Shown here: positions 1-64,000 of the stretch, one piece after another
How the letters are laid out: every line of letters starts with the position of its first letter
Numbering within the stretch: the first letter of the stretch is position 1
NCBI RefSeq assembly: GCF_025751535.1
Contig: NZ_JAOWLC010000003.1
Location: forward strand, 62,001 to 126,000
Direction of reading: 5' to 3'
Length of the DNA: 64,000 nucleotides
DNA from: Lentibacter sp. XHP0401
Lineage (GTDB): Bacteria; Pseudomonadota; Alphaproteobacteria; Rhodobacterales; Rhodobacteraceae
Translations under genes and position numbers: made by a program
Notes under the pieces: generated by a model
Told to the model about the DNA's origin: nothing
The model's database searches: none
What the model saw: the letters and a program-made list of their open reading frames with translations, nothing else

Positions 1-449
1 TGCTCATGCTCACAGGTCATGATAGTGACGCCGATACCATTCTCGGCCTTGATGCCGGCGCCAATGATTACGTGACCAAACCGTTCAAGTTCCCCGTGCT
101 CCTCGCCCGCATCCGCGCCCAGCTGCGCCAGCACGAACAAAGCGAAGATGCGGTGTTCACACTTGGCCCATACACGTTCAAACCCGCGATGAAGATGCTT
201 GTCACTGAAGATGACAAAAAAATTCGCCTGACCGAGAAAGAAACGAACATTCTCAAGTTCCTCTATCGCTCAACCGACGGTGTAGTCGCTCGCGATGTGC
301 TCTTGCATGAAGTTTGGGGCTACAACGCCGGCGTCACTACCCACACGTTGGAAACCCACATCTACCGCCTGCGTCAGAAAATCGAGCCTGACCCCTCAAA
401 TGCACGCCTTTTGGTCACAGAATCGGGCGGGTATCGTCTGGTTTCGTGA
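1..449 (+). CDS. OmpR/PhoB-family response regulator, C-terminal part (start outside window)
   Basis: Carboxy-terminal part of a DNA-binding response regulator whose start lies before the window. Visible are the end of the receiver domain, with the conserved Thr of LTG and the Lys of VTKPF, then a short linker and a winged-helix DNA-binding domain that ends in GGYRLVS, as is usual for the OmpR/PhoB family. It would act in the cytoplasm as the output of a sensor kinase that is not in view. The phospho-acceptor Asp is outside the window, so it cannot be checked. Its stop at 447-449 is followed 16 bases later by an FNR-type box that seems to belong to the next transcript rather than to this gene. 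The regulon cannot be deduced from this fragment. Confidence 0.9.
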   Translation, partial: LMLTGHDSDADTILGLDAGANDYVTKPFKFPVLLARIRAQLRQHEQSEDAVFTLGPYTFKPAMKMLVTEDDKKIRLTEKETNILKFLYRSTDGVVARDVLLHEVWGYNAGVTTHTLETHIYRLRQKIEPDPSNARLLVTESGGYRLVS

Positions 450-465
450 GGAATACCTGATTTTC

Positions 466-479
466 TTGATTTGCATCAA
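466..479 (+). promoter_or_regulatory. FNR/FnrL-type box
   Basis: The sequence TTGAT-TTGC-ATCAA is a perfect match to the FNR/FnrL consensus TTGAT-N4-ATCAA. Its centre (472.5) lies about 41 bases upstream of the start point predicted from the TATACA hexamer at 500-505, which is the classical class II activator position. It also overlaps an inverted repeat TGCATC-aaa-GATGCA at 472-486. The match and spacing are seen; binding by FnrL is inferred. Confidence 0.65.
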
Positions 480-499
480 AGATGCATGTTATAGTTGTG

Positions 500-505
500 T
501 ATACA
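500..505 (+). promoter_or_regulatory. Candidate -10 hexamer TATACA of the sRNA promoter
   Basis: TATACA matches four of six positions of the sigma70 -10 consensus and sits where an FNR class II promoter would need it. A second candidate exists: TTGATT (466-471) and TATAGT (490-495) with an 18-base spacer, which would place the FNR box over the -35 element and make FNR a repressor. Sequence alone does not decide between them. Confidence 0.4.
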
Positions 506-512
506 AGTTAAC

Positions 513-589
513 TACCTCGTCGCATATGCGGGCAATCATATGTACCTCCCTGTTGGACTACGGCCGAGCTTTTAGCTCGGCCTTTTTTT
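513..589 (+). ncRNA. Candidate small RNA, possibly FNR-controlled
   Basis: About 77 nucleotides between a promoter-like region and a strong terminator, with no open reading frame of note. Predicted fold: a hairpin from CATATG (523-528) and CATATG (537-542) closing an eight-base loop, then a single-stranded pyrimidine-rich stretch at 544-560 containing ACCTCCCTG, then the 9-bp terminator stem. An exposed CCUCCC stretch is able to pair with Shine-Dalgarno sequences, a common seed in alphaproteobacterial sRNAs. The arrangement resembles in principle E. coli FnrS, an FNR-activated sRNA. The alternative is that this is only a long 3' end of the response-regulator mRNA. I do not recognise a named RNA family. 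Confidence 0.5.
562..589 (+). terminator. Rho-independent terminator
   Basis: Perfect 9-bp stem GGCCGAGCT (562-570) and AGCTCGGCC (574-582), three-base loop, followed by seven T residues. It ends the candidate sRNA and any read-through from the response regulator. Confidence 0.9.
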
Positions 590-694
590 ATCCGGCTGAA
601 GTGTGGTGATTCACGCAAGCGCCGTCTGCCTAAAGCGTTTTGCGTTTCATCTCTGTCACAGGTCTAATGCAAACATCCGAAACCGTGAAAGGCT

Positions 695-1402
695 CTACAC
701 AACGACGCCGAACAGTGTCCCCAATAGTGAGGTAATGGCCATGGCAAATACGCCCCAGCACACAACCCGCACAATAGCGCGAAACTTTGGCGCTCCGCCG
801 GCGATAGCCCCCAAAGCCCCCAGCACAGCCAGCGCAAACAAGGTCACCACAAGCACAACAGGAATAATCCAGCCTTGCGGTGCAACCACAGCCGCCAGAA
901 GCGGAACAGCCGCTGCAACACTAAATGTCATACCCGAAGCAAAGGCCGCCTGAAACGGGCGCGCAGAATGCACTTCAGAAAGCCCGAGTTCGTCACGCAT
1001 ATGCGCTCCAAGCGCATCATGTTCGGTAAGCTCCAGGGCAACCTTGCGCGCCGTGTCTGGTGAAAGCCCGCGCTCTTCATAGATATGTGCAAGCTCCGCA
1101 ATCTCGGATTCAGGGTTCGCTTCAATCGCCTTTATTTCCCGAAGCATATCCGCCTTCTCGATATCCGCCTGCGAGGAAACAGAGACAAACTCCCCCGCCG
1201 CCATCGAAAGTGCACCCGCGGCAAGCCCGGAAAATCCGGCCAGAAAGACCGTGCTCGCGCTCGGATCGGCCGCAGCAACGCCAACAATAAGCGCCGAAAC
1301 CGAGACGATCCCGTCATTGGCCCCCAAAACGGCTGCTCTCAGCCAACCGCTTCTGTTTACATAGTGTCGCACTTCGGGGTGTGCGGGCGGGCCTTTTGCC
1401 AT
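695..1402 (-). CDS. VIT1/CCC1-family iron/manganese transporter
   Basis: A 235-residue inner-membrane protein of the VIT1/CCC1 family, which moves Fe2+ or Mn2+ out of the cytoplasm in exchange for protons. The family motif GANDGIVS is at about residues 28-35, followed by paired membrane segments. A cytoplasmic helical insert at about residues 75-145 is rich in Glu and carries EIAELAHIYEERGL, the kind of metal-binding domain known in this family. Three more hydrophobic segments complete the C terminus. The start is the ATG at 1400-1402. It is transcribed away from xth with a 103-base shared upstream region. The metal preference cannot be told from sequence; no Fur or Mur box was recognised. 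Confidence 0.9.
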   Translation of the reverse strand: MAKGPPAHPEVRHYVNRSGWLRAAVLGANDGIVSVSALIVGVAAADPSASTVFLAGFSGLAAGALSMAAGEFVSVSSQADIEKADMLREIKAIEANPESEIAELAHIYEERGLSPDTARKVALELTEHDALGAHMRDELGLSEVHSARPFQAAFASGMTFSVAAAVPLLAAVVAPQGWIIPVVLVVTLFALAVLGALGAIAGGAPKFRAIVRVVCWGVFAMAITSLLGTLFGVVV

Positions 1403-1505
1403 CAGCCTCTCCTGTCTTCTCTGCCTGTTTACGCCGACAATAGCCGATTCCCTGCCAGTGCGTGTTGTGCTAACTCATAGGTTCTTTCAATCAGGAGCGC
1501 ACCCC

Positions 1506-2294
1506 ATGTCATTCACTCTCGCCACTTGGAACATCAACTCTGTCCGCCTGCGCGAGCCTCTGGTGCTCAAACTCCTGTCGGAAGAGGCACCCGATGTGCT
1601 CTGCCTGCAAGAGTGCAAAAGCCCGGTTGATAAAATCCCCCTCGATGGCTTCAAAGCCCTCGGCTACAACCACATGGTCGCGCGTGGCCAGAAGGGCTAC
1701 AACGGCGTCGCGATCCTTTCAAAAATCCCGATGATCGAGGCAGGCGCAGAAGACTACGCCCAACTCGGCCACGCCCGCCACATCGCAGGCAAGCTCGAAA
1801 ACGGCGTAACGGTGCACAACTTCTATGTCCCCGCCGGCGGTGATGTCGCCGACCGCGAAGTGAATGAAAAGTTCGGCCAGAAGCTCGACTACCTCACCCA
1901 GATGCGCGATGCCTTCCACGCCGATGCGCCGCAAAAGTCCATCCTCGTGGGTGATCTCAACATCGCCCCCCGTGAAGATGACGTTTGGGACCATAAGAAA
2001 CTCCTCAAAGTCGTTTCCCACACGCCTGTCGAAGTCGAAGCACTGGCGCAAACACAGGATGCAGGCGCATGGGTCGATATCACCCGTCAGGATATCCCCG
2101 AAGGCAACCTCTATTCATGGTGGTCCTACCGCGCCCGCGACTGGGACGAAGCCGACAAAGGCCGCCGCCTTGATCACATCTGGGCCACCCCCGATATTTC
2201 CAACGCTGGCCATTCTTCCCGCGTCCTGCGTGCCGCCCGCGGCTGGCAGCAGCCCTCCGATCACGCGCCTGTCTTCGCCACGTTTGATATCTAA
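1506..2294 (+). CDS. xth: Exodeoxyribonuclease III
   Basis: A 262-residue endonuclease/exonuclease/phosphatase-family protein matching exonuclease III, the main AP endonuclease of base-excision repair. The N terminus has the family signature ATWNINSVRLR, QECK carries the metal-binding Glu, GDLNIAP the central Asp/Asn pair, and RLDHIW plus SDHAPV close the active site. The reading frame is open further upstream, but the ATG at 1506 is preceded by AGGAG about nine bases before and begins exactly where the family begins, so it is preferred. The length is normal. It stands alone, 77 bases before the thioredoxin-like gene, and nothing unusual is visible. Confidence 0.95.
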   Translation: MSFTLATWNINSVRLREPLVLKLLSEEAPDVLCLQECKSPVDKIPLDGFKALGYNHMVARGQKGYNGVAILSKIPMIEAGAEDYAQLGHARHIAGKLENGVTVHNFYVPAGGDVADREVNEKFGQKLDYLTQMRDAFHADAPQKSILVGDLNIAPREDDVWDHKKLLKVVSHTPVEVEALAQTQDAGAWVDITRQDIPEGNLYSWWSYRARDWDEADKGRRLDHIWATPDISNAGHSSRVLRAARGWQQPSDHAPVFATFDI

Positions 2295-2371
2295 GCGCCC
2301 CGCGCCCCTTGCAAGCACGCGCCGCATCCCTCACATAAAGGGCAACACATATTTCCCGAAGGAGGCCCCTC

Positions 2372-3295
2372 ATGGAGCTCAATCTGACACCCGCCGCGCC
2401 CGACAACCTCATCTTCGACGTGACCGAAGCAACCTTCATGGCCGAGGTCGTCGAAGCTTCGATGGAAACACCAATCATTGTCGATTTCTGGGCGCCCTGG
2501 TGCGGCCCCTGCAAAACCCTCGGCCCCATGCTCGAAGATGCCGTGACCCGCGCCAAAGGCGCTGTCAAAATGGCCAAAATCGATGTCGATCAAGAGCAGC
2601 GCCTCGCGCAAATGCTCGCCCAGCAAGGCCTCCCCATCCAGTCGATTCCGACAGTGGTCGGCTTCTATCAAGGCCGCCCCGTAGATATGTTCCAAGGCGC
2701 TGTGCCGGCGTCGGAGCTTGAGGCTTTCGTCAAAAAAGTCGTCGATGCCGCAGGCGGTGATGCCTCCGGCGGTCTTGATGATGCCGTCGCCGCCGCCGAA
2801 GAAATGCTCGCCGAGGGCGCGGCCTCCGATGCCGCCCAAACCTTCGCCGCGATCTTGGAAGAAGAGCCGAACCATGCCGCAGCCTACGGCGGCCTCGTGC
2901 GCAGCTACATAGCACTTGATGACCTCTCGGGCGCCGAAGCCACCCTCAATGGCGCCCCCGCCGAGATCAGCGCCGCGCCCGAGCTTGAGGCCGCTCACGC
3001 CCAGCTCGAACTCGCCAAACAAGCGGCCAATGCCGGACCCGTGGCCGAGCTTCAAGCCGCCTCCGAAGCCGCGCCAGATAATCATCAAGCGCGCTATGAC
3101 TATGCAAACGCCCTGCAAGCCTCGGGCGATGTTGAAGAAGCCGTAAACCAACTTCTCGAGCTTTTCCGCCGCGACCGCGAGTGGAACGATGGCGCCGCCA
3201 AAACCCAGCTCTTCACGCTGTTTGATGCCCTGCCCCCACAAGACCCGATCGCGCTGTCAGGCCGTCGCAGGCTCGGTTCCATGATCCTGATCTGA
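2372..3295 (+). CDS. cnoX: Thioredoxin-TPR protein, CnoX (YbbN) type
   Basis: A 307-residue cytoplasmic protein with an N-terminal thioredoxin fold and C-terminal tetratricopeptide-like repeats rich in Ala and Glu (about residues 125-300). The redox site is intact as W43-C-G-P-C47, with the cis-Pro in SIPTVV. CnoX proteins hold damaged proteins for GroEL/DnaK and protect cysteines during hypochlorite stress. The E. coli protein lacks the second cysteine, whereas the Caulobacter type keeps WCGPC, as here, so a real thioredoxin activity is likely. The ATG follows GAAGGAGG. The next gene starts eight bases after the stop, so co-transcription with the LON-domain and Trm112 genes is likely. Confidence 0.88.
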   Translation: MELNLTPAAPDNLIFDVTEATFMAEVVEASMETPIIVDFWAPWCGPCKTLGPMLEDAVTRAKGAVKMAKIDVDQEQRLAQMLAQQGLPIQSIPTVVGFYQGRPVDMFQGAVPASELEAFVKKVVDAAGGDASGGLDDAVAAAEEMLAEGAASDAAQTFAAILEEEPNHAAAYGGLVRSYIALDDLSGAEATLNGAPAEISAAPELEAAHAQLELAKQAANAGPVAELQAASEAAPDNHQARYDYANALQASGDVEEAVNQLLELFRRDREWNDGAAKTQLFTLFDALPPQDPIALSGRRRLGSMILI

Positions 3296-3303
3296 GGCAC
3301 ACA

Positions 3304-3951
3304 ATGCGCAAGTTCAAAGACCTGCCAAGCGTCATTTCCGTCTTCCCGCTTCCGGGTGCGCTGCTCCTGCCGCGCTCCAACATGCCGCTGCACATCTTTG
3401 AACCGCGCTACCTCACCATGCTTGATGACGCCCTCAAAACCCCCGAGCGCCTCATCGGCATGATCCAGCCCGATACAGGCCCGCACCGCACCGAAGATGC
3501 GCTGATGACAATCGGCTGCGCGGGCCGCATCACCCAGTTCAACGAAACCGACGATGGCCGCTACATGATCACTCTCACGGGTGTCTCCCGCTACCGCATC
3601 AGCGCCGAGGTCGACGGCTTCGCGCCCTACCGCCGCGCCGAAGTGAGCTGGGAAGGCTTCGAGCACGACATGGGGCCAGAAGAACACGACCCCGCCTTTG
3701 ACCGCGCCAAATTCATGGCCCTGCTTGAGCGGTTCTTCTCTGCCAAAGGCCTCAACACCGATTGGGAAACACTGCAAGAAGCCGAGGATGAGCTCCTCGT
3801 CAACTCCCTCTCCATGCTGCTCGACTTTGCCCCAGAAGACAAACAGGCGCTCCTCGAAGCGCCCTCTCTCTCAACCCGTCGCGAAACCCTCGTGACCCTT
3901 ATCGAATTTGCCCTGCACAGCGGCGGCGATGGCGAGGATATTCTCCAATGA
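3304..3951 (+). CDS. LON N-terminal (substrate-binding) domain protein
   Basis: A 215-residue stand-alone version of the Lon protease substrate-binding domain, without ATPase or protease parts. Recognisable family features are [24 protein letters not shown] near the N terminus (about residues 14-36), CAGRI, and a helical C-terminal half. The biochemical role of these proteins is unsettled; they are widespread in Rhodobacterales. The gene lies between cnoX and a Trm112-like gene, and its stop overlaps the Trm112 start in an ATGA, which suggests translational coupling. Involvement in protein quality control is only a guess from the fold and the chaperone neighbour. Confidence 0.88.
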
Positions 3952-4133
3952 CCGACACAAAACAGTTCGACCGCCACATGCTCGAAGCCCTCGTCTGCCC
4001 CGTCGCCCAAGGCCGCTTGGAATACGACGCCGAGGCGCAGGAACTCATCAGCAAATCCGCCAACCTCGCCTACCCCATCCGCGATGGCATCCCCGTGATG
4101 CTGTTCAGCGAAGCACGGAAGCTGGAAGAGTAA
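3948..4133 (+). CDS. Trm112-family small zinc-ribbon-like protein
   Basis: A 61-residue protein of the Trm112/YcaR family, seen from [13 protein letters not shown] at the start and the C-terminal [11 protein letters not shown]. Family members activate or stabilise methyltransferases in eukaryotes; bacterial ones are small, mostly unstudied proteins. Here only one cysteine of the usual zinc pair remains (CPV instead of CPxC), so metal binding is doubtful. It is coupled to the upstream gene by a four-base ATGA overlap. It ends 151 bases before the convergent ubiquinone hydroxylase gene, and the gap holds a dispersed repeat. Confidence 0.88.
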
Positions 4134-4188
4134 ATAAAGCTTTCCCAAACCCACCGCGCGCAGCCTTCACACCTGCTGAGCGCGCAAA

Positions 4189-4260
4189 AACCCCGTTCAG
4201 GCCGTGCACGGGTTGTGCGCGCATGGTGCACGCATTTCACCCCCCCTGGAATCAGCAGGG
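4189..4260. repeat. Dispersed repeat family 2, copy 1
   Basis: A stretch sharing a core of about 38 bases with 46143-46179: CGGGTTGTGC, then CGCATGGTGCACGC, then TTTCACCCCCC, followed by the same AATCAGC. Only a few positions differ between the copies. It lies in the gap between two convergent genes and contains GTGCAC-type palindromes. Function unknown. Confidence 0.7.
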
Positions 4261-4284
4261 CCAAAAGCGCGTTAATCTTTTGGG

Positions 4285-5499
4285 TTACGATTTCATCAAA
4301 TCTGGCAAATCGCCGTTCAAACCCGCCGCTTCGCGCATAAATCCGCGCTTTAGGCCCGGCATAGCGTTGATCAGCCCCATGCCAAGGTCACGCCCCGCTC
4401 TCAGGATCGGATTATCGTTTGAAAACAGCTTGTTGGTCAGGTCGGTGCTGGCAGCCAAGGTGGCCGTGTCAAAGCGCCGCCAGCTTTGGTAGCGCTCCAG
4501 CACAAGCTGGCTGGCAAAGTCCTCACCGCGCCGCTCGGCATGTTCGATCACATGCGCCAGCGCAGCCACATCACGCAGCCCCGCATTGAGGCCCTGCCCC
4601 GCAATCGGATGCATCCCGTGCGCCGCATCGCCAACAAGCGCAAGCCGTTGACTTATAAAGGAATTCGCAATGGTCAGCTTCAGCGGATAGGCAAAGCGCT
4701 TGCCCTCCAGTTTGATCTCCCCAAGAAAGTCCCCAAAGCGCGGCCGCAACACCTCAAGATAGTCCTCATCGGGCAGCGCATTGATGCCATTCGCCCGCTC
4801 CGTGCGCTCTGACCAGACGATAGAAGAGCGGTTCCCCGGAAGCGGCAAAATAGCCAGCGGCCCCTGCGGCATAAAAAATTGTTGGGCAACGCCATTATGC
4901 GGTTTTTCGTGGGCAATCGCACAGACAAGAGCGGTTTGCCCATAATCCCAACCTGTCCGCCTGATTCGCGCCCTCTCCGCCGTCCCGGAGGCGCGGCCAT
5001 CGGCCCCCACAATCAACCTTGTGGAGTGCACATCGCCATTGGCCAAAGTCAGCCAGGCACCGCTGTCATTCACTTCTTGAGCAACCACCTTACCCTCGAT
5101 GGTTTCAATAAGCTCATGGGCGCTCACAGCCTCCAGCAAAGCGCGCCGCAGGTAACGGTCTTCCAGCATATGGCCCATCGGCCCTTCTTCCAGCTCACCC
5201 TGCTCGAAATGCAGAAAAAACGGCGCTGGCCCCTCGCCTGCGCGCCCGTCACTCGCCTTGATCTCGTTCATAGGCTGCGCGTGCTCTGACACCTTGTTCC
5301 ATAGGCCCAAACGCTGCAAAAGCCGCACCGAGACCATAGCCAAAGCATAGGCGCGCCCGTCAAAGGCCGCGTTTTTGCGCACCGTCTCGGGCTGGGCATC
5401 AAAGATGCTCACACGCCGCCCTCGTTCGGCCAAAGCCAGCGCCAGAACAGGGCCGTTCAGCCCGCCACCCACGATTGCGATATCACTGTCATATGTCAT
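4285..5499 (-). CDS. UbiH/UbiF/COQ6-family FAD-dependent hydroxylase
   Basis: A 404-residue flavoprotein monooxygenase of the ubiquinone-hydroxylase family, which hydroxylates the ring of ubiquinone precursors with FAD, NAD(P)H and O2, probably at the membrane surface. Seen: the FAD-binding GGGLNGPVLALALAERG at the N terminus, IVGADGRASG in the middle, and the second FAD motif LVGDAAHGMHPIAGQGLNAG near residue 300. The ATG at 5497-5499 is chosen because the Rossmann motif begins about eight residues later; the frame stays open for 31 further codons that do not resemble the family. It is divergent from the amidase. Which ring position it hydroxylates cannot be read from sequence; UbiG at 59.8 kb belongs to the same pathway. 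Confidence 0.88.
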   Translation of the reverse strand: MTYDSDIAIVGGGLNGPVLALALAERGRRVSIFDAQPETVRKNAAFDGRAYALAMVSVRLLQRLGLWNKVSEHAQPMNEIKASDGRAGEGPAPFFLHFEQGELEEGPMGHMLEDRYLRRALLEAVSAHELIETIEGKVVAQEVNDSGAWLTLANGDVHSTRLIVGADGRASGTAERARIRRTGWDYGQTALVCAIAHEKPHNGVAQQFFMPQGPLAILPLPGNRSSIVWSERTERANGINALPDEDYLEVLRPRFGDFLGEIKLEGKRFAYPLKLTIANSFISQRLALVGDAAHGMHPIAGQGLNAGLRDVAALAHVIEHAERRGEDFASQLVLERYQSWRRFDTATLAASTDLTNKLFSNDNPILRAGRDLGMGLINAMPGLKRGFMREAAGLNGDLPDLMKS

Positions 5500-5585
5500 G
5501 CCCCGCACTATGCCAGCCCTTGCGGGATTGTCCATGCAACAGAACGCCGCTACCGTAGATTTGAAAGCAGCAAGAGGGGCACACG

Positions 5586-6914
5586 ATGACAAACTGGCTT
5601 ACAATGAGCATGGCCGATCTGGGCCGTGGCATCGCCGCAGGCGAGATTGATCCTATTGATCTTACAGAAGAATATCTGAAAGCCATCAAAGCCCACCCAT
5701 TCGGCACCCGCATCTACGCCCGCCTCACAGAAAAGCGCGCGAGGGCCGAGGCCAAAGCCGCTTCAGAGCGCGCCAGCCAAGGGCTGCGGCGAGGTCTGCT
5801 TGATGGTGTTCCCGTCAGTTGGAAAGACCTGTTCGATACCGCAGGCACAGCCACAGAAGCAGGCTCCGCCCTCCTCGAAAGCCGCGTGCCGGACACCGAC
5901 GCATGGGTCTTGCAAAACGCCACAAAAGCAGGCCTCGTCTGCCTCGGCAAAACCCATATGAGCGAGCTGGCTTTCTCTGGCCTCGGCCTCAATCCCGTCA
6001 CCGAAACACCCCCCTGTGTGAATGATGAATCTGCCGTTCCGGGCGGCTCTTCTTCCGGCGCGGCGGCCTCCGTTGCCTTCGGGCTCGCCCCTTGCGGCGT
6101 TGGCTCCGACACAGGCGGAAGTGTGCGCATCCCTTCCGCGTGGAACGATCTTGTCGGCCTCAAAACAACCTCTGGCCGCATCCCCCTCACAGGCGCAGTT
6201 CCTCTGGCCGCGACGTTCGATACAATCGGCCCGCTCTGCCGCACAGTTGAAGATGCCGCGCTCATGCTCGCCGTCCTTGAAGGCAGTCAAGCCGCTGATC
6301 TCAAAGGCGCTTCCATCAAAGGCATACGCCTTGCAATCCTTGAGACAGTCGCCCCCGATGAGGTGCGCGAAGCTCCCAAATCCGCCTTTGAAAGTGCCGT
6401 TCGGCACCTCAAAACAGCAGGTGCCCAGATCGAGCATATCAAGGCCCCCGAGGTCGCCGAAATCATGCCGCTCTCGGGTATCCTCTTCACATCCGAAGCC
6501 TACGGAACATGGAAAGACACCATCGAAGCCGCCCCGGCAAAGATGTTTCCCGAAATCCTTGGCCGCTTCCGCTCTGGCAAAGAATTTTCTGCCGCCGATT
6601 ATGTCGCCGCATGGCAGACTGTCGAGCAAGCTCGCGCCACATGGGCCAAACGGGTTGCAGGCTATGATGCTGTCATCCTGCCAACCGCCCCGATCTTGCC
6701 GCCCAATGCCGAAAGACTGGTGACAGATAGCGACTATTACATCACAGAAAACCTGCTCGCCCTGCGCAACACACGTATCGGCAATTTGCTCGGCCTGCCC
6801 GCCATAACCCTGCCTACTGGCACTCCCAGCTGCGGAATTTCCTTCATGGGCGCGGCTTTCGGCGAGGAAAAGCTCCTCCGCGTGGCCGCTGCCGCAGAAA
6901 AAGCCATGTCTTAA
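5586..6914 (+). CDS. Amidase (amidase-signature family)
   Basis: A 442-residue hydrolase with the Ser-cisSer-Lys triad of the amidase-signature family: Lys in VSWKDLFDTAG, the Gly/Ser-rich GGSSSGAAASVAFG, and the nucleophile in GSDTGGSVRIPS. It would split carbon-nitrogen amide bonds in the cytoplasm. It resembles GatA, but no gatB or gatC is near and the C-terminal third differs, so a free-standing amidase on an unknown substrate is more likely. The ATG at 5586 is preceded by AAGAGG. A gap of 110 bases separates it from the DapC-like gene, so co-transcription is possible but not shown. Confidence 0.88.
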   Translation: MTNWLTMSMADLGRGIAAGEIDPIDLTEEYLKAIKAHPFGTRIYARLTEKRARAEAKAASERASQGLRRGLLDGVPVSWKDLFDTAGTATEAGSALLESRVPDTDAWVLQNATKAGLVCLGKTHMSELAFSGLGLNPVTETPPCVNDESAVPGGSSSGAAASVAFGLAPCGVGSDTGGSVRIPSAWNDLVGLKTTSGRIPLTGAVPLAATFDTIGPLCRTVEDAALMLAVLEGSQAADLKGASIKGIRLAILETVAPDEVREAPKSAFESAVRHLKTAGAQIEHIKAPEVAEIMPLSGILFTSEAYGTWKDTIEAAPAKMFPEILGRFRSGKEFSAADYVAAWQTVEQARATWAKRVAGYDAVILPTAPILPPNAERLVTDSDYYITENLLALRNTRIGNLLGLPAITLPTGTPSCGISFMGAAFGEEKLLRVAAAAEKAMS

Positions 6915-7024
6915 ATGCCACAAACCGCCTGAATCCACAGAGTTTTTCTGGACGGGAGAGGTTTGCTTCAGTAATTTACTCTCAAACGGGGCGCCAATGA
7001 CCCCGAAGTTGAGGCAGTTTTAAT

Positions 7025-8203
7025 ATGTTTCCCGAGCGGTTCTCGAACCTTCCGGCCTATGCGTTTCCGCGTTTGCGCGCGCTGTTGGATTGTCATCCAG
7101 CAGGCGGCGAAACCGTGCACATGACAATCGGTGAACCCAAGCACCCCTTCCCCGCGTGGGTCGGTGAGGAGCTTGCCGCCAACATTGAGGGCTTCAACAG
7201 CTACCCCCCGAACGACGGCAGCGAAGCGCTGCTCACGGCCATTTCCGGCTGGCTCAAAAGCCGTTTCAACATCACTGCCGCTGCTGATACGCAGATCCTC
7301 GCGCTCAACGGAACCCGCGAGGGCCTCTATAACGCCTGCATGGCGCTGATCCCCGAAGAGATACAAGGCGAGCGCCCAAATGTGCTGATGCCCAACCCGT
7401 TTTATCAGGTCTACGCTGTCGGGGCAGCTTCTGTCGGCGCGCGGCCAGTGTTCACAAATGCCACAAAAGCCACAGGGTTTTTGCCCGATTTCACAGGCCT
7501 ACCCACGGATATTCTCAAGAAAACCGCAGCAGCGTTCATCTGCTCCCCGTCAAACCCGCAGGGCGCTATCGCCAGCCGCACTTACTTGCGCGAGCTTATC
7601 ACACTGGCAGAGCAGTTTGACTTCCAGATCTTCGCCGATGAATGCTACTCAGAGATTTATCGCAATGATCCGCCCCCCAGCGCGTTGGATGTGGCTACAG
7701 AGATGGGCGCGCACCCCGAGCGCGTGGTGATCTTTCATTCACTCTCCAAACGCTCCAATTTGCCGGGCCTGCGCTCCGGCTTTGTCGCAGGCGGGCCCGA
7801 AAGCATCCGCCGCCTCAAACAGCTGCGCAACTATGCAGGCGCGCCCCTACCCACACCACTTCAGGCCGTGGCAGCCCGCGTTTGGTCCGATGAAGAGCAT
7901 GTTATTGAAAACCGCAGGCTCTATCAGGAAAAATACATAATCGCCGACAAGATTATGGCTGATTTCGAAGGGTACAAAGGCCCCGAAGGAGGGTTTTTCC
8001 TCTGGCTTCCGGTGGAAGACGGGGAGAAAGCCGCGCTCAGGCTCTGGCGCGAAACAGGCGTGCGCGTTCTACCCGGAGCCTACCTGAGCCGCGATGCCGA
8101 AGGGCGCAATCCGGGTAAGAATTACATCAGGGTCGCTATGGTGGCCCCAAAAGAAGAAATGCAGCAGGGGCTTACGCGCCTCAAAAGCTGCTTACAAAGC
8201 TGA
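7025..8203 (+). CDS. dapC: Class I/II aminotransferase, probable N-succinyldiaminopimelate aminotransferase
   Basis: A 392-residue PLP-dependent aminotransferase. Features: IGEPKHPFPAWV near the start, Asn in SPSNPQGAI, Asp and Tyr in FADECYSEIY, the Schiff-base Lys in HSLSKRSNLPGLRSG and a C-terminal Arg that would bind the carboxylate. Length and these motifs fit the DapC group that makes N-succinyl-diaminopimelate for lysine and peptidoglycan; other aspartate-family transaminases look similar, so the substrate is an inference. It ends 12 bases before the ftsK ATG, and the linkage to FtsK fits a role in wall synthesis and division. Confidence 0.8.
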   Translation: MFPERFSNLPAYAFPRLRALLDCHPAGGETVHMTIGEPKHPFPAWVGEELAANIEGFNSYPPNDGSEALLTAISGWLKSRFNITAAADTQILALNGTREGLYNACMALIPEEIQGERPNVLMPNPFYQVYAVGAASVGARPVFTNATKATGFLPDFTGLPTDILKKTAAAFICSPSNPQGAIASRTYLRELITLAEQFDFQIFADECYSEIYRNDPPPSALDVATEMGAHPERVVIFHSLSKRSNLPGLRSGFVAGGPESIRRLKQLRNYAGAPLPTPLQAVAARVWSDEEHVIENRRLYQEKYIIADKIMADFEGYKGPEGGFFLWLPVEDGEKAALRLWRETGVRVLPGAYLSRDAEGRNPGKNYIRVAMVAPKEEMQQGLTRLKSCLQS

Positions 8204-8215
8204 GGACGAGGGAAC

Positions 8216-11158
8216 ATGGCATATCAGACACGCGGGCGCGATCCGCTACTCGATAGCAACATGGCGGAAGCCATTGAAAAACGCGGCAAAGAGCTGATCG
8301 GCATCGCGCTGATCGTTGTGGCTCTGGCCGCCGCGGCCATGATTGCCTCCTACACTCCGAATGATCCGTCATGGCTCTCCGCCACAGACGCCCCCGTGCA
8401 AAACTGGATGGGCAGCATCGGCGCCGCCATCGCAGCTCCGCTCTTCATGATCGTCGGCTGGGGCAGCTGGGGCATTGCAGCGGCCCTCCTCGCATGGGGC
8501 CTGCGTTTCACATTTCACTTCGGAGCCGACCGCGCCATCGGCCGCCTCATCTTCGCACCCATCTGGCTCGCGCTTCTGTCAATTTACGCCTCTACCCTCG
8601 TTCCGGGCGAAACTTGGACACATTCTTTCGGCCTTGGCGGCCTCTTTGGTGACACCGTGCTTGGCAGCGCTCTCAGCATCCTGCCAGTCGGAGCCACCTT
8701 TGGTCTCAAAGTTCTTTCGCTGCTTCTCGGTGCGGCCATGCTGGCATTCGGCTTCTTCATTCTCGGCTTCACACGCCCTGAAATCCGCTATATCGCCCGT
8801 TTCCTGATGATCGGCACAATCATGGCCTACGCGCTTGTCATGAACCTTCTGGGCAAAACAGCCACAGGCGCGGTTTCTGCTGCCCAAACCATGCAAGAGC
8901 GCAACCGCGTGCGCCGCGAGCAGCGCGCTGTCGAGCGTGCGGAAGCCGCCGAATGGGCCGCAATGCAAGACGCCCAATCGCTTGAAGCCGAACAATACGC
9001 AGCCCCTCAAGCGCACGCGCATTATGATGAGCCGCCGCTCACCGCACCTGTAGAAAAGGCAGGTGGTCTACGCGCGCTCATGCCAAACCTTATCCGCCGC
9101 CCCGAGCCTGTGGATATGCCGGAGCCGGAGCTTGTGGAGCCGCAGCCAAACTTTGGCGAATACGACACGCCCGAGGCCCCCTCGGATGACCGCATCAAAG
9201 CCAAAATCGCCGATGTCATCAAATCGCGTGTGCGCCAGATTCCGTCAATGCAAGCCCCAAGCATTGCCCCCCTCACAAAAGGGCGTGGCCACGGCCCGAC
9301 ACCGCTTGTCCTCAACACAACACCCCAGCCTCACATGCGCGCCGAGCCACCGCTCACTGGCGGCGCACAAAGCAGCCTGCCACCCGAGCCACAGCTGACA
9401 GCCAGCTACACGCAAGACTACGCACAAGAAGAAGCCTACGCGCCTGCCCAATACTATGACGAGGCCGACGACGAGGTATTTGAAGAGACGCTCCCGCTTG
9501 CAGAAGCCCCTGCGCCGCTGTCTTACTCTATCCCGACAGCCGAGCCCAAAAAGGTTGTGCAACACGCGCCCAAAAAGCCTGTGCAAACGTCCACACGCGC
9601 CAAAGCCGAGGCCCAGCCTGCCTTCAAGTTCGAAGACAAGCGCCCCGCCTACGAGCTTCCTCCGCTCTCGCTTCTGGCCGATCCTGTGCATATCGAGCGT
9701 CACCACCTCTCCGATGAATCGCTCGAAGCCAACGCCCGCATGCTTGAAACCGTGCTTGATGACTACGGCGTGAAGGGCGAGATCGTCTCGGTCCGCCCTG
9801 GCCCCGTTGTGACCATGTATGAGCTTGAACCAGCGCCAGGCCTCAAGGCCTCCCGCGTGATCGGCCTCGCCGATGATATCGCCCGCTCCATGGCCGCGCT
9901 CTCCGCGCGTGTCTCCACGGTTCCGGGCCGTTCCGTCATCGGGATCGAGCTGCCCAATGACAACCGCGAGATGGTCGGCTTCCGCGAGATTCTCTCTGGC
10001 CGCGAATACGGCGACGGCAACCACAAGCTGCCCCTCGCCCTTGGCAAGGATATCGGCGGTGATCCCATCGTCGCCAACCTCGCCAAAATGCCTCACCTGC
10101 TCATCGCAGGGACAACAGGCTCGGGCAAATCTGTCGCGATCAACACCATGATTCTCTCGCTCCTCTACAAGCTCACGCCTGAAGAATGCCGCATGATCAT
10201 GATCGACCCGAAGATGCTCGAACTTTCCGTCTATGACGGTATCCCGCACCTGCTCTCTCCCGTTGTGACCGATCCGAAGAAGGCCGTTGTCGCCCTCAAA
10301 TGGACAGTCGGTGAAATGGAAGAGCGCTATCGCAAGATGTCCAAAATGGGCGTGCGCAACATTGATGGTTACAACTCCCGCGTGGCCGATGCTTTGGCCA
10401 AAGGCGAGACATTCTCGCGCACCGTCCAGACAGGTTTTGACGACGACACAGGCGAACCCGTGTTCGAAACAGAAGAGATCATCCCCGAGAAAATGCCGTA
10501 TATCGTCGTCATCGTCGACGAAATGGCCGATCTCATGATGGTCGCGGGCAAAGAGATCGAAGCCTGCATCCAGCGCCTCGCCCAAATGGCGCGTGCCTCA
10601 GGCATTCACATCATCATGGCAACCCAGCGCCCCTCTGTTGACGTGATCACAGGCACAATCAAAGCCAACTTCCCCACCCGGATCAGCTTCCAGGTGACAA
10701 GCAAGATCGACAGCCGCACAATCCTCGGCGAAATGGGTGCCGAGCAACTCCTCGGCATGGGTGATATGCTCTACATGGCAGGCGGCGCGAAAATCACCCG
10801 CTGCCATGGTCCGTTTGTCTCTGATGAAGAAGTCGAAGAAATCGTCAATCACCTCAAGGCCTACGGCCCGCCTTCCTATGTCTCTGGCGTAGTTCAAGGC
10901 CCGCCCGATGACAACGCAGGTGATATCGACGCAGTCCTCGGCCTCGGCGGCAACACCGACAGCGAAGATGCGCAATACGATGAAGCGGTCGCGATCGTTA
11001 TCAAAGACCGTAAGTGCAGCACCTCCTACATCCAGCGCAAGCTTTCGATCGGCTACAACAAGGCCGCCAAGCTTGTGGAACAAATGGAAGAAGAAGGCCT
11101 CATCTCGGCCGCCAACCACGTTGGCAAACGCGAGATTCTTGTGCCGGAACAGCACTAG
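8216..11158 (+). CDS. ftsK: DNA translocase FtsK
   Basis: A 980-residue DNA pump that acts at the septum to move chromosome ends apart and activate XerCD at dif. Order of parts: four or so N-terminal membrane segments (about residues 25-185); a long acidic, Pro/Gln-rich linker (about 215-470) of low complexity; the alpha/beta RecA-like motor with Walker A G632-TTGSGK-S639 and Walker [10 protein letters not shown] at about 760-770; and the DNA-reading winged-helix gamma domain at about 905-975, ending in KREILV. Length is normal for alphaproteobacteria. The ATG follows GAGGACGAGGGAAC. It may share a transcript with the aminotransferase upstream. The 232 bases after it hold two inverted repeats before lolA. 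Confidence 0.97.
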
Positions 11159-11197
11159 GCGGCTTTTCGCCCTTAAATCCATAAAGCACGGGCTAAA

Positions 11198-11238
11198 GCG
11201 TTTCGCGACCTTCTCCCAAAGAGTTGTTCGCGAAACGC
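11198..11238. repeat. Inverted repeat after ftsK, first
   Basis: Perfect 11-base arms GCGTTTCGCGA (11198-11208) and TCGCGAAACGC (11228-11238) around a 19-base spacer. No T tract follows, so it is not a classical terminator; it may be a transcript-end stabiliser or a protein-binding site. A similar half-site, AAAGCGTTTTGCG, occurs near 633-645. Confidence 0.7.
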
Positions 11239-11266
11239 CCGCTTTCCCCAATAATCGTGGCTCCGC

Positions 11267-11299
11267 ATGAGCACAGAGCCGCCCTTGAGCGGTGCTCAT
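11267..11299. repeat. Inverted repeat after ftsK, second
   Basis: Arms ATGAGCAC (11267-11274) and GTGCTCAT (11292-11299), with a nested CCGC/GCGG pair inside, followed by the T-rich GGTTTTGTTAT. This could form a hairpin that ends the ftsK transcript ahead of lolA; the T tract is weak. Confidence 0.5.
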
Positions 11300-11390
11300 A
11301 CGGTTTTGTTATCGCTTAACAGCCGGTGTTTTCATATTTTAACCCCATATCAATAGTGCAAATTCGCATCTGGATGCTTAGGTAACGGTT

Positions 11391-11996
11391 ATGAAACTCA
11401 AACACATCTTCTTCGCGCCCGTTCTGGCGCTCGCCCTCGCAAGCCCCGCAGCCGCAGACAAGCTGTCGCTGAACGCGCTCTCGCAGTATCTCAACGAGAT
11501 GAAAACCGCCAAAGGCGCGTTTACCCAGATCAACGATGACGGGACAATCTCGACAGGCACGATTTACATCAAACGCCCCGGCAAAATCCGTTTCGAGTAT
11601 AACCCGCCCGAGGAAACGCTCGTTCTAGCCAGCTCCAATGCCGTGGCGATCTTTGATCCGAAGACAAACCAGGGCCCGGAGAGCTACCCGCTCAACAAAA
11701 CCCCCCTGTCTATCATCCTCGCCCGCACGGTCGATCTTGGCCGCGCCAACATGGTGACAGGTCACAGTTACGACGGCACCGCCACAACCATCACAGCGCA
11801 AGATCCGGCAAACCCCGAATACGGCAATATCCAGCTGAAATTCACAGGTGACCCTGTCGAATTGCGCCAATGGGTCATCAACGATGACAGCGGCTCAAGC
11901 ACAACTGTGGTGCTGGGCGAGCTTACCAAAGGCGGCTCGCTGCCCAACACCCTGTTTGATATCGATGCAAACATGAAAAAGCGCGGAGGGCGCTAA
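11391..11996 (+). CDS. lolA: Outer-membrane lipoprotein carrier LolA
   Basis: A 201-residue periplasmic protein with a clear signal peptide (positive MKLKH, hydrophobic core, likely cleavage after PAAA near residue 22). The rest fits the LolA fold: KGAFTQINDDG, the GTIYIKRPGKIRFEY strand pair, IFDPKTNQ and a C-terminal FDIDAN. LolA carries lipoproteins from the LolCDE complex to the outer membrane; in alphaproteobacteria without LolB it may also insert them. Several lipoproteins encoded in this window (12.0, 53.4 and 53.9 kb) would be cargo. The ATG at 11391 follows a weak ribosome-binding region, and the gene is probably transcribed on its own. Confidence 0.92.
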   Translation: MKLKHIFFAPVLALALASPAAADKLSLNALSQYLNEMKTAKGAFTQINDDGTISTGTIYIKRPGKIRFEYNPPEETLVLASSNAVAIFDPKTNQGPESYPLNKTPLSIILARTVDLGRANMVTGHSYDGTATTITAQDPANPEYGNIQLKFTGDPVELRQWVINDDSGSSTTVVLGELTKGGSLPNTLFDIDANMKKRGGR

Positions 11997-12012
11997 GCCC
12001 CCGTCTTTTAAT

Positions 12013-12603
12013 TCATCTCAACCGGCGACAGCTTGCAAGCTGCGCCCTATACATCTCCGAGCGGTTGCCGACTTCGCCCGCAACCCGCATGAGCCATGCC
12101 TTCTGGCGGTAGGTTCCGCGCGCATACCCTGTGTGCCCGTCGTGATAAGCCAGATACTGGTTGCGCGCATCGGTCAGAGAGATCCCGTTCCGCTCACGGG
12201 AAATATTCATGTAATACCCCATGAAGTCCGTCGCATCGCGAATGTTGTTCCGCTTTGCCATACGCCGGTTTTCTTTCTGCTGATACTCTTTCCAGGTCGC
12301 ATCCAGCGCCTGAGAATAGCCGAAGGCACTTGACTGACGACCAACAGGAATCACTCCAAGCGCATACTGGAACGGCGTGCGCGCATCGGACTTGAATTTG
12401 CTCTCTTGGTAAATCGTCGCCATCTGGACATGCACAGGCACGCCCCACTTTCGCTCCGCCGCCTTGAAGGCACGGTAATATGTCGGGCGCTCTTTCAGAA
12501 TGGCACAGGCGTTGTCGAGCTGCTTTGGTGCGCTCGTTCCCGCTCCACGGCCACAGGCCGCCAGAGATGCCACAATCATTAAAGCGCAAAGGATTCTGCT
12601 CAT
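12013..12603 (-). CDS. Transglycosylase-SLT-like lipoprotein
   Basis: A 196-residue protein with a lipoprotein signal (MSRILCALMIVASLAAC, lipid-bearing Cys at residue 17). After it come QMATIYQESKF, with the Glu expected of a lytic transglycosylase, then GVIPVGRQSSAFGYSQALD and AYHDGHTGYARG, which resemble the SLT/goose-lysozyme-like family. It would cut peptidoglycan from the inner face of the outer membrane, or from the inner membrane if the sorting signal keeps it there. It is convergent with lolA, with stop codons 16 bases apart. A structural, non-enzymatic role cannot be ruled out. Confidence 0.8.
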   Translation of the reverse strand: MSRILCALMIVASLAACGRGAGTSAPKQLDNACAILKERPTYYRAFKAAERKWGVPVHVQMATIYQESKFKSDARTPFQYALGVIPVGRQSSAFGYSQALDATWKEYQQKENRRMAKRNNIRDATDFMGYYMNISRERNGISLTDARNQYLAYHDGHTGYARGTYRQKAWLMRVAGEVGNRSEMYRAQLASCRRLR

Positions 12604-12819
12604 CTGCCCCTCGCTTATTTTTTGTTTTTACAACCATACCGCATTGGGCGCAAAATCTAAATCACATTTCTGTGCCACAAGCGCTTTTCTGCGCGCAAAA
12701 GCGATGTGTCGCTGCACACTGTTGGCCAGCGCTTCACAGAGTGTTTCCAGCAAATTCACTCTCTGAAATGGACATATGACCATTGAAAGCGTTATGCTGC
12801 TCGGATAGGGGCTAAACTT

Positions 12820-13149
12820 ATGATGATACGCAAACGTGCCAAATACCACCTCGGACAAGTCGTCCGCCACAAAAAGCACCCCTTCCGTGGGGTGGTCTTT
12901 GATGTAGACCCGCAGTTTTCAAACAGCGACGAATGGTATGAAGCCATCCCCGAAGACAGCCGCCCCCAAAAGGAGCAGCCCTTCTATCATCTCCTCGCAG
13001 AAAATGATCAAAGCTACTATGTCGCCTATGTCTCCGAGCAAAACCTCGTAGCAGACTATTCAGGCGAACCGGTTGATCATCCCGATATCCCCGATCTCTT
13101 CGGCCCCTTCCAGGACGGCCAATACCCGCTTCAGTTCCAACTGAACTGA
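12820..13149 (+). CDS. hspQ: HspQ (YccV-like, hemimethylated-DNA-binding family)
   Basis: A 109-residue protein covering the YccV/HspQ domain in full: KYHLGQVVRHKKHPFRGVVFDVD, the conserved WY pair, QPFYHLL and YVAYVSEQNL. In enterobacteria HspQ is a heat-induced specificity factor for Lon protease and was also described as binding hemimethylated oriC DNA. The ATG at 12820 is followed at once by a second ATG, and either could be the start. The gene has 216 bases of its own upstream sequence with no obvious heat-shock promoter that I can defend. Downstream lies copy A of the modular repeat and then the convergent rhodanese gene. Confidence 0.92.
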   Translation: MMIRKRAKYHLGQVVRHKKHPFRGVVFDVDPQFSNSDEWYEAIPEDSRPQKEQPFYHLLAENDQSYYVAYVSEQNLVADYSGEPVDHPDIPDLFGPFQDGQYPLQFQLN

Positions 13150-13170
13150 CCCCAGCCACCGACTTTCAGC

Positions 13171-13250
13171 TTTCTTTTTGCTCCAAATATCCTGGGGGTC
13201 TGGGGGCAAAGCCCCCAGCCAGTCGGATTGCGCAAAGCGCAATTCGAAAC
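13171..13250 (+). repeat. Modular palindromic intergenic repeat, copy A
   Basis: Three modules in order: the leader TTTCTTTTTG-ctcc-AAATATCCTGGGGG (13171-13198), a GC hairpin CTGGGGGC-aaa-GCCCCCAG (13200-13218), and an end module TCGG-ATTGCGC-aaa-GCGCAAT-TCGAA (13223-13248). It starts 21 bases after the hspQ stop and lies between convergent genes, so it may end both transcripts. Confidence 0.85.
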
Positions 13251-13254
13251 GTTT

Positions 13255-13635
13255 TCACTCCACAGGTCGCCCGTCTTTCTTCCAGGCCCCGAATCCACCG
13301 TCCATCTCGGCCACATTCGTAGCGCCCATATCCTGCAAGGCTTTCGCCGCCAAAGCCGAACGCCACGCCCCCGCACAGAAAAGGATAATCTTCTTGTCCG
13401 TTGCAAACGCTTCCTTGTGATAGGGGCTCGCAGGGTCAAACCAGAATTCCAGCATCCCGCGTGGCGCACGAAATGCCCCGGGAAAGTGCCCTTCGCGCTC
13501 AAGCTCGCGCGGGTCGCGAATATCCACAACAAGCGCTTCGCCCGCCTGCGCCAATCGCCAGACTTCGTCGCGACTCAACGTCTCGATCTCTTCTTTCGCC
13601 CGCATCACGAGCTCTTTTACAGGTGTAATTGCCAT
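13255..13635 (-). CDS. Rhodanese-domain protein
   Basis: A single rhodanese domain of 126 residues. The persulfide-forming Cys87 sits in the loop FCAGAWRS, preceded by DIRDPRELEREGHFPGA, the usual N-terminal rhodanese signature. Such proteins carry sulfane sulfur or act as thiosulfate:cyanide transferases; the real donor and acceptor are unknown. The ATG at 13633-13635 is preferred over a TTG two codons upstream that would overlap the preceding stop. It starts two bases after the gamma-glutamyltransferase stop, so the two are co-transcribed. As that enzyme releases cysteinylglycine from glutathione, a shared role in sulfur recycling is a reasonable guess. Confidence 0.9.
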   Translation of the reverse strand: MAITPVKELVMRAKEEIETLSRDEVWRLAQAGEALVVDIRDPRELEREGHFPGAFRAPRGMLEFWFDPASPYHKEAFATDKKIILFCAGAWRSALAAKALQDMGATNVAEMDGGFGAWKKDGRPVE

Positions 13636-13637
13636 GC

Positions 13638-15215
13638 TCAATACCCCAGCGCCGCGCCGTCTTTGCGCGGATCAGATGCGCCCTCCAGCACACCATCTGC
13701 GCGGATACGAATAGCCTGCGCTCCGCCCAGCGGCCCGTCAGGCACAACAACCTTATGTCCCATCTCGACAAGTTCGGCGCGCACCGCCTCGGTATATCCC
13801 TTCTCGACCTTAAGGTCGCTTCCGTCCGCAAAAGACCGCGGCGCATCAATCGCGCTTTGCGCATCTATGCCAAAGTCCTGCATATTCATCACAAACCGCG
13901 CATGTCCGCAGGGCTGATAGGCCCCGCCCATCACGCCAAAAGGCATAATCGCGCGGCCATTCTCCGCCAGCATCCCCGGAATAATCGTGTGCATAGGTCT
14001 CTTGCCACCGCCGTATGCATTCGGATGCCCCTCCTCAAGCGTGAAGCCGGCGCCACGGTTTTGCAGCAGAATCCCGAATTTCTCACTCGCAATCCCCGAG
14101 CCAAAGCCGTGGAAAATCGAATAGATAAAGCTCACGGCCATACGGTCTTTATCCACCACAGTGATATAGATCGTATCCTTATGCACCGCTTCACTGAGAG
14201 GTGCCGCCGCCGCCATCGCGCGCTTTGGGTCAATCAATGCCGCCAGCTTTGCTGCGGTTTTCATGCTCAGCATATGCTCAAGCCGCGTGGTTCTGTCGGG
14301 GTCAGCAATAAAGCGGTTGCGCGCATCATAAGCCAGTTTCGTCGCCTCTGCCTCGATATGCGCACGCATCGCGCCAAACGGCTCCATGCTGGCAATGTCA
14401 AACTGGCTCAGAATATTCAGCATCAGGTTTGCCGTTGCGCCCTGTCCGTTCGGCGGATGCTCCAGCAGATCAACCCCTTTGTAATGGCTCCCCACAGGAT
14501 CGGTATAAAAGCTCACCGCATTGGCAAAATCGCTCAGCTCATGCACACCGCCAAGCTCTTTCAAAGCGGCAACCATATCTTCGGCGACTTCACCTTCGTA
14601 AAAGCCCTTGCGCCCGTCCTTTGCCACACGCCGCAGCGCCTCGGCCTGCGCAGGGGCGCGAAACATCTGGCCAATTTCGGCTGGTTTCCCGTTGATCAGA
14701 TAATGCGCCTCGCCATGCCCTTGCAGAGCCTTAGCCGCCTCGGGCCAGTCAAACGCCACACGCGGCGCAACAGGCACACCCTCCTCCGCATAGCGAATGG
14801 CAGGCGCCAGAATCGCATCAAGCCCGAGTTTGCCATAATCCTCCGACAAACGGCAAAATCCGTCCATAGCGGTCGGGATCGTCACCGCCTCAGGCCCTCT
14901 GAGCGGCACAGTTTTTTCACCCCGCGCGCGCAAAGCTTCAATATCAGCTGCCGCAGGCGCGCAGCCCGAACCGTTCAGCGCGCGAATGGCCCCGCCCTCT
15001 TTGTCCTGAAACAGCACAAAACAATCGCCGCCAATTCCTGTCATCTGCGGCTCGCAAATCCCGAGCAGAACAGCCCCCGCTATAGCCGCGTCCATAGCGT
15101 TGCCGCCGCGCTCCATGATATCAACAGCAACTTTAGCCGCTAGAGGATGCGAAGTGGCACAGATGCCATTCTTCGCCAAAACGGGCGACCTCCCGGGGAA
15201 ATGAAAATCACGCAT
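13638..15215 (-). CDS. ggt: Gamma-glutamyltransferase family protein
   Basis: A 525-residue member of the gamma-glutamyltransferase family, which splits the gamma-glutamyl bond of glutathione and related compounds. It is made as one chain that cuts itself before a Thr; the matching site is in KDTIYITVVDKD at about residue 347, ahead of the small-subunit motif YGGGKRPMHTIIPG. The N-terminal part has ATSHPLAAKVAVDIMERGGNAMDAA spread over about residues 20-44. I see no clear signal peptide, unlike E. coli Ggt, so a cytoplasmic form or a substrate other than glutathione is possible. The rhodanese gene follows two bases after its stop. A 504-codon open frame on the other strand is a shadow. Confidence 0.88.
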   Translation of the reverse strand: MRDFHFPGRSPVLAKNGICATSHPLAAKVAVDIMERGGNAMDAAIAGAVLLGICEPQMTGIGGDCFVLFQDKEGGAIRALNGSGCAPAAADIEALRARGEKTVPLRGPEAVTIPTAMDGFCRLSEDYGKLGLDAILAPAIRYAEEGVPVAPRVAFDWPEAAKALQGHGEAHYLINGKPAEIGQMFRAPAQAEALRRVAKDGRKGFYEGEVAEDMVAALKELGGVHELSDFANAVSFYTDPVGSHYKGVDLLEHPPNGQGATANLMLNILSQFDIASMEPFGAMRAHIEAEATKLAYDARNRFIADPDRTTRLEHMLSMKTAAKLAALIDPKRAMAAAAPLSEAVHKDTIYITVVDKDRMAVSFIYSIFHGFGSGIASEKFGILLQNRGAGFTLEEGHPNAYGGGKRPMHTIIPGMLAENGRAIMPFGVMGGAYQPCGHARFVMNMQDFGIDAQSAIDAPRSFADGSDLKVEKGYTEAVRAELVEMGHKVVVPDGPLGGAQAIRIRADGVLEGASDPRKDGAALGY

Positions 15216-15478
15216 ATCTTGCCCACTCTATTGCTATTTTACAAAAGACTAAGCGCCGCAAAGACCATTGCCAATGCAGTTTTGCAAATCATCACCATAT
15301 CTGGAAAGATAAGAGCCTCGACGCCGCACACTGGGTGGGGGCTGTTAACGTACGACGCCGAGGGAAGCCATATGCAGCTACAAAATTGGTATGGCACTTG
15401 AATGAGGCAATTCTTCGTGCCGAATGAGGCGATTTGGTGAAATATTCTGGCCGTCCGATCAATCGGTATATCCTCAGG
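15216..15478. other. Longest non-coding gap; direct repeat GAATGAGGC
   Basis: 263 bases between ggt and rbaW. It should hold the ggt promoter on the minus strand. The only structure noticed is a direct repeat GAATGAGGC at 15400-15408 and 15422-15430, whose 22-base period is two helical turns, followed each time by RATT. No ORF, tRNA or strong hairpin is evident. Confidence 0.5.
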
Positions 15479-15934
15479 TCATCCATGACCCTCACAACAG
15501 ATCGAAAAGGCAAGCTCATTGGTTTCTCCAACACGCTTGTAAGCAAGGTCGAAAGCCAGATTTCGCACCAGATACCAACCGAACCCACCTTCAGGAAGTG
15601 CATCAAGCGGCCCGTCAAGTGGTGGCAAACGTCCGTCTGGTAGCCCTTCCGAAGGCAAATTCCCGCCTTCATCAAGCACGTGAAACCGTAGCACATGCCC
15701 CGCACGTTTCAGAGAAACAGCAATCAGCCCTGTGTTCTGGGTGCCGTAAGCATGTTCCACGATATTGTTCAGCACCTCACCCAAAACAACCTCGACAGAG
15801 CCAATATCATCGGCACTCAGATCCATCCCTTTCAGCTTACAGATCAGTTCCGCCAATGCCTCACGCACCTCAAGCTCCCCGCTCGGGAACTCAAGGCACA
15901 GGTCAGCCTGCGCCTGATTAGCATAGAGCGTCAT
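15479..15934 (-). CDS. rbaW: RbaW/RsbW-like anti-sigma serine kinase
   Basis: A 151-residue HATPase-fold protein of the RsbW/SpoIIAB type, which binds a sigma factor or phosphorylates its anti-anti-sigma partner. Seen: the N box EVVLGEVLNNIVEHAY (Glu and Asn for Mg-ATP), the G1 box VLDEGGNLP and the G2-like GGFGWYLVRNLAFDLAY. It begins 21 bases after the STAS gene, the pairing found for rbaV-rbaW in Rhodobacter capsulatus, where the system affects gene-transfer-agent production and stationary-phase survival. The ATG at 15932-15934 has GAGG nine bases upstream; a GTG five codons earlier is the alternative. The matching phosphatase RbaY is probably the gene at 51.6 kb. The sigma-factor target is not in the window. 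Confidence 0.82.
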   Translation of the reverse strand: MTLYANQAQADLCLEFPSGELEVREALAELICKLKGMDLSADDIGSVEVVLGEVLNNIVEHAYGTQNTGLIAVSLKRAGHVLRFHVLDEGGNLPSEGLPDGRLPPLDGPLDALPEGGFGWYLVRNLAFDLAYKRVGETNELAFSICCEGHG

Positions 15935-15955
15935 CTGCCCGTTCCTCACCGCAGG

Positions 15956-16300
15956 TCAGCCCGCCTTGTAGAGCTTGTTCACATCTTCAGCCTGCGCATG
16001 GATGGTAAAGATCGAATCCATCCTCGTGAGGCGGAAAACCTTCTCCACAGTCGGGGTCAGCCCCGCCAGATCAAGCCGCTTCGTGCTGCCCATCAATTTC
16101 ATCACAGCAACAACCGCGCCAAGCCCGCTCGAATCGATAAAGCCCACCTCGCTTAAATCGAGCACAACATGGCTCGCCTTTGCCTGCCCCGTAAATTCTC
16201 TCAGCGAATCTTTGAATTTCAACGCAGCGGCCGCATCAATCCGCTCGGCCAGAACCTTTACAAACAAGAGATCACTTGTCTCTCTACAGTCAAATTTCAT
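15956..16300 (-). CDS. rbaV: RbaV/RsbV-like STAS anti-anti-sigma factor
   Basis: A 114-residue STAS-domain protein. The phospho-acceptor is expected in FIDSSGLGA (Ser57 or Ser58), the standard site on which RsbW-type kinases act. Unphosphorylated, the protein would hold the RbaW-like kinase and free its partner; phosphorylated, it lets go. The ATG at 16298-16300, with GGAG seven bases upstream, is chosen over an upstream extension of 18 codons that does not resemble the family. It is the first gene of a two-gene unit with rbaW, transcribed away from the thiolase gene with a 98-base shared upstream region. Confidence 0.85.
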   Translation of the reverse strand: MKFDCRETSDLLFVKVLAERIDAAAALKFKDSLREFTGQAKASHVVLDLSEVGFIDSSGLGAVVAVMKLMGSTKRLDLAGLTPTVEKVFRLTRMDSIFTIHAQAEDVNKLYKAG

Positions 16301-16398
16301 CACTATCTCCGCTACCGTAGAAATACGCCTTTGTGTCACGAGACTAGACGGCAAACCTTTCTATTCGGTATTCAAGAGGCAATTCAGGAGGACATCAC

Positions 16399-17571
16399 AT
16401 GAAAAAAGTAATCATCGCAGGCGCAGCCCGCACGCCCATGGGCGGCTTTCAAGGCGTATTTGATGGCGTTCCCGCCTCCGTCCTTGGCGGCACGGCCATC
16501 CGTGCAGCGCTGGAAAACGCAGGAGCAAAAACTGTTGATGAAGTTCTCATGGGCTGCGTTCTCCCCGCAGGTCAGGGTCAGGCCCCCGCGCGCCAGGCAG
16601 GCTTCGCAGGCGGGCTGGGCGAGGATGTCCCGGCGACGACAGTCAACAAAATGTGTGGTTCAGGTATGAAAACCACCATGATGGGCGTTGATCAAATCGC
16701 CCTCGGCCATGCCGACACCATGATCACAGGCGGTATGGAATCCATGTCAAACGCGCCATATCTCTTGGAAAAAATGCGCTCCGGGGCGCGTATCGGTCAC
16801 CAGAAAGTGCTCGACCATATGTTCCTCGATGGCCTGGAGGATGCCTACGATAAAGGCCGCCTCATGGGCACATTCGCCGAAGATTGCGCCGAGAAATACC
16901 AGTTCACCCGCGAAGCGCAGGACGAATATGCGATCGGCTCGCTCAACGGCGCGCTTGAAGCGATCCGCTCTGGCGCATTTGATGGCGAAGTTACGCCGGT
17001 GTCGCTTCAAACCCGCAAGGGCGAGGTGACTATCGCGGAAGATGAACAGCCTGCCAAAGCCCGCCCCGAAAAGATCCCGACACTGAAACCCGCTTTCCGC
17101 GAGGGCGGCACGGTCACGGCAGCCAATGCCTCATCCATCTCCGATGGCGCAGCCGCGCTCGTGCTAGCCTCCGAAGAAGCGGCCAAAGCTCAGGGTCTTG
17201 GCATCCGCGCGCAGATCGTGGGCCATACAAGTCACGCCCAAGCCCCCGGATGGTTCGCAACCGCGCCCATACCCGCCGCACAGAAACTGCTTAAAAACAT
17301 TGGTTGGACTGTCGATGATGTCGACCTTTGGGAAGTCAATGAAGCCTTCGCAGTGGTCCCCATGGCCTTCATGCACGAAATGGGAATCCCGCGTGAAAAG
17401 ATGAACGTCAACGGCGGCGCCTGCGCACTTGGTCACCCCATCGGCGCATCCGGCACACGCATCATCGTGACGCTCCTGAATGCCCTTGAAAAGCGCGGCC
17501 TCAAACGCGGTATCGCCGCCATCTGTATCGGCGGCGGCGAAGGCACAGCCATCGCCATCGAACGCGTCTAG
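16399..17571 (+). CDS. atoB: Acetyl-CoA C-acetyltransferase (thiolase)
   Basis: A 390-residue degradative/biosynthetic thiolase that interconverts two acetyl-CoA and acetoacetyl-CoA. The acyl-accepting Cys86 is in NKMCGSGMK; the C-terminal active-site residues are in NEAFAVVP, CALGHPIGASG (His about 346) and AICIGGGEG (Cys about 376). The length fits a tetrameric acetoacetyl-CoA thiolase. A phaB or other polyhydroxybutyrate gene is not adjacent, so I cannot say whether it serves polymer storage, ketogenic breakdown or ethylmalonyl-CoA assimilation. AGGAGGAC lies seven bases before the ATG, an excellent ribosome-binding site that suggests strong expression. Repeat copy B starts right after the stop. 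Confidence 0.93.
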   Translation: MKKVIIAGAARTPMGGFQGVFDGVPASVLGGTAIRAALENAGAKTVDEVLMGCVLPAGQGQAPARQAGFAGGLGEDVPATTVNKMCGSGMKTTMMGVDQIALGHADTMITGGMESMSNAPYLLEKMRSGARIGHQKVLDHMFLDGLEDAYDKGRLMGTFAEDCAEKYQFTREAQDEYAIGSLNGALEAIRSGAFDGEVTPVSLQTRKGEVTIAEDEQPAKARPEKIPTLKPAFREGGTVTAANASSISDGAAALVLASEEAAKAQGLGIRAQIVGHTSHAQAPGWFATAPIPAAQKLLKNIGWTVDDVDLWEVNEAFAVVPMAFMHEMGIPREKMNVNGGACALGHPIGASGTRIIVTLLNALEKRGLKRGIAAICIGGGEGTAIAIERV

Positions 17572-17574
17572 GCC

Positions 17575-17618
17575 TTCCTCTTTCTATAAATATCCCGGGG
17601 TCTGGGGCAGCGCCCCAG
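17575..17618 (+). repeat. Modular palindromic intergenic repeat, copy B (short form)
   Basis: Leader CCTCTTTCT-AT-AAATATCCCGGGG followed by the GC hairpin CTGGGGC-agc-GCCCCAG (17602-17618). The end module is absent. It starts four bases after the thiolase stop and lies on the same strand. Confidence 0.8.
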
Positions 17619-17642
17619 CTCTCCTGTTACAAGAAACACATC

Positions 17643-18095
17643 ATGCGCGTTAACTACACCACCCTCACAAAAACCATCCACTCGCTCACAACAGGCGAAA
17701 CCGACGAGGTCGCTCTTATGGCGACGCTGGTTTGCGAGCTTCATCACAGTGACGACCGCTTCGACTGGACAGGGTTTTACCGTGTAACAGAGCCTAACCT
17801 GCTCAAGATCGGTCCCTATCAAGGCGGCCACGGCTGCCTGCAAATCCCGTTCTCCCGCGGCGTCTGCGGCGCAGCAGCGCGAACGCGCAAAGTGCAGCTT
17901 GTCGACGATGTCGAAAGCTTCGAGGGCCATATCGCCTGCGCCTCCAGCACTCGCTCCGAGCTTGTCCTGCCGGTGTTCAACGCGGCGCACGAGGTGATCG
18001 CTGTGCTTGATATCGACAGCGACCAGCCCTCAGCGTTTACACACGAAGACGCGCAGGCTTTGGAGGCGATACTTGCCGAGGTTTTTGCACGGTGA
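17643..18095 (+). CDS. GAF-domain free methionine-(R)-sulfoxide reductase
   Basis: A 150-residue single GAF domain. Its three cysteines, C65 in HGCLQ, C75 in RGVCGAA and C99 in HIACAS, have the spacing (10 and 24) of the catalytic cysteines of E. coli fRMsr (YebR: 84, 94, 118). This makes it an enzyme that reduces free methionine-(R)-sulfoxide rather than a sensory GAF protein. DRFDWTGFY, GPYQGGHGCL and SRSELVLPV-like segments also fit. It would recycle oxidised free methionine in the cytoplasm, complementing the protein-acting MsrA at 39.9 kb. Repeats B and C flank it on both sides, so it is probably a single-gene unit. Confidence 0.88.
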   Translation: MRVNYTTLTKTIHSLTTGETDEVALMATLVCELHHSDDRFDWTGFYRVTEPNLLKIGPYQGGHGCLQIPFSRGVCGAAARTRKVQLVDDVESFEGHIACASSTRSELVLPVFNAAHEVIAVLDIDSDQPSAFTHEDAQALEAILAEVFAR

Positions 18096-18100
18096 GTTGA

Positions 18101-18239
18101 TTTCGAATTTCGCTTCGCGAAATCCGACCGTTGAGGGGGCCAGCCCCCTCAAATTCCTGAGAGTTTACAAACGCAAGCCGACAGAGCGCACTTGCTGCGC
18201 AGAATCGGCCCCTCGGTATATTTATTGCAATAAGAAAGA
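18101..18239 (-). repeat. Modular palindromic intergenic repeat, copy C (inverted, enlarged)
   Basis: The only copy facing left. Read on the minus strand: leader CTTTCTTATTGC-AAT-AAATAT (ending near 18218), an inserted hairpin built of CCGA/TCGG and GCGCA/TGCGC arms (18179-18208), a spacer, the GC hairpin TTGAGGGGGC/GCCCCCTCAA (18131-18152, perfect 10-bp arms) and the end module with ATTTCGC-gaa-GCGAAAT (18107-18124). It follows the GAF gene on the opposite strand. Confidence 0.8.
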
Positions 18240-18244
18240 CTCTT

Positions 18245-18269
18245 GTGAAAAAAGGCTTTGAAATTTCAT
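18245..18269. promoter_or_regulatory. Operator-like inverted repeat O1 before the XRE gene
   Basis: GTGAAA-N13-TTTCAT, containing also a perfect TGAAATTTCA palindrome at 18259-18268. The same half-site spacing recurs in O2, 39 bases downstream. Probably a binding site for the regulator encoded next. Confidence 0.55.
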
Positions 18270-18283
18270 GCCCTTGAGGCATC

Positions 18284-18308
18284 GTGAAAATAATAGAGCA
18301 AATTTCAC
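18284..18308. promoter_or_regulatory. Operator-like inverted repeat O2 before the XRE gene
   Basis: GTGAAA-N13-TTTCAC, ending nine bases before the XRE start codon. Together with O1 it forms a tandem pair with identical spacer length, typical of an autoregulated repressor; binding there would block transcription or translation start of the operon. Confidence 0.58.
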
Positions 18309-18317
18309 GGGATTCGA

Positions 18318-18887
18318 ATGAACCAAAAGGCCAGCCCTTCGCAAACTCTCGGAGCCGACCTGCGTGCATTACGTAAAGCACGTGGGCTGACGTTGAGTGA
18401 CATGGCCGACACCTTAGGCCGTTCTGTCGGCTGGCTCAGTCAGGTGGAGCGTGATTTGTCCGAGCCCTCCATCACCGATCTGCGCCATATTGCCCGCGCA
18501 CTCGGCGTTTCTGTTTCCATGCTGTTCAGCCACGCGCCCGCGCCGGCAGGCGAGGCGGGATATGTTGTGCGCAGAGGTGCGCGTCGCCCCATCGGCTCGG
18601 GCGAGGCGGGGCTTGTCGAAGAGTTACTCTCTCCCGATCTCACCGATGATTTCGAGATGGTTCACTCAACTTTCAAGCCGCATTCACGCATTGGGGAAGA
18701 AGTCACCCGCCCAACTCAGGAGGTCGGTTACCTAATCTCTGGCAAGCTTGATCTCGTCATCAGCGGTGCGCGCTTCACGATCCACCCGGGTGACAGTTTC
18801 CGCATCCGTGGCGAGCCTTTCGAATGGATCAACCCCTACGATGACCCAGCCGTTGCGATCTGGGTCATTGCGCCGCCGGTGTATTAA
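18318..18887 (+). CDS. XRE-family regulator with C-terminal cupin domain
   Basis: A 189-residue transcription factor: an N-terminal helix-turn-helix of the XRE/Cro type (about residues 12-66, LRALRKARGLTLSDMADTLG and WLSQVERDLSEPS) and a C-terminal cupin barrel (about 105-185, HPGDSFRIRGEPFEW) that would sense a small ligand. Proteins with this build usually control amine or amino-acid metabolism. It heads a tightly packed set (lysE, GFA, lysE, dehydrogenase, methyltransferase) with gaps of one to five bases, so it probably controls that operon and itself through the two GTGAAA-N13-TTTCAY repeats just upstream. The ligand may be a methylated amine such as dimethylglycine or sarcosine; that is an inference from the neighbours. 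Confidence 0.9.
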   Translation: MNQKASPSQTLGADLRALRKARGLTLSDMADTLGRSVGWLSQVERDLSEPSITDLRHIARALGVSVSMLFSHAPAPAGEAGYVVRRGARRPIGSGEAGLVEELLSPDLTDDFEMVHSTFKPHSRIGEEVTRPTQEVGYLISGKLDLVISGARFTIHPGDSFRIRGEPFEWINPYDDPAVAIWVIAPPVY

Positions 18888-18889
18888 TC

Positions 18890-19504
18890 ATGAGCTTCGA
18901 GGCCTGGACCATATTCGCGCTTTTCTGGCTGGTGTTCGTCACCACCCCGGGGCCAAATGCCGTCAACTGCATCCAATCGGGTATGAGCCTCGGCTTCCTG
19001 CGCGCTTTGCCCGCAGTGGCCGCGATTCTCTGCCAAGCCTCACTGTTCCTGACGCTCTCGGCTTTCGGCATCACAGCACTGCTCGCCGCATCCCCAACAG
19101 CATTCCTTGCGCTCAAATACGCAGGCGCAGGCTTTCTCGTTTATCTCGGCTTGCGCGCAATCCTAAGGGCACATCTGCCCATCGAAGCCAGCGCACACGC
19201 GGGCCGCACTCTCTTCTGGCGGTCTTTTCTGATCGCCACGATCAACCCGAAATCTGTTGCCGGTTACCTAGCCGCCTTCAGCCAGTTTGTAGACCCGAAC
19301 GCGCCGATAGCGCAGCAAATGTGGGTCATCGTGCCCACGGCGCTCACGCTTACAAGCTTTAGTTATTGCACCTACACCGCCCTCGGCACGGGGCTTGGAA
19401 AGCTCGCGCTCGGCGCGGTATTCAACGCTTGGTTCCGTCGTGTCATGGGCCTTTGTTTCATCGCCTATGGCCTCGCCCTCGGCGCAACAACGGGGAGAAT
19501 GTGA
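18890..19504 (+). CDS. LysE/RhtB-family exporter (first)
   Basis: A 204-residue inner-membrane protein of the LysE/RhtB family, with about six hydrophobic segments and the signature TPGPNAVNCIQSGMSLG near the N terminus and ATINPKSVAGYLAAF in the middle. These proteins export amino acids or related compounds. The gene starts two bases after the XRE stop and its own stop overlaps the RBS region of the GFA gene, so it is part of the same operon. A second, distinct LysE protein is encoded two genes downstream; their substrates may be different products of betaine breakdown, such as glycine or sarcosine, but no residue tells which. Confidence 0.88.
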   Translation: MSFEAWTIFALFWLVFVTTPGPNAVNCIQSGMSLGFLRALPAVAAILCQASLFLTLSAFGITALLAASPTAFLALKYAGAGFLVYLGLRAILRAHLPIEASAHAGRTLFWRSFLIATINPKSVAGYLAAFSQFVDPNAPIAQQMWVIVPTALTLTSFSYCTYTALGTGLGKLALGAVFNAWFRRVMGLCFIAYGLALGATTGRM

Positions 19505-19505
19505 C

Positions 19506-19877
19506 ATGCTGAAAGGCTCCTGCCTCTGCGGCGCATGCAGCTTTGAAACAACTGCCAAGCCGCAAGGTCCTTCCATGTGCCACTGCGCCCAATGCCGCGC
19601 ACAGTCTGGTGGCATCTGGTCCTCGGCTTACGTTCCGCGCGCCGAATTGCACATCTCCGGCCCGGTCAAATGGTTCGCTTCCTCAGAGGCAGCCCACCGT
19701 GGTTTCTGCCCCGAATGCGGCAGCTTCCTCTTCTGGGAGGCCCACGTTGAGGACACCACCAGCTTTTCTCTCGGCAGCATCACAGACCCCACCGGGCTAC
19801 GCCTTGAGAAGCACATTTTCACAGCCAGCAAAGGCGATTATTACGATATCGCCGATGGCCTTCCGCAGAAGGAATAG
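19506..19877 (+). CDS. GFA-family zinc protein (glutathione-dependent formaldehyde-activating-like)
   Basis: A 123-residue protein of the GFA fold, with all the zinc cysteines: C6 and C8 plus C11 in SCLCGAC, C25, C27 and C30 in CHCAQC, and C68 and C71 in CPECGS. Some family members were named for joining formaldehyde with glutathione, though the enzymatic nature of many is doubtful. The position is telling: it lies in an operon whose dehydrogenases strip N-methyl groups and can release formaldehyde when tetrahydrofolate runs short. The ATG at 19506 lies one base after the previous stop; the frame is open for 37 codons upstream, but the family starts here. A trap for formaldehyde is inferred only. 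Confidence 0.85.
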   Translation: MLKGSCLCGACSFETTAKPQGPSMCHCAQCRAQSGGIWSSAYVPRAELHISGPVKWFASSEAAHRGFCPECGSFLFWEAHVEDTTSFSLGSITDPTGLRLEKHIFTASKGDYYDIADGLPQKE

Positions 19878-19880
19878 GCC

Positions 19881-20504
19881 ATGTTAGAGACGGTTTTTAC
19901 CATGGACCCTGCCCTCATCCTTGCCTTCACAGGCGCAGGCATTCTGCTCAATATCACCCCCGGCTCCGATGTGGCCTTTTCAATGGCTTCCGGTATTTCG
20001 GGTGGTCCCCGCGCAGGCATCGCCGCCGCCACGGGGATCACTCTCGGGGGCCTCACACATGTGCTGTTTGCCGTTCTGGGTATATCCGCCGCGCTCATGG
20101 CGGTGCCTCACGCCTACGATATTATCCGCTATCTTGGCGCGGCCTATCTCATCCTGCTCGCCGTCAAAACATGGCGCGCCCCGCCCGAGCTTGAAAAGGC
20201 GCGCGGCGCAACCCGTCTCATCTCGGCCCTCAAGCGCGGCTATCTGACCAATCTGCTCAACCCGAAAGTCGCGCTCTTTATCCTTGCGTTCCTGCCCCAG
20301 TTCACCCGCCCGGAAGCAGGGCCAGTCTGGCAGCAAATCCTCATCCTTGGTCTCATCTTCAACGCCTCGGGCCTTGTCATCAACAGCACCTATGGCATTG
20401 CAGCTGGCCTCGCAGGCCACCGTATCATCCGTATGGGTGGAACCCTCAATAAAATCACATCCATCGTCTTCGGCGGCCTCGCTGCGCGCCTCATCTGGGA
20501 GTAA
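19881..20504 (+). CDS. LysE/RhtB-family exporter (second)
   Basis: A 207-residue LysE-family membrane protein with about six hydrophobic segments. The start region is MLETVFTMDPALIL, with a second ATG at 19902 that could serve instead. Signature parts are NITPGSDVAFSMASGISGG and GYLTNLLNPKVALFILAFLPQF, the NPK motif being typical for the family. It starts three bases after the GFA stop and ends five bases before the first dehydrogenase, so it belongs to the same transcript. It shares little sequence with the first LysE gene, so the pair did not arise by a recent local duplication. Confidence 0.88.
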   Translation: MLETVFTMDPALILAFTGAGILLNITPGSDVAFSMASGISGGPRAGIAAATGITLGGLTHVLFAVLGISAALMAVPHAYDIIRYLGAAYLILLAVKTWRAPPELEKARGATRLISALKRGYLTNLLNPKVALFILAFLPQFTRPEAGPVWQQILILGLIFNASGLVINSTYGIAAGLAGHRIIRMGGTLNKITSIVFGGLAARLIWE

Positions 20505-20509
20505 ACACC

Positions 20510-22960
20510 ATGTCCGATATTCCAAGCAAAGCCCGTGTGGTCATCATCGGCGGCGGCGTTGTCGGCTGCTCCGTGCTCTATCATCTCGGCCTCAAAGGCT
20601 GGACAGACTGCGTGCTGCTCGAGAAAAACGAGCTCACGGCCGGGTCTACATGGCACGCCGCTGGCAACGTGCCCACCTTCAGCACCTCATGGTCGATCAT
20701 GAACATGCAGCGCTACTCGACAGAGCTATATGCCCGCCTCGGCGCTGAAGTTGATTACCCGATGAACTACCACCAGACAGGCTCGCTCCGCCTCGCACAC
20801 TCCAAAGAGCGCATGCAAGAATTCGAGCGCGCCGCCTCTATGGGCCGCTACCAAGGCATGGATATCGAAATCCTCACGCCTGAAGAGACAAAGGCGCGCT
20901 ACCCCTTCCTCGAAACCCACGACCTCGCAGGCGCGCTCTTTGACCCGCATGATGGTGATATCGACCCCGCCCAACTTACCCAAGCCCTCGCCAAAGGCGC
21001 ACGCGACATGGGCCAGAAGGTGCTTCGTTTCACACCTGCCACAGGAGTCACCCAGCAGCCCGACAAGTCATGGATCGTGCACACTGAAAAAGGCGATATA
21101 GCCGCCGACTATGTGGTCAACGCCGCTGGTTACTACGCCCAGCGCGTCGGCGAGTGGTTCAAGCCCTATGGCGGGAGAACCGTGCCCATGATGGTGATGG
21201 AGCATCAATATCTGCTGACCGAGCAAATCCCCGAAATCGAGGCTTGGAGCAAAGACCACGGCAAGAAGCTCCCCCTGCTGCGCGATGTCGATGTTTCCTA
21301 TTACCTGCGTCAGGAAAAAGGCGGTTACAATCTTGGCCCCTACGAGCCAAATTGCAAAGCGCACTGGGACACCGACGCCGACAAAATGCCAGAGGATTTC
21401 TCCTTCCAACTCTGGCAGGAAGATCTCGACCGCATCGAGGATATCGTGACCGACGCGATGGAGCGTGTGCCGCTCATGGCCTCTTCGGGTGTCTCAAGCG
21501 TCATCAACGGCCCGATTCCTTACGCCCCTGACGGCCTTCCGCTCATCGGCCCCATGCCGGGGGTTGATAATGCCTTCGAGGCCTGTGTCTTTACCTTCGG
21601 CATCGCCCAAGGCGGCGGCGCGGGCAAAGTCATGGCAGAGTGGATTGTCGATGGCCAGACCGAGTGGGATATGTGGTCCGTCGATCCGCGCCGCTACACG
21701 GATTACACCGATCACGCCTACTGCGTGGCGAAAGGCATGGAAGTCTATGGCAACGAATACGCCATGCACTTCCCGTGGCACGAATGGCCCGCTGGCCGCG
21801 ACCAGAAGCTCTCCCCGGTTCATGACCGGGTGCTTGCCCAAGGCGGCGTCATGGGCGCCTACAACGGCTGGGAGCGCGCCAACTGGTTTGCACAGGAGGG
21901 CGATGACACATCGCTTGACGCCACCCATACATGGGGCCGCGCAGGCCCATGGGAGCAACGCATCCGCGAAGAATGCGAAGCCGTCCGCGACAACGTCGGC
22001 GTGCTCGATCTTCCCGGTTTCTCCCGCTTCAACCTGTCAGGCGAGGGCGCAGCCGAGTTCCTGCACGAACAAATCACAGGCGCTCTGCCCAAGATCGGCC
22101 GCATGAACCTGATGTATTTCGCCGACAGTCGCGGCCGCATCCTCACCGAAATGTCCTGTGTCCGCCACGATGAGGATTTCTTCACCCTCATCACAGCCGC
22201 CACAGCCCAATGGCACGATTTCGAGCTGCTCCGCTCGCGCCTGCCCGCAGACCTAACTCTCACAGATCACAGCACCGAGTTCGGCACACTCATCGTCACT
22301 GGCCCCAAAGCGCGTGACCTTTTCCAAAGCATCGGAACAGAAGCCGACCTCTCCCTGCCATGGCTCTCCCACCAGTCCGCAACAGTCGCTGGCCAGCCCT
22401 GCGCTCTCGCCCGTGTCTCTTTCGCAGGCGAGCTCGGCTGGGAGGTCCACGCCGCCAACGCAAACCTGCCCGTCATCTACGAAGCCATCCTCGCCGCAGG
22501 TGCAAAACCCTTCGGCATGTGGGCACTCAACTCGCTCCGTTTGGAAAAAGGCTACCGCGCATGGAAGGGTGACCTCTCCACAGACTACTCCCTCTTCGAG
22601 GGTGGGCTTGACCGCTTCGTCAAACTCGACAAACCACAAGACTTCCCCGGAAAATCCGCCCTGCAAGCTGAACGCCAACAAGGCCCCAAAAAGCGCTTCG
22701 TCACCCTCCTTGTCGAGGCTGGCGACACAGACGCGCCCTATATGTCCTGCCTCTACTCCGGTGGTGAAATCGTGGGCGAAACAACCTCGGGCGGCTGGGG
22801 CTACCGCATCGGCAAATCCATCGCCTTGGGCATGGTAAGAGTCGATCTGGCCATGCCCGGCACAGAGCTTGAAGTCGAAATCTACGGCACGCGTCACAGA
22901 GCCGTGGTGCAAGAAGACGCCCCCCTCTGGGACGCCGCAAACGAAAGGCTGCGCGCATGA
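20510..22960 (+). CDS. FAD/GcvT-type dimethylglycine/sarcosine dehydrogenase (first)
   Basis: An 816-residue enzyme with an N-terminal FAD-binding oxidase domain (G14-G-G16-VV-G19), a middle domain, and a C-terminal aminomethyltransferase (GcvT) part of about 370 residues. His49 in STWHAAGN aligns with the histidine that binds FAD covalently in mammalian dimethylglycine and sarcosine dehydrogenases. The reaction expected is oxidative removal of an N-methyl group, handed to tetrahydrofolate in the GcvT domain as 5,10-methylene-tetrahydrofolate. It overlaps the homocysteine methyltransferase gene by four bases (ATGA). A paralogue of equal length follows at 23.9 kb; which takes dimethylglycine and which sarcosine, or something else, cannot be settled here. 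Confidence 0.85.
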   Translation: MSDIPSKARVVIIGGGVVGCSVLYHLGLKGWTDCVLLEKNELTAGSTWHAAGNVPTFSTSWSIMNMQRYSTELYARLGAEVDYPMNYHQTGSLRLAHSKERMQEFERAASMGRYQGMDIEILTPEETKARYPFLETHDLAGALFDPHDGDIDPAQLTQALAKGARDMGQKVLRFTPATGVTQQPDKSWIVHTEKGDIAADYVVNAAGYYAQRVGEWFKPYGGRTVPMMVMEHQYLLTEQIPEIEAWSKDHGKKLPLLRDVDVSYYLRQEKGGYNLGPYEPNCKAHWDTDADKMPEDFSFQLWQEDLDRIEDIVTDAMERVPLMASSGVSSVINGPIPYAPDGLPLIGPMPGVDNAFEACVFTFGIAQGGGAGKVMAEWIVDGQTEWDMWSVDPRRYTDYTDHAYCVAKGMEVYGNEYAMHFPWHEWPAGRDQKLSPVHDRVLAQGGVMGAYNGWERANWFAQEGDDTSLDATHTWGRAGPWEQRIREECEAVRDNVGVLDLPGFSRFNLSGEGAAEFLHEQITGALPKIGRMNLMYFADSRGRILTEMSCVRHDEDFFTLITAATAQWHDFELLRSRLPADLTLTDHSTEFGTLIVTGPKARDLFQSIGTEADLSLPWLSHQSATVAGQPCALARVSFAGELGWEVHAANANLPVIYEAILAAGAKPFGMWALNSLRLEKGYRAWKGDLSTDYSLFEGGLDRFVKLDKPQDFPGKSALQAERQQGPKKRFVTLLVEAGDTDAPYMSCLYSGGEIVGETTSGGWGYRIGKSIALGMVRVDLAMPGTELEVEIYGTRHRAVVQEDAPLWDAANERLRA

Positions 22961-23853
22961 GCGAGATCACTCTTCTCGACGGCTCCATCGGCCAGGAAAT
23001 CGTCAAGCGCTCAGGCGGCCGTGCCACCTCGCTCTGGTCCACATCCGTGATGATGGAGCAGCCCGAAGTCGTGCGCGCCGTGCACACTGATTACTTCCAT
23101 GCAGGCGCCACAATCGCCACAATGAACAGCTATGCCATCTGGCCCGACAGGCTCGAGCGCGTCGACCTCGCAGCCGAGCACCTACACCTCCTCGATACAG
23201 CCGCCGCAGAGGCCATCGCGGCCCGCGCCGCCTTCGGTTCAGGCCGTGTCGCCGCCTCCCTCGGCCCCCTTGGCGCGTCCTATCGCCCCGATATCGCGAT
23301 CCCTCTGGCAGAAGCAGCAGAAGCCTACCGCATCAATATGGAGCGCCTCGCGCCTTCTGCCGATCTCTTCTTGATCGAAACGGTTTCTTCGCTTCATGCC
23401 GCCCGCGGCGCGCTCATGGGCTGCGCCACATCAAAAAAGCCTGTCTGGCTCGCCATCACAGTTGATGACGATGACGGGACCAGGCTCCGCTCAGGAGAAT
23501 CCGTCTCTAACCTTGCCCAACTCGTGCAAGAATTCGCGCCCGCCGCCCTCCTGGTCAACTGCTCCCGCCCCGAGGCCATCGCCGCTGCGCTTGATCTCAT
23601 CGCGCCCATAGGCCTGCCCTTTGGTGCCTACGCCAACGGCTTCACACGCATCTCCGAGGGCTTCCTGAAAGAAGCACCCACAGTCGATGCGCTGGAGCAA
23701 CGCAAAGATCTTGGCCCCGAAGACTACGCCACCTTCGCCATTCGCTGGATCGCCCAAGGCGCAACCATCGTGGGCGGCTGCTGCGAAGTCGGCCCCGAAC
23801 ACATCAGAGAACTCGCCACCCAACTCAAAGCCGCAGGGCACACGATTATCTAG
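22957..23853 (+). CDS. Homocysteine S-methyltransferase family protein (betaine-type inferred)
   Basis: A 298-residue zinc enzyme that moves a methyl group to homocysteine to make methionine. The zinc ligands are C202 in VNCSRP and the pair C275-C276 in GGCCEVGPEH; LLDGSIGQEI and the ET of FLIETVSS also match the family. Between two dehydrogenases of the dimethylglycine/sarcosine type, the most economical methyl donor is glycine betaine, giving dimethylglycine for the neighbours. S-methylmethionine or another donor remains possible, since the protein is shorter than mammalian BHMT. Start and previous stop overlap as ATGA. Repeat copy D begins directly after the stop. Confidence 0.85.
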   Translation: MSEITLLDGSIGQEIVKRSGGRATSLWSTSVMMEQPEVVRAVHTDYFHAGATIATMNSYAIWPDRLERVDLAAEHLHLLDTAAAEAIAARAAFGSGRVAASLGPLGASYRPDIAIPLAEAAEAYRINMERLAPSADLFLIETVSSLHAARGALMGCATSKKPVWLAITVDDDDGTRLRSGESVSNLAQLVQEFAPAALLVNCSRPEAIAAALDLIAPIGLPFGAYANGFTRISEGFLKEAPTVDALEQRKDLGPEDYATFAIRWIAQGATIVGGCCEVGPEHIRELATQLKAAGHTII

Positions 23854-23905
23854 CCTTTCTTATTGCCACAAATATCCTGGGGGGTGCGGGGGGCTAGCCC
23901 CCCGC
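23854..23905 (+). repeat. Modular palindromic intergenic repeat, copy D (short form)
   Basis: Leader CCTTTCTTATTGCCAC-AAATATCCTGGGGGG beginning at the base after the stop codon, followed by a perfect GC hairpin GCGGGGGGC-ta-GCCCCCCGC (23886-23905). No complete end module. It separates two genes of the same pathway on the same strand. Confidence 0.85.
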
Positions 23906-23942
23906 CGCTCCGCCAAGCCCCAGCATCCATGGAGTCACACAA

Positions 23943-26390
23943 ATGCCCATCCTCCCCTCCAAAGCCCGCGTCGTCGTCATCGGTGGTGGCATCATCGGTT
24001 GCTCCGTCGCCTATCACCTCACCAAACTCGGCTGGAAAGACGTGGTGCTGCTTGAGCGCAAACAGCTCACATCAGGCACAACATGGCACGCCGCAGGCCT
24101 CATCGCCCAGCTCCGCGCGACCGCCAATATGACCAGGCTCGCCAAATACTCCCAAGAGCTCTACGGCAACCTTGAAGAAGAAACAGGCGTCGCCACCGGC
24201 TTCAAGCGTGTTGGCTCCATCACAGCCGCCCTCACCTCCGAGCGCCTCGAAGAGCTGCACCGCTCCGCCGCCATGGCTCGCGCCTTCGGCGTGCAGGTCG
24301 AGGAAATCTCCCCCTCCGAGATCAAACAGCGCTACGAACACCTCAACATCGAGGGCGTCACAGGCGGCGTCTACCTCCCGCTTGATGGTCAGGGTGACCC
24401 TGCCAACATAGCCCTCGCCCTCGCCAAAGGTGCGCGCCAGCGTGGCGCGACCGTGCAAGAGCGCGTAAAAGTCACTGACATTGCCAAAAACGGCCGCCGT
24501 GTCACTTCTGTGAGTTGGCAAGGCGAAGACGGCACATCAGGTGAAATCGAGGCCGATATGATCGTCAACTGCGCGGGCATGTGGGGCCACGAGGTCGGCA
24601 AGATGGCGGGTGTCAACGTCCCCCTTCACGCCTGCGAGCACTTCTATATCGTCTCCGAGCCTATCGCAGGCCTCACCCAGCTTCCTGTGCTGCGTGTGCC
24701 CGATGAATGCGCCTATTACAAGGAAGACGCAGGCAAGCTCATGCTCGGCGCGTTTGAACCCCGCGCGAAACCGTGGGGCATGGACGGCATCTCCGACGCG
24801 TTCGAGTTCGATCAGCTTCAGGAAGATTTCGACCACTTCGAACCAATCCTCGAAATGGCGGTCAACCGTATGCCCATGCTCGGCAAGGCAGGCATCCACA
24901 CCTTCTTCAACGGCCCCGAAAGCTTCACCCCTGACAACGCCTATCACCTCGGCTTCGCCCCCGAGATGGACAACGTCTGGGTCGCCGCCGGCTTCAACTC
25001 GATCGGCATCCAATCCGCCGGCGGCGCTGGCATGGCCCTCGCCGCGTGGATGGACACGGGCGAAAAACCTTTTGATCTCGGCGACGTCGATATCTCGCGC
25101 ATGCAGCCCTTCCAAGGGAACAAGCACTACCTCTTCGAGCGCTCCAAAGAAACGCTCGGCCTGCTCTACGCCGATCATTACCCCTTTCGCCAGAAAGCCA
25201 CAGCCCGTGGCGTCCGCCGCACGCCCTTCCACACCCAGCTCCTCGCTCAAGGCGCCGTCATGGGTGAGCTCGCAGGCTGGGAGCGCGCCAACTGGTTTGC
25301 AAACGCGGGCCAGAAGGCCGAATACGAATACTCGTGGCAGCGCCAGAACTGGTTTGACAACCGCGCCGCCGAGCATGCCGCAATCCGCCAAAACATCGGC
25401 ATGTATGATATGTCATCCTTCGGTAAACTGCGCGTCGAAGGCCCCGATGCCGAGCACTTCCTCAACCGTGTCTGCGGCGCAAACATGTCTGTTCCTGCTG
25501 GCAAGATCGTCTACACCCAGTTCCTCAATGCCAAAGGGGGCATCGAGGCCGATGTGACAGTCACCCGCCTCTCCGAGGCGGCCTATCTCGTCGTCACCCC
25601 CGCCGCAACGCGCCTCGCTGATGAAACATGGCTCAGGCGGCATTTGGGCAATGATAGAGCCATAGTCACCGATGTCACAGCAGCCGAAGGCGTCCTCGCC
25701 GTCATGGGCCCAAACGCACGCAAACTCCTGCAAGCCGTCTCGCCCAATGACTTCTCCAACGAGGCAAACCCCTTCGGAACAGCGCAAGAGATCGAGCTTG
25801 GCTTCGGCCTCGCCCGCGCGCACCGCGTTTCCTACGTGGGCGAGCTTGGCTGGGAAATCTACGTGAGCGCCGACATGGCCGCCCATGCCTTTGAAGTGCT
25901 GCACGAAGCAGGCCAACCTCTTGGCCTCAAGCTCTGTGGCATGCACGCGATGGACAGTTGCCGTATCGAGAAAGCCTTCCGCCACTTCGGTCACGATATC
26001 ACCTCCGAGGACAATGTCGTCGATGCAGGCCTCGGCTTCGCGGTTGATCTCTCCAAAACCGACTTCATAGGCAAAGCCGCCGTCGCCGTCCGCCGTGAAA
26101 GCGGCCCCAAAGCGCGTATGGTGCAGTTCCTTTTGGAAGACAGCCATCCGCTCCTCTACCACAACGAGCCGATCCTGCGTGATGGAGAGATCGTCGGCTA
26201 CCTAAGCTCAGGGGGCTACGGCCACACCCTCGGCGCAGCCGTCGGCCTTGGCTACGTTCCCTGCGAAGGCCAATCCGCCGCTGAGGTTCTGACAAGCTCC
26301 TATGAAATCGATATCAAAGGAACTCGCGTCAAAGCAACGGCCTCCCTCAAGCCGATGTATGATCCCAAATCAGAGAAAGTGCGCGCCTAG
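23943..26390 (+). CDS. FAD/GcvT-type dimethylglycine/sarcosine dehydrogenase (second)
   Basis: An 815-residue paralogue of the enzyme at 20.5 kb with the same order of domains: FAD-binding fold (GGGIIGCS, G14-G19), covalent-flavin His49 in TTWHAAGL, middle domain and C-terminal GcvT part with GELGWEIYVSADMAAHAFEV. It keeps AYYKEDAGKLMLGAFEPRA in the oxidase part, closer to mammalian dimethylglycine dehydrogenase than the first copy. With the methyltransferase it can complete betaine to dimethylglycine to sarcosine to glycine. It lies 89 bases behind the methyltransferase, with repeat D between; whether the repeat ends the upstream transcript or only tunes it is open. Repeat E follows its stop. 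Confidence 0.85.
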   Translation: MPILPSKARVVVIGGGIIGCSVAYHLTKLGWKDVVLLERKQLTSGTTWHAAGLIAQLRATANMTRLAKYSQELYGNLEEETGVATGFKRVGSITAALTSERLEELHRSAAMARAFGVQVEEISPSEIKQRYEHLNIEGVTGGVYLPLDGQGDPANIALALAKGARQRGATVQERVKVTDIAKNGRRVTSVSWQGEDGTSGEIEADMIVNCAGMWGHEVGKMAGVNVPLHACEHFYIVSEPIAGLTQLPVLRVPDECAYYKEDAGKLMLGAFEPRAKPWGMDGISDAFEFDQLQEDFDHFEPILEMAVNRMPMLGKAGIHTFFNGPESFTPDNAYHLGFAPEMDNVWVAAGFNSIGIQSAGGAGMALAAWMDTGEKPFDLGDVDISRMQPFQGNKHYLFERSKETLGLLYADHYPFRQKATARGVRRTPFHTQLLAQGAVMGELAGWERANWFANAGQKAEYEYSWQRQNWFDNRAAEHAAIRQNIGMYDMSSFGKLRVEGPDAEHFLNRVCGANMSVPAGKIVYTQFLNAKGGIEADVTVTRLSEAAYLVVTPAATRLADETWLRRHLGNDRAIVTDVTAAEGVLAVMGPNARKLLQAVSPNDFSNEANPFGTAQEIELGFGLARAHRVSYVGELGWEIYVSADMAAHAFEVLHEAGQPLGLKLCGMHAMDSCRIEKAFRHFGHDITSEDNVVDAGLGFAVDLSKTDFIGKAAVAVRRESGPKARMVQFLLEDSHPLLYHNEPILRDGEIVGYLSSGGYGHTLGAAVGLGYVPCEGQSAAEVLTSSYEIDIKGTRVKATASLKPMYDPKSEKVRA

Positions 26391-26475
26391 TCCTTCCTCT
26401 TTCTTCAAATATCCTGGGGAGCGCGAGGGGCAAAGCCCCTCGCCATGGTCGGATTGTGCAAAGCACAATTCGAAA
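26391..26475 (+). repeat. Modular palindromic intergenic repeat, copy E
   Basis: Leader TCCTTCCTCTTTCTTC-AAATATCCTGGGG right after the stop, GC hairpin GCGAGGGGC-aaa-GCCCCTCGC (26423-26443), end module TCGG-ATTGTGC-aaa-GCACAAT-TCGAA (26449-26474). Against copy A, one C:G pair of the end hairpin has become T:A, keeping the stem. Confidence 0.85.
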
Positions 26476-26547
26476 CCAAAGCGGTACATCACGGGGCTGG
26501 CCCTCCCCTCCAAAACCGCCTAATCAGGTCGAGAAGAGGACCACCCC

Positions 26548-27459
26548 ATGACCGAGAACCGTGACACCCCCCTAGGCCTCGCTTTTGCGCTTACAGCCTA
26601 TATCCTTTGGGGCTTCCTGCCGCTCTATATGAAGCTGCTCAGCCATATTCCCGCCGCCGAAGTGGTCGCGCATCGGGTGATCTGGTCACTCCCTATTGCC
26701 GCCACCTTGCTCATCATTCTTGGCCGCACGTCCGATATTAAAACAGCTCTAACTACGCCCAAAATGCTCGCTATGGGCTGTGTCACCGCCGCGCTCATCT
26801 CGATCAACTGGGGCTTCTACGTCTGGGCCATCACATCAGGTCACGCACTCGACGCGGCTCTTGGCTACTATATCAACCCACTCTTCTCCGTCTTCCTCGG
26901 CGCGGTGCTTCTGGGCGAAAAGCTGGGCAAACTCCAGCTCGCCGCCCTAGCCCTCGCCGCAGCGGCGGTGTTCATCCTCACGCTTGAGGCGGGCAAGCTG
27001 CCGTGGGTTGCCATCGCACTTTTCGTCACTTGGGGCTTATATGCCCTGGCGAAAAAGTCGCTGCCGATCGGGCCAAATCAGGGCTTCCTGCTCGAAGTGA
27101 TCATCCTCACCCCCCCAGCCATAGCCTATCTTGCCTGGCTCGGGCCAACAGGAAACTTCCTTGGCAGCGCTTATGACACATGGCTCCTTCTGGGCTGTGG
27201 CGTGGTTACAGCTGTGCCGCTCCTTGTCTACGCCAACGGCGCAAAGCTGCTGCGCCTCAGCACAATCGCCATTTTGCAATACATCGTCCCCACGATGATC
27301 TTTTTCATCGGCGTGTTCGTCTTCAAGGAGCCTTTCGGCGGCGCACGGATGATCGCCTTTCCGATGATCTGGATGGCCCTCGTGCTCTATTCCACAGCCA
27401 TTTTCCGCAATATGCGTGCCGCCCGCAAACTGGCCGGCAGAACAGCGACAACACCATGA
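26548..27459 (+). CDS. rarD: RarD-type EamA transporter
   Basis: A 303-residue, ten-helix membrane protein of the drug/metabolite transporter superfamily. The N-terminal ALTAYILWGFLPLYMKLL and later RVIWSLP are typical of RarD, the group of chloramphenicol-sensitive proteins; GHALDAALGYYINPLFSV is the RarD repeat core. The substrate is unknown. GAGAAGAGGA lies 13 bases before the ATG. The stop overlaps the start of the next gene (ATGA), so the two are co-translated. Copy E of the repeat separates it from the dehydrogenase operon. Confidence 0.9.
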   Translation: MTENRDTPLGLAFALTAYILWGFLPLYMKLLSHIPAAEVVAHRVIWSLPIAATLLIILGRTSDIKTALTTPKMLAMGCVTAALISINWGFYVWAITSGHALDAALGYYINPLFSVFLGAVLLGEKLGKLQLAALALAAAAVFILTLEAGKLPWVAIALFVTWGLYALAKKSLPIGPNQGFLLEVIILTPPAIAYLAWLGPTGNFLGSAYDTWLLLGCGVVTAVPLLVYANGAKLLRLSTIAILQYIVPTMIFFIGVFVFKEPFGGARMIAFPMIWMALVLYSTAIFRNMRAARKLAGRTATTP

Positions 27460-28313
27460 CAAATACGCTCCTCACCATTGGCCATGGCTTCTCCGCCAGC
27501 GCCCTTACACGCCTTCTCGCCCCGCTTGGCTGGCGCATGTTCGGCACAACCCGCTCACCCGAGAAGTTCGCCGCCCTAAAGGCACAAGGCGTCACGCCCC
27601 TGCTCTTTCCCGGCGGCAATCTGACAGAAGCGCTGGCAGAGGTCACACACCTCCTTATCTCGGCTTCACCGGGCGAGAATGGTGACCCGTTTCTGGCCAA
27701 ATACGGCTCTAAACTGGCCCAACTCGCGCCCAATCTTGAATGGGTCGGTTATCTCTCGACAACGGGTGTCTACGGTGACCGCGCAGGCGGATGGGTCATA
27801 GAAGAAACACCTCTCACCCCAAGCAGCAACCGCGGTCTCATGCGTGTCGAGGCCGAAGAGCAGTGGCAAGGCTCAGGCCTGCCCGTCCACATCTTCCGTC
27901 TCGCAGGCATCTACGGCCCAAACCGCAGCGCTTTTGACAAGCTCCGCAAGGGCACGGCCCAGCGCGTCATCAAAGAGGGACAGGTCTTCTCACGCATTCA
28001 CGTCGAAGACATCGCCCAAACCCTCCTCGCCTCGATCAACCGCCCCGATGTCGGCACGGCCTACAACGTCAGCGATGATATGCCGGCCCCGCCGCAAGAC
28101 GTGCTCGCCTACGCCGCCGAACTTCTCGGCATCAGCCCGCCCCCCGAAGTCCCCATCGAGGAGGCCAAGCTCTCTCCCATGGCCCGCAGCTTCTATGAAG
28201 ACAGCAAACGCGTTTCCAACGACCGCATCAAGGAAGACCTCGGCGTCACCCTGCTCTATCCGGACTATCGCGCAGGGCTTGAGGCTATTCTTGCGTCGGA
28301 GACGCGTGAATAG
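27456..28313 (+). CDS. NAD-dependent epimerase/dehydratase-like protein (SDR-type)
   Basis: A 285-residue Rossmann-fold protein, starting TNTLLTIGHGFSASAL, in which GHGFSA takes the place of the usual GxxGxxG. Further SDR-like parts are YLSTTGVYGDRAG, with the Ser/Thr and Tyr region, FRLAGIYGPNRSAFD and YNVSDD. The Lys of the YxxxK motif is missing: the segment after TTGVYG is DRAGG, so oxidoreductase activity is uncertain. It might be a nucleotide-sugar enzyme or a non-catalytic NAD-binder of the YeeZ type. Start overlaps the rarD stop by four bases; the long upstream frame inside rarD is a shadow. The substrate cannot be named. Confidence 0.8.
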   Translation: MTNTLLTIGHGFSASALTRLLAPLGWRMFGTTRSPEKFAALKAQGVTPLLFPGGNLTEALAEVTHLLISASPGENGDPFLAKYGSKLAQLAPNLEWVGYLSTTGVYGDRAGGWVIEETPLTPSSNRGLMRVEAEEQWQGSGLPVHIFRLAGIYGPNRSAFDKLRKGTAQRVIKEGQVFSRIHVEDIAQTLLASINRPDVGTAYNVSDDMPAPPQDVLAYAAELLGISPPPEVPIEEAKLSPMARSFYEDSKRVSNDRIKEDLGVTLLYPDYRAGLEAILASETRE

Positions 28314-28371
28314 CCTTGCCTTTCGCGCACCAAACCCTACCTACCCTTAAACCCTAGCTTCCGAGGCTCAA

Positions 28372-29169
28372 ATGTCCCTGCGCGCAACGCTCGCCAAATT
28401 CGTTGATCACCCCAGAACCGTTTCGTTCATCACCGTCGTGATCATCTTCAACGCGATCATTCTGGGCCTGGAAACCTCGCGAAGCGCCATGGCCAATTAT
28501 GGCACACTCATCGAGGCACTCGACAAAATCTGCCTCGCCATCTTTGTCGCCGAACTGGCCGCCAAGCTTGTCGCCCACGGTCCCCGTTTTTTCCGCTCGG
28601 GCTGGAACATATTTGATTTCGTTATCATCGCAATCTCACTCATCCCCACAGGTCAGGGCTTCTCCGCCATGCGCGCGCTGCGCATCCTGCGCGTGCTCAG
28701 GGTGGTCTCGGTCGCGCCCTCTCTGCGCCGCGTGGTCGAGGGCCTCATCACAGCCATGCCGGGTATGGGCTCGGTCTTTATGCTGATGGGGCTGATCTTC
28801 TATATCGGCGCCGTTATCGCGACAAAGCTCTTTGCAGAGACCTTCCCCCAATGGTTCGGCAGCCTGGGCGCATCCGCCTACACGCTCTTCCAGATCATGA
28901 CACTCGAAAGCTGGTCCATGGGGATCGTCCGCCCCGTGATGGAAGTCTACCCCTACGCATGGGCCTTCTTCCTCCCGTTCATCCTCGTCACGACATTCGC
29001 AGTGGTCAACCTGCTGGTCGGCCTCGTGGTCAACTCCATGCAAGATGCCCACCACGCCGAAGACGTCGCCAACACCGACGCCTACCGCGACGATGTAAAA
29101 GCACGGTTGGACGGGATCGAAAGAAAGCTTGATGCGATGGCAAATGCCCGCGCAACGCAAAAGGATTGA
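28372..29169 (+). CDS. NavBac-type voltage-gated sodium channel
   Basis: A 265-residue single-domain ion channel: six membrane segments, S4 with arginines at 101, 104, 107 and 110 (RALRILRVLR), and a pore loop whose selectivity filter T177-LESWSM-183 is identical to that of the crystallised NavAb channel. Four copies should form a sodium-selective pore. The C-terminal tail (about 225-260) has charged, heptad-like residues fitting the neck and coiled coil of NaChBac relatives. Homologues are known from other roseobacters, where roles in pH, salt or motility are suspected. No flagellar gene is near. It is 58 bases behind the epimerase-like gene and 27 bases before exoD. Confidence 0.92.
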   Translation: MSLRATLAKFVDHPRTVSFITVVIIFNAIILGLETSRSAMANYGTLIEALDKICLAIFVAELAAKLVAHGPRFFRSGWNIFDFVIIAISLIPTGQGFSAMRALRILRVLRVVSVAPSLRRVVEGLITAMPGMGSVFMLMGLIFYIGAVIATKLFAETFPQWFGSLGASAYTLFQIMTLESWSMGIVRPVMEVYPYAWAFFLPFILVTTFAVVNLLVGLVVNSMQDAHHAEDVANTDAYRDDVKARLDGIERKLDAMANARATQKD

Positions 29170-29196
29170 ACCATTCTCACGCAATGAGCGTTAGAC

Positions 29197-29781
29197 ATGA
29201 TGGTAAGTGAAAGTCGCACCCTCAGCAATCTGCTCGATGCGCTTGAAGACGCAGGAAGCGGCGAAACCGTCTCGCTCTCCGATGTTTTGAAAGAAATCGG
29301 CAGCCGCAGCTTTGCAGCGCTCATACTGGTCCCTTCGCTGATCCTGATTTCGCCGCTGTCAGGCGTCCTCGGATTACCCACCATCGGTGCAGCAATCATG
29401 TTTCTCGTCGCGTTGCAAAAGCTGTTGCGCCGTCCTCACATCTGGCTGCCCGATGTGCTCAAGCGCCGCAAAGTTCAGTCAAAACGACTGCTCAAAGCAA
29501 CAAGCTGGCTCCGGCCCGTTGCCAACTGGGGCGATAAGCACACCCACAAGCGCCTCCGCTGGCTCACAACAGAGCCCGCGAATCTCCTAGCATTATTGGT
29601 GATCATGGCGATCTGCCTTGTGATCCCGATGCTGGAAGTTCTGCCCTTCGTAACATCGGTTTTTGCCGTAGCGATAAGCCTCTTTTCCGTAGGCTTTCTC
29701 GCACGTGACGGCCTGTTCACACTTCTTGGCTACACACAGGTCGTGCTCAGCTTTGGCGTGGTCCGGTATATGGTAGGTTAA
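29197..29781 (+). CDS. exoD: ExoD-family membrane protein
   Basis: A 194-residue ExoD-family protein: a soluble N-terminal helix pair ([13 protein letters not shown]), then [24 protein letters not shown] with the family's Pro-rich hairpin, and three or so hydrophobic segments in the second half. ExoD was described in Sinorhizobium as affecting exopolysaccharide and alkaline sensitivity; its biochemical role is unknown. An alkaline-stress link would suit the adjacent sodium channel, but this is only context. Two ATGs, at 29197 and 29200, are possible starts. The stop is convergent with dxs, the two stop codons sharing the four-base palindrome TTAA at 29778-29781. Confidence 0.87.
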
Positions 29782-31700
29782 GCCCGCTTCACCTGAGCAA
29801 CACCCAACACACCCAGCACTTTCGCCACTATATGTTCGGCCTCAAGCCCGGCTTCGGCATACATTTCAGCGGGCGAGCCTTGGTCAATGAACCAGTCAGG
29901 CAAGACCATAGAGCGGAACTTGAGGCCCGCATCAAACGCGCCTTCCTCGGCCAGAAGTTGCGCCACATGCGAGCCAAATCCGCCCACAGCGCCCTCTTCC
30001 AGCGTGATCAGCACCTCGTGCTCGGCGGCCAGCCGCAGTATCATGTCGCGGTCCAGCGGCTTGGCAAACCGCGCATCCGCAACCGTCGGGGTAATGCCCT
30101 TCGCGGCCAGTTGCTCGGCAGCCTTCTCGGCCTCGGCCAGTCGCGTGCCAAAGCTCAAAAGCGCAACGCGCGCCCCCTCGCGTACAACACGACCTTTCCC
30201 AATCTCAAGCGCCATGCCACGCACGGGCAAATCAACGCCAACGCCCTCACCGCGCGGATACCTGAAAGCAATAGGCCCGCTGTCATGCGCCGCAGCCGTG
30301 GCCACCATATGCTTCAGCTCGGCCTCGTCCGCTGCCGCCATCACAACCATGTTGGGCAGGTTCGCCAAAAACGCGATGTCATAGCTCCCCGCGTGCGTTG
30401 CCCCATCCGCGCCAACAAGCCCCGCACGGTCAATCGCAAAGCGAACAGGTAGGTTCTGCAAGGCCACATCATGCACAATCTGGTCATAACCACGCTGCAG
30501 GAAGGTTGAATACATCGTGCAAAACGGTTTCATGCCTCCCGCCGCCAGCGCACCACAAAAGGTCACGCCATGCTGCTCGGCAATGCTCACATCAAAGCAA
30601 CGGCTCGGGTAACGCTCGGCCATCAGGTCAAGCCCCGTGCCGCTCGGCATAGCCGCTGTCACCGCACAGATCTTGTCATCTTCCGCCGCCAGCCTGACAA
30701 GCTCGTCGCCAAAAACAGAGGTATAGCTCGGCGCATTGCTCGGCGTTTTCACCTGCTTTCCGGTGACCACATCAAACTTGGCCGTCGCGTGCCCCTTATC
30801 GTCGCGCGCCTCGGCGGGGGCATAGCCCTTGCCCTTCTTGGTAATCGCATGAATGAGAATCGGCCCCGTCGCCCGCGCCTTCACAGTCCGCAAAAGCGGC
30901 AAAAGCTGGTCCATGTCGTGCCCGTCAATCGGCCCGATATAGCTAAAGCCCAATTCTTCAAAAAGCGTGCCGCCCACGGTCATGCCCTTGAGCATTTCCT
31001 TGGCCCGCTTCGCGCCTTCCTGAAAGAACGGAGGCATCAGACTCACCGCGCCCTTGGCCGCGGCCTTGAGTTCCTGAAAAGGCTCCTCGGCATAAAGGCG
31101 ATTGAGATATCCCGAAAGCGCGCCCACAGGCGGCGCAATGCTCATGTCGTTGTCATTGAGAATAACAATCAGCCGCTTGCCCAAATGGCCCGCATTGTTC
31201 ATCGCCTCAAAGGCCATGCCTGCGCTCATCGCACCATCTCCGATGATGGCAATCGCATCACCCAGGCCCTCGGGGCAATTTCCGCCCAAATCACGCGCTA
31301 CAGCAAAGCCCAGCGCCGCGCTGATCGAGGTAGAGCTATGCGCTGCACCAAAGCAATCGTAAGGGCTCTCGCTCCGCTTGGTAAATCCGCTCAACCCGCC
31401 ACGCTTGCGCAGCGTGCGAATCCTGTCGCGCCGCCCTGTCAAAATCTTGTGGGGGTAGCTCTGGTGGCTCACATCCCAGATAATCTTGTCTTTCGGCGCA
31501 TCAAACACCGCATGAAGCGCCACGGTGAGTTCCACAACACCCAAGCCAGCGCCCAAATGCCCGCCCGTTTCAGACACAGCCGAAATCGTCTCGGCGCGCA
31601 GCTCATTGGCCAGCGTTCCAAGCTCGGCATCGCTCAGCCGCTTCATATCGGCGGGGCTGGCCACTTGGTCTAGCAGCGGGGTGTTGGGGCGGTCATTCAT
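29778..31700 (-). CDS. dxs: 1-Deoxy-D-xylulose-5-phosphate synthase
   Basis: A 640-residue thiamine-diphosphate enzyme that condenses pyruvate and glyceraldehyde 3-phosphate, the first step of the non-mevalonate isoprenoid pathway. Seen: the ThDP/Mg motif [18 protein letters not shown], the transketolase Glu region in the C-terminal half and [15 protein letters not shown]. The ATG at 31698-31700 is used; 34 codons of open frame upstream run into the end of ispA and do not resemble Dxs. It is the last gene of xseB-ispA-dxs, starting 22 bases after the ispA stop, the common order in proteobacteria. Products feed ubiquinone side chains (UbiG and the UbiH-like protein in this window) and perhaps carotenoids. 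Confidence 0.97.
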
Positions 31701-31722
31701 AAGCACCCTTTCAAGGGCCGTT

Positions 31723-32607
31723 TCACTTACGCCGCGAGATAACGAAGCGCGCCGCCTCTCGCAAGCACTCGGCATCGTCTTGATAGATAGATAAGGCCTC
31801 ACAAGCCTCTTCTACAAGGTCTTTAGCTTGACGTTTCGCCGCATCAAGGCCCAGAAGTGACACAAAGGTCGCCTTCCCTGCTCCTGCATCCTTGCCAACA
31901 GCCTTGCCCGTCACTTCCACATCACCCTCTACGTCAAGGATGTCATCGGCAATCTGGAAGGCAAGCCCGAGCCTGTCTCCATACGTCTCTAATCCTGCGC
32001 AATCCGCCCAAGCCATCACTGGCCCGGCCGTCGCAGACCAGCGGATAAGCGCACCCGTCTTACCGCGCTGAACCGCTTTGATTTCATCCAGGCTCAAAGG
32101 TGCAGCGCTGGTTTCCGCCGCAATATCCATCATCTGCCCGCCGACCATGCCATTATGCCCCGAGGCCACAGCCATCCCGTGCAAAAGCTTCATCGCATTG
32201 GGCAAATCCTCGCTCGCAAGCAGCTCAAAACCCTTGGCCTGCAAGGCATCTCCCGCCAAAACAGCGGTATGCTCGTTCCATTTCTTGTGAACAGTCGGCT
32301 TGCCGCGGCGCAGGTCGTCGTCGTCCATGCAGGGCAAATCATCGTGAATCAGCGAATAGGCGTGGATACACTCCACAGCCAGCGCCGCTTCTCTGGCAGA
32401 ATGTTCGCTCTGCTCATGCAGCCTCGCCGATTCATACACCAGAAAGGCCCGCAAAGCCTTGCCGCCTTCCAGCGCATAAAGCATCGCTTCACTCAACTCG
32501 GCCTGCGCCATAGATGCTGGCACACCAAACGCCTCGCGCGCCGCTTCTGAAACTGCGCCCTGAGCGCGGCGCAAAGCCGCCTCAAAGCCGAGTGGCTCAA
32601 TCAACAT
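31723..32607 (-). CDS. ispA: Polyprenyl (farnesyl/geranylgeranyl) diphosphate synthase
   Basis: A 294-residue trans-prenyltransferase that elongates dimethylallyl diphosphate with isopentenyl diphosphate. The first Asp-rich motif D89-DLPCMDDD-D98 and the second D221-DILD-225 hold Mg and the diphosphates; [10 protein letters not shown] (about 47-56) binds the substrate phosphate. The residues before the first motif (HAYSLIHDD) fit the farnesyl/geranyl group; chain length is not certain. The start overlaps xseB by 11 bases and dxs follows, so this is the middle gene of the operon. Confidence 0.93.
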
Positions 32608-32839
32608 CTAGCGGCTTCGTCCCTGTCGGGTTGCCTTCGCCATCAAGCGTAATAGCAGCAACTTTTTCTTCCGCTTCCTTGAGCTTGCCTTCGCAGTGCT
32701 TCTTCAGCACAGCGCCGCGCTCGTAAAGCTTTATCGAGTCTTCCAACGGCACATCGCCGCGCTCCAGCTGGCCCACAACTTTCTCAAGCTCCGCCATAGC
32801 GGCCTCAAAGCTCATCTCTTTAACAGGTGTCTCGCTCAT
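32597..32839 (-). CDS. xseB: Exodeoxyribonuclease VII small subunit
   Basis: An 80-residue helical protein, the small subunit that binds XseA to form exonuclease VII, which degrades single-stranded DNA. Family parts are FEAAMAELEKVVGQLERGDVPL, read from about residue 10, and LKKHCEGKLKEAEEKV. The length is standard. It leads the xseB-ispA-dxs operon and overlaps ispA by 11 bases. No xseA is in the window. The C-terminal tail [14 protein letters not shown] is unrelated to function as far as known. It is divergent from the phosphotransferase gene, 84 bases away. Confidence 0.92.
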   Translation of the reverse strand: MSETPVKEMSFEAAMAELEKVVGQLERGDVPLEDSIKLYERGAVLKKHCEGKLKEAEEKVAAITLDGEGNPTGTKPLDVD

Positions 32840-32923
32840 GCGTCTCTCCAGCTCGTTTTTTCAGACCATACAGGCGCATCGAAAAGGGTTCAATTCGGAA
32901 CCGCCGCCGCATATGCTCCGCCC

Positions 32924-33892
32924 ATGTCAGAGATCGAGATCAGCAATATCCAGCTTTACCCCGAAGAGGCCCTCGCCGCTTTGGACAGGCTAGAGCATAT
33001 CGCCACAATCGCCCTCGCTGGCCGCGCGCATACTGTTGAAAAAGCGCTGCATCTTGTCCCAAACCGTCACGCCGTTTTCAGCGGCACATTTGAGGGCGCA
33101 CCCGTGGTCTTTCGCCTCGCCCTGTCTGATAAGGCCCGCGAAACATCAGCCAGGGAATGGGCCGAGCTCTCCCGCGTCTGGCCTTACATGAGTGAGCCCC
33201 CCCTCACCGTGCAACAGCCGCTCTTCTTTGATGAAGCCACTGGCCTCACCGTCACGGCGCTGGCAAAGGGTGAAGGCCTGCTCACCGCCCTCTGGCGGCT
33301 TGCGCCACAGGACCGCGCCGTGCCCATAGCCCTCTCCGCCGACTGGCTGCGCAAATACACCGCCCCCTCCGAAGAATGGCGCGAGACAAACCGCCGCCCA
33401 TGGCGCAAATGGGCCGAGCAAGCCGTGGGCAAACAGCCGCATGAAAGCCTCGCCGATATCGAGGGCCGCATCTTTCACCGCATGAAAAAGCTACACCGCC
33501 AGATCGACTTTCCCGAATGGCGCGTGGCTCTCGCCCATGGTGATTTTCACCTCAACAATCTCTTCTGGAACGGCACAGGCCTCACAGGCCTCGACCTTGG
33601 CGCAACCAATCATGCGCCTCTTTACAAGGATATCGCCCGCGCGCTTGTCCACATGGCGCGTCGCGGCATGTTGCCTTCAGGCTCCCGCCGCTTCGGTGTC
33701 GATGCTGACGCCTTCGAGACATTTTCCGCCCGCTTCGAGCTTAACGATCAGGAAAAACACGGCTATCTGCCTTACTTCATCTGCTTTGAAACTCTCATCA
33801 AAGTCGAACACCCCAAAATGCCCCAAGCGCGGATTGATCACGCCATGGCCATGTCAAAAGCCTTGCTGGAAGATCTCAAGCAAATCACTTAA
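32924..33892 (+). CDS. Aminoglycoside-phosphotransferase-fold kinase
   Basis: A 322-residue protein of the APH/choline-kinase fold. The catalytic loop HGDFHLNNLFW (about residues 205-215) and the metal-binding GLDLGAT (about 222-228) are intact; the nucleotide-binding N-lobe is less clear. Members phosphorylate antibiotics, homoserine, choline or sugars, so the substrate is open; there is no reason to call it a resistance gene. The ATG at 32924 starts the first segment with family character, although the frame is open upstream through xseB. It converges with mutS, the two coding regions overlapping by eight bases at their 3' ends. Confidence 0.8.
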   Translation: MSEIEISNIQLYPEEALAALDRLEHIATIALAGRAHTVEKALHLVPNRHAVFSGTFEGAPVVFRLALSDKARETSAREWAELSRVWPYMSEPPLTVQQPLFFDEATGLTVTALAKGEGLLTALWRLAPQDRAVPIALSADWLRKYTAPSEEWRETNRRPWRKWAEQAVGKQPHESLADIEGRIFHRMKKLHRQIDFPEWRVALAHGDFHLNNLFWNGTGLTGLDLGATNHAPLYKDIARALVHMARRGMLPSGSRRFGVDADAFETFSARFELNDQEKHGYLPYFICFETLIKVEHPKMPQARIDHAMAMSKALLEDLKQIT

Positions 33893-36521
33893 CCATCTTT
33901 GCTTTCAGCTCATACAGCACAGCCAGCGCCTCGCGCGGCGTCAGCTCGTCGGGGAAGATGTCGGCCAATGCCCCCTCAACTTCACTCGCCTTGGCCTTCA
34001 CAGGCTGGGGCGCAGGTGCGGCGCTAAACAGTGGCAAATCATCAATAACCGCCTTTGCAGAGCCTTCCCGCTCGCCCTTTTCCAAAGCGTCGAGAACAAC
34101 CCGTGCCCGCGCGATCACGCTCTCGGGCAGCCCCGCCAGCTTGGCAACTTGCACACCATAAGAGCGGTCTGCAGTGCCTTTGCGCACCTCATGCAGGAAG
34201 ATGATATCACCCTCCCACTCCTTCACCATCACAGTGGCATTGGAGCAACGCGCGAGCTTGTCGGAAAGCTGCGTCATCTCGTGATAATGCGTCGCAAAAA
34301 GCGCTCGGCAGTGGTTGCTCTCGTGGAGGTGCTCCAAAGTCGCCCACGCGATAGAAAGCCCATCATACGTCGCCGTGCCGCGCCCGATCTCATCAAGGAT
34401 CACAAGCGCGCGGTCATCCGCTTGGTTCAAAATCGCAGCGGTTTCCACCATCTCGACCATAAAGGTAGACCGCCCCCGCGCCAGATCGTCACTCGCACCA
34501 ACGCGGCTAAACAACTGGCTCACAATCCCCACACGCGCCGCCGCCGCAGGCACATAGCTTCCCATCTGCGCGAGCACAGCAATCAGCGCATTTTGCCGCA
34601 GAAAAGTCGATTTACCCGCCATGTTCGGGCCCGTCAGCAGCCAAAGTTGGTCATCCTCCGCAAGCGCGCAATCGTTCGGCACAAAGCTCTCACCACCCTG
34701 CCTGCGCAAGGCCTGCTCCACAACAGGGTGGCGCCCCTGCTCAATCTCCAGCGCGCGGCTTTCGTCCACTTTGGGCCGCGCCCAATCTTCCTCGCGCGCG
34801 ATGCTGGCAAGGCCCAGTGCCACATCAATCTCCGCAAGCGCGCCGGTGGCCGCAAAAATGGCCTCCTGTTCCGCCAGAATAGCGGCCCGAAGCTCGCCAA
34901 ATATCCTCAGTTCAATCTCGGTTGCGCGCCCCCCCGCGTTCAAAATCCGCGTTTCCATTTCGCTCAGCTCGGGAGTGGTAAAGCGCACTTGGTTCGCAGT
35001 GGTCTGACGGTGCTTGAAGCGCTCGTTGAGCGGCGCACCAAGCATCTTCTCCGCATGAGTTGCCGTCACCTCAATAAAATACCCAAGCACATTGTTGTGC
35101 TTGATCTTGAGCGATGAAATCCCCGCATCGGCAGCATACTCCGCCTGCATCTTGGCAATCACCCCGCGCCCCTCGTCGCGCAAGCTCCGGCTGGCGTCGA
35201 GTTCTGCATCATAACCAGCCGCCACAAACCCGCCATCACGGGCAAAAAGCGGCGGCTCCGCTACCAGCGCGGCATCGAGCAAATCAACCAGGCGGTCATG
35301 CCCCAACAGCTTCTTACCCGCCTCCGCCAAAAGCTCGGGAAGTTCAATTTTGGCCATGTTAGAGCCTATTTCGCCCGCTTTCCCAAGGCCGTTGCGAATA
35401 CTCGCCAAGTCCCTCGGCCCACCGCGCTCAAGGCCCAGACGCGACAAGGCCCGCTCCATATCAGGCACATGTCGCAGGCTGTCGCGCGTGTCGGCCAGAA
35501 ACCCGGTTTCAGCCAGCCCAAAACCCACAGCATCAAGCCGCGCGCCAATCTCGGGTACATCACATGAAGGCGAAGACACCCGCCGCTCCAGAAGCCGCGC
35601 GCCCTGCGCTGTCAGCGTGCGGTCAATCGCCCCCAGAAGCGAACCGGCACGCGCGCCCTGCATAGAGCGCGTCAGCTCAAGGTTGCGCCGTGTCGCCGCA
35701 TCAATCTGCATGACCCGTCCGGCAACTTCGCGCACAGGCGCCGCAAGTAGCGGCAGCTTTCCCTTCTGGGTGATCTCCAAGTAATCAAGCACAGCGCCCA
35801 GCGCCGACACTTCCGCGCGGCTGAACTGCCCGAAAGCCTCCAGCGTCTCGACCTCGAAGAAATCACAAAGCCGCTTTGTCGCCCCCTCGCTGTCAAAGCT
35901 CGCCTTGCCAAGCTCGCTCACAGCAACACCCTGTTCCTCGGCAATTTCGGCAAGCTCGCCAAACTGCGCATCGGCAAAGACAATCTCGCTGGGCGAAAGC
36001 CGCGCAAGCTCTGGCCCAAGCCGCACACGGCTCAGCTCCATCACCCGAAAATCACCTGTCGACATGTCAAGCCATGCCAGCCCCGCGCTGTCCCTGATCT
36101 CGATATAAGCCGCCAGAAAATTGTTCCGCCGCGCTTCAAGCAGGCTGTCTTCCGTAAGTGTCCCGGGTGTCACCAGCCGCACAACATCACGCCGCACAAC
36201 CGATTTATAGCCGCGCTTCTTCGCCTCTTCAGGGCTTTCCAGCTGCTCGCACACGGCCACACGAAATCCCTTGCGAATGAGCGTCAGCAGATAATTCTCC
36301 GCCGCATGATGCGGCACACCACACATAGCAATGTCCTCGCCATCGTGTTTGCCCCGTTTTGTGAGCGCAATGTCCAGCGCCTCTGACGCCGCCACAGCAT
36401 CGTCAAAAAACATCTCGTAAAAGTCGCCCATGCGATAAAACAAAAGCGCCTCGGGGTAATTCCCCTTAATCTCGAGATACTGCGCCATCATTGGCGTCAC
36501 AGCTGGCTTGGCAGCGCTCAC
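33885..36521 (-). CDS. mutS: DNA mismatch repair protein MutS
   Basis: An 878-residue MutS that recognises base mismatches and small loops and recruits MutL. The mismatch-reading FYRMGDFYEMFF, with the intercalating Phe and Glu, is near the N terminus; the ATPase has Walker A TGPNMAGKST at about residue 630 and Walker B LVILDEIGRGTATYDG. The C terminus keeps the short tail typical of MutS1. I favour a GTG start at 36519-36521, ten bases after GGGGGA, giving SAAKPAVTPMMAQYLE; another GTG 14 codons upstream is possible. The gene is divergent from maeB. No mutL is in the window. Confidence 0.95.
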   Translation of the reverse strand: MSAAKPAVTPMMAQYLEIKGNYPEALLFYRMGDFYEMFFDDAVAASEALDIALTKRGKHDGEDIAMCGVPHHAAENYLLTLIRKGFRVAVCEQLESPEEAKKRGYKSVVRRDVVRLVTPGTLTEDSLLEARRNNFLAAYIEIRDSAGLAWLDMSTGDFRVMELSRVRLGPELARLSPSEIVFADAQFGELAEIAEEQGVAVSELGKASFDSEGATKRLCDFFEVETLEAFGQFSRAEVSALGAVLDYLEITQKGKLPLLAAPVREVAGRVMQIDAATRRNLELTRSMQGARAGSLLGAIDRTLTAQGARLLERRVSSPSCDVPEIGARLDAVGFGLAETGFLADTRDSLRHVPDMERALSRLGLERGGPRDLASIRNGLGKAGEIGSNMAKIELPELLAEAGKKLLGHDRLVDLLDAALVAEPPLFARDGGFVAAGYDAELDASRSLRDEGRGVIAKMQAEYAADAGISSLKIKHNNVLGYFIEVTATHAEKMLGAPLNERFKHRQTTANQVRFTTPELSEMETRILNAGGRATEIELRIFGELRAAILAEQEAIFAATGALAEIDVALGLASIAREEDWARPKVDESRALEIEQGRHPVVEQALRRQGGESFVPNDCALAEDDQLWLLTGPNMAGKSTFLRQNALIAVLAQMGSYVPAAAARVGIVSQLFSRVGASDDLARGRSTFMVEMVETAAILNQADDRALVILDEIGRGTATYDGLSIAWATLEHLHESNHCRALFATHYHEMTQLSDKLARCSNATVMVKEWEGDIIFLHEVRKGTADRSYGVQVAKLAGLPESVIARARVVLDALEKGEREGSAKAVIDDLPLFSAAPAPQPVKAKASEVEGALADIFPDELTPREALAVLYELKAKMVK

Positions 36522-36657
36522 AGGCTCATCCCCCCGAATGGTTCGGGCCAAACTAATCTGCACAGCGACCGCGCGAAAGCCGAAAGTCGCGTTTTAGTTT
36601 GAGAGAATGGCCTGTAGCCGCTATGACAGCCCAACCCCTTCTTGAATCAGGCCCAAA

Positions 36658-38913
36658 ATGACCAAGCAAAAGATCTCCCGCGAAGACGCCCTAGCCTTTC
36701 ACCTCGAGCCAACTCCCGGCAAATGGGAGGTCACCGCAACTGTCCCCATGACAACCCAGCGTGATCTCTCGCTCGCCTACTCCCCCGGTGTTGCCGTGCC
36801 TTGCGAGGATATCGCGGCCAACCCCGAGTTGGCCTACGACTACACCAACAAAGGCAATCTCGTTGCGGTCATTTCCAACGGCACAGCCGTCTTGGGCCTC
36901 GGCAACTTGGGCGCGCTCGGCTCCAAGCCCGTGATGGAGGGCAAAGCCGTCCTCTTCAAACGCTTCGCTGATGTCAACAGCATCGACCTTGAGCTTGATA
37001 CAGAAGATCCCGACGAATTCATCAACGCGGTCCGCCTCATGGGGCCCACCTTCGGCGGCATCAACCTTGAAGATATCAAAGCCCCCGAGTGTTTCATCAT
37101 CGAGCAAACCCTCAAAGAGCAGATGGACATCCCCGTCTTTCACGATGACCAGCACGGAACAGCCGTAATCTGCGCTGCTGGATTGCTCAACGCGCTCCAG
37201 ATTTCTGGTAAGAACATCGAAGACGTCAAGATCGTCGTCAACGGCGCGGGTGCAGCAGGCATCGCTTGCATCGAGCTGATCAAAGTCATGGGCGCAAAGC
37301 ACGATAACTGCATCCTTTGCGATACCAAAGGCGTTATCTATCAGGGCCGCACCGAAGGCATGAACCAGTGGAAATCTGCTCATGCCGCCAACACTCCCGC
37401 GCGCACACTCGCCGAGGCCATGGATGGTGCCGATGTTTTCCTCGGCGTCTCCGCCAAAGGCGCTGTTACGCAAGAGATGGTGGCCTCTATGGGCAAAAAC
37501 GCAGTAATCTTCGCCATGGCCAACCCTGATCCCGAGATCACACCCGAAGAGGCCCACGCCGTGCGCGAAGATGTGATCGTCGCCACAGGCCGCTCTGATT
37601 ATCCCAATCAGGTAAACAACGTGCTCGGCTTCCCCTATCTCTTCCGCGGCGCGCTCGATATCCACGCCCGCGCCATCAATGACGAGATGAAAATCGCCTG
37701 CGCCGAGGCTCTGGCCAAACTCGCACGTGAAGATGTCCCCGATGAAGTCGCCATGGCCTACGGCAAAAAGCTCAGCTTCGGCCGCGATTACATCATCCCG
37801 ACTCCCTTTGATCCGCGCCTGATCTATGTGATCCCCCCCGCCGTTGCGAAAGCAGGGATGGACACAGGCGTCGCCCGCCGCCCGATCATTGATATGGACG
37901 CCTACGAAGCCTCGCTCAAGTCGCGGATGGACCCGACAGCCAGCATCCTGCGCAGCCTCAACGCCCGCGCACGCCAGAATCAAGCCACCATGATTTTCGC
38001 CGAGGGCGATGACCCCCGCGTGCTGCGCGCCGCCGTGCAATATCAACGCGCCGGCATGGGCAAAGCTCTCGTTGTCGGCCGCGAGGATGATGTCAAAACC
38101 AAACTCACAGCCGAAGGTATGGCCGACGCCGTGGGCGAGCTCGAGATCGTCAACGCCGCCAACACACCCCACTTGGCCGAGTATAAAACCTTCCTTTACA
38201 AACGCCTCCAGCGTCAGGGCTTTGACCGCCACGATGTGCACCGCCTCGCCGCACGCGACCGTCACGTTTTCGCAGCCCTCATGCTGGCCCACGGCCACGG
38301 CGAAGGCCTCGTCACAGGCGCTACCCGCAAATCCGCTCACGTCATGCAGCGCATCAACATGGTGTTTGATGCCTCAGCTGAAGCAGGTGCCGTCGGCGTC
38401 ACAGCGCTCCTTCACAAAGGCCGTATCGTCCTTGTTGGCGACACGCTGGTGCACGAATGGCCCGATGAGAACGATCTGGCCACAATCGCCGAGCGCTCCG
38501 CCGATGTGGCCCGTCACCTGGGCCTCGAGCCGCGCGTCGCCTTCGTGAGCTTCTCAACCTTCGGCTACCCCCGCTCCGAACGCGCCGAAAAAATGCACAA
38601 GGCCCCCGAAGTGCTGGAAGCCCGCGGCGCAACATTCGAGTATGAAGGCGAAATGACAGTCGATGTCGCCCTCAACGCTCGCGCGCAAAAAGCTTACCCC
38701 TTCTCACGGCTCACTGGCCCCGCCAACATCCTCGTCGTTCCGGCGCGTCACTCTGCCTCGATCAGCACAAAGCTCATGCAGGAAATGGCCGGCGCAACAG
38801 TCATCGGCCCCATCCTCGCGGGCATCGACGAAAGCATCCAGATCTGCTCCACCGTTTCCACAGTGAACGACATTCTCAACATGGCAGTGCTTGCAGCGTG
38901 CAAAGTCGGCTAG
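36658..38913 (+). CDS. maeB: NADP-type malic enzyme with phosphotransacetylase-like domain
   Basis: A 751-residue MaeB-type malic enzyme: malate to pyruvate, CO2 and reduced cofactor. The N-terminal malic domain has SPGVAVPCEDI and VFHDDQHGTA, followed by the Rossmann part with VVNGAGAAGIACIELI (about residue 190). From about residue 430 a phosphotransacetylase-like domain is attached, with LVTGATRKSAHVMQRI. This domain is usually regulatory, letting acetyl-CoA control the enzyme, and does not act as a transferase. The length is normal. The upstream 136 bases are shared with mutS. A second malic enzyme, often present in relatives, is not in view. Ribokinase follows after four bases. Confidence 0.95.
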   Translation: MTKQKISREDALAFHLEPTPGKWEVTATVPMTTQRDLSLAYSPGVAVPCEDIAANPELAYDYTNKGNLVAVISNGTAVLGLGNLGALGSKPVMEGKAVLFKRFADVNSIDLELDTEDPDEFINAVRLMGPTFGGINLEDIKAPECFIIEQTLKEQMDIPVFHDDQHGTAVICAAGLLNALQISGKNIEDVKIVVNGAGAAGIACIELIKVMGAKHDNCILCDTKGVIYQGRTEGMNQWKSAHAANTPARTLAEAMDGADVFLGVSAKGAVTQEMVASMGKNAVIFAMANPDPEITPEEAHAVREDVIVATGRSDYPNQVNNVLGFPYLFRGALDIHARAINDEMKIACAEALAKLAREDVPDEVAMAYGKKLSFGRDYIIPTPFDPRLIYVIPPAVAKAGMDTGVARRPIIDMDAYEASLKSRMDPTASILRSLNARARQNQATMIFAEGDDPRVLRAAVQYQRAGMGKALVVGREDDVKTKLTAEGMADAVGELEIVNAANTPHLAEYKTFLYKRLQRQGFDRHDVHRLAARDRHVFAALMLAHGHGEGLVTGATRKSAHVMQRINMVFDASAEAGAVGVTALLHKGRIVLVGDTLVHEWPDENDLATIAERSADVARHLGLEPRVAFVSFSTFGYPRSERAEKMHKAPEVLEARGATFEYEGEMTVDVALNARAQKAYPFSRLTGPANILVVPARHSASISTKLMQEMAGATVIGPILAGIDESIQICSTVSTVNDILNMAVLAACKVG

Positions 38914-38917
38914 CGCA

Positions 38918-39787
38918 ATGACCCTCTTCAACCTCGGCTCGATCAACCTTGACCACTTCTATGAAGTGCCTCACCTGCCCGCGCCGGGCGAAACGCTGAT
39001 TGCGGAAAGTCACCAAACCGGCCTCGGCGGCAAAGGCGCAAACCAGTCTGCCGCCGCCGCCCGGGCTGGCGCCCGCGTGGTTCATATCGGAGCGGTCGGC
39101 TCCGATGGCGCTTGGGCCGTCAACCGTCTCAATGAACTCGGCATCAACACCGCCCATATCTCCACAGTCAAAGCTCCCACCGCCCACGCGATCATCAATG
39201 TCGATCCCGCAGGTGAAAATGCCATCGTCGTTTTCTCCGGCGCCAACATGAAGCAGTCTCTAACACAGCTCAAAGCGGCCTTACTCACGGCCAAGCGCGG
39301 CGATATGCTGCTGCTGCAAAACGAGACCAATCTGGCGCTCGAAGCCGCCACGCTCGCCCGCAGCCTCGGCCTCAAGGTCGTCTACTCCGCCGCCCCGTTC
39401 AACGCCGGGGCCACCAAGGCTCTCCTCCCGCTCACCGATCTGCTCATCCTCAACGCTGTCGAAATGCAGCAGCTCACCGAGGCCACCAATTCAGAAGCCC
39501 TCACCCCCGCCACAATCGTCGTCACTGAAGGCTCCAAAGGCGGCTACGCCATCACACCAGAGGGCGAGCAACGCTTCCCCGCCTTCCCCGTCAAAGCGGT
39601 CGATACAACAGGCGCAGGCGATACCTTCACAGGCTATCTCGCCGCCGCCCTCCACGAAGGCCAGCCGCTTGAAAGCGCCCTGCGCCTCGCCGCCGCCGCC
39701 TCTGCCCTCAAAGTCACAAAAAAAGGGACAGCCGATGCCATCCCTTCCCGCGCCGATGTCGAAGTTTTCCTAGCCGCTCAAACCTGA
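38918..39787 (+). CDS. rbsK: PfkB-family sugar kinase, probable ribokinase
   Basis: A 289-residue PfkB-family kinase. Seen: GSINLDHFYEVPHLPAPGET (about residues 5-24), the GGKGANQSAAAARAGA substrate-binding stretch, and the anion hole and base in DTTGAGDTFTG near residue 230. The Gly-rich GGKGANQ fits ribokinase better than fructokinase, so ribose to ribose 5-phosphate is likely. No ribose transporter is nearby. The ATG at 38918 lies four bases after the malic enzyme stop, so the genes are probably co-transcribed, though not functionally related. Repeat F follows three bases after the stop. Confidence 0.85.
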   Translation: MTLFNLGSINLDHFYEVPHLPAPGETLIAESHQTGLGGKGANQSAAAARAGARVVHIGAVGSDGAWAVNRLNELGINTAHISTVKAPTAHAIINVDPAGENAIVVFSGANMKQSLTQLKAALLTAKRGDMLLLQNETNLALEAATLARSLGLKVVYSAAPFNAGATKALLPLTDLLILNAVEMQQLTEATNSEALTPATIVVTEGSKGGYAITPEGEQRFPAFPVKAVDTTGAGDTFTGYLAAALHEGQPLESALRLAAAASALKVTKKGTADAIPSRADVEVFLAAQT

Positions 39788-39790
39788 TTA

Positions 39791-39897
39791 CCCTTTCTTT
39801 TTGCCACAAATATCCTGGGGGGACGATACAAAAGCCTGCGGCTTTTGAATCCGGGGGGCTAGCCCCCCGCGGATCGGCTTGCGAAGCAAGTCGAAGC
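39791..39897 (+). repeat. Modular palindromic intergenic repeat, copy F (four modules)
   Basis: Leader CCTTTCTTTTTGCCAC-AAATATCCTGGGGGG; an extra hairpin CAAAAGCC-tgc-GGCTTTTG (39829-39847); GC hairpin CGGGGGGC-ta-GCCCCCCG (39852-39869); end module TCGG-CTTGC-gaa-GCAAG-TCGAA (39874-39895). It fills the gap between the convergent rbsK and msrA genes. The end hairpin has almost wholly different stem bases from copy A while keeping the flanks. Confidence 0.88.
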
Positions 39898-39898
39898 T

Positions 39899-40549
39899 TC
39901 ACCCCGCAAATGGCGCAGCCCCGCCCCATATCGCTTTCACCCTGGCATCACGCCCACAAGCCTTGCGATAAAACTTATAGGCAGATGCCTTGCTCTTCGG
40001 CCCTGCCCGCGTCAGCACAATATCAGAGCTTTTGTAATAATCCTGATGATACGCCTCGGCTGGATAAAACCCGTTCAGCGGCAAAACCTTGGTGGCAATC
40101 TTGCCCCCCAGGTCCTTGCCCGCCTCGCTCACTGCCTTCTCTGCCGCAGCCTTTTGCTCTGCTCCGTTGTAAAACAGCGCTGTCTTATACGCTGGCCCAC
40201 GGTCACAAAACTGCCCGCCTGCATCCAGCGGATCAATCGAGCGCATAAATTTATGCAAAATCTCGTCACGGCTGATCTTGCCCGCGTCAAAAGTGATCTT
40301 CACAACCTCATAATGCCCCGTATGGTTCTTGTAAGTCGGGTTGGTTGATTTACCCCCCGCAAAGCCGGACACAGCATCAATCACACCGGGAACTTTCTCG
40401 AAATCCGATTCAACACACCAGAAACACCCCCCGGCCACTACAATCTCTTCACGCGGCCCCGCATGGGCAACGCCACATTGCAGCAACAGGGCAACGCCAA
40501 TCAGCGCCGCCAACATCACCGCCTTCATTTCTCTCACACAGCACATCAT
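39899..40549 (-). CDS. msrA: Peptide methionine-(S)-sulfoxide reductase MsrA, secreted form
   Basis: A 216-residue MsrA that reduces methionine-(S)-sulfoxide in proteins. The catalytic Cys is in GGCFWCVESDF; ending with GFYPAEAYHQDYY, the family core is complete. A signal peptide precedes it (MMCCVREMKAVML and a hydrophobic run ending GVAHA), so it should act in the periplasm, where hypochlorite damage occurs. AGGAGGG lies seven bases before the ATG at 40547-40549, which decides this start. Resolving cysteines would be in GGQFCDRGP and KACGRD. It is divergent from the aminotransferase gene. It is separate from the free-methionine reductase at 17.6 kb. Confidence 0.92.
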   Translation of the reverse strand: MMCCVREMKAVMLAALIGVALLLQCGVAHAGPREEIVVAGGCFWCVESDFEKVPGVIDAVSGFAGGKSTNPTYKNHTGHYEVVKITFDAGKISRDEILHKFMRSIDPLDAGGQFCDRGPAYKTALFYNGAEQKAAAEKAVSEAGKDLGGKIATKVLPLNGFYPAEAYHQDYYKSSDIVLTRAGPKSKASAYKFYRKACGRDARVKAIWGGAAPFAG

Positions 40550-40658
40550 GGCTTTCCCTCCTGCCAAATTTGCCTTCACTCTAGCGCTGAAAAACTCCGC
40601 TGTAGACAGCCCTCACAGAGAGGTTACTACTTGTTCCCGAAACGTGAGAGGCCGAAAC

Positions 40659-41564
40659 ATGAGTGACAAAATAACAACCCACGCCGCCGAGGAAGACGCC
40701 CGCAACGAGCAAATCCTAATATGGCTCAACGGTCGCTGCGTGCCCAAAGCCGAAGCGCTCGTCAGCGTCTATGACAGTGGCTTCATGCTGGGCGATGGCG
40801 TCTGGGAGGGCCTGCGCCTCTACAATGGCAACTGGGCCTTCTGGGGTGAGCATTTTGACCGCCTCTTCGAGGCCGCCAAAGCGATTGATCTTGATATAGG
40901 AATGACCCGCGATCAGCTCTATTCCGCCTTATTAGAGACGCAAAAAGCCAATGACATGACAACAGACGCCCACGCGCGCCTCATGGTCACCCGGGGCGTC
41001 AAGACCCGTCCCTTTCAGCATCCATCCCTCAGCCGCCAAGGCCCGACAATCACAATCATCATGGAGCATTCCCAGCCCAAGATCCCGCGTCCGATCCGCC
41101 TTGCAACAGTCCCGCACATCCGCGGTCTGCCGATGACCCAGGATCCCAAGCTGAACTCCCATTCCAAGCTCAACTGCATTCTCGCCTGTATTGCCGCCGA
41201 AAAGGCCGGTGCCGACGAGGCGCTGATGCTCGATATCAACGGCTTCGTAAACACAACCAACGCCTGTAATTTCTTCATCGTCCGAAAAGGCGCTGTCTGG
41301 ACCAGCACGGGAGACTACTGCATGAACGGCATCACCCGCCAGAAAGTGATTGATCTCTGCCGTGCCGATGGCATCCCCGTCTTCGAGCGCAACTATAGCC
41401 TTGTCGATACATACGGCGCCGATGAAGCCTTCCTCACCGGCACATTCGGCGCACAAACCCCCGTCAGCGAGATTGATGGCCGCCCCATCGGCACAGGAAA
41501 TATGGGCCCCGTCACCAAACGTCTTCGCACGCTTTACAAAGATCTGATCGGGGCCAGCGCATGA
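40659..41564 (+). CDS. Class IV PLP aminotransferase (branched-chain/D-amino-acid type), atypical site
   Basis: A 301-residue fold-type IV PLP enzyme. The N-terminal SVYDSGFMLGDGVWEGLRLY and the Schiff-base Lys170 in NSHSKLNCILA are typical of branched-chain and D-amino-acid aminotransferases. The usual Glu that contacts the pyridine nitrogen (the E of EGxxxN) seems to be replaced: the corresponding stretch reads VNTTNACNFF, with Thr at that position. This makes the substrate and even the reaction uncertain. The ATG at 40659 is chosen because the family starts there; a longer frame upstream is a shadow. The stop overlaps the start of a sulfotransferase-like gene by four bases (ATGA), a pairing that is also found fused in plant proteins. 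Confidence 0.82.
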   Translation: MSDKITTHAAEEDARNEQILIWLNGRCVPKAEALVSVYDSGFMLGDGVWEGLRLYNGNWAFWGEHFDRLFEAAKAIDLDIGMTRDQLYSALLETQKANDMTTDAHARLMVTRGVKTRPFQHPSLSRQGPTITIIMEHSQPKIPRPIRLATVPHIRGLPMTQDPKLNSHSKLNCILACIAAEKAGADEALMLDINGFVNTTNACNFFIVRKGAVWTSTGDYCMNGITRQKVIDLCRADGIPVFERNYSLVDTYGADEAFLTGTFGAQTPVSEIDGRPIGTGNMGPVTKRLRTLYKDLIGASA

Positions 41565-42277
41565 CAACAATCGCCATGTGGTCCGGCCCGCGCAACCTCT
41601 CAACCGCGCTCATGTATAGCTTCGGAAACCGCGCTGATTTCACCGTGGTGGACGAGCCCTTCTATGCCCACTACCTGCGCGAAACAGGCCTCGCGCATCC
41701 CATGCGCGAAGGGGTGCTCGCCAGCCAACCGCAAGACGCCGAGGCAGTGGTTCAGTCTCTAACGCAGCCAAAAAAGCAACATTTCTACCAAAAACACATG
41801 TGCCAGCACATGCTACCCTCCGTGCCGCGCGGCTGGATGCTTACCGTGCAAAATGTCTTTCTCATCCGTCACCCCGCCCGCGTCATCGCCAGCTTCGGTG
41901 CGAAATATGAGGGCTTCGGTCTGGCCGATATCGGCTTCTCCCAACAGCTCGAGCTTTTCGAAATGCTCCGCGCCGAGGGAAAAAACCCGATCGTCATCGA
42001 CAGCGCCGATATTCGCAACGCGCCCGAGCATATGCTCACCAAGCTCTGCACCGTCCTCGGCCTGCCGTTTGATACCGCCATGCTGCACTGGCCCAAAGGC
42101 GGCCATGCTTCCGACGGCGCATGGGCTCCACACTGGTATAACGCCGTTCATGCCTCCACCGGTTTTGCCGGCCCCGAAGGCCCGCTACCCGATATGGAAA
42201 CACCCGAACAACAGCAGCTGCTCGCCAAAGCCCTGCCCGTTTACAAGGCGCTGAGCACATGCAAACTAACGCCCTAA
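41561..42277 (+). CDS. Sulfotransferase-like P-loop protein
   Basis: A 238-residue protein that begins AMWSGPRNLSTALMYSFGNR, resembling the 5'-phosphosulfate-binding loop of PAPS sulfotransferases, and continues with LIRHPARVIASF, like their 3'-phosphate motif. It could transfer sulfate to a hydroxyl or amine, or merely bind a nucleotide. It is translationally coupled to the class IV aminotransferase before it and overlaps the next gene by 19 bases. In plants, a similar domain is found in front of a class IV aminotransferase in one chain, which supports a shared pathway. The acceptor molecule is unknown. Confidence 0.75.
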   Translation: MTTIAMWSGPRNLSTALMYSFGNRADFTVVDEPFYAHYLRETGLAHPMREGVLASQPQDAEAVVQSLTQPKKQHFYQKHMCQHMLPSVPRGWMLTVQNVFLIRHPARVIASFGAKYEGFGLADIGFSQQLELFEMLRAEGKNPIVIDSADIRNAPEHMLTKLCTVLGLPFDTAMLHWPKGGHASDGAWAPHWYNAVHASTGFAGPEGPLPDMETPEQQQLLAKALPVYKALSTCKLTP

Positions 42278-43206
42278 CTGAAAGCTTTTCCGCTGTAATA
42301 GAGACGATTTCTGCCAAAAAGCGGCGCTACAAGTTTGAATTGAGCCTAGGCGCTTCCCTGCTCATCGCTGCCTGCTTGGGGATGGCAACAGCAGACGGCG
42401 ACATGGTAGGCGCCTTCGCGCTTCTTAGCCTCGGTTTGTTCGGTCTTTACACCTTGCAAATCAACCGTTTCAAAAAGCACAGCACCGATCTCATCATGCC
42501 TCTGCTCTGCAACGCGGTTGAAGGCCTCGCCTACAACGGCCTGCAAGAACCGCCCTTTGTCGATCGTGAAAAAGAACTTCTCCTGCCTGGCGGCTACTTC
42601 AGCGGGCACAGCATCAGCCTGACAGGCAAGTTCGGCAACCAGTGGTTCCGCCAGTTTAATGTCACACTAGAAGAATCAGACGGCGACAACACCAAAACTA
42701 CCTTCCGCGGCGTTGTCCTTCAATTGCCGCCCCTTGGTATTGCGCCGCCACTTCTCGTCCGCCCAAACAGCCGCGCACGCGGGGCGCTCGGCACGTGGGT
42801 CTTCGGCCCGAATGACCCTATGCCAGCCAAAACTGAACTTGGCAGGCTCTCGGCAAACGGCGAAGCTCTAACCCTTTTTGCCCCCGATGAAGCCACAATC
42901 GACACCTACGCCACGAATCTCAAAGCCCTCATCGCCACCTCCGATGCCACCTTCACCGACAGCGCCACAATCGACACGGCCCTCATAACCCAAAGCGCCA
43001 CATGGCTCGCAATCTCCGATAACTCCCTGCCGTTTTCCATCGGCGGGTTGTTTCAATCCAGAACAGCTCTCGCCGCCGATATCGAGCGCGCCTCAGCCGA
43101 ACTCGCAGTGCCGCTGCGCCTCATGCAGCTCTGGGTAGACGGCCTCCGCAAAAAACCCGAACCGCCCACATCCCCGAAATTGCACGCCAAAACTGCTACC
43201 TTTTAA
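42259..43206 (+). CDS. Membrane protein of unknown function, DUF3137-like
   Basis: A 315-residue protein with two hydrophobic segments (about residues 28-45 and 50-66) near the start and a large soluble part behind, probably cytoplasmic. Its layout, with a short N-terminal cytosolic stretch, a membrane hairpin and a mixed alpha/beta domain containing FRGVVLQLP, resembles the DUF3137 group, but I recognise no catalytic motif. The start ATG lies inside the sulfotransferase gene, 19 bases overlapping, so translation is probably coupled. The ribosome-binding site is weak. A function for the pair or trio cannot be given. Confidence 0.7.
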   Translation: MQTNALTESFSAVIETISAKKRRYKFELSLGASLLIAACLGMATADGDMVGAFALLSLGLFGLYTLQINRFKKHSTDLIMPLLCNAVEGLAYNGLQEPPFVDREKELLLPGGYFSGHSISLTGKFGNQWFRQFNVTLEESDGDNTKTTFRGVVLQLPPLGIAPPLLVRPNSRARGALGTWVFGPNDPMPAKTELGRLSANGEALTLFAPDEATIDTYATNLKALIATSDATFTDSATIDTALITQSATWLAISDNSLPFSIGGLFQSRTALAADIERASAELAVPLRLMQLWVDGLRKKPEPPTSPKLHAKTATF

Positions 43207-43293
43207 CCCAGTTTCCGTTGATTAAGCACATTCCCCTTGTCTCACATCGCGGTTGCTCTATCTGTCTTGCAAGCAACAATAAGACAGAGACGT

Positions 43294-44331
43294 ATGAACA
43301 TAGCATCCGCCTTCCCGAACGAGCAGACCACCAAAACCAAGTCAGCAAAAGAATGGGTCACAACACTGGCCAAGTTCCGCGAGCCAAACGCAGCCCGCAG
43401 CAATTTCGAGCTTTTGGTCACGGCCATTCCCTTTCTGGCTCTCTGGGCGCTCGCTTGGGCCTCCCTCTCTGTCAGCTATTGGCTCACGCTCGTGCTATCC
43501 GTGCCAATAGCGGCGTTCCTCCTCCGCCTCTTCACAATCCAGCATGATTGCGGCCACGGCTCCCTGTTCAAAAACCGTGACATGAGCGATTGGATCGGGC
43601 GTGGCCTCGGCGTGCTCACCCTCACCCCCTATGATGTCTGGCGCCGCACCCACGCGATTCATCATTCCTCGCACGGCAATCTCGCCAAGCGTGGCATCGG
43701 CGATATCGTCACCCTCACCGTGGCTGAATATCAGGCGCTCTCACCGCTCTGGAAACTTCAGTATCGCGCCTATCGCAACCCGTTCTTCCTCTTCGGCTTT
43801 GTCCCCGCCTATCTCTTCTTCATCCAGCAGCGCTTCCCCGTGGGCCTCACGCGCACACCCAAATACTGGGTCTCCGCCATGCTCACCAATCTGGCAATCC
43901 TTACAATCCTCGGCACGCTTTACTATTTCGGCGGTTGGGCTCCGATCCTGCTTATCTTCGTCCCCTCAACCCTGCTCGCCGCAACCGCTGGCATGTGGCT
44001 CTTCTACGTCCAGCACCAGTTCGAAGAAACAACATGGGACCAGAATGAAAACTGGGATCTACACGACGCCGCGCTCTACGGCAGCTCGCACTATATCCTG
44101 CCCTCATGGATCAACTGGTTCAGCGCCAACATCGGCATCCACCATGTTCATCACCTCTATGCGCGCATCCCGTTCTACCGCCTGCCAGAAGTGCTGCGCG
44201 AGAACGCCGAACTGGCCGAGATCAACCGTATGACAATCCGCGAAAGCCTCGCCAGCGTTCGCATGCACCTCTGGGATGAAAACGGCAAACGTCTGCTTTC
44301 CTTCCGTCAAGCGCGCGCAATGACCGCCTAA
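43294..44331 (+). CDS. Fatty acid desaturase family protein
   Basis: A 345-residue membrane-bound di-iron desaturase. The three histidine boxes are present: H84-DCGH-88, H120-AIHH-124 and HHVHH at about residue 281. Hydrophobic pairs at about 40-80 and 175-235 fit the four-helix topology. It should introduce a double bond into an acyl chain with O2 and an electron donor; chain position and carrier are unknown, although the boxes resemble the omega-type bacterial group more than sphingolipid desaturases. The ATG at 43294 was chosen because upstream codons lack family character. Repeat G follows ten bases after the stop, before the convergent SCP2 gene. Confidence 0.85.
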   Translation: MNIASAFPNEQTTKTKSAKEWVTTLAKFREPNAARSNFELLVTAIPFLALWALAWASLSVSYWLTLVLSVPIAAFLLRLFTIQHDCGHGSLFKNRDMSDWIGRGLGVLTLTPYDVWRRTHAIHHSSHGNLAKRGIGDIVTLTVAEYQALSPLWKLQYRAYRNPFFLFGFVPAYLFFIQQRFPVGLTRTPKYWVSAMLTNLAILTILGTLYYFGGWAPILLIFVPSTLLAATAGMWLFYVQHQFEETTWDQNENWDLHDAALYGSSHYILPSWINWFSANIGIHHVHHLYARIPFYRLPEVLRENAELAEINRMTIRESLASVRMHLWDENGKRLLSFRQARAMTA

Positions 44332-44340
44332 CAACAACCA

Positions 44341-44455
44341 CTCTTTCTTATTGCTCCAAATATCCTAGGGGGAGGATTCAAAAGCTCTAAAGCTTTTGAA
44401 TCAGGGGGACTAGTCCCCCGCCTCGGTCGGATTCTCGCGCAGCGAAAATTCGAAG
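44341..44455 (+). repeat. Modular palindromic intergenic repeat, copy G (four modules)
   Basis: Leader CTCTTTCTTATTGCTCC-AAATATCCTAGGGGG; extra hairpin GATTCAAAAGCT-ctaa-AGCTTTTGAATC (44375-44402, perfect 12-bp arms); GC palindrome GGGGGAC-ta-GTCCCCC (44404-44419); end module TCGG-ATTCTCGC-gca-GCGAAAAT-TCGAA. In the GC hairpin, G:C has become A:T in both arms compared with copies D and F. It lies between convergent genes. Confidence 0.88.
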
Positions 44456-44456
44456 C

Positions 44457-44732
44457 CTAAAGCAGCTTCGCCAGTCGCATGGCAACACCCATATCGCCCG
44501 AGACCTTCAGCTTCCCCGTCATAACACCCGTCATGGCATTCAGCTTGCCGGTCAGCAGCTTGCCAAGATTCTCCTTGCTGATCTTCAGGGTGCAGTCTGT
44601 CGGCTCGTCTTGGGCCAAAACAGCCCCATCCTTCAAAATAATCACCCCGTCCGCACCGCAATCAAACTTGAGAGAGCCCTCAAAGCTCTTGCCCTTCAGC
44701 CCGCGTTCAATGCCTTCAGCCATTTCTTGCAT
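44457..44732 (-). CDS. SCP2 sterol-binding-domain protein
   Basis: A 91-residue stand-alone SCP2 domain, which forms a lipid-binding pocket. Family features are CGADGVIILKDG and the helix-turn of DCTLKISKENLGKLLTGKLN, followed by the hydrophobic C-terminal helix MGVAMRLAKLL that lines the pocket. It probably carries or presents a fatty acid, acyl-CoA or other lipid; the partner is unknown. The ATG at 44730-44732 is the only plausible start. The gene is likely transcribed alone, 73 bases after the start region of the MFS gene on the same strand. Confidence 0.88.
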   Translation of the reverse strand: MQEMAEGIERGLKGKSFEGSLKFDCGADGVIILKDGAVLAQDEPTDCTLKISKENLGKLLTGKLNAMTGVMTGKLKVSGDMGVAMRLAKLL

Positions 44733-44805
44733 AATATGCCTCCACTTGGTTCACCCGATTATGGCTCACCTGAAAAGCCACCGCTGCACTAACCTTGCGG
44801 CACCT

Positions 44806-46068
44806 TCATGCCTTGGAAAAGCCCCGCCCCAAGGACCGCCATGCCACAGCCGTCAACAAAGCCGCTCCAAGCCCGGCCGCGGCAAACGGCATGGTCAGCG
44901 CTGCACCGCGGGGCATCAACGCCTCGGACCAGCTCACAATCAAACCTGATAAAAGCAAACCAACCGGCATCATCCCCCACGCCAGCAAGCGGTAAACCGA
45001 GTTCACCCGCCCAAGCAGCGCATCAGGAATCACCCGCTGACGGTAGCTCACCGATACGGTGTTCCAGATAAGCCCCGTCAACTCGAACATCGCCAGCACA
45101 AGAGCCAGCGCCCAGCCGTTCGGCGCAAAGACAATCGCGCCAAAGGCCACAGCGGAGGCCAGCGTCATCCATTGCGCCGTCGCCCCCGCGCCCAGCCGCT
45201 TTATCACCCGCTCGGCAATGAGTCCGCCAAGAATCCCGCCCACAGCCCCGGCGGCAAGGATAAGCCCGTATCCTCGCGCGCCCAGCCCGAGATTCTCCTG
45301 CACATGCAACACCAGCGCAATCACAACCATCTGGTGCAAAAGGTTCCACACTCCCGTCACCACAGCAAGCAGCCTCAGCAAAGGAGCCGCGCGCAAAAAG
45401 CCTAGCCCCTCGCGCAACTCCTTTCGCCAGTCGCGCGCCCCCGCCTGTTGTGGCTTGAACTGCCCGCGCAGCCCAAGCATCATCAAGGCCGCCAGCGCAA
45501 ATATCGCGGCATTCAGCGCGAAAGGCATCCAGATCACAAAAGCAATCAGAAACGCGCCCAGCGCCGGCCCGATAAGCGCATTGCCCACAAGCTCCACACT
45601 CCAGAGCCGCCCGTTTGCACGCTCAAGCCCCGCGTGCGGCACAATCGCAGGCAGCATTGTTTGCGCCGCATTGTCCCGAAACACTTCGGCTGTCCCCACC
45701 AGAAGCGCGCACATCAAAAGCGCTCCAAACAGAACAGGCACGCCCGTTCCGTTCTCCGGCGGCTCCCCAAGCGGCAAGGCCGACCAAACGAGAAGCGCAG
45801 CCACAGCAAAGACACAGGCGCGCAAAATATCCATCGTCAGCATAAGGCGGCGACGGTCCACGCGGTCGGTCACAATTCCCGCTGGCAGCGCAAATAAAAA
45901 CCATGGCATCCTAAGCGCCACAGGCATCAGCGCCACCAAAAGGGGGTCGCGTGTCAGCAGCGTCGCCATCCATGCCCAGACAACAACCGCAATTCCGTCT
46001 GCAAGGTTGGTCATCCCGCTCGCGGCAATAAAACGGCCAAGCTGGCGCGATGTGTCAGGTGTCGTCAT
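44806..46068 (-). CDS. Major facilitator superfamily transporter
   Basis: A 420-residue membrane protein with about twelve hydrophobic segments and the MFS motif-A-like GIVTDRVDRRRLML between helices two and three. The layout, with DNAAQTMLPAIVPHAGLERANG, resembles the group of MFS exporters annotated as macrolide or enterobactin exporter-like, in which helices five and six follow a similar stretch. The substrate is unknown, and there is no resistance context. It lies after a 233-base gap that holds dispersed repeat 2 and the argG terminator. SCP2 follows on the same strand. Confidence 0.85.
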   Translation of the reverse strand: MTTPDTSRQLGRFIAASGMTNLADGIAVVVWAWMATLLTRDPLLVALMPVALRMPWFLFALPAGIVTDRVDRRRLMLTMDILRACVFAVAALLVWSALPLGEPPENGTGVPVLFGALLMCALLVGTAEVFRDNAAQTMLPAIVPHAGLERANGRLWSVELVGNALIGPALGAFLIAFVIWMPFALNAAIFALAALMMLGLRGQFKPQQAGARDWRKELREGLGFLRAAPLLRLLAVVTGVWNLLHQMVVIALVLHVQENLGLGARGYGLILAAGAVGGILGGLIAERVIKRLGAGATAQWMTLASAVAFGAIVFAPNGWALALVLAMFELTGLIWNTVSVSYRQRVIPDALLGRVNSVYRLLAWGMMPVGLLLSGLIVSWSEALMPRGAALTMPFAAAGLGAALLTAVAWRSLGRGFSKA

Positions 46069-46120
46069 GGTGCGCAGTCCTCAACCAGCGTGCGCCACAT
46101 TAATCAATTTTCCCTTAACG

Positions 46121-46190
46121 AAAACCCTGTTTGGGGGGTGTACGGGTTGTGCACGCATGGTGCACGCTTTTCACCCCCCTGCAATCAGCG
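46121..46190. repeat. Dispersed repeat family 2, copy 2
   Basis: Matches copy 1 at 4189-4260 through CGGGTTGTGC, CGCATGGTGCACGC, TTTCACCCCCC and AATCAGC. Here an outer stem is also possible, GGGGGGTG (46133-46140) with CACCCCCC (46172-46179), enclosing two GTGCAC palindromes separated by five bases. It lies between argG and the MFS gene. Confidence 0.7.
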
Positions 46191-46229
46191 CTGTTTCAGC
46201 CCGTTAACCTTTCAAAACGCAGGGGTAAC

Positions 46230-46267
46230 AAAAGCAAAACGGGCCTATGCTACACTGCACAGACCCG
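46230..46267 (-). terminator. Terminator behind argG
   Basis: On the minus strand, CGGGTCT (46267-46261) pairs with AGGCCCG (46246-46240), seven pairs with one wobble, and is followed by TTTTGCTTTTG. It lies 34 bases after the argG stop. The loop of 14 bases is large, so strength is uncertain. Confidence 0.5.
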
Positions 46268-46301
46268 CTTGATTTTATTAGGTTTTCAACCCTCGAAAGG
46301 A

Positions 46302-47519
46302 TTATTTGAACCGACGATTCCGTGTTGCAAGAAGCTTGAGGCGAAGCGCGTTCAACTGGATGAATCCCGCCGCATCTTTCTGGTCATACGCACCGGCATC
46401 ATCCTCAAATGTCACATGCGCCTCCGAGTAAAGCGAGTGGTCCGACCAGCGGCCAACGCAAGTCGCCGCGCCCTTGTAAAGCTTGAGCTTCACTGTGCCG
46501 GTCACATGTTCCTGGCTTTTATCGATCGCCGCTTGCAGCATTTCGCGCTCGGGGCTGAACCAGAAACCATTATAAATAAGCTCTGCATAACGCGGCATCA
46601 GACTGTCTTTCAAATGCCCCGCACCGCTATCGAGCGTGATCTGCTCAATCCCGCGGTGCGCTTCAAGCAGCACAGTCCCCCCGGGCGTCTCATAAATCCC
46701 GCGGGATTTCATGCCAACAAAGCGGTTCTCGACAAAATCAAGACGGCCAATCCCGTGCTTCCCGCCCATCTCGTTGAGCTTGGTCAAAATCGTCGCAGGG
46801 CTCATAGCCTCGCCATTGATGCTCACAGCATCGCCGCGCTCAAAGCCCACTTCGATGTATTCCGCCTCGTTCGGCGCATCCTCGGGGCTCACCGTGCGCT
46901 GGTAAACATAGTCAGGCGCCATCTCGGCAGGGTCTTCCAAAACCTTGCCTTCGCTTGAGGTGTGCAGCAAATTCGCATCCACCGAGAAAGGCGCTTCCCC
47001 ACGCTTGTCCTTGGCAATCGGAATCTGGTTTTTCTCAGCAAAATCAAGAAGTTTGGTGCGGCTGGTCAAATCCCATTCCCGCCAAGGCGCAATCACCTTG
47101 ATGTCGGGGTTGAGCGCGTAGCAAGCCAGCTCGAAGCGCACTTGGTCGTTGCCCTTTCCCGTCGCCCCATGGGCCACAGCATCCGCACCGACTTCCTCGG
47201 CGATCTCGACAAGGCGCTTGGAAATAAGCGGCCGCGCAATCGACGTGCCAAGCAGGTAAAGCCCTTCATAAACAGCATTCGCACGGAACATCGGAAAGAC
47301 AAAATCACGCACAAACTCTTCGCGTACATCCTCGATATAGATGTCTTTCACACCCATCATCTCGGCTTTCTTGCGCGCAGGTTCCAGTTCTTCGCCCTGG
47401 CCCAGATCGGCGGTAAAGGTCACGACTTCGCAGCCATATTCCGTCTCAAGCCACTTGAGAATGATGGAGGTGTCCAGACCACCAGAATACGCAAGGACAA
47501 CTTTTTTAGGAGCCGACAT
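46302..47519 (-). CDS. argG: Argininosuccinate synthase
   Basis: A 405-residue ArgG that joins citrulline and aspartate with ATP to give argininosuccinate, the penultimate step of arginine synthesis. The N-terminal PP-loop AYSGGLDTS binds ATP; further family segments are [15 protein letters not shown] and [19 protein letters not shown]. The start ATG at 47517-47519 lies where the family begins; the frame is open upstream into the ilvA leader. It is divergent from ilvA with a 102-base shared upstream region. No other arginine gene is in the window. An ArgR-type operator was not recognised. Confidence 0.96.
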
Positions 47520-47621
47520 GATGATTTCCTCTTGTCTTGTTTGCCGCGAGGTAGCGCTTTTCGCGCGCCTCTGCAAGCGCAGCCCCTTGCTTTGCGGGCC
47601 ATCGTGGTAGAATAAAACCGG

Positions 47622-48860
47622 ATGGATAATATCAAACCCGCCTCCCGCCAGATCGCTCAAGCTCTCCGCAACGTGTTCGAAGCCACCCCGCTTCAACGCA
47701 ATGCCCACCTGTCCGAGATCTATGGGGCCGACATTTTTCTCAAGCGCGAAGACCTAACCCCTGTGCGCTCCTACAAAATTCGCGGCGCATTCAACGCCAT
47801 GACCAATGCCATGAAGGGCCGCGACACCTCGCCGCTTTTTGTCTGCGCAAGTGCGGGGAACCATGCTCAAGGCGTTGCATTCATGTGCAAATATCTCGGC
47901 GTGCGCGGACGCATTTTTATGCCTGTCACAACCCCCAGCCAGAAGATCATGAAGACAAAAACCTTCGGTGGTGCTCTCATAGAGATCCGACTGGTAGGCG
48001 ATTACTTTGATGAAACCCTCGCCGCCGCAAAGGCCGATTGTGAAAGTGAGCAAGGCATCTTCCTACCCCCGTTTGATGCAGAAGACGTGATTATGGGCCA
48101 GTCCACGGTCGCTGCCGAAATTGAAGAACAACTCGGCCAAGCGCCTGATCTCATCGTGCTGCCCGTCGGCGGGGGCGGCCTCTCCGCTGGCGTAACATCC
48201 TACTTCGGCAACGAGGCTCACTACGCCTTTGTCGAGCCATCAGGCGGCGCCTGCCTCGCCGCAGCACAAGAAGCTGGCAAGCCCGTTTCGCTTGAGCGTA
48301 TCAACTCTTTTGTCGATGGTGCCGCCGTGGCCGAGATCGGCCAACTCACCTTTGAAAAGCTCCGCCCTTACAAAGACGAGGTTCACCTGCAGATCAATGA
48401 AGACAGGCTCTGCACAACCCTCATCGAAATGCTCAATGTCGAAGGCGTTGTGCTTGAGCCCGCAGGCGCGCTCACCATCGACGCGCTCAAGGATATGCAC
48501 GAGGAAATCAAAGGTAAAACCGTGGTCTGCATCGTCTCTGGCAGCAACTTTGATTTCGAGCGTTTGCCTGAAGTCAAAGAACGCGCTCAGCGCTACTCCG
48601 GCCTCAAGAAATACTTCATTCTGCGGATGCCCCAGCGGCCCGGCGCGCTCAAGGATTTTCTCGGCTTCCTCGGCCCGCACGACGACATCACCCGCTTTGA
48701 ATACCTCAAGAAATCCGCGCGGAATTTCGGATCGGTCCTCATCGGGATCGAGACAGACACTCCCGAGAGCTTCGAGCGCCTAATGCGTTTGGCGAATGAT
48801 AAAGGCTTCAGCGCGCGCGACATCACGAACGATGAAGTGCTGTCGTCATTCCTTGTCTAA
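47622..48860 (+). CDS. ilvA: Threonine ammonia-lyase (threonine dehydratase)
   Basis: A 412-residue fold-type II PLP enzyme that deaminates threonine to 2-oxobutanoate, the first step of isoleucine synthesis. The Schiff-base Lys is in [11 protein letters not shown], the Gly-rich phosphate loop is [10 protein letters not shown], and a C-terminal ACT-like regulatory domain (about residues 330-412) begins [17 protein letters not shown] single ACT-like domain is the short biosynthetic form. The ATG at 47622 fits the family start. It overlaps the CCA-adding enzyme gene by 15 bases at the 3' end, convergently. Feedback by isoleucine is expected from the domain but not shown. Confidence 0.94.
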
Positions 48861-49979
48861 AAGCTGTCCTTTGGTCAGCGTAAAGCCCGAAGCAATCCAG
48901 GCCCGCTCCGTCCGCTTGAGCGCATCGCCAAGCGCTTTGCCCTTAAGGTGCGGCAGGTCTTTCGCCGTCAAAGGAAACCGCTGCGCAGCAGCCGCATCAA
49001 GCCTTGCCATGTCAGCAGCTCCACCTAGCAACGCCACCCTTACAAGCAAGGCGTTCCGTGCAGTATTTGCATCGGTGCGGTAAGCCAGTTCCTCGGCGCC
49101 CTGATCACTCCATGCAAAGCGCCTCACTATGTCAAACAAGCGCTGTTCTTTCTTGGAAAGCCGTAGAGACATCTCCCCCGAAAAAACCAGAAGAGCAGCC
49201 AGCCGCACCACAGGCTCGACTCCACCACCAAGCTCCAGGAAGCGCTGTAAAACAGGCAGGCTTGCGCCGCCCACAATCCGCGCCAGAACGCCGGCCTCTT
49301 GCATCAGGTCCAGCACATCTATCAGCTGATCAGAAGCCAGCAGTTTCAGCATCTCAGCCGTCTGCCGTTCAACCGAAACATGCCGTAAGCCATAGCTCAA
49401 CCTTGCGGCTGCCTGCGCGGCGGCAGGGTCGATCCCTTTTGCGCCAAAGCCCAGCTGCGCCGCAAATCGAAAGAGCCGCACGATGCGCAGATAATCTTCC
49501 CTTATCCGTTGATCCGCAGCGCCAACAAAGCAGATCTTGCGCGCTTCAATATCGGCCATCCCGCCTGTCGGGTCAGCGAGGTTGCCCATGCGGTCTGCAT
49601 AGAGCGCATTCATCCGAAAATCACGCCGCGCCGCATCATCTTCAAGACTGTCGGAAAATGCGACGACAGCATGCCGCCCATCTGTATCTATATCCTTGCG
49701 AAAGGTCGTAACCTCAAGCACAGATCCGCCGCCGACCACAGTAACAGTGCCGTGTTCAAGCCCCGTTGGGACAGACTTCATGTCCAGCGCCTTGGCTGTT
49801 TCAATGACAGTATCAGGTCGCGCACTTGTGGCGATATCAAGGTCTTTCACAGACAGGCCAAGCAGCGCATTTCGCACGCAACCGCCGACGAAATAGGCCT
49901 CATAGCCATCCGCTTCCAGCGCCGCCAAAAACGCTTGGGCGGCTTCATCTTCAAGCCATTTGCCCGAAACCTGTGTCAC
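48846..49979 (-). CDS. cca: CCA tRNA nucleotidyltransferase / poly(A) polymerase family
   Basis: A 377-residue class II nucleotidyltransferase, which adds or repairs the CCA end of tRNA. The head has YFVGGCVRNALLGLSVKDLDI with the catalytic aspartates, then EVTTFRKD, RRDFRMNALYAD and the ERxxxE-like RIREDYLRIVRLFRFAAQLGF. The tail is helical. I take the GTG at 49977-49979, which overlaps the NUDIX stop in GTGA, as the start; upstream codons are shadow. Pure poly(A) polymerases have similar heads, but length and RRDFRMNA motif favour CCA addition. It is the last gene of hslO-NUDIX-cca. Confidence 0.9.
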   Translation of the reverse strand: MTQVSGKWLEDEAAQAFLAALEADGYEAYFVGGCVRNALLGLSVKDLDIATSARPDTVIETAKALDMKSVPTGLEHGTVTVVGGGSVLEVTTFRKDIDTDGRHAVVAFSDSLEDDAARRDFRMNALYADRMGNLADPTGGMADIEARKICFVGAADQRIREDYLRIVRLFRFAAQLGFGAKGIDPAAAQAAARLSYGLRHVSVERQTAEMLKLLASDQLIDVLDLMQEAGVLARIVGGASLPVLQRFLELGGGVEPVVRLAALLVFSGEMSLRLSKKEQRLFDIVRRFAWSDQGAEELAYRTDANTARNALLVRVALLGGAADMARLDAAAAQRFPLTAKDLPHLKGKALGDALKRTERAWIASGFTLTKGQLLDKE

Positions 49980-50569
49980 CCTGAAATCCGCTCCGCCAAG
50001 CCCAGCGTCATACGCGCTGTCGCGCCCCAAATATAATGCGGGCCATATGGAATTGTGTAGTATTTTCGAAACGCACCGCGAAACTGGCGCCCCTGCACCG
50101 AGTAATTCGCCGGCTCTATCAAATGTGAAAGCGGCACGAAGATGATTTCCTCTACCTCGCCAGCGTCGAGCACTGGCTCAAAAGGGTTTCGCACAAATCC
50201 AAGGATAGGCTGCACTGTAAACCCTGTCACCGTCAGGTGCTCCGGCAGCGCTCCAAACACATCAACCGTTTCAGGCGGCAGGCCGACTTCCTCATACGCC
50301 TCGCGCAAGCTGGCGGCCTCTACCGAAGCATCACTCGCCTCAACCTTTCCGCCCGGAAAAGCGATCTGCCCGGGGTGATGTCGTAAATGCTGCGCCCGCT
50401 TGGTGAGGATCACATTCAAAGCACCCTCCCGCTCGATTAATGCGATCAAAACGGCAGCGGGGCTTTTTATTCCGTGCTCAACAGGGATGACATCCGGGTT
50501 CAGATCATAATCAGACGAGACCGCTCCCGCCTTGGCCAGAGCGGCCTTTATCTGCGCGATCTGTTCCAA
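49976..50569 (-). CDS. NUDIX hydrolase, CoA-pyrophosphatase (NudL-like) group
   Basis: A 197-residue NUDIX protein. The NUDIX box is complete: GGKVEASDASVEAASLREAYEEVGL (from about residue 72). Before it comes LTKRAQHLRHHPGQIAFPGG, the motif that typifies the CoA-pyrophosphatase group, so hydrolysis of CoA or related diphosphates is likely. The start appears to be TTG (50567-50569), four bases after the hslO stop; no ATG is available near the family start. Next gene cca starts within the stop. The unusual start may limit its expression in the operon. Confidence 0.87.
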   Translation of the reverse strand: MEQIAQIKAALAKAGAVSSDYDLNPDVIPVEHGIKSPAAVLIALIEREGALNVILTKRAQHLRHHPGQIAFPGGKVEASDASVEAASLREAYEEVGLPPETVDVFGALPEHLTVTGFTVQPILGFVRNPFEPVLDAGEVEEIIFVPLSHLIEPANYSVQGRQFRGAFRKYYTIPYGPHYIWGATARMTLGLAERISG

Positions 50570-50573
50570 AGCC

Positions 50574-51536
50574 CTATTTCGCCGCTAAGCCGACCGTGGC
50601 AGGATCAAGCTCGAAATGGCGGTTACAGAACTGGCAGTCAGCGGTGACTTTTCCGTCTTCTGTTGTCATCTTTTCGATGTCTTTCACCCCATAGATCGAA
50701 AGGCTCTGGCGCACACGCTCTTCCGAACAAGTACAGCCAAATTGAACATCTTTGGGTTCGTAAACCGCAGGCTCTTCTTCGTTGAACAGCCTCCAAACAA
50801 GCTCAGGCGGGGAGACATAAGGCCCAAGCAATTCAAGGCCTTCGACCGTGTTGAGCAGGATGTTCACCCTGTTCCAGTCTTCATCCTTGCGTTGCGCATG
50901 ATCACGCTGTTCTTTCTCATTCTCGGGGTCACCCCCCTCGCTCTTGAGCGATTTGGGCAAATGTTGCAAAAGCATACCCGCCGCACGCCATTGCGTGCCA
51001 GTGTCTTTCATATAGGTCTCGCCATGCTCGACAATCAGCTTGGTCGCGATCTGCTCGGACGCGGCAAAATAGCCCTCAGCGGCTTCGGCAATAGAGCTTC
51101 CATCAAGACCAGACAGCGCCTTATACGGCGTCGCGCCTTTGCCCTGATCAATGATAACCGCAAAGTAGCCTTTACCCAGCTGATCAAAGGGTTTTCCATT
51201 CGTGATCCGCGCCCCGTCATAGCTGGCATAAGCACGAATGCTTGCGGGTGCGTCAACCTCGGCAGGTGCAAAATAGTCAGTCGCAATCATTCGCACGGGC
51301 CCATCTGTCTGCACTTGCAAAGACAGCTTCCATTTCGGCTCAACCATACTTCCCAGCAATGCAGTGATGATCACCATTTCAGAGATCAATGACTCAACTT
51401 GCTTAGGGTAATTATGCTGCGAAAGGATATCATTAACCGTCTGGTCAAGGCGTACAACTCTGCCGCGGCAGTCTGATACACGCAGCTCAAAAGGCAGGAT
51501 TTTCTCATCCCAGTTTATGTTCGAAGCGTCTTCCAT
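50574..51536 (-). CDS. hslO: Redox-regulated chaperone Hsp33
   Basis: A 321-residue Hsp33, a chaperone switched on by hypochlorite or peroxide plus heat. The zinc-binding redox switch at the C terminus is intact: C269-T-C271 in GCTCSEE and C302-QF-C305. When oxidised, these cysteines form disulfides and free the substrate-binding region. The ATG at 51534-51536 begins the family-like segment; a GTG eleven codons upstream is possible. It heads hslO-NUDIX-cca. Its operon is separated from the RbaY-like gene by 68 bases on the same strand. Relationship to CnoX and MsrA in this window is functional only. Confidence 0.93.
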   Translation of the reverse strand: MEDASNINWDEKILPFELRVSDCRGRVVRLDQTVNDILSQHNYPKQVESLISEMVIITALLGSMVEPKWKLSLQVQTDGPVRMIATDYFAPAEVDAPASIRAYASYDGARITNGKPFDQLGKGYFAVIIDQGKGATPYKALSGLDGSSIAEAAEGYFAASEQIATKLIVEHGETYMKDTGTQWRAAGMLLQHLPKSLKSEGGDPENEKEQRDHAQRKDEDWNRVNILLNTVEGLELLGPYVSPPELVWRLFNEEEPAVYEPKDVQFGCTCSEERVRQSLSIYGVKDIEKMTTEDGKVTADCQFCNRHFELDPATVGLAAK

Positions 51537-51604
51537 AGGGGCCACCCAATCTCTCTGTTCGCCCAGCACCTAATAGCGCAGGCCCAGTTGCGCAAGACAA
51601 CAGA

Positions 51605-52867
51605 TCAGGTTTCCTGGCTCGCAAACTCCAGAAGAATGGCCGAAATATCATCCGAAAAATCTCGCGCGCCAGCAAAGCTATCGAGCTCGAACAAAAGCGC
51701 ATCAAGCAAACACGGCCCCCGCTTACCGCGCCAGTTATTCATAAAACGCACGATATTTTCATCATCATAAAACTCGTCGGCTTCATTCATACATTCGGAT
51801 ACGCCGTCGGAAAGCACCAACAGTCTGTCACCCGCAGCAAGCTGTAGCTCGAACTGATCATAACTCGCATCTGCCATCAACCCGACAGGCAAACCGCCTC
51901 TGCCAACAAGCTCGACAGAACCGTCAGCCCGCTGAACAAGCGGGTGCGGATGGCCTGCCTGGCTGACCGTCACCTTGCCAGTCGAGAGATCAACTGTGGC
52001 ATAGACAAGCGTGAAGTAGTGCTCGGTTGTCATCTCTCGCAGCACAAGATCGTTTAGTCGTGCGACCACCTCACTGGGCGCGATAGGCACAAAAATACCC
52101 TCGGCGCGGCGTTCAATAGCTATGTTCTGCTCCTTGGAAGCGGACGACATATAACCAGCCAGTCTTGCAGTCATAAGAGCAGAACTGATCCCGTGCCCCG
52201 AGACATCAATTGCAAACAATCCGATTTCATGTTCGTTGATAGGAAAATACCCGACAAGATCACCGCCTACATGCCCGCTCGATTGTAACATCAGTGAAAT
52301 CTGGGCAGCGCCAAAGTCTTTGAAGCGCTCGCGCACTAGCGATTGTTGCAACTGCTTTGCTTCGATCAGGTCATTGTCAATGATCGTATAAAGCGTTTTC
52401 AGCTCGTCCAGCGTTGTGTTGATAAGCTCGTTCTTCCGCGTCAGTTCACGCTCCATAGTGAGAATACGCTCCCCCGCGACGAGCCTCGCACGCAGCTCTG
52501 CAGCGCTCACCGGCTTTGTCAAAAAATCATCTGCACCAGCATCAAGTCCCTGCGCGATTTCGGTTTTGTCGCTTTTCGAGGTGAGCAAGATAAAATAACC
52601 GAATCGTTCCGATTTTAATCCCTTGAAACGGCGCCAGAATTCGATTCCGTCCATGCCCGGCATCATCCAGTCACTAATCACAAGATCTGGCTGGGTAATT
52701 TCGCAAAAGGCCAACGCCTCGTCGCCGCTAGACACCTCGGCAACACGATATCCCCACTTCTTCAAGCTCGCGCGCAAAATACTTCGCTGCAAACGACTAT
52801 CATCCACGACAAGCACAAGGTTGCTTTCGTGTTCATGTGTCTCAACAGATTGCCGGTCGCTGTGCAT
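51605..52867 (-). CDS. rbaY: Response regulator with PP2C phosphatase output, RbaY-like
   Basis: A 420-residue protein with an N-terminal receiver domain (about residues 15-130) and a C-terminal SpoIIE/RsbU-type serine phosphatase (about 190-420). Receiver residues are complete: D22-D23, phospho-acceptor D66 in ISDWMMPG, T96 and K118. The phosphatase has HVGGDLVGYF, FAIDVSGHGISSALMTARLAG and SDGVSE, the metal-binding Asp/Gly set. A linker helix of about 60 residues joins them. It would dephosphorylate the RbaV-like STAS protein at 16 kb when a kinase activates it. Homologous to RbaY of R. capsulatus in build. The Hpt gene opposite is a likely phosphate donor. The ATG at 52865-52867 is used. 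Confidence 0.85.
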   Translation of the reverse strand: MHSDRQSVETHEHESNLVLVVDDSRLQRSILRASLKKWGYRVAEVSSGDEALAFCEITQPDLVISDWMMPGMDGIEFWRRFKGLKSERFGYFILLTSKSDKTEIAQGLDAGADDFLTKPVSAAELRARLVAGERILTMERELTRKNELINTTLDELKTLYTIIDNDLIEAKQLQQSLVRERFKDFGAAQISLMLQSSGHVGGDLVGYFPINEHEIGLFAIDVSGHGISSALMTARLAGYMSSASKEQNIAIERRAEGIFVPIAPSEVVARLNDLVLREMTTEHYFTLVYATVDLSTGKVTVSQAGHPHPLVQRADGSVELVGRGGLPVGLMADASYDQFELQLAAGDRLLVLSDGVSECMNEADEFYDDENIVRFMNNWRGKRGPCLLDALLFELDSFAGARDFSDDISAILLEFASQET

Positions 52868-53026
52868 ATCCAATACCTTGAACGCCTCGCGCTCTTTTCC
52901 AGAATTGCACCATAGCCCACCCAAATTAAGCTCTGATGAAAAAAACCGTTCTCCTTTTAGTGTTCTTTTTGCATTCCGTTAACTTCCTGAAGCTATGCTC
53001 GCTTGGGAGTAAAAAGGTGTGCATCC

Positions 53027-53356
53027 ATGATCAACTGGGACAAGGTTCAGGAACTTCGTGAAGACATTGGCGAGGAAGACTTTAGCGAAATTGTAGATGT
53101 CTTTCTTGAGGAAGTTGAGACGGAGCTTGAAGCTTTGCCCGGGACGCCGCGCACGGAACTTGGGGCAAGCATGCACTTCCTCAAGGGTAGCGCGCTAAAC
53201 CTCGGGTTTCACGATTTTTCAGAAAAATGCCGCATTGGCGAAATACTGGCCACCCAGACGAGGGCTGATGAAATTAATATTTCAGAATTACGGGCCTGCT
53301 ATGCAACTTCAAAGGCCCATTTTTTACAAAATTACAACATCAGTAAATCAAAGTAA
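53027..53356 (+). CDS. Hpt-domain phosphotransfer protein
   Basis: A 109-residue four-helix Hpt protein. The phosphorylated His is in SMHFLKGSALNLGF (about residue 50), the classical HxxKGS pattern with Gly after. It lacks any kinase part, so it passes phosphate between a hybrid kinase and a response regulator. Its position divergent from the RbaY-like receiver protein, with 159 bases between start codons, makes that protein a natural partner. The ATG at 53027 follows the GGGAG at 53006-53010 only loosely; a start eight codons upstream is less like the family. The kinase is not in the window. Confidence 0.87.
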   Translation: MINWDKVQELREDIGEEDFSEIVDVFLEEVETELEALPGTPRTELGASMHFLKGSALNLGFHDFSEKCRIGEILATQTRADEINISELRACYATSKAHFLQNYNISKSK

Positions 53357-53414
53357 GTGCAGATTCGTCTTATAGCTGCTAAATAATTTCTCAAAACAAC
53401 GATGAGCAATTAAA

Positions 53415-53912
53415 ATGCGGGCAATCACTCTCCTTGGGGCGCTCTTATCACTCATGCTTTTCGCAGGGTGCTCTTCCTCTAAATTTCACAACTACAACGG
53501 GCCAGAAGTGACACATGTTGTCGTGCAAAAAGAAGCCCGTAGATTATACTTGCTAAATGGATCTCAGGTTCTCAAAAGCTATAAAGTTGGCCTCGGTTTC
53601 AGCCCTGAAGGACACAAAGAGGTCGAGGGTGACGGGCGGACACCTGAAGGCAACTACATTATTGATCGCCGCAACCCGAACAGCGAGTTTCACCTCTCTA
53701 TCGGCATTTCCTACCCTAATGTTGAAGATATCGAGCGCGCTCGCGCGCTTGGGAAAAGCCCGGGTGGCGATATTTTCATCCATGGCCGACCCCGGAAATA
53801 TAGAGACGGCGGGCGCGATTGGACGGCCGGCTGCATCGCCGTCAAAGACCGTCACATGGAAGAAATTTACGCCATGGTCCGCGACGGGACACCTATCTCT
53901 ATCCGCAAATAA
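53415..53912 (+). CDS. L,D-transpeptidase lipoprotein (YkuD family)
   Basis: A 165-residue lipoprotein (lipobox LFAGC, lipid-bearing C19) with a YkuD L,D-transpeptidase domain. The catalytic pair is H123 in FIHGRPR and C140 in WTAGCIAV. It would form 3-3 cross-links in peptidoglycan or attach lipoproteins to it. The domain is short, near the minimum for the family, and no LysM or other wall-binding domain is present. A second L,D-transpeptidase with a Tat signal lies 700 bases downstream beyond a CAP lipoprotein on the opposite strand. Ribosome-binding region is AT-rich. It converges with the CAP gene. Confidence 0.87.
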   Translation: MRAITLLGALLSLMLFAGCSSSKFHNYNGPEVTHVVVQKEARRLYLLNGSQVLKSYKVGLGFSPEGHKEVEGDGRTPEGNYIIDRRNPNSEFHLSIGISYPNVEDIERARALGKSPGGDIFIHGRPRKYRDGGRDWTAGCIAVKDRHMEEIYAMVRDGTPISIRK

Positions 53913-53937
53913 ACCTTGATGGTCGTCATGGGAGGGC

Positions 53938-54450
53938 TCAGCCGCCCATGACGAGCGTCCACCAAATTTTGCCATTGCTTTCCTGGTACCAGGCGAAACC
54001 GAGGTTTGTTGCGCGCTTGTCGAGCAAGATTGCACGGGTGTCGGACTTCTCCATCCATGCACCGAGCGTTTCAAGCTCGGTCTCATAGGTCTCTGAAATC
54101 AGTTCGCCCACCATCACACCAGGATAACCACTACGGCTCACTCGGTCGATCGGCGAGGAGCCATCGGAACCAAAGTGCCATGGGCGGTTTTGCGCCGACA
54201 TGTCACGCGCGTGGGTTGCTGCCGCAGCATTCAATTGGGCGTTCATCTCAACTGCTGGTGCACCAGCAGCCTGACGGAGTGAATTCACCGAATCAAGTAT
54301 GCGAAACTGAATTTTTCCAGTCGAGCTATTGGAAATGCGATAGAGCTTGGGCAACGGTTTACCATCTGCACCCAGCTGTGACGTTGTTGTACCTGTTGTG
54401 CACCCTGCAAGCAGCACCACTGAAACAAGAAGAGAAACAAAAAAGCGCAT
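53938..54450 (-). CDS. CAP-domain lipoprotein (SCP/PR-1 type)
   Basis: A 170-residue protein with a lipoprotein signal (VVLLAGC, lipid-bearing Cys at 16) and a CAP domain. Parts seen: LNAAAATHARDMSAQNRP with the His and the conserved Glu/Asp region, WHFGSDGSSPIDRVSRSGY, GELISETYETELE and NLGFAWYQ. Bacterial CAP proteins are secreted; enzymatic roles are uncertain and some bind sterols or wall material. Between two L,D-transpeptidases it may take part in envelope structure, but no direct link is shown. One or two of the expected His/Glu zinc ligands could be missing, as I see only one clear His in the first helix and one in HFG. Confidence 0.8.
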   Translation of the reverse strand: MRFFVSLLVSVVLLAGCTTGTTTSQLGADGKPLPKLYRISNSSTGKIQFRILDSVNSLRQAAGAPAVEMNAQLNAAAATHARDMSAQNRPWHFGSDGSSPIDRVSRSGYPGVMVGELISETYETELETLGAWMEKSDTRAILLDKRATNLGFAWYQESNGKIWWTLVMGG

Positions 54451-54609
54451 GACGCTCCTTTCAAAGAAATTTCGCCCCCCGCTTTAACGCTGAATCGCCA
54501 ATCAAGCAAATGCAGTTATGCAACGAAACGCTCATTACAAAGGTTTGAATTGCGAGTGGCACTTTATCGCCATATACAAAGTGTTGAACATTTTACCGGA
54601 GAAAGTCCG

Positions 54610-55215
54610 ATGTCCCAGTTTAAAAATTCTATGAGTCGAAGAGGTTTTCTCGCTGGCTCCACATCCCTTTTAGCCGCACCCGCTATCGCTCAGTCTTCTT
54701 CTGTGAATGGCGAAGAGACAGTTGAAGTTGAACGCGACCTTAGCGAAGTTGTTCGCCGTAACGTTTCAAGCTTTCGTTCGCTGAACTGGGAGCCCTACTT
54801 CAGCAACCTCAAAGGCGGGGCATGTCTTGTTGATACAACCTCACGCGCCTTGCACTTCTGGTCGGAAGACCAATCTGTATATAAACTCTACCCAACAAGT
54901 GTGCCGTTGACAGAAGACCTAACGCGCCTCGGCCGCACATCTGTTGTGCGAAAAGTAGAGGGGCCCAGCTGGCGTCCAACACCCTCTATGCGCAAACGCA
55001 ACCCCGAATGGCCCGAATTCGTCGGTCCCGGACCAGACAATCCACTCGGAACTCATGCGCTTTATCTTTCGTGGACATATTATCGCATTCACGGCACCCA
55101 CGACACGCGCAAAATTGGCCGCCGCTCCTCAAATGGATGCATCGGCCTTTACAACGAGCACATCTCCGAGCTGTACGCTTTAACCAAAATTGGCACACAA
55201 GTGTTGCTAATTTGA
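54610..55215 (+). CDS. L,D-transpeptidase with Tat-type signal
   Basis: A 201-residue protein with a twin-arginine signal (SRRGFLAGS, residues 9-17) and a YkuD-type domain. Catalytic residues are H161 in YRIHGTHD and C177 in SSNGCIGL, with Arg in IGRRSS, the classical ErfK/YbiS motif HGT...SxGCI. It would cross-link peptidoglycan or anchor Braun-like lipoproteins. Export in folded form through Tat is unusual for these enzymes, though known for some. The ATG at 54610 is preceded by GGAGAAAG. The gene is divergent from the CAP gene, 159 bases apart, and upstream of a small membrane-protein gene. Confidence 0.88.
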   Translation: MSQFKNSMSRRGFLAGSTSLLAAPAIAQSSSVNGEETVEVERDLSEVVRRNVSSFRSLNWEPYFSNLKGGACLVDTTSRALHFWSEDQSVYKLYPTSVPLTEDLTRLGRTSVVRKVEGPSWRPTPSMRKRNPEWPEFVGPGPDNPLGTHALYLSWTYYRIHGTHDTRKIGRRSSNGCIGLYNEHISELYALTKIGTQVLLI

Positions 55216-55273
55216 CGATATCCTAGCGTCGTTCCACCGTTCTTAAGCATATTCGGTTTGCAAAGCGCCCATT

Positions 55274-55302
55274 TTGCTGGTTAAAAACAAATTACGTTAT
55301 AT
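55274..55302 (+). promoter_or_regulatory. Promoter of the 59-residue protein gene
   Basis: TTGCTG (55274-55279), a 17-base spacer, then TTATAT (55297-55302); both resemble sigma70 elements, with four to five matches each, at the ideal distance. It lies 47 bases before the start codon and gives the small gene its own transcription unit. Confidence 0.55.
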
Positions 55303-55348
55303 GTCTTGGGGCACGGTTTTGCCGTCAATCCAATTTCTGGAGGAAAAC

Positions 55349-55528
55349 ATGAAAAAACTCGTAATCGCGACTGCATTTGTTGCCGCAGCTTCTGCTGCTT
55401 CAGCTGGCGGTATGTCAGATCCAATCATCGAAGCACCAGTTATCGTTGAAGAAGCGGCTGGCTCTTCAGGTGGTATGGTAATTCCACTTCTTCTTCTCGT
55501 TGTCGTAGCGGCAGCAGTAGCAAGCTAA
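55349..55528 (+). CDS. Small single-span membrane protein, function unknown
   Basis: A 59-residue protein with an N-terminal signal-like sequence (MKKLVIATAFVAAASAASAG, cleavage probably after SAA or ASA), an acidic middle (DPIIEAPVIVEEAAGSS), and a C-terminal hydrophobic segment (MVIPLLLLVVVAAAVAS). GGAGG seven bases before the ATG, a good promoter and two 3' hairpins suggest a monocistronic, well-expressed gene. The mature product would be about 40 residues anchored in the inner membrane with a short acidic periplasmic part. I think similar small proteins occur in other Rhodobacteraceae near ferrochelatase, but I know of no studied member. It converges with hemH. Confidence 0.75.
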   Translation: MKKLVIATAFVAAASAASAGGMSDPIIEAPVIVEEAAGSSGGMVIPLLLLVVVAAAVAS

Positions 55529-55530
55529 GC

Positions 55531-55590
55531 TTTCTTCCTTAGGGAAGAAATCTAAAGAAAACGGCAGCCTCGGGCTGCCGTTTTTTATTT
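55531..55590 (+). terminator. Double hairpin terminator after the small gene
   Basis: First hairpin TTTCTTCC-ttag-GGAAGAAA (55531-55550), then a GC-rich stem ACGGCAGCC-tcg-GGCTGCCGT (55561-55581) followed by TTTTTTATTTTT. The second is a strong Rho-independent terminator; it may also stop hemH transcripts in the opposite direction. Confidence 0.88.
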
Positions 55591-55602
55591 TTCAGGTCTT
55601 TA

Positions 55603-56661
55603 TTACCAGCCTTGAATATTCTCTTTAATGAGGTCAGCAAGAAACGCGACGTGCTCTTCGCCAGCATTCAGGCAAGGGATATACTCGAACATCTCGCCAC
55701 CTGCCTCCTCGAATGCTTCTTTGATCTCTTCGTTGATCTCTTCCAGCGTTTCGATGCAATCGGCAGAAAAAGCTGGTGCAACAACTGCAATCCGCTTTTT
55801 GCCATCCTCTTCAGCCAAACGAGCGACTTCTTTGACAGTATAAGGTTTGAGCCACTCCTCAGGGCCAAACACGGATTGGAAAGTCGTAACGATATCAATA
55901 TCACTCCAACCAAGGCGCTCACGTAAAAGGCGCGTCGTCTTCTGGCACTGGCAATGATAGGGGTCACCCTCCATCAGATAGCGCTTAGGCATTCCGTGAT
56001 AAGAGACAACAAGCGTTTCGGGACGCTCACTCATCGCCGCAACTGATGTTTCAATCGAGCGCGCGAGAGCTTCGATATACCGCTTATCATCAAAATATCG
56101 CGCCACTGTACGCACAGAAGGTTGCCATTTCTCCTTCATCAATGCGCGGAAAAACTGGTCATTGGCCGTGGCCATAGTTGCGCCAGCATATTGTGGATAA
56201 AGCGAGAAGAAGAGAACTCTGTCACAGCCCTGCGCTATCATTTCGGCAACCTTGCTATCAGTCGATGGGTTTCCGTAGCGCATACAGAAATCAACCAGCA
56301 CTTCACCGCCATATTCTTTTTCGACCAAGGCCCGCACAGCTGCTGTCTGCTCTTTGGTGATGGTCATAAGCGGGCTCTCGCCCTCGGCTTCATTCCAGAT
56401 GGATTTGTAGGCCGCGCCACTTGCGAACGGACGTTTGGTGAGAATGACCAGTTGCAAAAGTGGCTGCCACTTCCAAGGTGCATAATCAATGACGCGGCGA
56501 TCTGACAAAAACTCATTCAAGTAACGCCGCATTGACCAGTAATCATAGTTGTCTGGCGTCCCTAAATTGGCCATCAAAACACCAATCTTCGGTTTCCGCA
56601 CCTCAGGGTGATCAGCAGGCAAATGGCTTGCATCAAATTCAGCTTGAGTCAGTTTTTGCAT
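55603..56661 (-). CDS. hemH: Ferrochelatase
   Basis: A 352-residue ferrochelatase, inserting Fe2+ into protoporphyrin IX to make haem, at the cytoplasmic face of the membrane. Key parts are GVLMANLGTPDNYDYWSMRR near the start, FSLYPQYAGATMA, the catalytic His in VVSYHGMPKRYL, and the C-terminal Glu/His GEEHVAFLADLI. Length is normal; there is no [2Fe-2S] extension. It starts directly on the base after the stop of the NDUFAF5-like gene, so the two are co-transcribed and probably translationally linked. The convergent small gene's terminator lies just behind it. Confidence 0.95.
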   Translation of the reverse strand: MQKLTQAEFDASHLPADHPEVRKPKIGVLMANLGTPDNYDYWSMRRYLNEFLSDRRVIDYAPWKWQPLLQLVILTKRPFASGAAYKSIWNEAEGESPLMTITKEQTAAVRALVEKEYGGEVLVDFCMRYGNPSTDSKVAEMIAQGCDRVLFFSLYPQYAGATMATANDQFFRALMKEKWQPSVRTVARYFDDKRYIEALARSIETSVAAMSERPETLVVSYHGMPKRYLMEGDPYHCQCQKTTRLLRERLGWSDIDIVTTFQSVFGPEEWLKPYTVKEVARLAEEDGKKRIAVVAPAFSADCIETLEEINEEIKEAFEEAGGEMFEYIPCLNAGEEHVAFLADLIKENIQGW

Positions 56662-57513
56662 CTAGTCATCACCATTCTTTGTAAAAGTATCGGTTTCAGG
56701 CAACCTTATTTCGTTGGTCTTCAGGGCATCTGCAAGTCGTGATTGTGCTGATCCGGGGCGAAGCGGTTTCTGTTGGCTTTCGTGTGGGGTCCATCCCGTA
56801 AGAAAAACGATCTCGAAAGTCGCCACGATTCTCCCCGCATCATCGGAAAAATGCTCTTTGTAAACTTCATCACCAAGGCGAAACAATTCTCTCTGTTCAA
56901 ATTTACGTTTACGCAGAGCAAGCGCATTAGTCTCTCCCATACGCCGCAGATCATGAGCCAGATGAAAAATACTTTCGTAGCTGGCTGTAAGCGTGATTTT
57001 ATCCGCAACAGGAAGCGCAAATCCGGCTCGCTGCATAAGCTGCCCCAAGTCACGGATTTCGCCCGTCATCGCAACGCGCGGGCTAAGCCCACCTGTCAGC
57101 ACTATCTCGGCTTCGCTGAGCGATTTGCGTAACTCCTGCAGCGTATTGCCGCCAAACATGCAGCCGATGAAAAGCCCGTCTGGCTTCAGCGCGTTACGAG
57201 CTTGGATAAGTTGCCCTACAATATCGTTCGCCCAATGAAGCGACATAGCGTGCAAGACCAGATCGTGTGACTGCGGCTTGCAAGCGAGCGTTTCCTGATC
57301 GTCAATTTGATCAAACGAGGGGAAGGCTCCGGACCAAAGCTCATTTTGATCCGATATTAAAAGCGGCTTGGTAAACGCTCTGTTAACCAAGTCTAACCGA
57401 TACTGAACCTCGTCAATCGCAGCGGCGTGAGCGAAATCTGCCTCGGTAAGGCAGGCTCTCTTGCGGCGCTGCTCAAGGGCGCTGCGGTCAGTGTGAAGAT
57501 TACGGTTTGTCAT
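56662..57513 (-). CDS. NDUFAF5-like methyltransferase-fold protein, SAM motif I degraded
   Basis: A 283-residue protein that matches the mitochondrial complex I assembly factor NDUFAF5 in its second half: MSLHWANDI, ALKPDGLFIGCMFGG, GLSPRVAMTGEIRDLGQLMQRAGFALP, and later GETNAL. Human NDUFAF5 hydroxylates an arginine of NDUFS7, though built like a methyltransferase. In the first half the usual DLGCG-type SAM-binding loop cannot be found; the region reads RLDLVNRAFTKPLLIS. It may therefore not bind SAM in the normal way. The ATG at 57511-57513 is used. Its stop directly abuts hemH. Its target could be the NuoB subunit of complex I, which is not in this window. Confidence 0.8.
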   Translation of the reverse strand: MTNRNLHTDRSALEQRRKRACLTEADFAHAAAIDEVQYRLDLVNRAFTKPLLISDQNELWSGAFPSFDQIDDQETLACKPQSHDLVLHAMSLHWANDIVGQLIQARNALKPDGLFIGCMFGGNTLQELRKSLSEAEIVLTGGLSPRVAMTGEIRDLGQLMQRAGFALPVADKITLTASYESIFHLAHDLRRMGETNALALRKRKFEQRELFRLGDEVYKEHFSDDAGRIVATFEIVFLTGWTPHESQQKPLRPGSAQSRLADALKTNEIRLPETDTFTKNGDD

Positions 57514-57524
57514 GAGGTAGGAAT

Positions 57525-58256
57525 ATGGGCTGGCGATCAGGGATTCAAACACTTGTTCAGACTCTTTATCCGACAACATGCTTGAGCTGCGGCACGGGTG
57601 TTGAAGGTGATTCGGGCTTATGCAGCAAATGTTGGCTTGGCTCGAACTTTATCTCTGGCCTCGTTTGCAACGCCTGCGGAAGCCCTCTGCCCGGATTGTC
57701 AGAAGCCGACGAGCTCTGCGACGATTGTATCGAAGCCCCCCGAAAGTGGACTGCCGCACGCGCTACGTTTCTTTACAAAAACGATGCAAGGAAGTTGGTA
57801 TGGGAACTGAAGTATGCAGACCGCGCCGAGATCGCCACAGCCGCAGGGCCATGGCTTGTGAAGGCTTTACAGCCAATTTTGCCTGAAAATCCACTTATTG
57901 TGCCCGTTCCATTGCATTGGACGCGGTTGTTCAAACGAAAATACAACCAATCTGAACTGCTATCTGCCAGCCTTGCCAAGAAAGGCAATTATCAGCACAT
58001 GCCCGCCCTGTTGAAGCGCGTGAAGCGCACGCCAACGCTACTGGGGCTCAACCGCGAAGAGCGCGAGGCTTGTTTGAAGGATGCAATCATCTTGCGCAAA
58101 GACCTCGCTGCTAGGGTTGCAGGACGAAATTTAGTGCTTGTCGATGACGTTATGACCACCGGTTCAACTCTTAACGCCGCGGCCGAGGCCTGTCTTTTGC
58201 ACAATGTCGCAAGCGTAAGGGCAGTTTTTCTGGCACGTGCCTCAAAGAATGACTAG
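57525..58256 (+). CDS. comF: ComF family phosphoribosyltransferase-like protein
   Basis: A 243-residue ComF-family protein with an N-terminal double zinc-ribbon (cysteines in CLSCG, LCSKCW, CNACGSPL and CDDC, residues about 19-67) and a C-terminal phosphoribosyltransferase domain carrying the PRPP loop LVLVDDVMTTGSTLN. In naturally competent bacteria it is needed for DNA uptake into the cytoplasm; roseobacters also use it with gene transfer agents. No enzymatic activity is established for the family. It is divergent from the NDUFAF5-like gene with only 11 bases between start codons, so the two promoters overlap the opposite coding regions. grxC follows 32 bases later. Confidence 0.92.
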   Translation: MGWRSGIQTLVQTLYPTTCLSCGTGVEGDSGLCSKCWLGSNFISGLVCNACGSPLPGLSEADELCDDCIEAPRKWTAARATFLYKNDARKLVWELKYADRAEIATAAGPWLVKALQPILPENPLIVPVPLHWTRLFKRKYNQSELLSASLAKKGNYQHMPALLKRVKRTPTLLGLNREEREACLKDAIILRKDLAARVAGRNLVLVDDVMTTGSTLNAAAEACLLHNVASVRAVFLARASKND

Positions 58257-58288
58257 GTTCTGGCCCAACATCTAGTTTTGAGGGCCAC

Positions 58289-58549
58289 ATGTCACAGATC
58301 GAAATATATTCATCGCCGCTTTGCGGCTTTTGCCATGCTGCCAAGCGCCTTTTGGATAGCAAGAGCGTCAGCTACACTGAATACAACGTCTTAACCGACC
58401 CGAAGCTCAAACCTGAAATGATCGAGCGGGCCAACGGTGCACGTACTGTGCCGCAAATTTTTATTGATGGCGTTGGCATTGGCGGCTGCGATGATCTCTT
58501 CGCTCTTGAGAAAGCTGGCAAACTTGACGGATTGATAGGCAAAAGCTGA
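58289..58549 (+). CDS. grxC: Glutaredoxin 3
   Basis: An 86-residue glutaredoxin. The active site C12-GF-C15 (LCGFCHAAK) is a variant of the common CPYC; TVPQIFIDG has the cis-Pro, and GGCDDLFAL the glutathione-binding GG and Asp. It reduces disulfides or glutathione mixed disulfides in the cytoplasm. The start ATG at 58289 follows GAGGGCC. It overlaps the nitrilase gene in TGATG, one base shared, so the pair is translationally coupled. Similar comF-grxC-nitrilase-order sets occur in Rhodobacterales. Confidence 0.93.
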   Translation: MSQIEIYSSPLCGFCHAAKRLLDSKSVSYTEYNVLTDPKLKPEMIERANGARTVPQIFIDGVGIGGCDDLFALEKAGKLDGLIGKS

Positions 58550-59382
58550 TGAAAACCGCTCTTGTTCAGCTTACTTCTACAGAAGTCCCCGCTGACAGCT
58601 TGGCTGCCTGTGAGCGACTCGTGCTTGAAGCTATTGAACAGGACGCAAGTTTCATCCTGACACCGGAAGTCTCTAACTGCATCGCACCATCAAAAGCCGT
58701 TTTGACAGAGGTTCTTTGCCGTGAAGAGGATGACCCGTTTCTGGCCCGCATGCGTGCGATTGCCGCGAAGGCAGGCGTTTGGGTAATGATCGGTTCACTA
58801 GGCGTAAAAAGCGAGAAGGTGGCCGGAAAGTTTGCCAACAGGTCTTTTTTGATTTCGCCAAAAGGAAAAATCGAAGCGAAGTATGATAAAATTCATATGT
58901 TCGATGTCGATATTTCCGAGAGCGAGAGCTACCGCGAGAGCGCAACTTACGAGCGCGGCGATAAGGCCGTTCTGGCTGAAACGGACATTGGCAAGATCGG
59001 CATGAGCATTTGCTATGATCTGCGCTTTCCGCACCTCTTTCGCTCGCTTGCACAGGCTGGCGCCGAGATACTCACGATCCCTGCTGCTTTTGCCGAAACA
59101 ACAGGACAAGCTCACTGGCATGCCCTGCTTCGTGCCCGTGCCATCGAGAATGGTGCCTATGTTATTGCTCCGGCACAAACGGGTACTCACTACGAAAAAG
59201 ATGGAAAAGAGCGGCGCACATATGGACATTCACTTGCTGTTTCACCATGGGGTGAGGTGCTTGTTGATGCTGGAACCGAAACGGGAGTGACCTGTTTTGA
59301 ACTCGATCTAAGCGAAGTTGCTAAGGCGCGTAAGCGTGTGGGCTCACTTACACAACTCAGCGTATTTGAGGCGCCGCAATGA
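58549..59382 (+). CDS. Carbon-nitrogen hydrolase, Nit2-like
   Basis: A 277-residue nitrilase-superfamily hydrolase with the Glu-Lys-Cys triad E40 (TPEVSN), K114 (KIHMFD) and C155 (MSICYDLRF). The motifs fit the Nit1/Nit2 branch: omega-amidases that hydrolyse deaminated glutathione or 2-oxoglutaramate. Next to a glutaredoxin, repair of deaminated glutathione is a good guess, but 2-oxosuccinamate cannot be excluded. The start shares one base with the grxC stop; its own stop overlaps the marR start (ATGA). All three are presumably one transcript. Confidence 0.88.
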   Translation: MKTALVQLTSTEVPADSLAACERLVLEAIEQDASFILTPEVSNCIAPSKAVLTEVLCREEDDPFLARMRAIAAKAGVWVMIGSLGVKSEKVAGKFANRSFLISPKGKIEAKYDKIHMFDVDISESESYRESATYERGDKAVLAETDIGKIGMSICYDLRFPHLFRSLAQAGAEILTIPAAFAETTGQAHWHALLRARAIENGAYVIAPAQTGTHYEKDGKERRTYGHSLAVSPWGEVLVDAGTETGVTCFELDLSEVAKARKRVGSLTQLSVFEAPQ

Positions 59383-59822
59383 ACAGCAAGCAAAGCTCCC
59401 TCGCAATTGCTCTGATCAGCGAAATTCTCGCTACCGACCAACTCCTGCGCAGTAGGCTCACGCGGGTATTACCGGCAGGCATGGAGATTTCGCATTTTTC
59501 TGTGCTTACGCATCTGGCCTACACAAACGCTGAAAAAACACCCGCCCAGCTTGCCAAGACATTTCATGTCACCAAAGGAGCTATGACCAATACCCTCAAC
59601 AAGCTTCAGTGGGCGGGCTATGTTCATATCCGCCCCGATTGGGATGATGCGCGACGCAAAATGGTTGCGATCAGTCCCGCGGGCCGCCAGGCACGTGATA
59701 CAGCGCTGTCAGCGATTGAACCCATGATCAAAACACTGGTTGATGAAAAGGGCGCAGAAAGCATCCGCGCGGCCTTGCCTGTGCTGCGCGATATGAGACT
59801 CAAGCTTGAGAGCAACGATTGA
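59379..59822 (+). CDS. MarR-family transcriptional regulator
   Basis: A 147-residue MarR protein with the winged helix: TPAQLAKTFHVTKGAMTNTLNKLQWAGYV (about residues 50-78) and IRPDWDDARRKMVAISPAGR, the beta-wing. Such proteins are dimeric repressors that answer to phenolic, oxidative or metabolic signals. A ligand cannot be named. It overlaps the nitrilase stop by four bases, so it may regulate the comF-grxC-nitrilase set. It converges with ubiG, their stop codons being directly adjacent. Confidence 0.9.
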   Translation: MNSKQSSLAIALISEILATDQLLRSRLTRVLPAGMEISHFSVLTHLAYTNAEKTPAQLAKTFHVTKGAMTNTLNKLQWAGYVHIRPDWDDARRKMVAISPAGRQARDTALSAIEPMIKTLVDEKGAESIRAALPVLRDMRLKLESND

Positions 59823-60569
59823 TCACGCGGGCTTTTTGGCCGCAGTCACATAATTCACGCTCAGGTCACGGTCTGAAATTTTCCAGTTCCAACTGACGGG
59901 GTTGAAAACAAAGCCCTTACGATCAAGCGGTTGCATGCCAGCTTTCTCGATAAAGCCGACCAGTTCGTCAGGCGTGATGAACTTGTTCCATTCATGCGTT
60001 CCTTTGGGCAGCCAGCGCATCACATATTCCGCGCCGACAATGGCCATCGCAAAACTTTTTGCATTGCGGTTGATCGTCGAGCAGATGTGCAGGCCCTCTG
60101 GTTTGAGCAGATTTGCACATTCGTTAAGGTATTCTTGCGGGTCGGCGACATGCTCGACCACTTCCATATTCACGACCACATCAAAACGCTCGCCAGCCGC
60201 CGCCAGCGCCTCAGCTGTGACTGCCCGATAATCAATCTGAAGACCCTCTTGCACAGCGTGCAGCTTAGCCACCTTGATGTTTTTCTCGGCGGCATCCGCA
60301 CCCAACACATCTGCGCCAAGGCGTGTCAGTGGCTCACTCAAAAGCCCTCCACCGCAACCGATGTCAATGATCCGCAAGCCCGTAAACGGCGCAGGCTCTG
60401 ACAAATTGCGATTGAACTCCGCTGCGATTTGCTTCGTAATATAGTCAAGCCGGCATGGGTTCATCAGGTGCAAAGGGCGAAACTTGCCGTTCGGATCCCA
60501 CCATTCGGCAGCCATCGCCTCAAACTTGGCAAGCTCTGCTGGATCAACTGTTTTGGTCTGATTTTGCAT
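59823..60569 (-). CDS. ubiG: Ubiquinone biosynthesis O-methyltransferase
   Basis: A 248-residue SAM-dependent methyltransferase of the UbiG/COQ3 type, which carries out both O-methylations of ubiquinone synthesis. Motif I is [18 protein letters not shown] at about residues 70-87; earlier [22 protein letters not shown] is typical of UbiG, and [16 protein letters not shown] motif II. Length is normal. It is transcribed alone, convergent with marR and divergent from pip, with 44 bases between start codons. Together with the UbiH-like gene at 4.3 kb it shows ubiquinone as respiratory quinone. Confidence 0.94.
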
Positions 60570-60613
60570 AGTCGGGCCCTCAAATTGCTCTGATACGTCT
60601 GGAAAGATACGAC

Positions 60614-61588
60614 ATGCACGAATCCGCAGATGAAAAAAGCATTCGGGCGCGACTGTATCCCCCAGTCGAGCCGTTTGATAGGCGGATGATCGACGCAGGG
60701 GAAGGGCACACCCTCTATGTTGAGCAATCAGGCAATGCCAAGGGTGTTCCTGTTGTTGTTCTGCATGGTGGGCCAGGTGGCGGATGCAGCCCTGCGATGC
60801 GGCGCTTTTTCAATCCGCATCACTACAGAATTATTTTATTTGACCAACGCGGTTGCGGGCGATCAAAGCCGTTTGCCTCAGTGGAAAACAATACCACATG
60901 GGATCTGGTGCGCGATATCGAGACGATTCGCAAAGAACTGGAAATTGAGAGTTGGCATGTTTTCGGCGGCAGCTGGGGCGCAACACTTTCGCTGATTTAT
61001 GCCATTGAACACCCCGAAACTGTAAAGTCTCTCACTCTTCGGGGAGTTTTTCTGGGGCGGCAAAGCGAACTTGACTGGTTTTATGGTGGCGGCGCTGGAG
61101 CATTTTGGCCCGATGTCTGGCAACGGTTTTTAGAGCCGATTCCCGAAGCAGAGCAGGGTGACCTGATCGCAGCCTATCATAAACGACTCTTCGGCAATGA
61201 CGCGCGCGAAGCTCTCACGTGTGCTCAAGCGTGGACAGCTTGGGAAAACACCCTCGCTTCAATCCATTCAGAAGGGGCCTTCTACGTTCCGAACAATGCC
61301 TTTTGCCGTGCGTTTGCTCGACTTGAGAACCACTATTTTCACAAAAAGCTCTTTTTGGAGGGCGACAATTTTATTCTGGAGAACGCTGCCAAAATTGCGC
61401 ACATCCCGACCAAGATTGTTCAGGGCCGCTATGACATGATTTGCCCGCCCGTTTCAGCACATGCGCTTGCAACCGCGCTCACAAAAGCAGAACTGCAAAT
61501 TGTCGGCCTTTCTGGCCACGCACTATCCGAGCCGAGGATCAGCGCAGCACTGGCAGAAATCATGGATGATATTGCGCAACAAAGCTGA
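60614..61588 (+). CDS. pip: Proline iminopeptidase
   Basis: A 324-residue alpha/beta hydrolase of peptidase family S33. The nucleophile is in [11 protein letters not shown] (Ser about 117), the oxyanion motif is [11 protein letters not shown], and DQRGCGRS follows. The C-terminal His is in LSGHALSEP. It releases N-terminal proline from peptides in the cytoplasm. The ATG at 60614 has a weak ribosome-binding region. The gene is alone; the 127 bases after it hold the rimP promoter and attenuator. The sequence is typical for the proteobacterial form, with no anomalies. Confidence 0.93.
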
Positions 61589-61599
61589 CTGATTCGGCC

Positions 61600-61628
61600 T
61601 TGCATCCCACAGTCTTTCAGACTAGATA
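61600..61628 (+). promoter_or_regulatory. Candidate promoter of the rimP-nusA operon
   Basis: TTGCAT (61600-61605), a 17-base spacer, then TAGATA (61623-61628). Matches to sigma70 are moderate. It would start transcription near 61635 and produce an 80-base leader that contains GCTGG-ctt-CCAGC (61646-61658) and the terminator below. Confidence 0.4.
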
Positions 61629-61674
61629 CCCTTCAACAGCGGCGTGCTGGCTTCCAGCGCCCACCGATAGTTTC

Positions 61675-61699
61675 AGCGGGCCGCACGGCCCGCTTTTTT
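61675..61699 (+). terminator. Terminator in the rimP leader (possible attenuator)
   Basis: Perfect 9-bp stem AGCGGGCCG (61675-61683) and CGGCCCGCT (61686-61694), two-base loop, and six T residues. It ends only 16 bases before the rimP start, too close for a promoter to fit between, so transcription of rimP must pass through it. Either it ends pip, with read-through, or it limits rimP-nusA expression. Confidence 0.88.
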
Positions 61700-61715
61700 G
61701 TTTGAGCGAAGTAAA

Positions 61716-62291
61716 ATGTCGAACCTGATTGCAAAATCTGCCAAAGATCGGCGCATGGCCGAAATCGTTGCCCCCGTCATTGAAGACATGGGCTTCGAAC
61801 TTGTGCGTCTACGCCTTATGAGCGGCGAAGTAGAAACCCTTCAGATTATGGCCGAGCGCCCTGAAGGTGGTATTGAAGTGGATGATTGCGGCGCAATCTC
61901 AAATGCTGTCAGTGCTTTGCTTGATGTCGAAGACCCGCTTGCTGACGCCTATAACCTTGAGGTTTCCAGCCCCGGGATTGACCGCCCCCTGACGCGCCTC
62001 AAGGATTTTGAGACATTTGAGGGCTTTGAGGCCAAAGTCGAAACCGCCGAGATGATCGACGGCCAAAAGCGCTTTCGTGGTGTGCTTGCCGGCGTTGAAG
62101 ATGACGAGGTTTTACTGACCATCGAGCAAGGAACCATTGGTCTCAAGTTTGAATGGCTTGTCGAAGCCAAACTCATCATGACTGACGAGCTGATCACAGA
62201 AATGTTGAGACAGAGAAAAGCAGCCGGCGCTTTTGCAGACGGTGAAGAAGTAGATATCAAAGAATCGCCTGAGTCTGAGGAGGACGAATAA
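61716..62291 (+). CDS. rimP: Ribosome maturation factor RimP
   Basis: A 191-residue RimP, needed for assembly of the 30S subunit. The N-terminal alpha/beta domain has [15 protein letters not shown] and [20 protein letters not shown], and [15 protein letters not shown] joins to the SH3-like C-terminal domain. The acidic tail ends ESPESEEDE. The ATG at 61716 is chosen; the frame extends a few codons into the terminator. nusA begins at the very next base after its stop. The order rimP-nusA-ylxR, probably followed by infB, is the classical translation-transcription operon. Confidence 0.95.
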
Positions 62292-63902
62292 ATGGCCATT
62301 ACATCAGCCAACCAGCTTGAGCTTCTGCAAACAGCCGAGGCAGTCGCCCGCGAAAAAATGATTGACCCCGTGCTTGTTATCGAAGCCATGGAGGAAAGCC
62401 TCGCACGTGCCGCCAAGAGCCGTTACGGTGCGGAGATGGACATTCGTGTTACGATTGACCGTAAGACAGGCAAAGCCACATTCACCCGCGTGCGCACGGT
62501 TGTCGACGAAGAAGAGCTTGAAAACTACCAAGCCGAAATGACCGTTGAGCAAGCAAAGCTTTATCTTGATGATCCAAAAGTCGGCGACACATTTGTTGAA
62601 GAAGTACCTCCCGTCGAGATGGGACGTATTGCCGCCCAAAGCGCTAAACAGGTAATCTTGCAGAAGGTTCGTGAGGCCGAGCGTGAGCGCCAGTTCGAGC
62701 AATTCAAAGACCGTGCAGGCACAATCATCAACGGTGTTGTGAAGCGCGAAGAATATGGCAACGTGATTGTCGATGTAGGCAGCGGTGAAGGCATCCTGCG
62801 TCGCAACGAGAAAATCGGCCGTGAAAGCTATCGCCCGAATGATCGTATCCGCTGCTACATCAAAGATGTGCGCCGCGAGCAACGTGGGCCACAGATTTTC
62901 CTCAGCCGTACAGCGCCCGAGTTCATGGCAGAGCTCTTTAAAATGGAAGTGCCCGAGATTTATGAAGGCATCATCGAGATCAAGGCCGTTGCCCGCGACC
63001 CGGGTTCACGCGCCAAGATCGCTGTGATCTCTTATGACAACAGCATCGATCCTGTCGGTGCCTGCGTTGGTATGCGTGGCAGCCGTGTTCAGGCTGTTGT
63101 CAACGAACTGCAAGGCGAGAAGATCGATATCATCCCGTGGAACGAGGATATTCCGACCTTCCTTGTGAACGCGCTTCAGCCCGCTGAAGTTTCGAAAGTT
63201 GTTTTCGATGAGGAAGCCGAGCGCATCGAGGTAGTTGTTCCAGATGAGCAACTCAGCCTTGCGATTGGTCGCCGTGGCCAGAACGTACGCCTTGCCTCTC
63301 AACTGACCTCGCTTGAAATCGAGATCATGACAGAAGCGGAAGAATCAGAGCGCCGTCAGAAAGAATTTGAATTGCGCACCAAGCTCTTCATGGACAAGCT
63401 CGACCTCGACGAATTCTTTGCACAACTCCTCGTTTCTGAGGGTTTCACCACGCTCGAAGAGGTTGCTTACGTTGAAAAGGACGAGCTTCTTGTAATTGAC
63501 GGTGTTGATGATGATACGGCCAGTGAGCTTCAAGCTCGCGCTCGTGACATTTTGGAAGCAGAGGCGAAGGCCGCAATGGAAAATGCCCGGGCGCTTGGCC
63601 TTGAAGACAGCCTTGCAGAATTTGGTGAAATGACGCCCCAAATGCTTGAAGCACTGGCAAAGGACGATGTGAAAACACTGGAAGACTTCGCCACCTGCGC
63701 TGACTGGGAGCTTGCTGGCGGCTGGACAACAGTTGACGGCGAGCGCATCAAAGATGACGGCATTCTTGAGCCCTTCGAAATCACTCTTGAACAAGCCCAA
63801 GACCTCGTAATGACAGCACGCGTTCAGCTTGGTTGGATTGATCCAGCCGATCTTGAGACAGGTGAAGATGAAGACGCCGCTAACGAAGATGACGCGATGT
63901 GA
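62292..63902 (+). CDS. nusA: Transcription termination/antitermination factor NusA
   Basis: A 536-residue NusA. The N-terminal RNA-polymerase-binding domain (about 1-130) is followed by S1 (about 135-200, [21 protein letters not shown]), two KH domains (about 205-345, [19 protein letters not shown] and [16 protein letters not shown]), and two acidic C-terminal repeats (about 365-535) with LxxLxx-type helices. It slows polymerase, aids hairpin formation at terminators and takes part in antitermination. It lies directly behind rimP and 12 bases before ylxR. Since NusA promotes termination at hairpins, it could act on the terminator in front of its own operon. Confidence 0.97.
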
Positions 63903-63914
63903 GCAAGGATAACG

Positions 63915-64000
63915 ATGACAACCGAAGCTGTGACCACAGGCAAAAATTCACAAGATGCGGTGCGCAAATGCATTGCAACTGGAGAATTGCGGCCTAAATC
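63915..64000 (+). CDS. ylxR: YlxR/DUF448-family RNA-binding protein, N-terminal part
   Basis: Only 28 codons are in the window. The sequence ends VRKCIATGELRPKS, which matches the start of the YlxR domain (RxCIxTGxxxPK). These small RNA-binding proteins sit between nusA and infB in many bacteria; some members carry an L7Ae-like domain behind. Its location 12 bases after nusA is as expected. The rest lies beyond the window. Confidence 0.85.
   Translation, partial: MTTEAVTTGKNSQDAVRKCIATGELRPK

Follow-up and report, generated by a model that had tools for sequence, protein, structure and literature searches.

The seven repeats of the 64-kb window, the whole stretch of DNA that we analysed, probably belong to a repeated extragenic element of the family Rhodobacteraceae in which a leader precedes a core with the design of a class I intrastrand triplex, closed by a capping pair, and which would play a role at gene boundaries. 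This reading draws on three-strand covariation, triad rules, the capping pair, placement at stop codons in both orientations and the genome-specific spelling of the leader, all of them properties of the sequences themselves. The main feature is a mirror repeat that turns a hairpin into the predicted design of a triplex, a feature absent from the preliminary description of the window.

That description had listed seven copies, and each was recovered at its stated position to within 1-2 bases; the copy placed at 18101 is a minus-strand one, running from 18238 to 18102. A covariance model covering the leader and the G module, built from own-genome copies with some of the seven among them, finds exactly these seven in the 64-kb window (E ≤ 1.8e-5), and the next-best match has an E of 0.25. 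The genome-wide covariance search that had been proposed does find further copies, at least 117 in the window's own genome at E ≤ 0.001 (counts from this model are lower bounds, with 150 candidates scored per genome), and these are placed near stop codons, not at random. Exact matches to AAATATCCYGGGG in the own genome number 67 (reversed-pattern control 0) and matches to the leader with ≤2 mismatches 96 (control 1), with a union of 109 sites. Rfam at gathering score gave no match at the elements, its sole match being SorX at 515-588.

The leader and GC hairpin of the preliminary description are both there, but the leader has several spellings and the core also carries the mirror repeat. From 5' to 3' the core consists of R1, a spacer that is usually 3 nt long, R2, a loop of 4-5 nt and Y, with Y complementary to R2 and R1 the mirror of R2; as a predicted fold, this layout corresponds to a purine-motif intrastrand DNA triplex of class I, with the reverse-Hoogsteen strand first. 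The order third strand-R-Y with R1 mirroring R2 was found in 70 of 75 own-genome modules and in 160 of 175 elsewhere. Among asymmetric modules, the mirror form accounts for 29 of 34 in the own genome, with 0 direct repeats, and for 37 of 49 in other genomes, with 1 direct repeat. One composition-matched test over 295 genera of the family, using patterns without the leader, found the mirror GGGGAG-N3-GAGGGG-N3-6-CCCCTC 625 times in 114 genomes, and the direct-repeat version of identical composition once, in 1 genome, among the same 295.

The third strand follows the bases of the duplex closely. In 250 parsed modules, from a parser that requires the core AARTAYY and purines at the first three R1 bases and misreads copies with A-rich stems in the inserted hairpin, the third-strand base opposite duplex G is G 1286 times, A 6, T 1 and C 0, and opposite duplex A it is A 82 times, T 14, G 1 and C 0. 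The triads G.G-C, A.A-T and T.A-T account for 1382 of 1390 third-strand positions, violations of the triad rules are limited to 7 of the 250 modules, and the preference is unchanged at positions 4 and later, where the parser sets no constraint. The copies are related to each other, and counts of this kind therefore overstate the number of independent events. Among symmetric modules with a 3-nt spacer, the R1 and R2 runs have the same length in 96 of 102; in the 102 all-G modules with that spacer the shorter G run is 4-5 nt in 76, short of the 6-nt minimum stem in the search of PMC4666352, and 6 nt in 26, and the stems of asymmetric modules are mostly 6-8. The loop between the purine strands has 3 nt in 163 of 230 mirror modules. 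The base before R1 covaries with the 4-5 nt loop, the two pairing in 217 of 222 modules and, in two further genomes, in 50 of 50 and 59 of 59. The predicted cap is a Watson-Crick-type pair between the pyrimidine before R1 and base 3 of the 4-5 nt loop, and this tertiary-type pair would add to the evidence from three-strand covariation.

The module parser accepts four of the seven window copies; the other three (copies 3, 6 and 7) were delineated by eye. Copy 1 (13170..13248; plus strand, as are all except copy 3) has the leader CTTTCTTTTTGC-TCC-AAATATCC-T at 13170-13193, R1 GGGGG at 13194-13198, a TCT loop at 13199-13201, R2 GGGGG at 13202-13206, a CAAAG loop at 13207-13211, Y CCCCC at 13212-13216 and the end hairpin TCGG..TCGAA at 13223-13248; the stop of gene 12820-13149 lies 20 bases upstream, and the convergent gene 13255-13635 comes next. 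Copy 2 (17573..17616), flanked by the tandem genes 16399-17571 and 17643-18095, is without an end hairpin and consists of the leader CCTTCCTCTTTC-TAT-AAATATCC-C (17573-17596), R1 GGGG (17597-17600), loop TCT, R2 GGGG (17604-17607), loop CAGCG (17608-17612) and Y CCCC (17613-17616). Copy 3 (18102..18238, minus strand) lies on the strand opposite to both neighbouring genes and contains about 50 nt of inserted sequence; its leader (18215-18238) and end hairpin (18102-18127) enclose a core with a degenerate third strand (18154-18159), TTT (18151-18153), R2 GAGGGGG (18144-18150), loop CTGG (18140-18143) and Y CCCCCTC (18133-18139), and its ortholog in the congener G296 reads GGGGGAG-TTT-GAGGGGG-CTGG-CCCCCTC on the same strand. 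Copy 4 (23855..23903), again without an end hairpin, has the leader CTTTCTTATTGC-CAC-AAATATCC-T (23855-23878), R1 GGGGGG (23879-23884), loop TGC, R2 GGGGGG (23888-23893), loop CTAG (23894-23897) and Y CCCCCC (23898-23903), with orthologs in G295, G296, G297 and G298 that are spelled differently in the leader. The short gaps between tandem genes at 17573 and 23855 speak against a strong terminator.

In copy 5 (26392..26474) the leader CCTTCCTCTTTC-TTC-AAATATCC-T (26392-26415) is followed by R1 GGGGAG (26416-26421), loop CGC, its mirror R2 GAGGGG (26425-26430), loop CAAAG (26431-26435), Y CCCCTC (26436-26441) and an end hairpin (26449-26474), and the module is identical in G295 and G298. Copies 6 and 7 carry hairpin spacers between R1 and R2, longer than the 1-6 nt loop limit used in the search of PMC4666352, which allowed stems of 6-15 nt. 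Copy 6 (39793..39895) has its leader at 39793-39816, R1 GGGGGG at 39817-39822, a spacer containing a hairpin at 39823-39852, R2 GGGGGG at 39853-39858, loop CTAG at 39859-39862, Y CCCCCC at 39863-39868 and an end hairpin at 39874-39895. Copy 7 (44343..44454) comprises the leader (44343-44366), R1 AGGGGG (44367-44372), a hairpin spacer (44373-44403), R2 GGGGGA (44404-44409), which mirrors R1, loop CTAG (44410-44413), Y TCCCCC (44414-44419) and an end hairpin (44427-44454); it is an asymmetric module in which a direct-repeat reading fails.

The leader consists of a T-rich tract, which mostly ends in TTGC in the own genome, then YNN, then AAATAYYC; the tract is spelled in several ways (CTTTCTTNTTGC, CTTTTTTCTTGC, CCTTCCTCTTTC), followed by YNN and AAATATCC. 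Its spelling is specific to the genome, as seen in the matches to a leader pattern with TTGC, which number 106, 1, 89, 1, 31, 0 and 77 in G000 and G295-G300 respectively. Most of the loci that yielded the 250 modules had been retrieved with leader or core patterns, and the conservation of the leader, or a logo drawn from it, is therefore partly built in. The TCGG..TCGAA end hairpin of the preliminary description is present in copies but is not the sole type, the 109 own-genome sites comprising 44 with TCGN..TCGA, 23 with GCG..GCGCAA, 6 with a third type and 36 with none recognised; these figures come from crude patterns, whose 38 distinct matches clearly include some that arose by chance.

Across the family the module is present in 222 of 295 genera, and in other families of the class in 6 of 285 genomes; these family-level counts do without the leader and count one site repeatedly where gap lengths allow. 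Carriers include the culturable genera Leisingera, Shimia, Roseovarius and Marivita. All seven congeners (G000, G295-G300) carry copies by the covariance model, at least 35-138 each, and we dropped the idea of on-off switching of the element among congeners, an impression that came from the pattern requiring TTGC. Copies 1 and 4 are common to 4 of 6 congeners, both flanks match those of a G000 copy in 9 of 31 G300 copies examined (from 20 stretches), and orthologous sites show swapping of modules. At the locus of copy 2 the element is absent from G299 and G300, which have closely fitted intergenic gaps instead. A BLAST search of plasmid and phage collections with one element gave no match, and the idea of a plasmid- or phage-borne element was rejected on this result, although those collections may lack records close to the window genome.

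Copies adjoin stop codons in either orientation. Six of the seven had been described as starting 0-21 bases after a same-strand stop codon, and over many copies the proximity to stop codons holds but the strand rule does not: of the copies between tandem genes (all genomes), 63 share the strand of the genes and 57 are on the other strand. The proposed test of distance and strand bias thus supports stop-codon placement and no strand bias. The gene-pair context of 206 copies, taken from a home-made codon-score gene caller, is convergent in 80 and divergent in 6, compared with intergenic space that is, by length, 13% convergent and 21% divergent in a baseline of three genomes (the modules come from many), and 12 of 230 mirror modules lie inside a predicted gene. 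Because copies sit beside stops in both orientations and divergent promoters are shunned, a strand-specific transcript end is unsupported; of the suggested "lineage-specific transcript end" the lineage specificity stands. A modest strand preference is possible in the own genome, because there the tandem ratio of same to opposite strand is 18:10, compared with 45:47 in other genomes. The hairpins of the seven window copies are not followed by a T run, and terminator scans over all seven touched copy 7 only, through a weak hit on the minus strand at the end of that copy; with no site on the strand of the genes, an intrinsic terminator was rejected. Two genomes showed no significant bias of strand with respect to replication (split permutation, p of 0.35 in one and 0.29 in the other), leaving nothing that would single out replication, and a replication-oriented element was likewise set aside.

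In this reading, selection would act on DNA that transcription or replication leaves single-stranded at gene ends; the folded strand may form a boundary in both directions, slowing or shedding polymerases and insulating adjacent genes from one another, and the leader might be read by a putative trans-acting factor that drifts along with it. That triplex-folding DNA and such a coevolving factor form a two-part system, jointly making two-way gene boundaries, is a tentative proposal and a rather doubtful one as a whole; if true, it would be a natural case of in-cell selection of a DNA triplex recorded as three-strand covariation. The many copies in both orientations, their avoidance of promoters and coding sequence, the swapping of modules and the element-free gaps of G299 and G300 also suit a REP/MITE-like repeat, selfish or neutral, that a putative recombinase or gene conversion would have spread, tolerated only behind stops and with the triplex as the target of the enzyme and no host function; genome-specific leader spelling is expected under such recognition. 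This explanation is possible, if on balance unlikely, as positions are partly old, judging from the flanks shared between G300 and G000 and the copies common to congeners, the one element searched lacks a BLAST match on plasmids or phages, and the own genome is without Y1_Tnp/RAYT.

At the RNA level, hairpins in the transcript might end or protect the mRNA, with the leader binding an RNA protein or marking a processing site. The position close after stop codons, the RNA fold z-scores of the seven copies on both strands (14 in all; -1.0 to -5.9) and the same-strand excess in the own genome speak for it, and RNase E of R. sphaeroides prefers AU-rich sites, of which AAAUAU could be one (PMC6238624, available text). 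We regard it as improbable nonetheless, given the even tandem orientation overall and the missing T run, and we favour the DNA level because the leader tract is equally pyrimidine-rich and mirror fidelity no lower when the element sits on the strand opposite the genes, and because purine-motif triplexes are said not to form in RNA (PMC4666352, available text). Where a module is all G, Y could take R1 as its partner just as well as R2, in the manner of an RNA switch, and two G runs might suggest a quadruplex. A one-strand quadruplex requires four G runs, and the module has two; alternative Watson-Crick partners require a direct repeat and were rejected at 1 direct against 625 mirror matches. 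An ordinary hairpin of this kind and a quadruplex are both very improbable.

REP/BIME elements with RAYT transposases are short palindromic extragenic repeats, with many copies at gene ends. The element resembles them in these respects (RepRanger paper, PMC12306157, available text), and the label REP-like is apt for a repeated, extragenic, palindrome-bearing sequence at gene ends in >100 copies, but not for a RAYT-linked REP: Y1_Tnp (PF01797) gave 0 matches in the own genome, where the same search was positive in 5 of 14 control genomes, and a RAYT-driven REP was rejected. The core differs too, being a mirror repeat plus complement, beyond a simple palindrome.

The closest known relative is the PIT/BoxC/TM triplex repeat of E. 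coli, which has the opposite strand order. Work by Hoyne and Maher reportedly dealt with these PIT/BoxC/TM-ECO intrastrand triplex repeats, found in E. coli and its relatives. They are treated by Holder et al. 2015 (PMC4666352), and since the PIT/BoxC work the formation and selection of intrastrand triplexes in living bacteria has been a standing question. The E. coli repeats (PMC4666352, available text) and the present element both encode on one strand the layout of a purine-motif triplex with a 3-nt loop between two purine strands, both are intergenic without strand bias and with some inverted pairs, and both are very uneven in copy number among relatives. The order is Y-R-third strand (class II) in E. 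coli and third strand-R-Y (class I) here, and the class II order 5'-CCCTCNCCC-N3-6-GGGNGAGGG-N3-GGGNGAGGG-3' is not what we find, the parsed mirror modules running the opposite way. Unlike those of E. coli, the Rhodobacteraceae stems vary and covary, and the element adjoins stop codons, whereas in E. coli the motif does not tend towards any particular distance from genes; the available text mentions no leader, capping pair or end hairpins for the E. coli elements, and the main text never uses Rhodobacter, Roseobacter or Alphaproteobacteria (PMC4666352). The same source gives very stable folding of triplex oligonucleotides, in vivo DMS footprinting in E. coli that did not show the related triplex, and neither promoter nor terminator activity for PIT elements. 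Base-by-base three-strand covariation, triad rules and hundreds of copies family-wide would be a type of evidence absent from PMC4666352 and PMC8044849 as far as their available text goes, and the many natural copies, as ready-made variants, make the in-cell relevance of triplexes testable. Transcript and gene-boundary annotation should be affected as well, because the elements touch many gene ends in a widespread marine group.

The intergenic repeats of Methanomicrobiaceae share the one-strand order G-rich, G-rich, C-rich and also lie near gene ends or starts; they are archaeal, are described as recurrent potential quadruplexes, and have been put forward, and studied in solution, as hairpins, antiparallel triplexes or quadruplexes, with neither a mirror-versus-direct test nor a leader in the available text (PMC8044849). 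H-DNA mirror repeats share the purine mirror and the same triads with the element, but their third strand comes from unwound duplex, whereas the element writes all three strands into one, with dedicated loops (PMC4666352, available text).

The element is best described, from its sequence, as a class I intrastrand-triplex element, in which third strand, R and Y follow one another in this order on one strand. The preliminary description had listed seven modular palindromic intergenic repeats, and all seven lie where it placed them, with left ends near positions 13170, 17573, 18102 (minus strand), 23855, 26392, 39793 and 44343; a covariance model of leader and G module returns these copies only, at E <= 1.8e-5, with the next match at E 0.25. 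Across the 3.71 Mb of the Lentibacter sp. XHP0401 genome, AAATATCCYGGGG has 67 matches (0 for the reversed control), the leader pattern with up to two mismatches has 96 (1 for the control), and the union of leader and core searches gives 109 sites. Covariance model counts are at least 117 in this genome and at least 81, 117, 88, 138, 35 and 69 in the six congeners (G295-G300).

The leader tract is T-rich, with TT at -13/-12 in 70 of 70 mirror modules (those in which the first purine run mirrors the second) of the XHP0401 genome, G at -5 in 65 and C at -4 in 69, a conservation that is partly built in by the choice of these loci through leader and core patterns. In 20 kb pieces of congener genomes, retrieved without regard to the leader, a pyrimidine-rich tract is seen by eye at the same place in 16 of 17 mirror modules. 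The tract is followed by a pyrimidine (69/70), two free bases and AAATATCC; after leader and core come a base Y, a purine run (R1, the third strand), a spacer, a second purine run (R2), a short loop and the complementary pyrimidine run. Of 230 mirror modules, 163 have a spacer of exactly 3 nt; the others mostly have a longer one, which is often a hairpin. By crude patterns, the end hairpin is of type TCGN..TCGA at 44 of the 109 XHP0401 sites, GCG..GCGCAA at 23, of another type at 6 and absent at 36, and 20 of the 109 have leader or core with no adjoining G module. In several genomes (L104, L120, L132, L142, L143 and L147 among the loci) the leader stands directly 5' of CCGCCGGAGGC and not of a triplex module, so that leader and module are separable. 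Head-to-head leaders on opposite strands, 15-23 nt apart, occur at five loci (L134-L138, in G267, G192, G183, G241 and G082); there each leader could base-pair over its whole length with the other, and the three free bases are complementary in one of the five.

When R2 contains A, an R1 that served as alternative Watson-Crick partner of the pyrimidine run would have to be a direct repeat of R2, whereas an antiparallel third strand requires its mirror image. Among the asymmetric modules, 29 of 34 in the XHP0401 genome are mirror, 0 direct and 5 neither, and at other loci 37 of 49 are mirror, 1 direct and 11 neither. Mirror symmetry is present in 70 of 75 XHP0401 modules, against a maximum of 37 in 10,000 trials in which R1 was shuffled among the copies of that genome, and the parser run on reversed sequences yields 6 modules, 0 of them mirror. 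A comparison free of both leader and parser gives the same contrast: over 295 genomes, GGGGAG-NNN-GAGGGG-N3-6-CCCCTC (mirror) has 625 matches in 114 genomes, its reversed control has one, in G285, and the direct pattern of equal composition, GAGGGG-NNN-GAGGGG-N3-6-CCCCTC, has 1 match in 1 genome. At least ten distinct third strands occur (GGGGAG, GGGGGAG, GGGAGAG, GGGGAGAG, AGGGGG, GAGGGGG, AGGGGGAG and GGGAGG, for example), each paired with its own mirror and its own complement.

The third strand also obeys base rules. In 250 modules, which are related copies and not independent events, it places A 82, T 14, G 1 and C 0 times opposite duplex A, and G 1286, A 6, T 1 and C 0 times opposite duplex G; from position 4 onward, free of parser constraint, A 50, T 14 and G 1 face A, and G 572, A 2 and T 1 face G. 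If T is also accepted opposite A, the rules cover 79 of the 83 asymmetric modules; 7 of all 250 break them. These triads are the purine-motif triads given in PMC4666352. In addition, the base before R1 and the third loop base form a capping pair: of the 222 mirror modules whose loop has 4-5 nt, 217 have C/G (180) or T/A (37) at these places, the exceptions being T-G (2), C-C (2) and C-T (1), and the pair is present in 50 of 50 modules in G200 and 59 of 59 in G187, two further genomes. Nothing in a plain hairpin would bring these two bases together; in a triplex, the start of R1 adjoins that loop. A triplex fold is strongly supported by such sequence patterns.

Both neighbouring genes are called for 206 mirror modules: 80 of these lie between convergent genes, 63 are same-strand tandem, 57 opposite-strand tandem and 6 divergent. 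By length, convergent gaps make up 13%, tandem gaps 65% and divergent gaps 21% of the intergenic space in a 263 kb sample. In 54 of the 63 same-strand tandem copies, no more than 40 nt separate the stop codon from the start of the leader; in 46 of the 57 opposite-strand ones, the neighbour's stop codon is at most 60 nt from where the pyrimidine run ends, end hairpin included. Same- and opposite-strand tandem counts are 18 vs 10 in the XHP0401 genome (24 vs 19 for all 109 sites of that genome) and 45 vs 47 elsewhere, and the leader tract has a pyrimidine fraction of 0.949 and 0.930, respectively. Mirror fidelity is no lower on the opposite strand, the asymmetric modules numbering 14 mirror with 1 exception vs 11 with 5. 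We read these figures as evidence, though not as proof, that selection acts on the DNA rather than on a single transcript; the hairpins are present in both RNAs. In 18 of the 57 opposite-strand tandem copies, the leader overlaps the next gene's called start or is no more than 16 nt away from it, so that its purine-rich complement falls where a ribosome-binding site would be expected.

The module pattern is found in 222 of 295 Rhodobacteraceae genomes (one per genus), with 0 control matches, and in 6 of 285 genomes from other families of the class, with 1-5 matches each. Two genomes of one such family, G313 and G445, have 5 and 2 matches with 4-G runs, for which transfer or an older origin is possible. 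Carriers of leader plus CCNGG are, among the matches listed, mostly Rhodobacteraceae (Roseovarius, Marivita, Loktanella, Lentibacter, Leisingera, Shimia). A leader-bearing contig of identical name and size (42515) appears in the records of Flavobacteriia AQU-04 (L203) and Roseobacter AQU-03 (L236), one of which is probably a mislabelled MAG.

Element positions are partly shared between congeners. Both flanks match those of an XHP0401 copy in 9 of 31 copies examined in G300, and at places common to the two genomes the interior is often largely rewritten with its symmetry retained. The set of comparable congeners differs from place to place; positional counterparts of copies 1 and 4 of the window exist in 4 of 6 and those of the remaining copies in one to three, some of the latter degenerate or altered, and G299 lacks all seven at their places. 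TTGC-type leaders number 106 in XHP0401 and 1, 89, 1, 31, 0 and 77 in G295-G300, with elements present in all seven genomes and TTTC, TTGG or CTGGTC as replacing forms. Such concerted drift would be the expected product of a trans-acting reader of the leader, gene conversion being the alternative. As the favoured mechanism, we infer that the strand freed by passing polymerases at gene ends would fold and act as a two-way boundary, its leader being read by the putative factor.

By kind, the neighbours of this element are the intrastrand triplex repeats PIT/BoxC/TM-ECO of E. coli, relative to which its strand order is reversed. Besides a leader and a capping pair, it has stems that vary and covary, and its position is linked to stop codons. 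According to PMC4666352, melting temperatures of 70-82 C were obtained with oligonucleotides of the E. coli motif, and PIT elements are a block to DNA polymerase in vitro; neither terminator activity nor protection in vivo was observed. In the open-access papers searched, we found no description of the element in Rhodobacteraceae; the ITxF database of PMC4666352 may contain single copies with stems of at least 6 without comment.

Elsewhere in the window, the sole Rfam match is SorX (RF02784; singlet oxygen resistance RNA X) at 515-588 on the plus strand, with 67.6 bits. The 815-aa protein encoded at 23943-26390 belongs to a large paralogous set, with 17 matches at E <= 0.001 in its own genome and 16-20 per congener.
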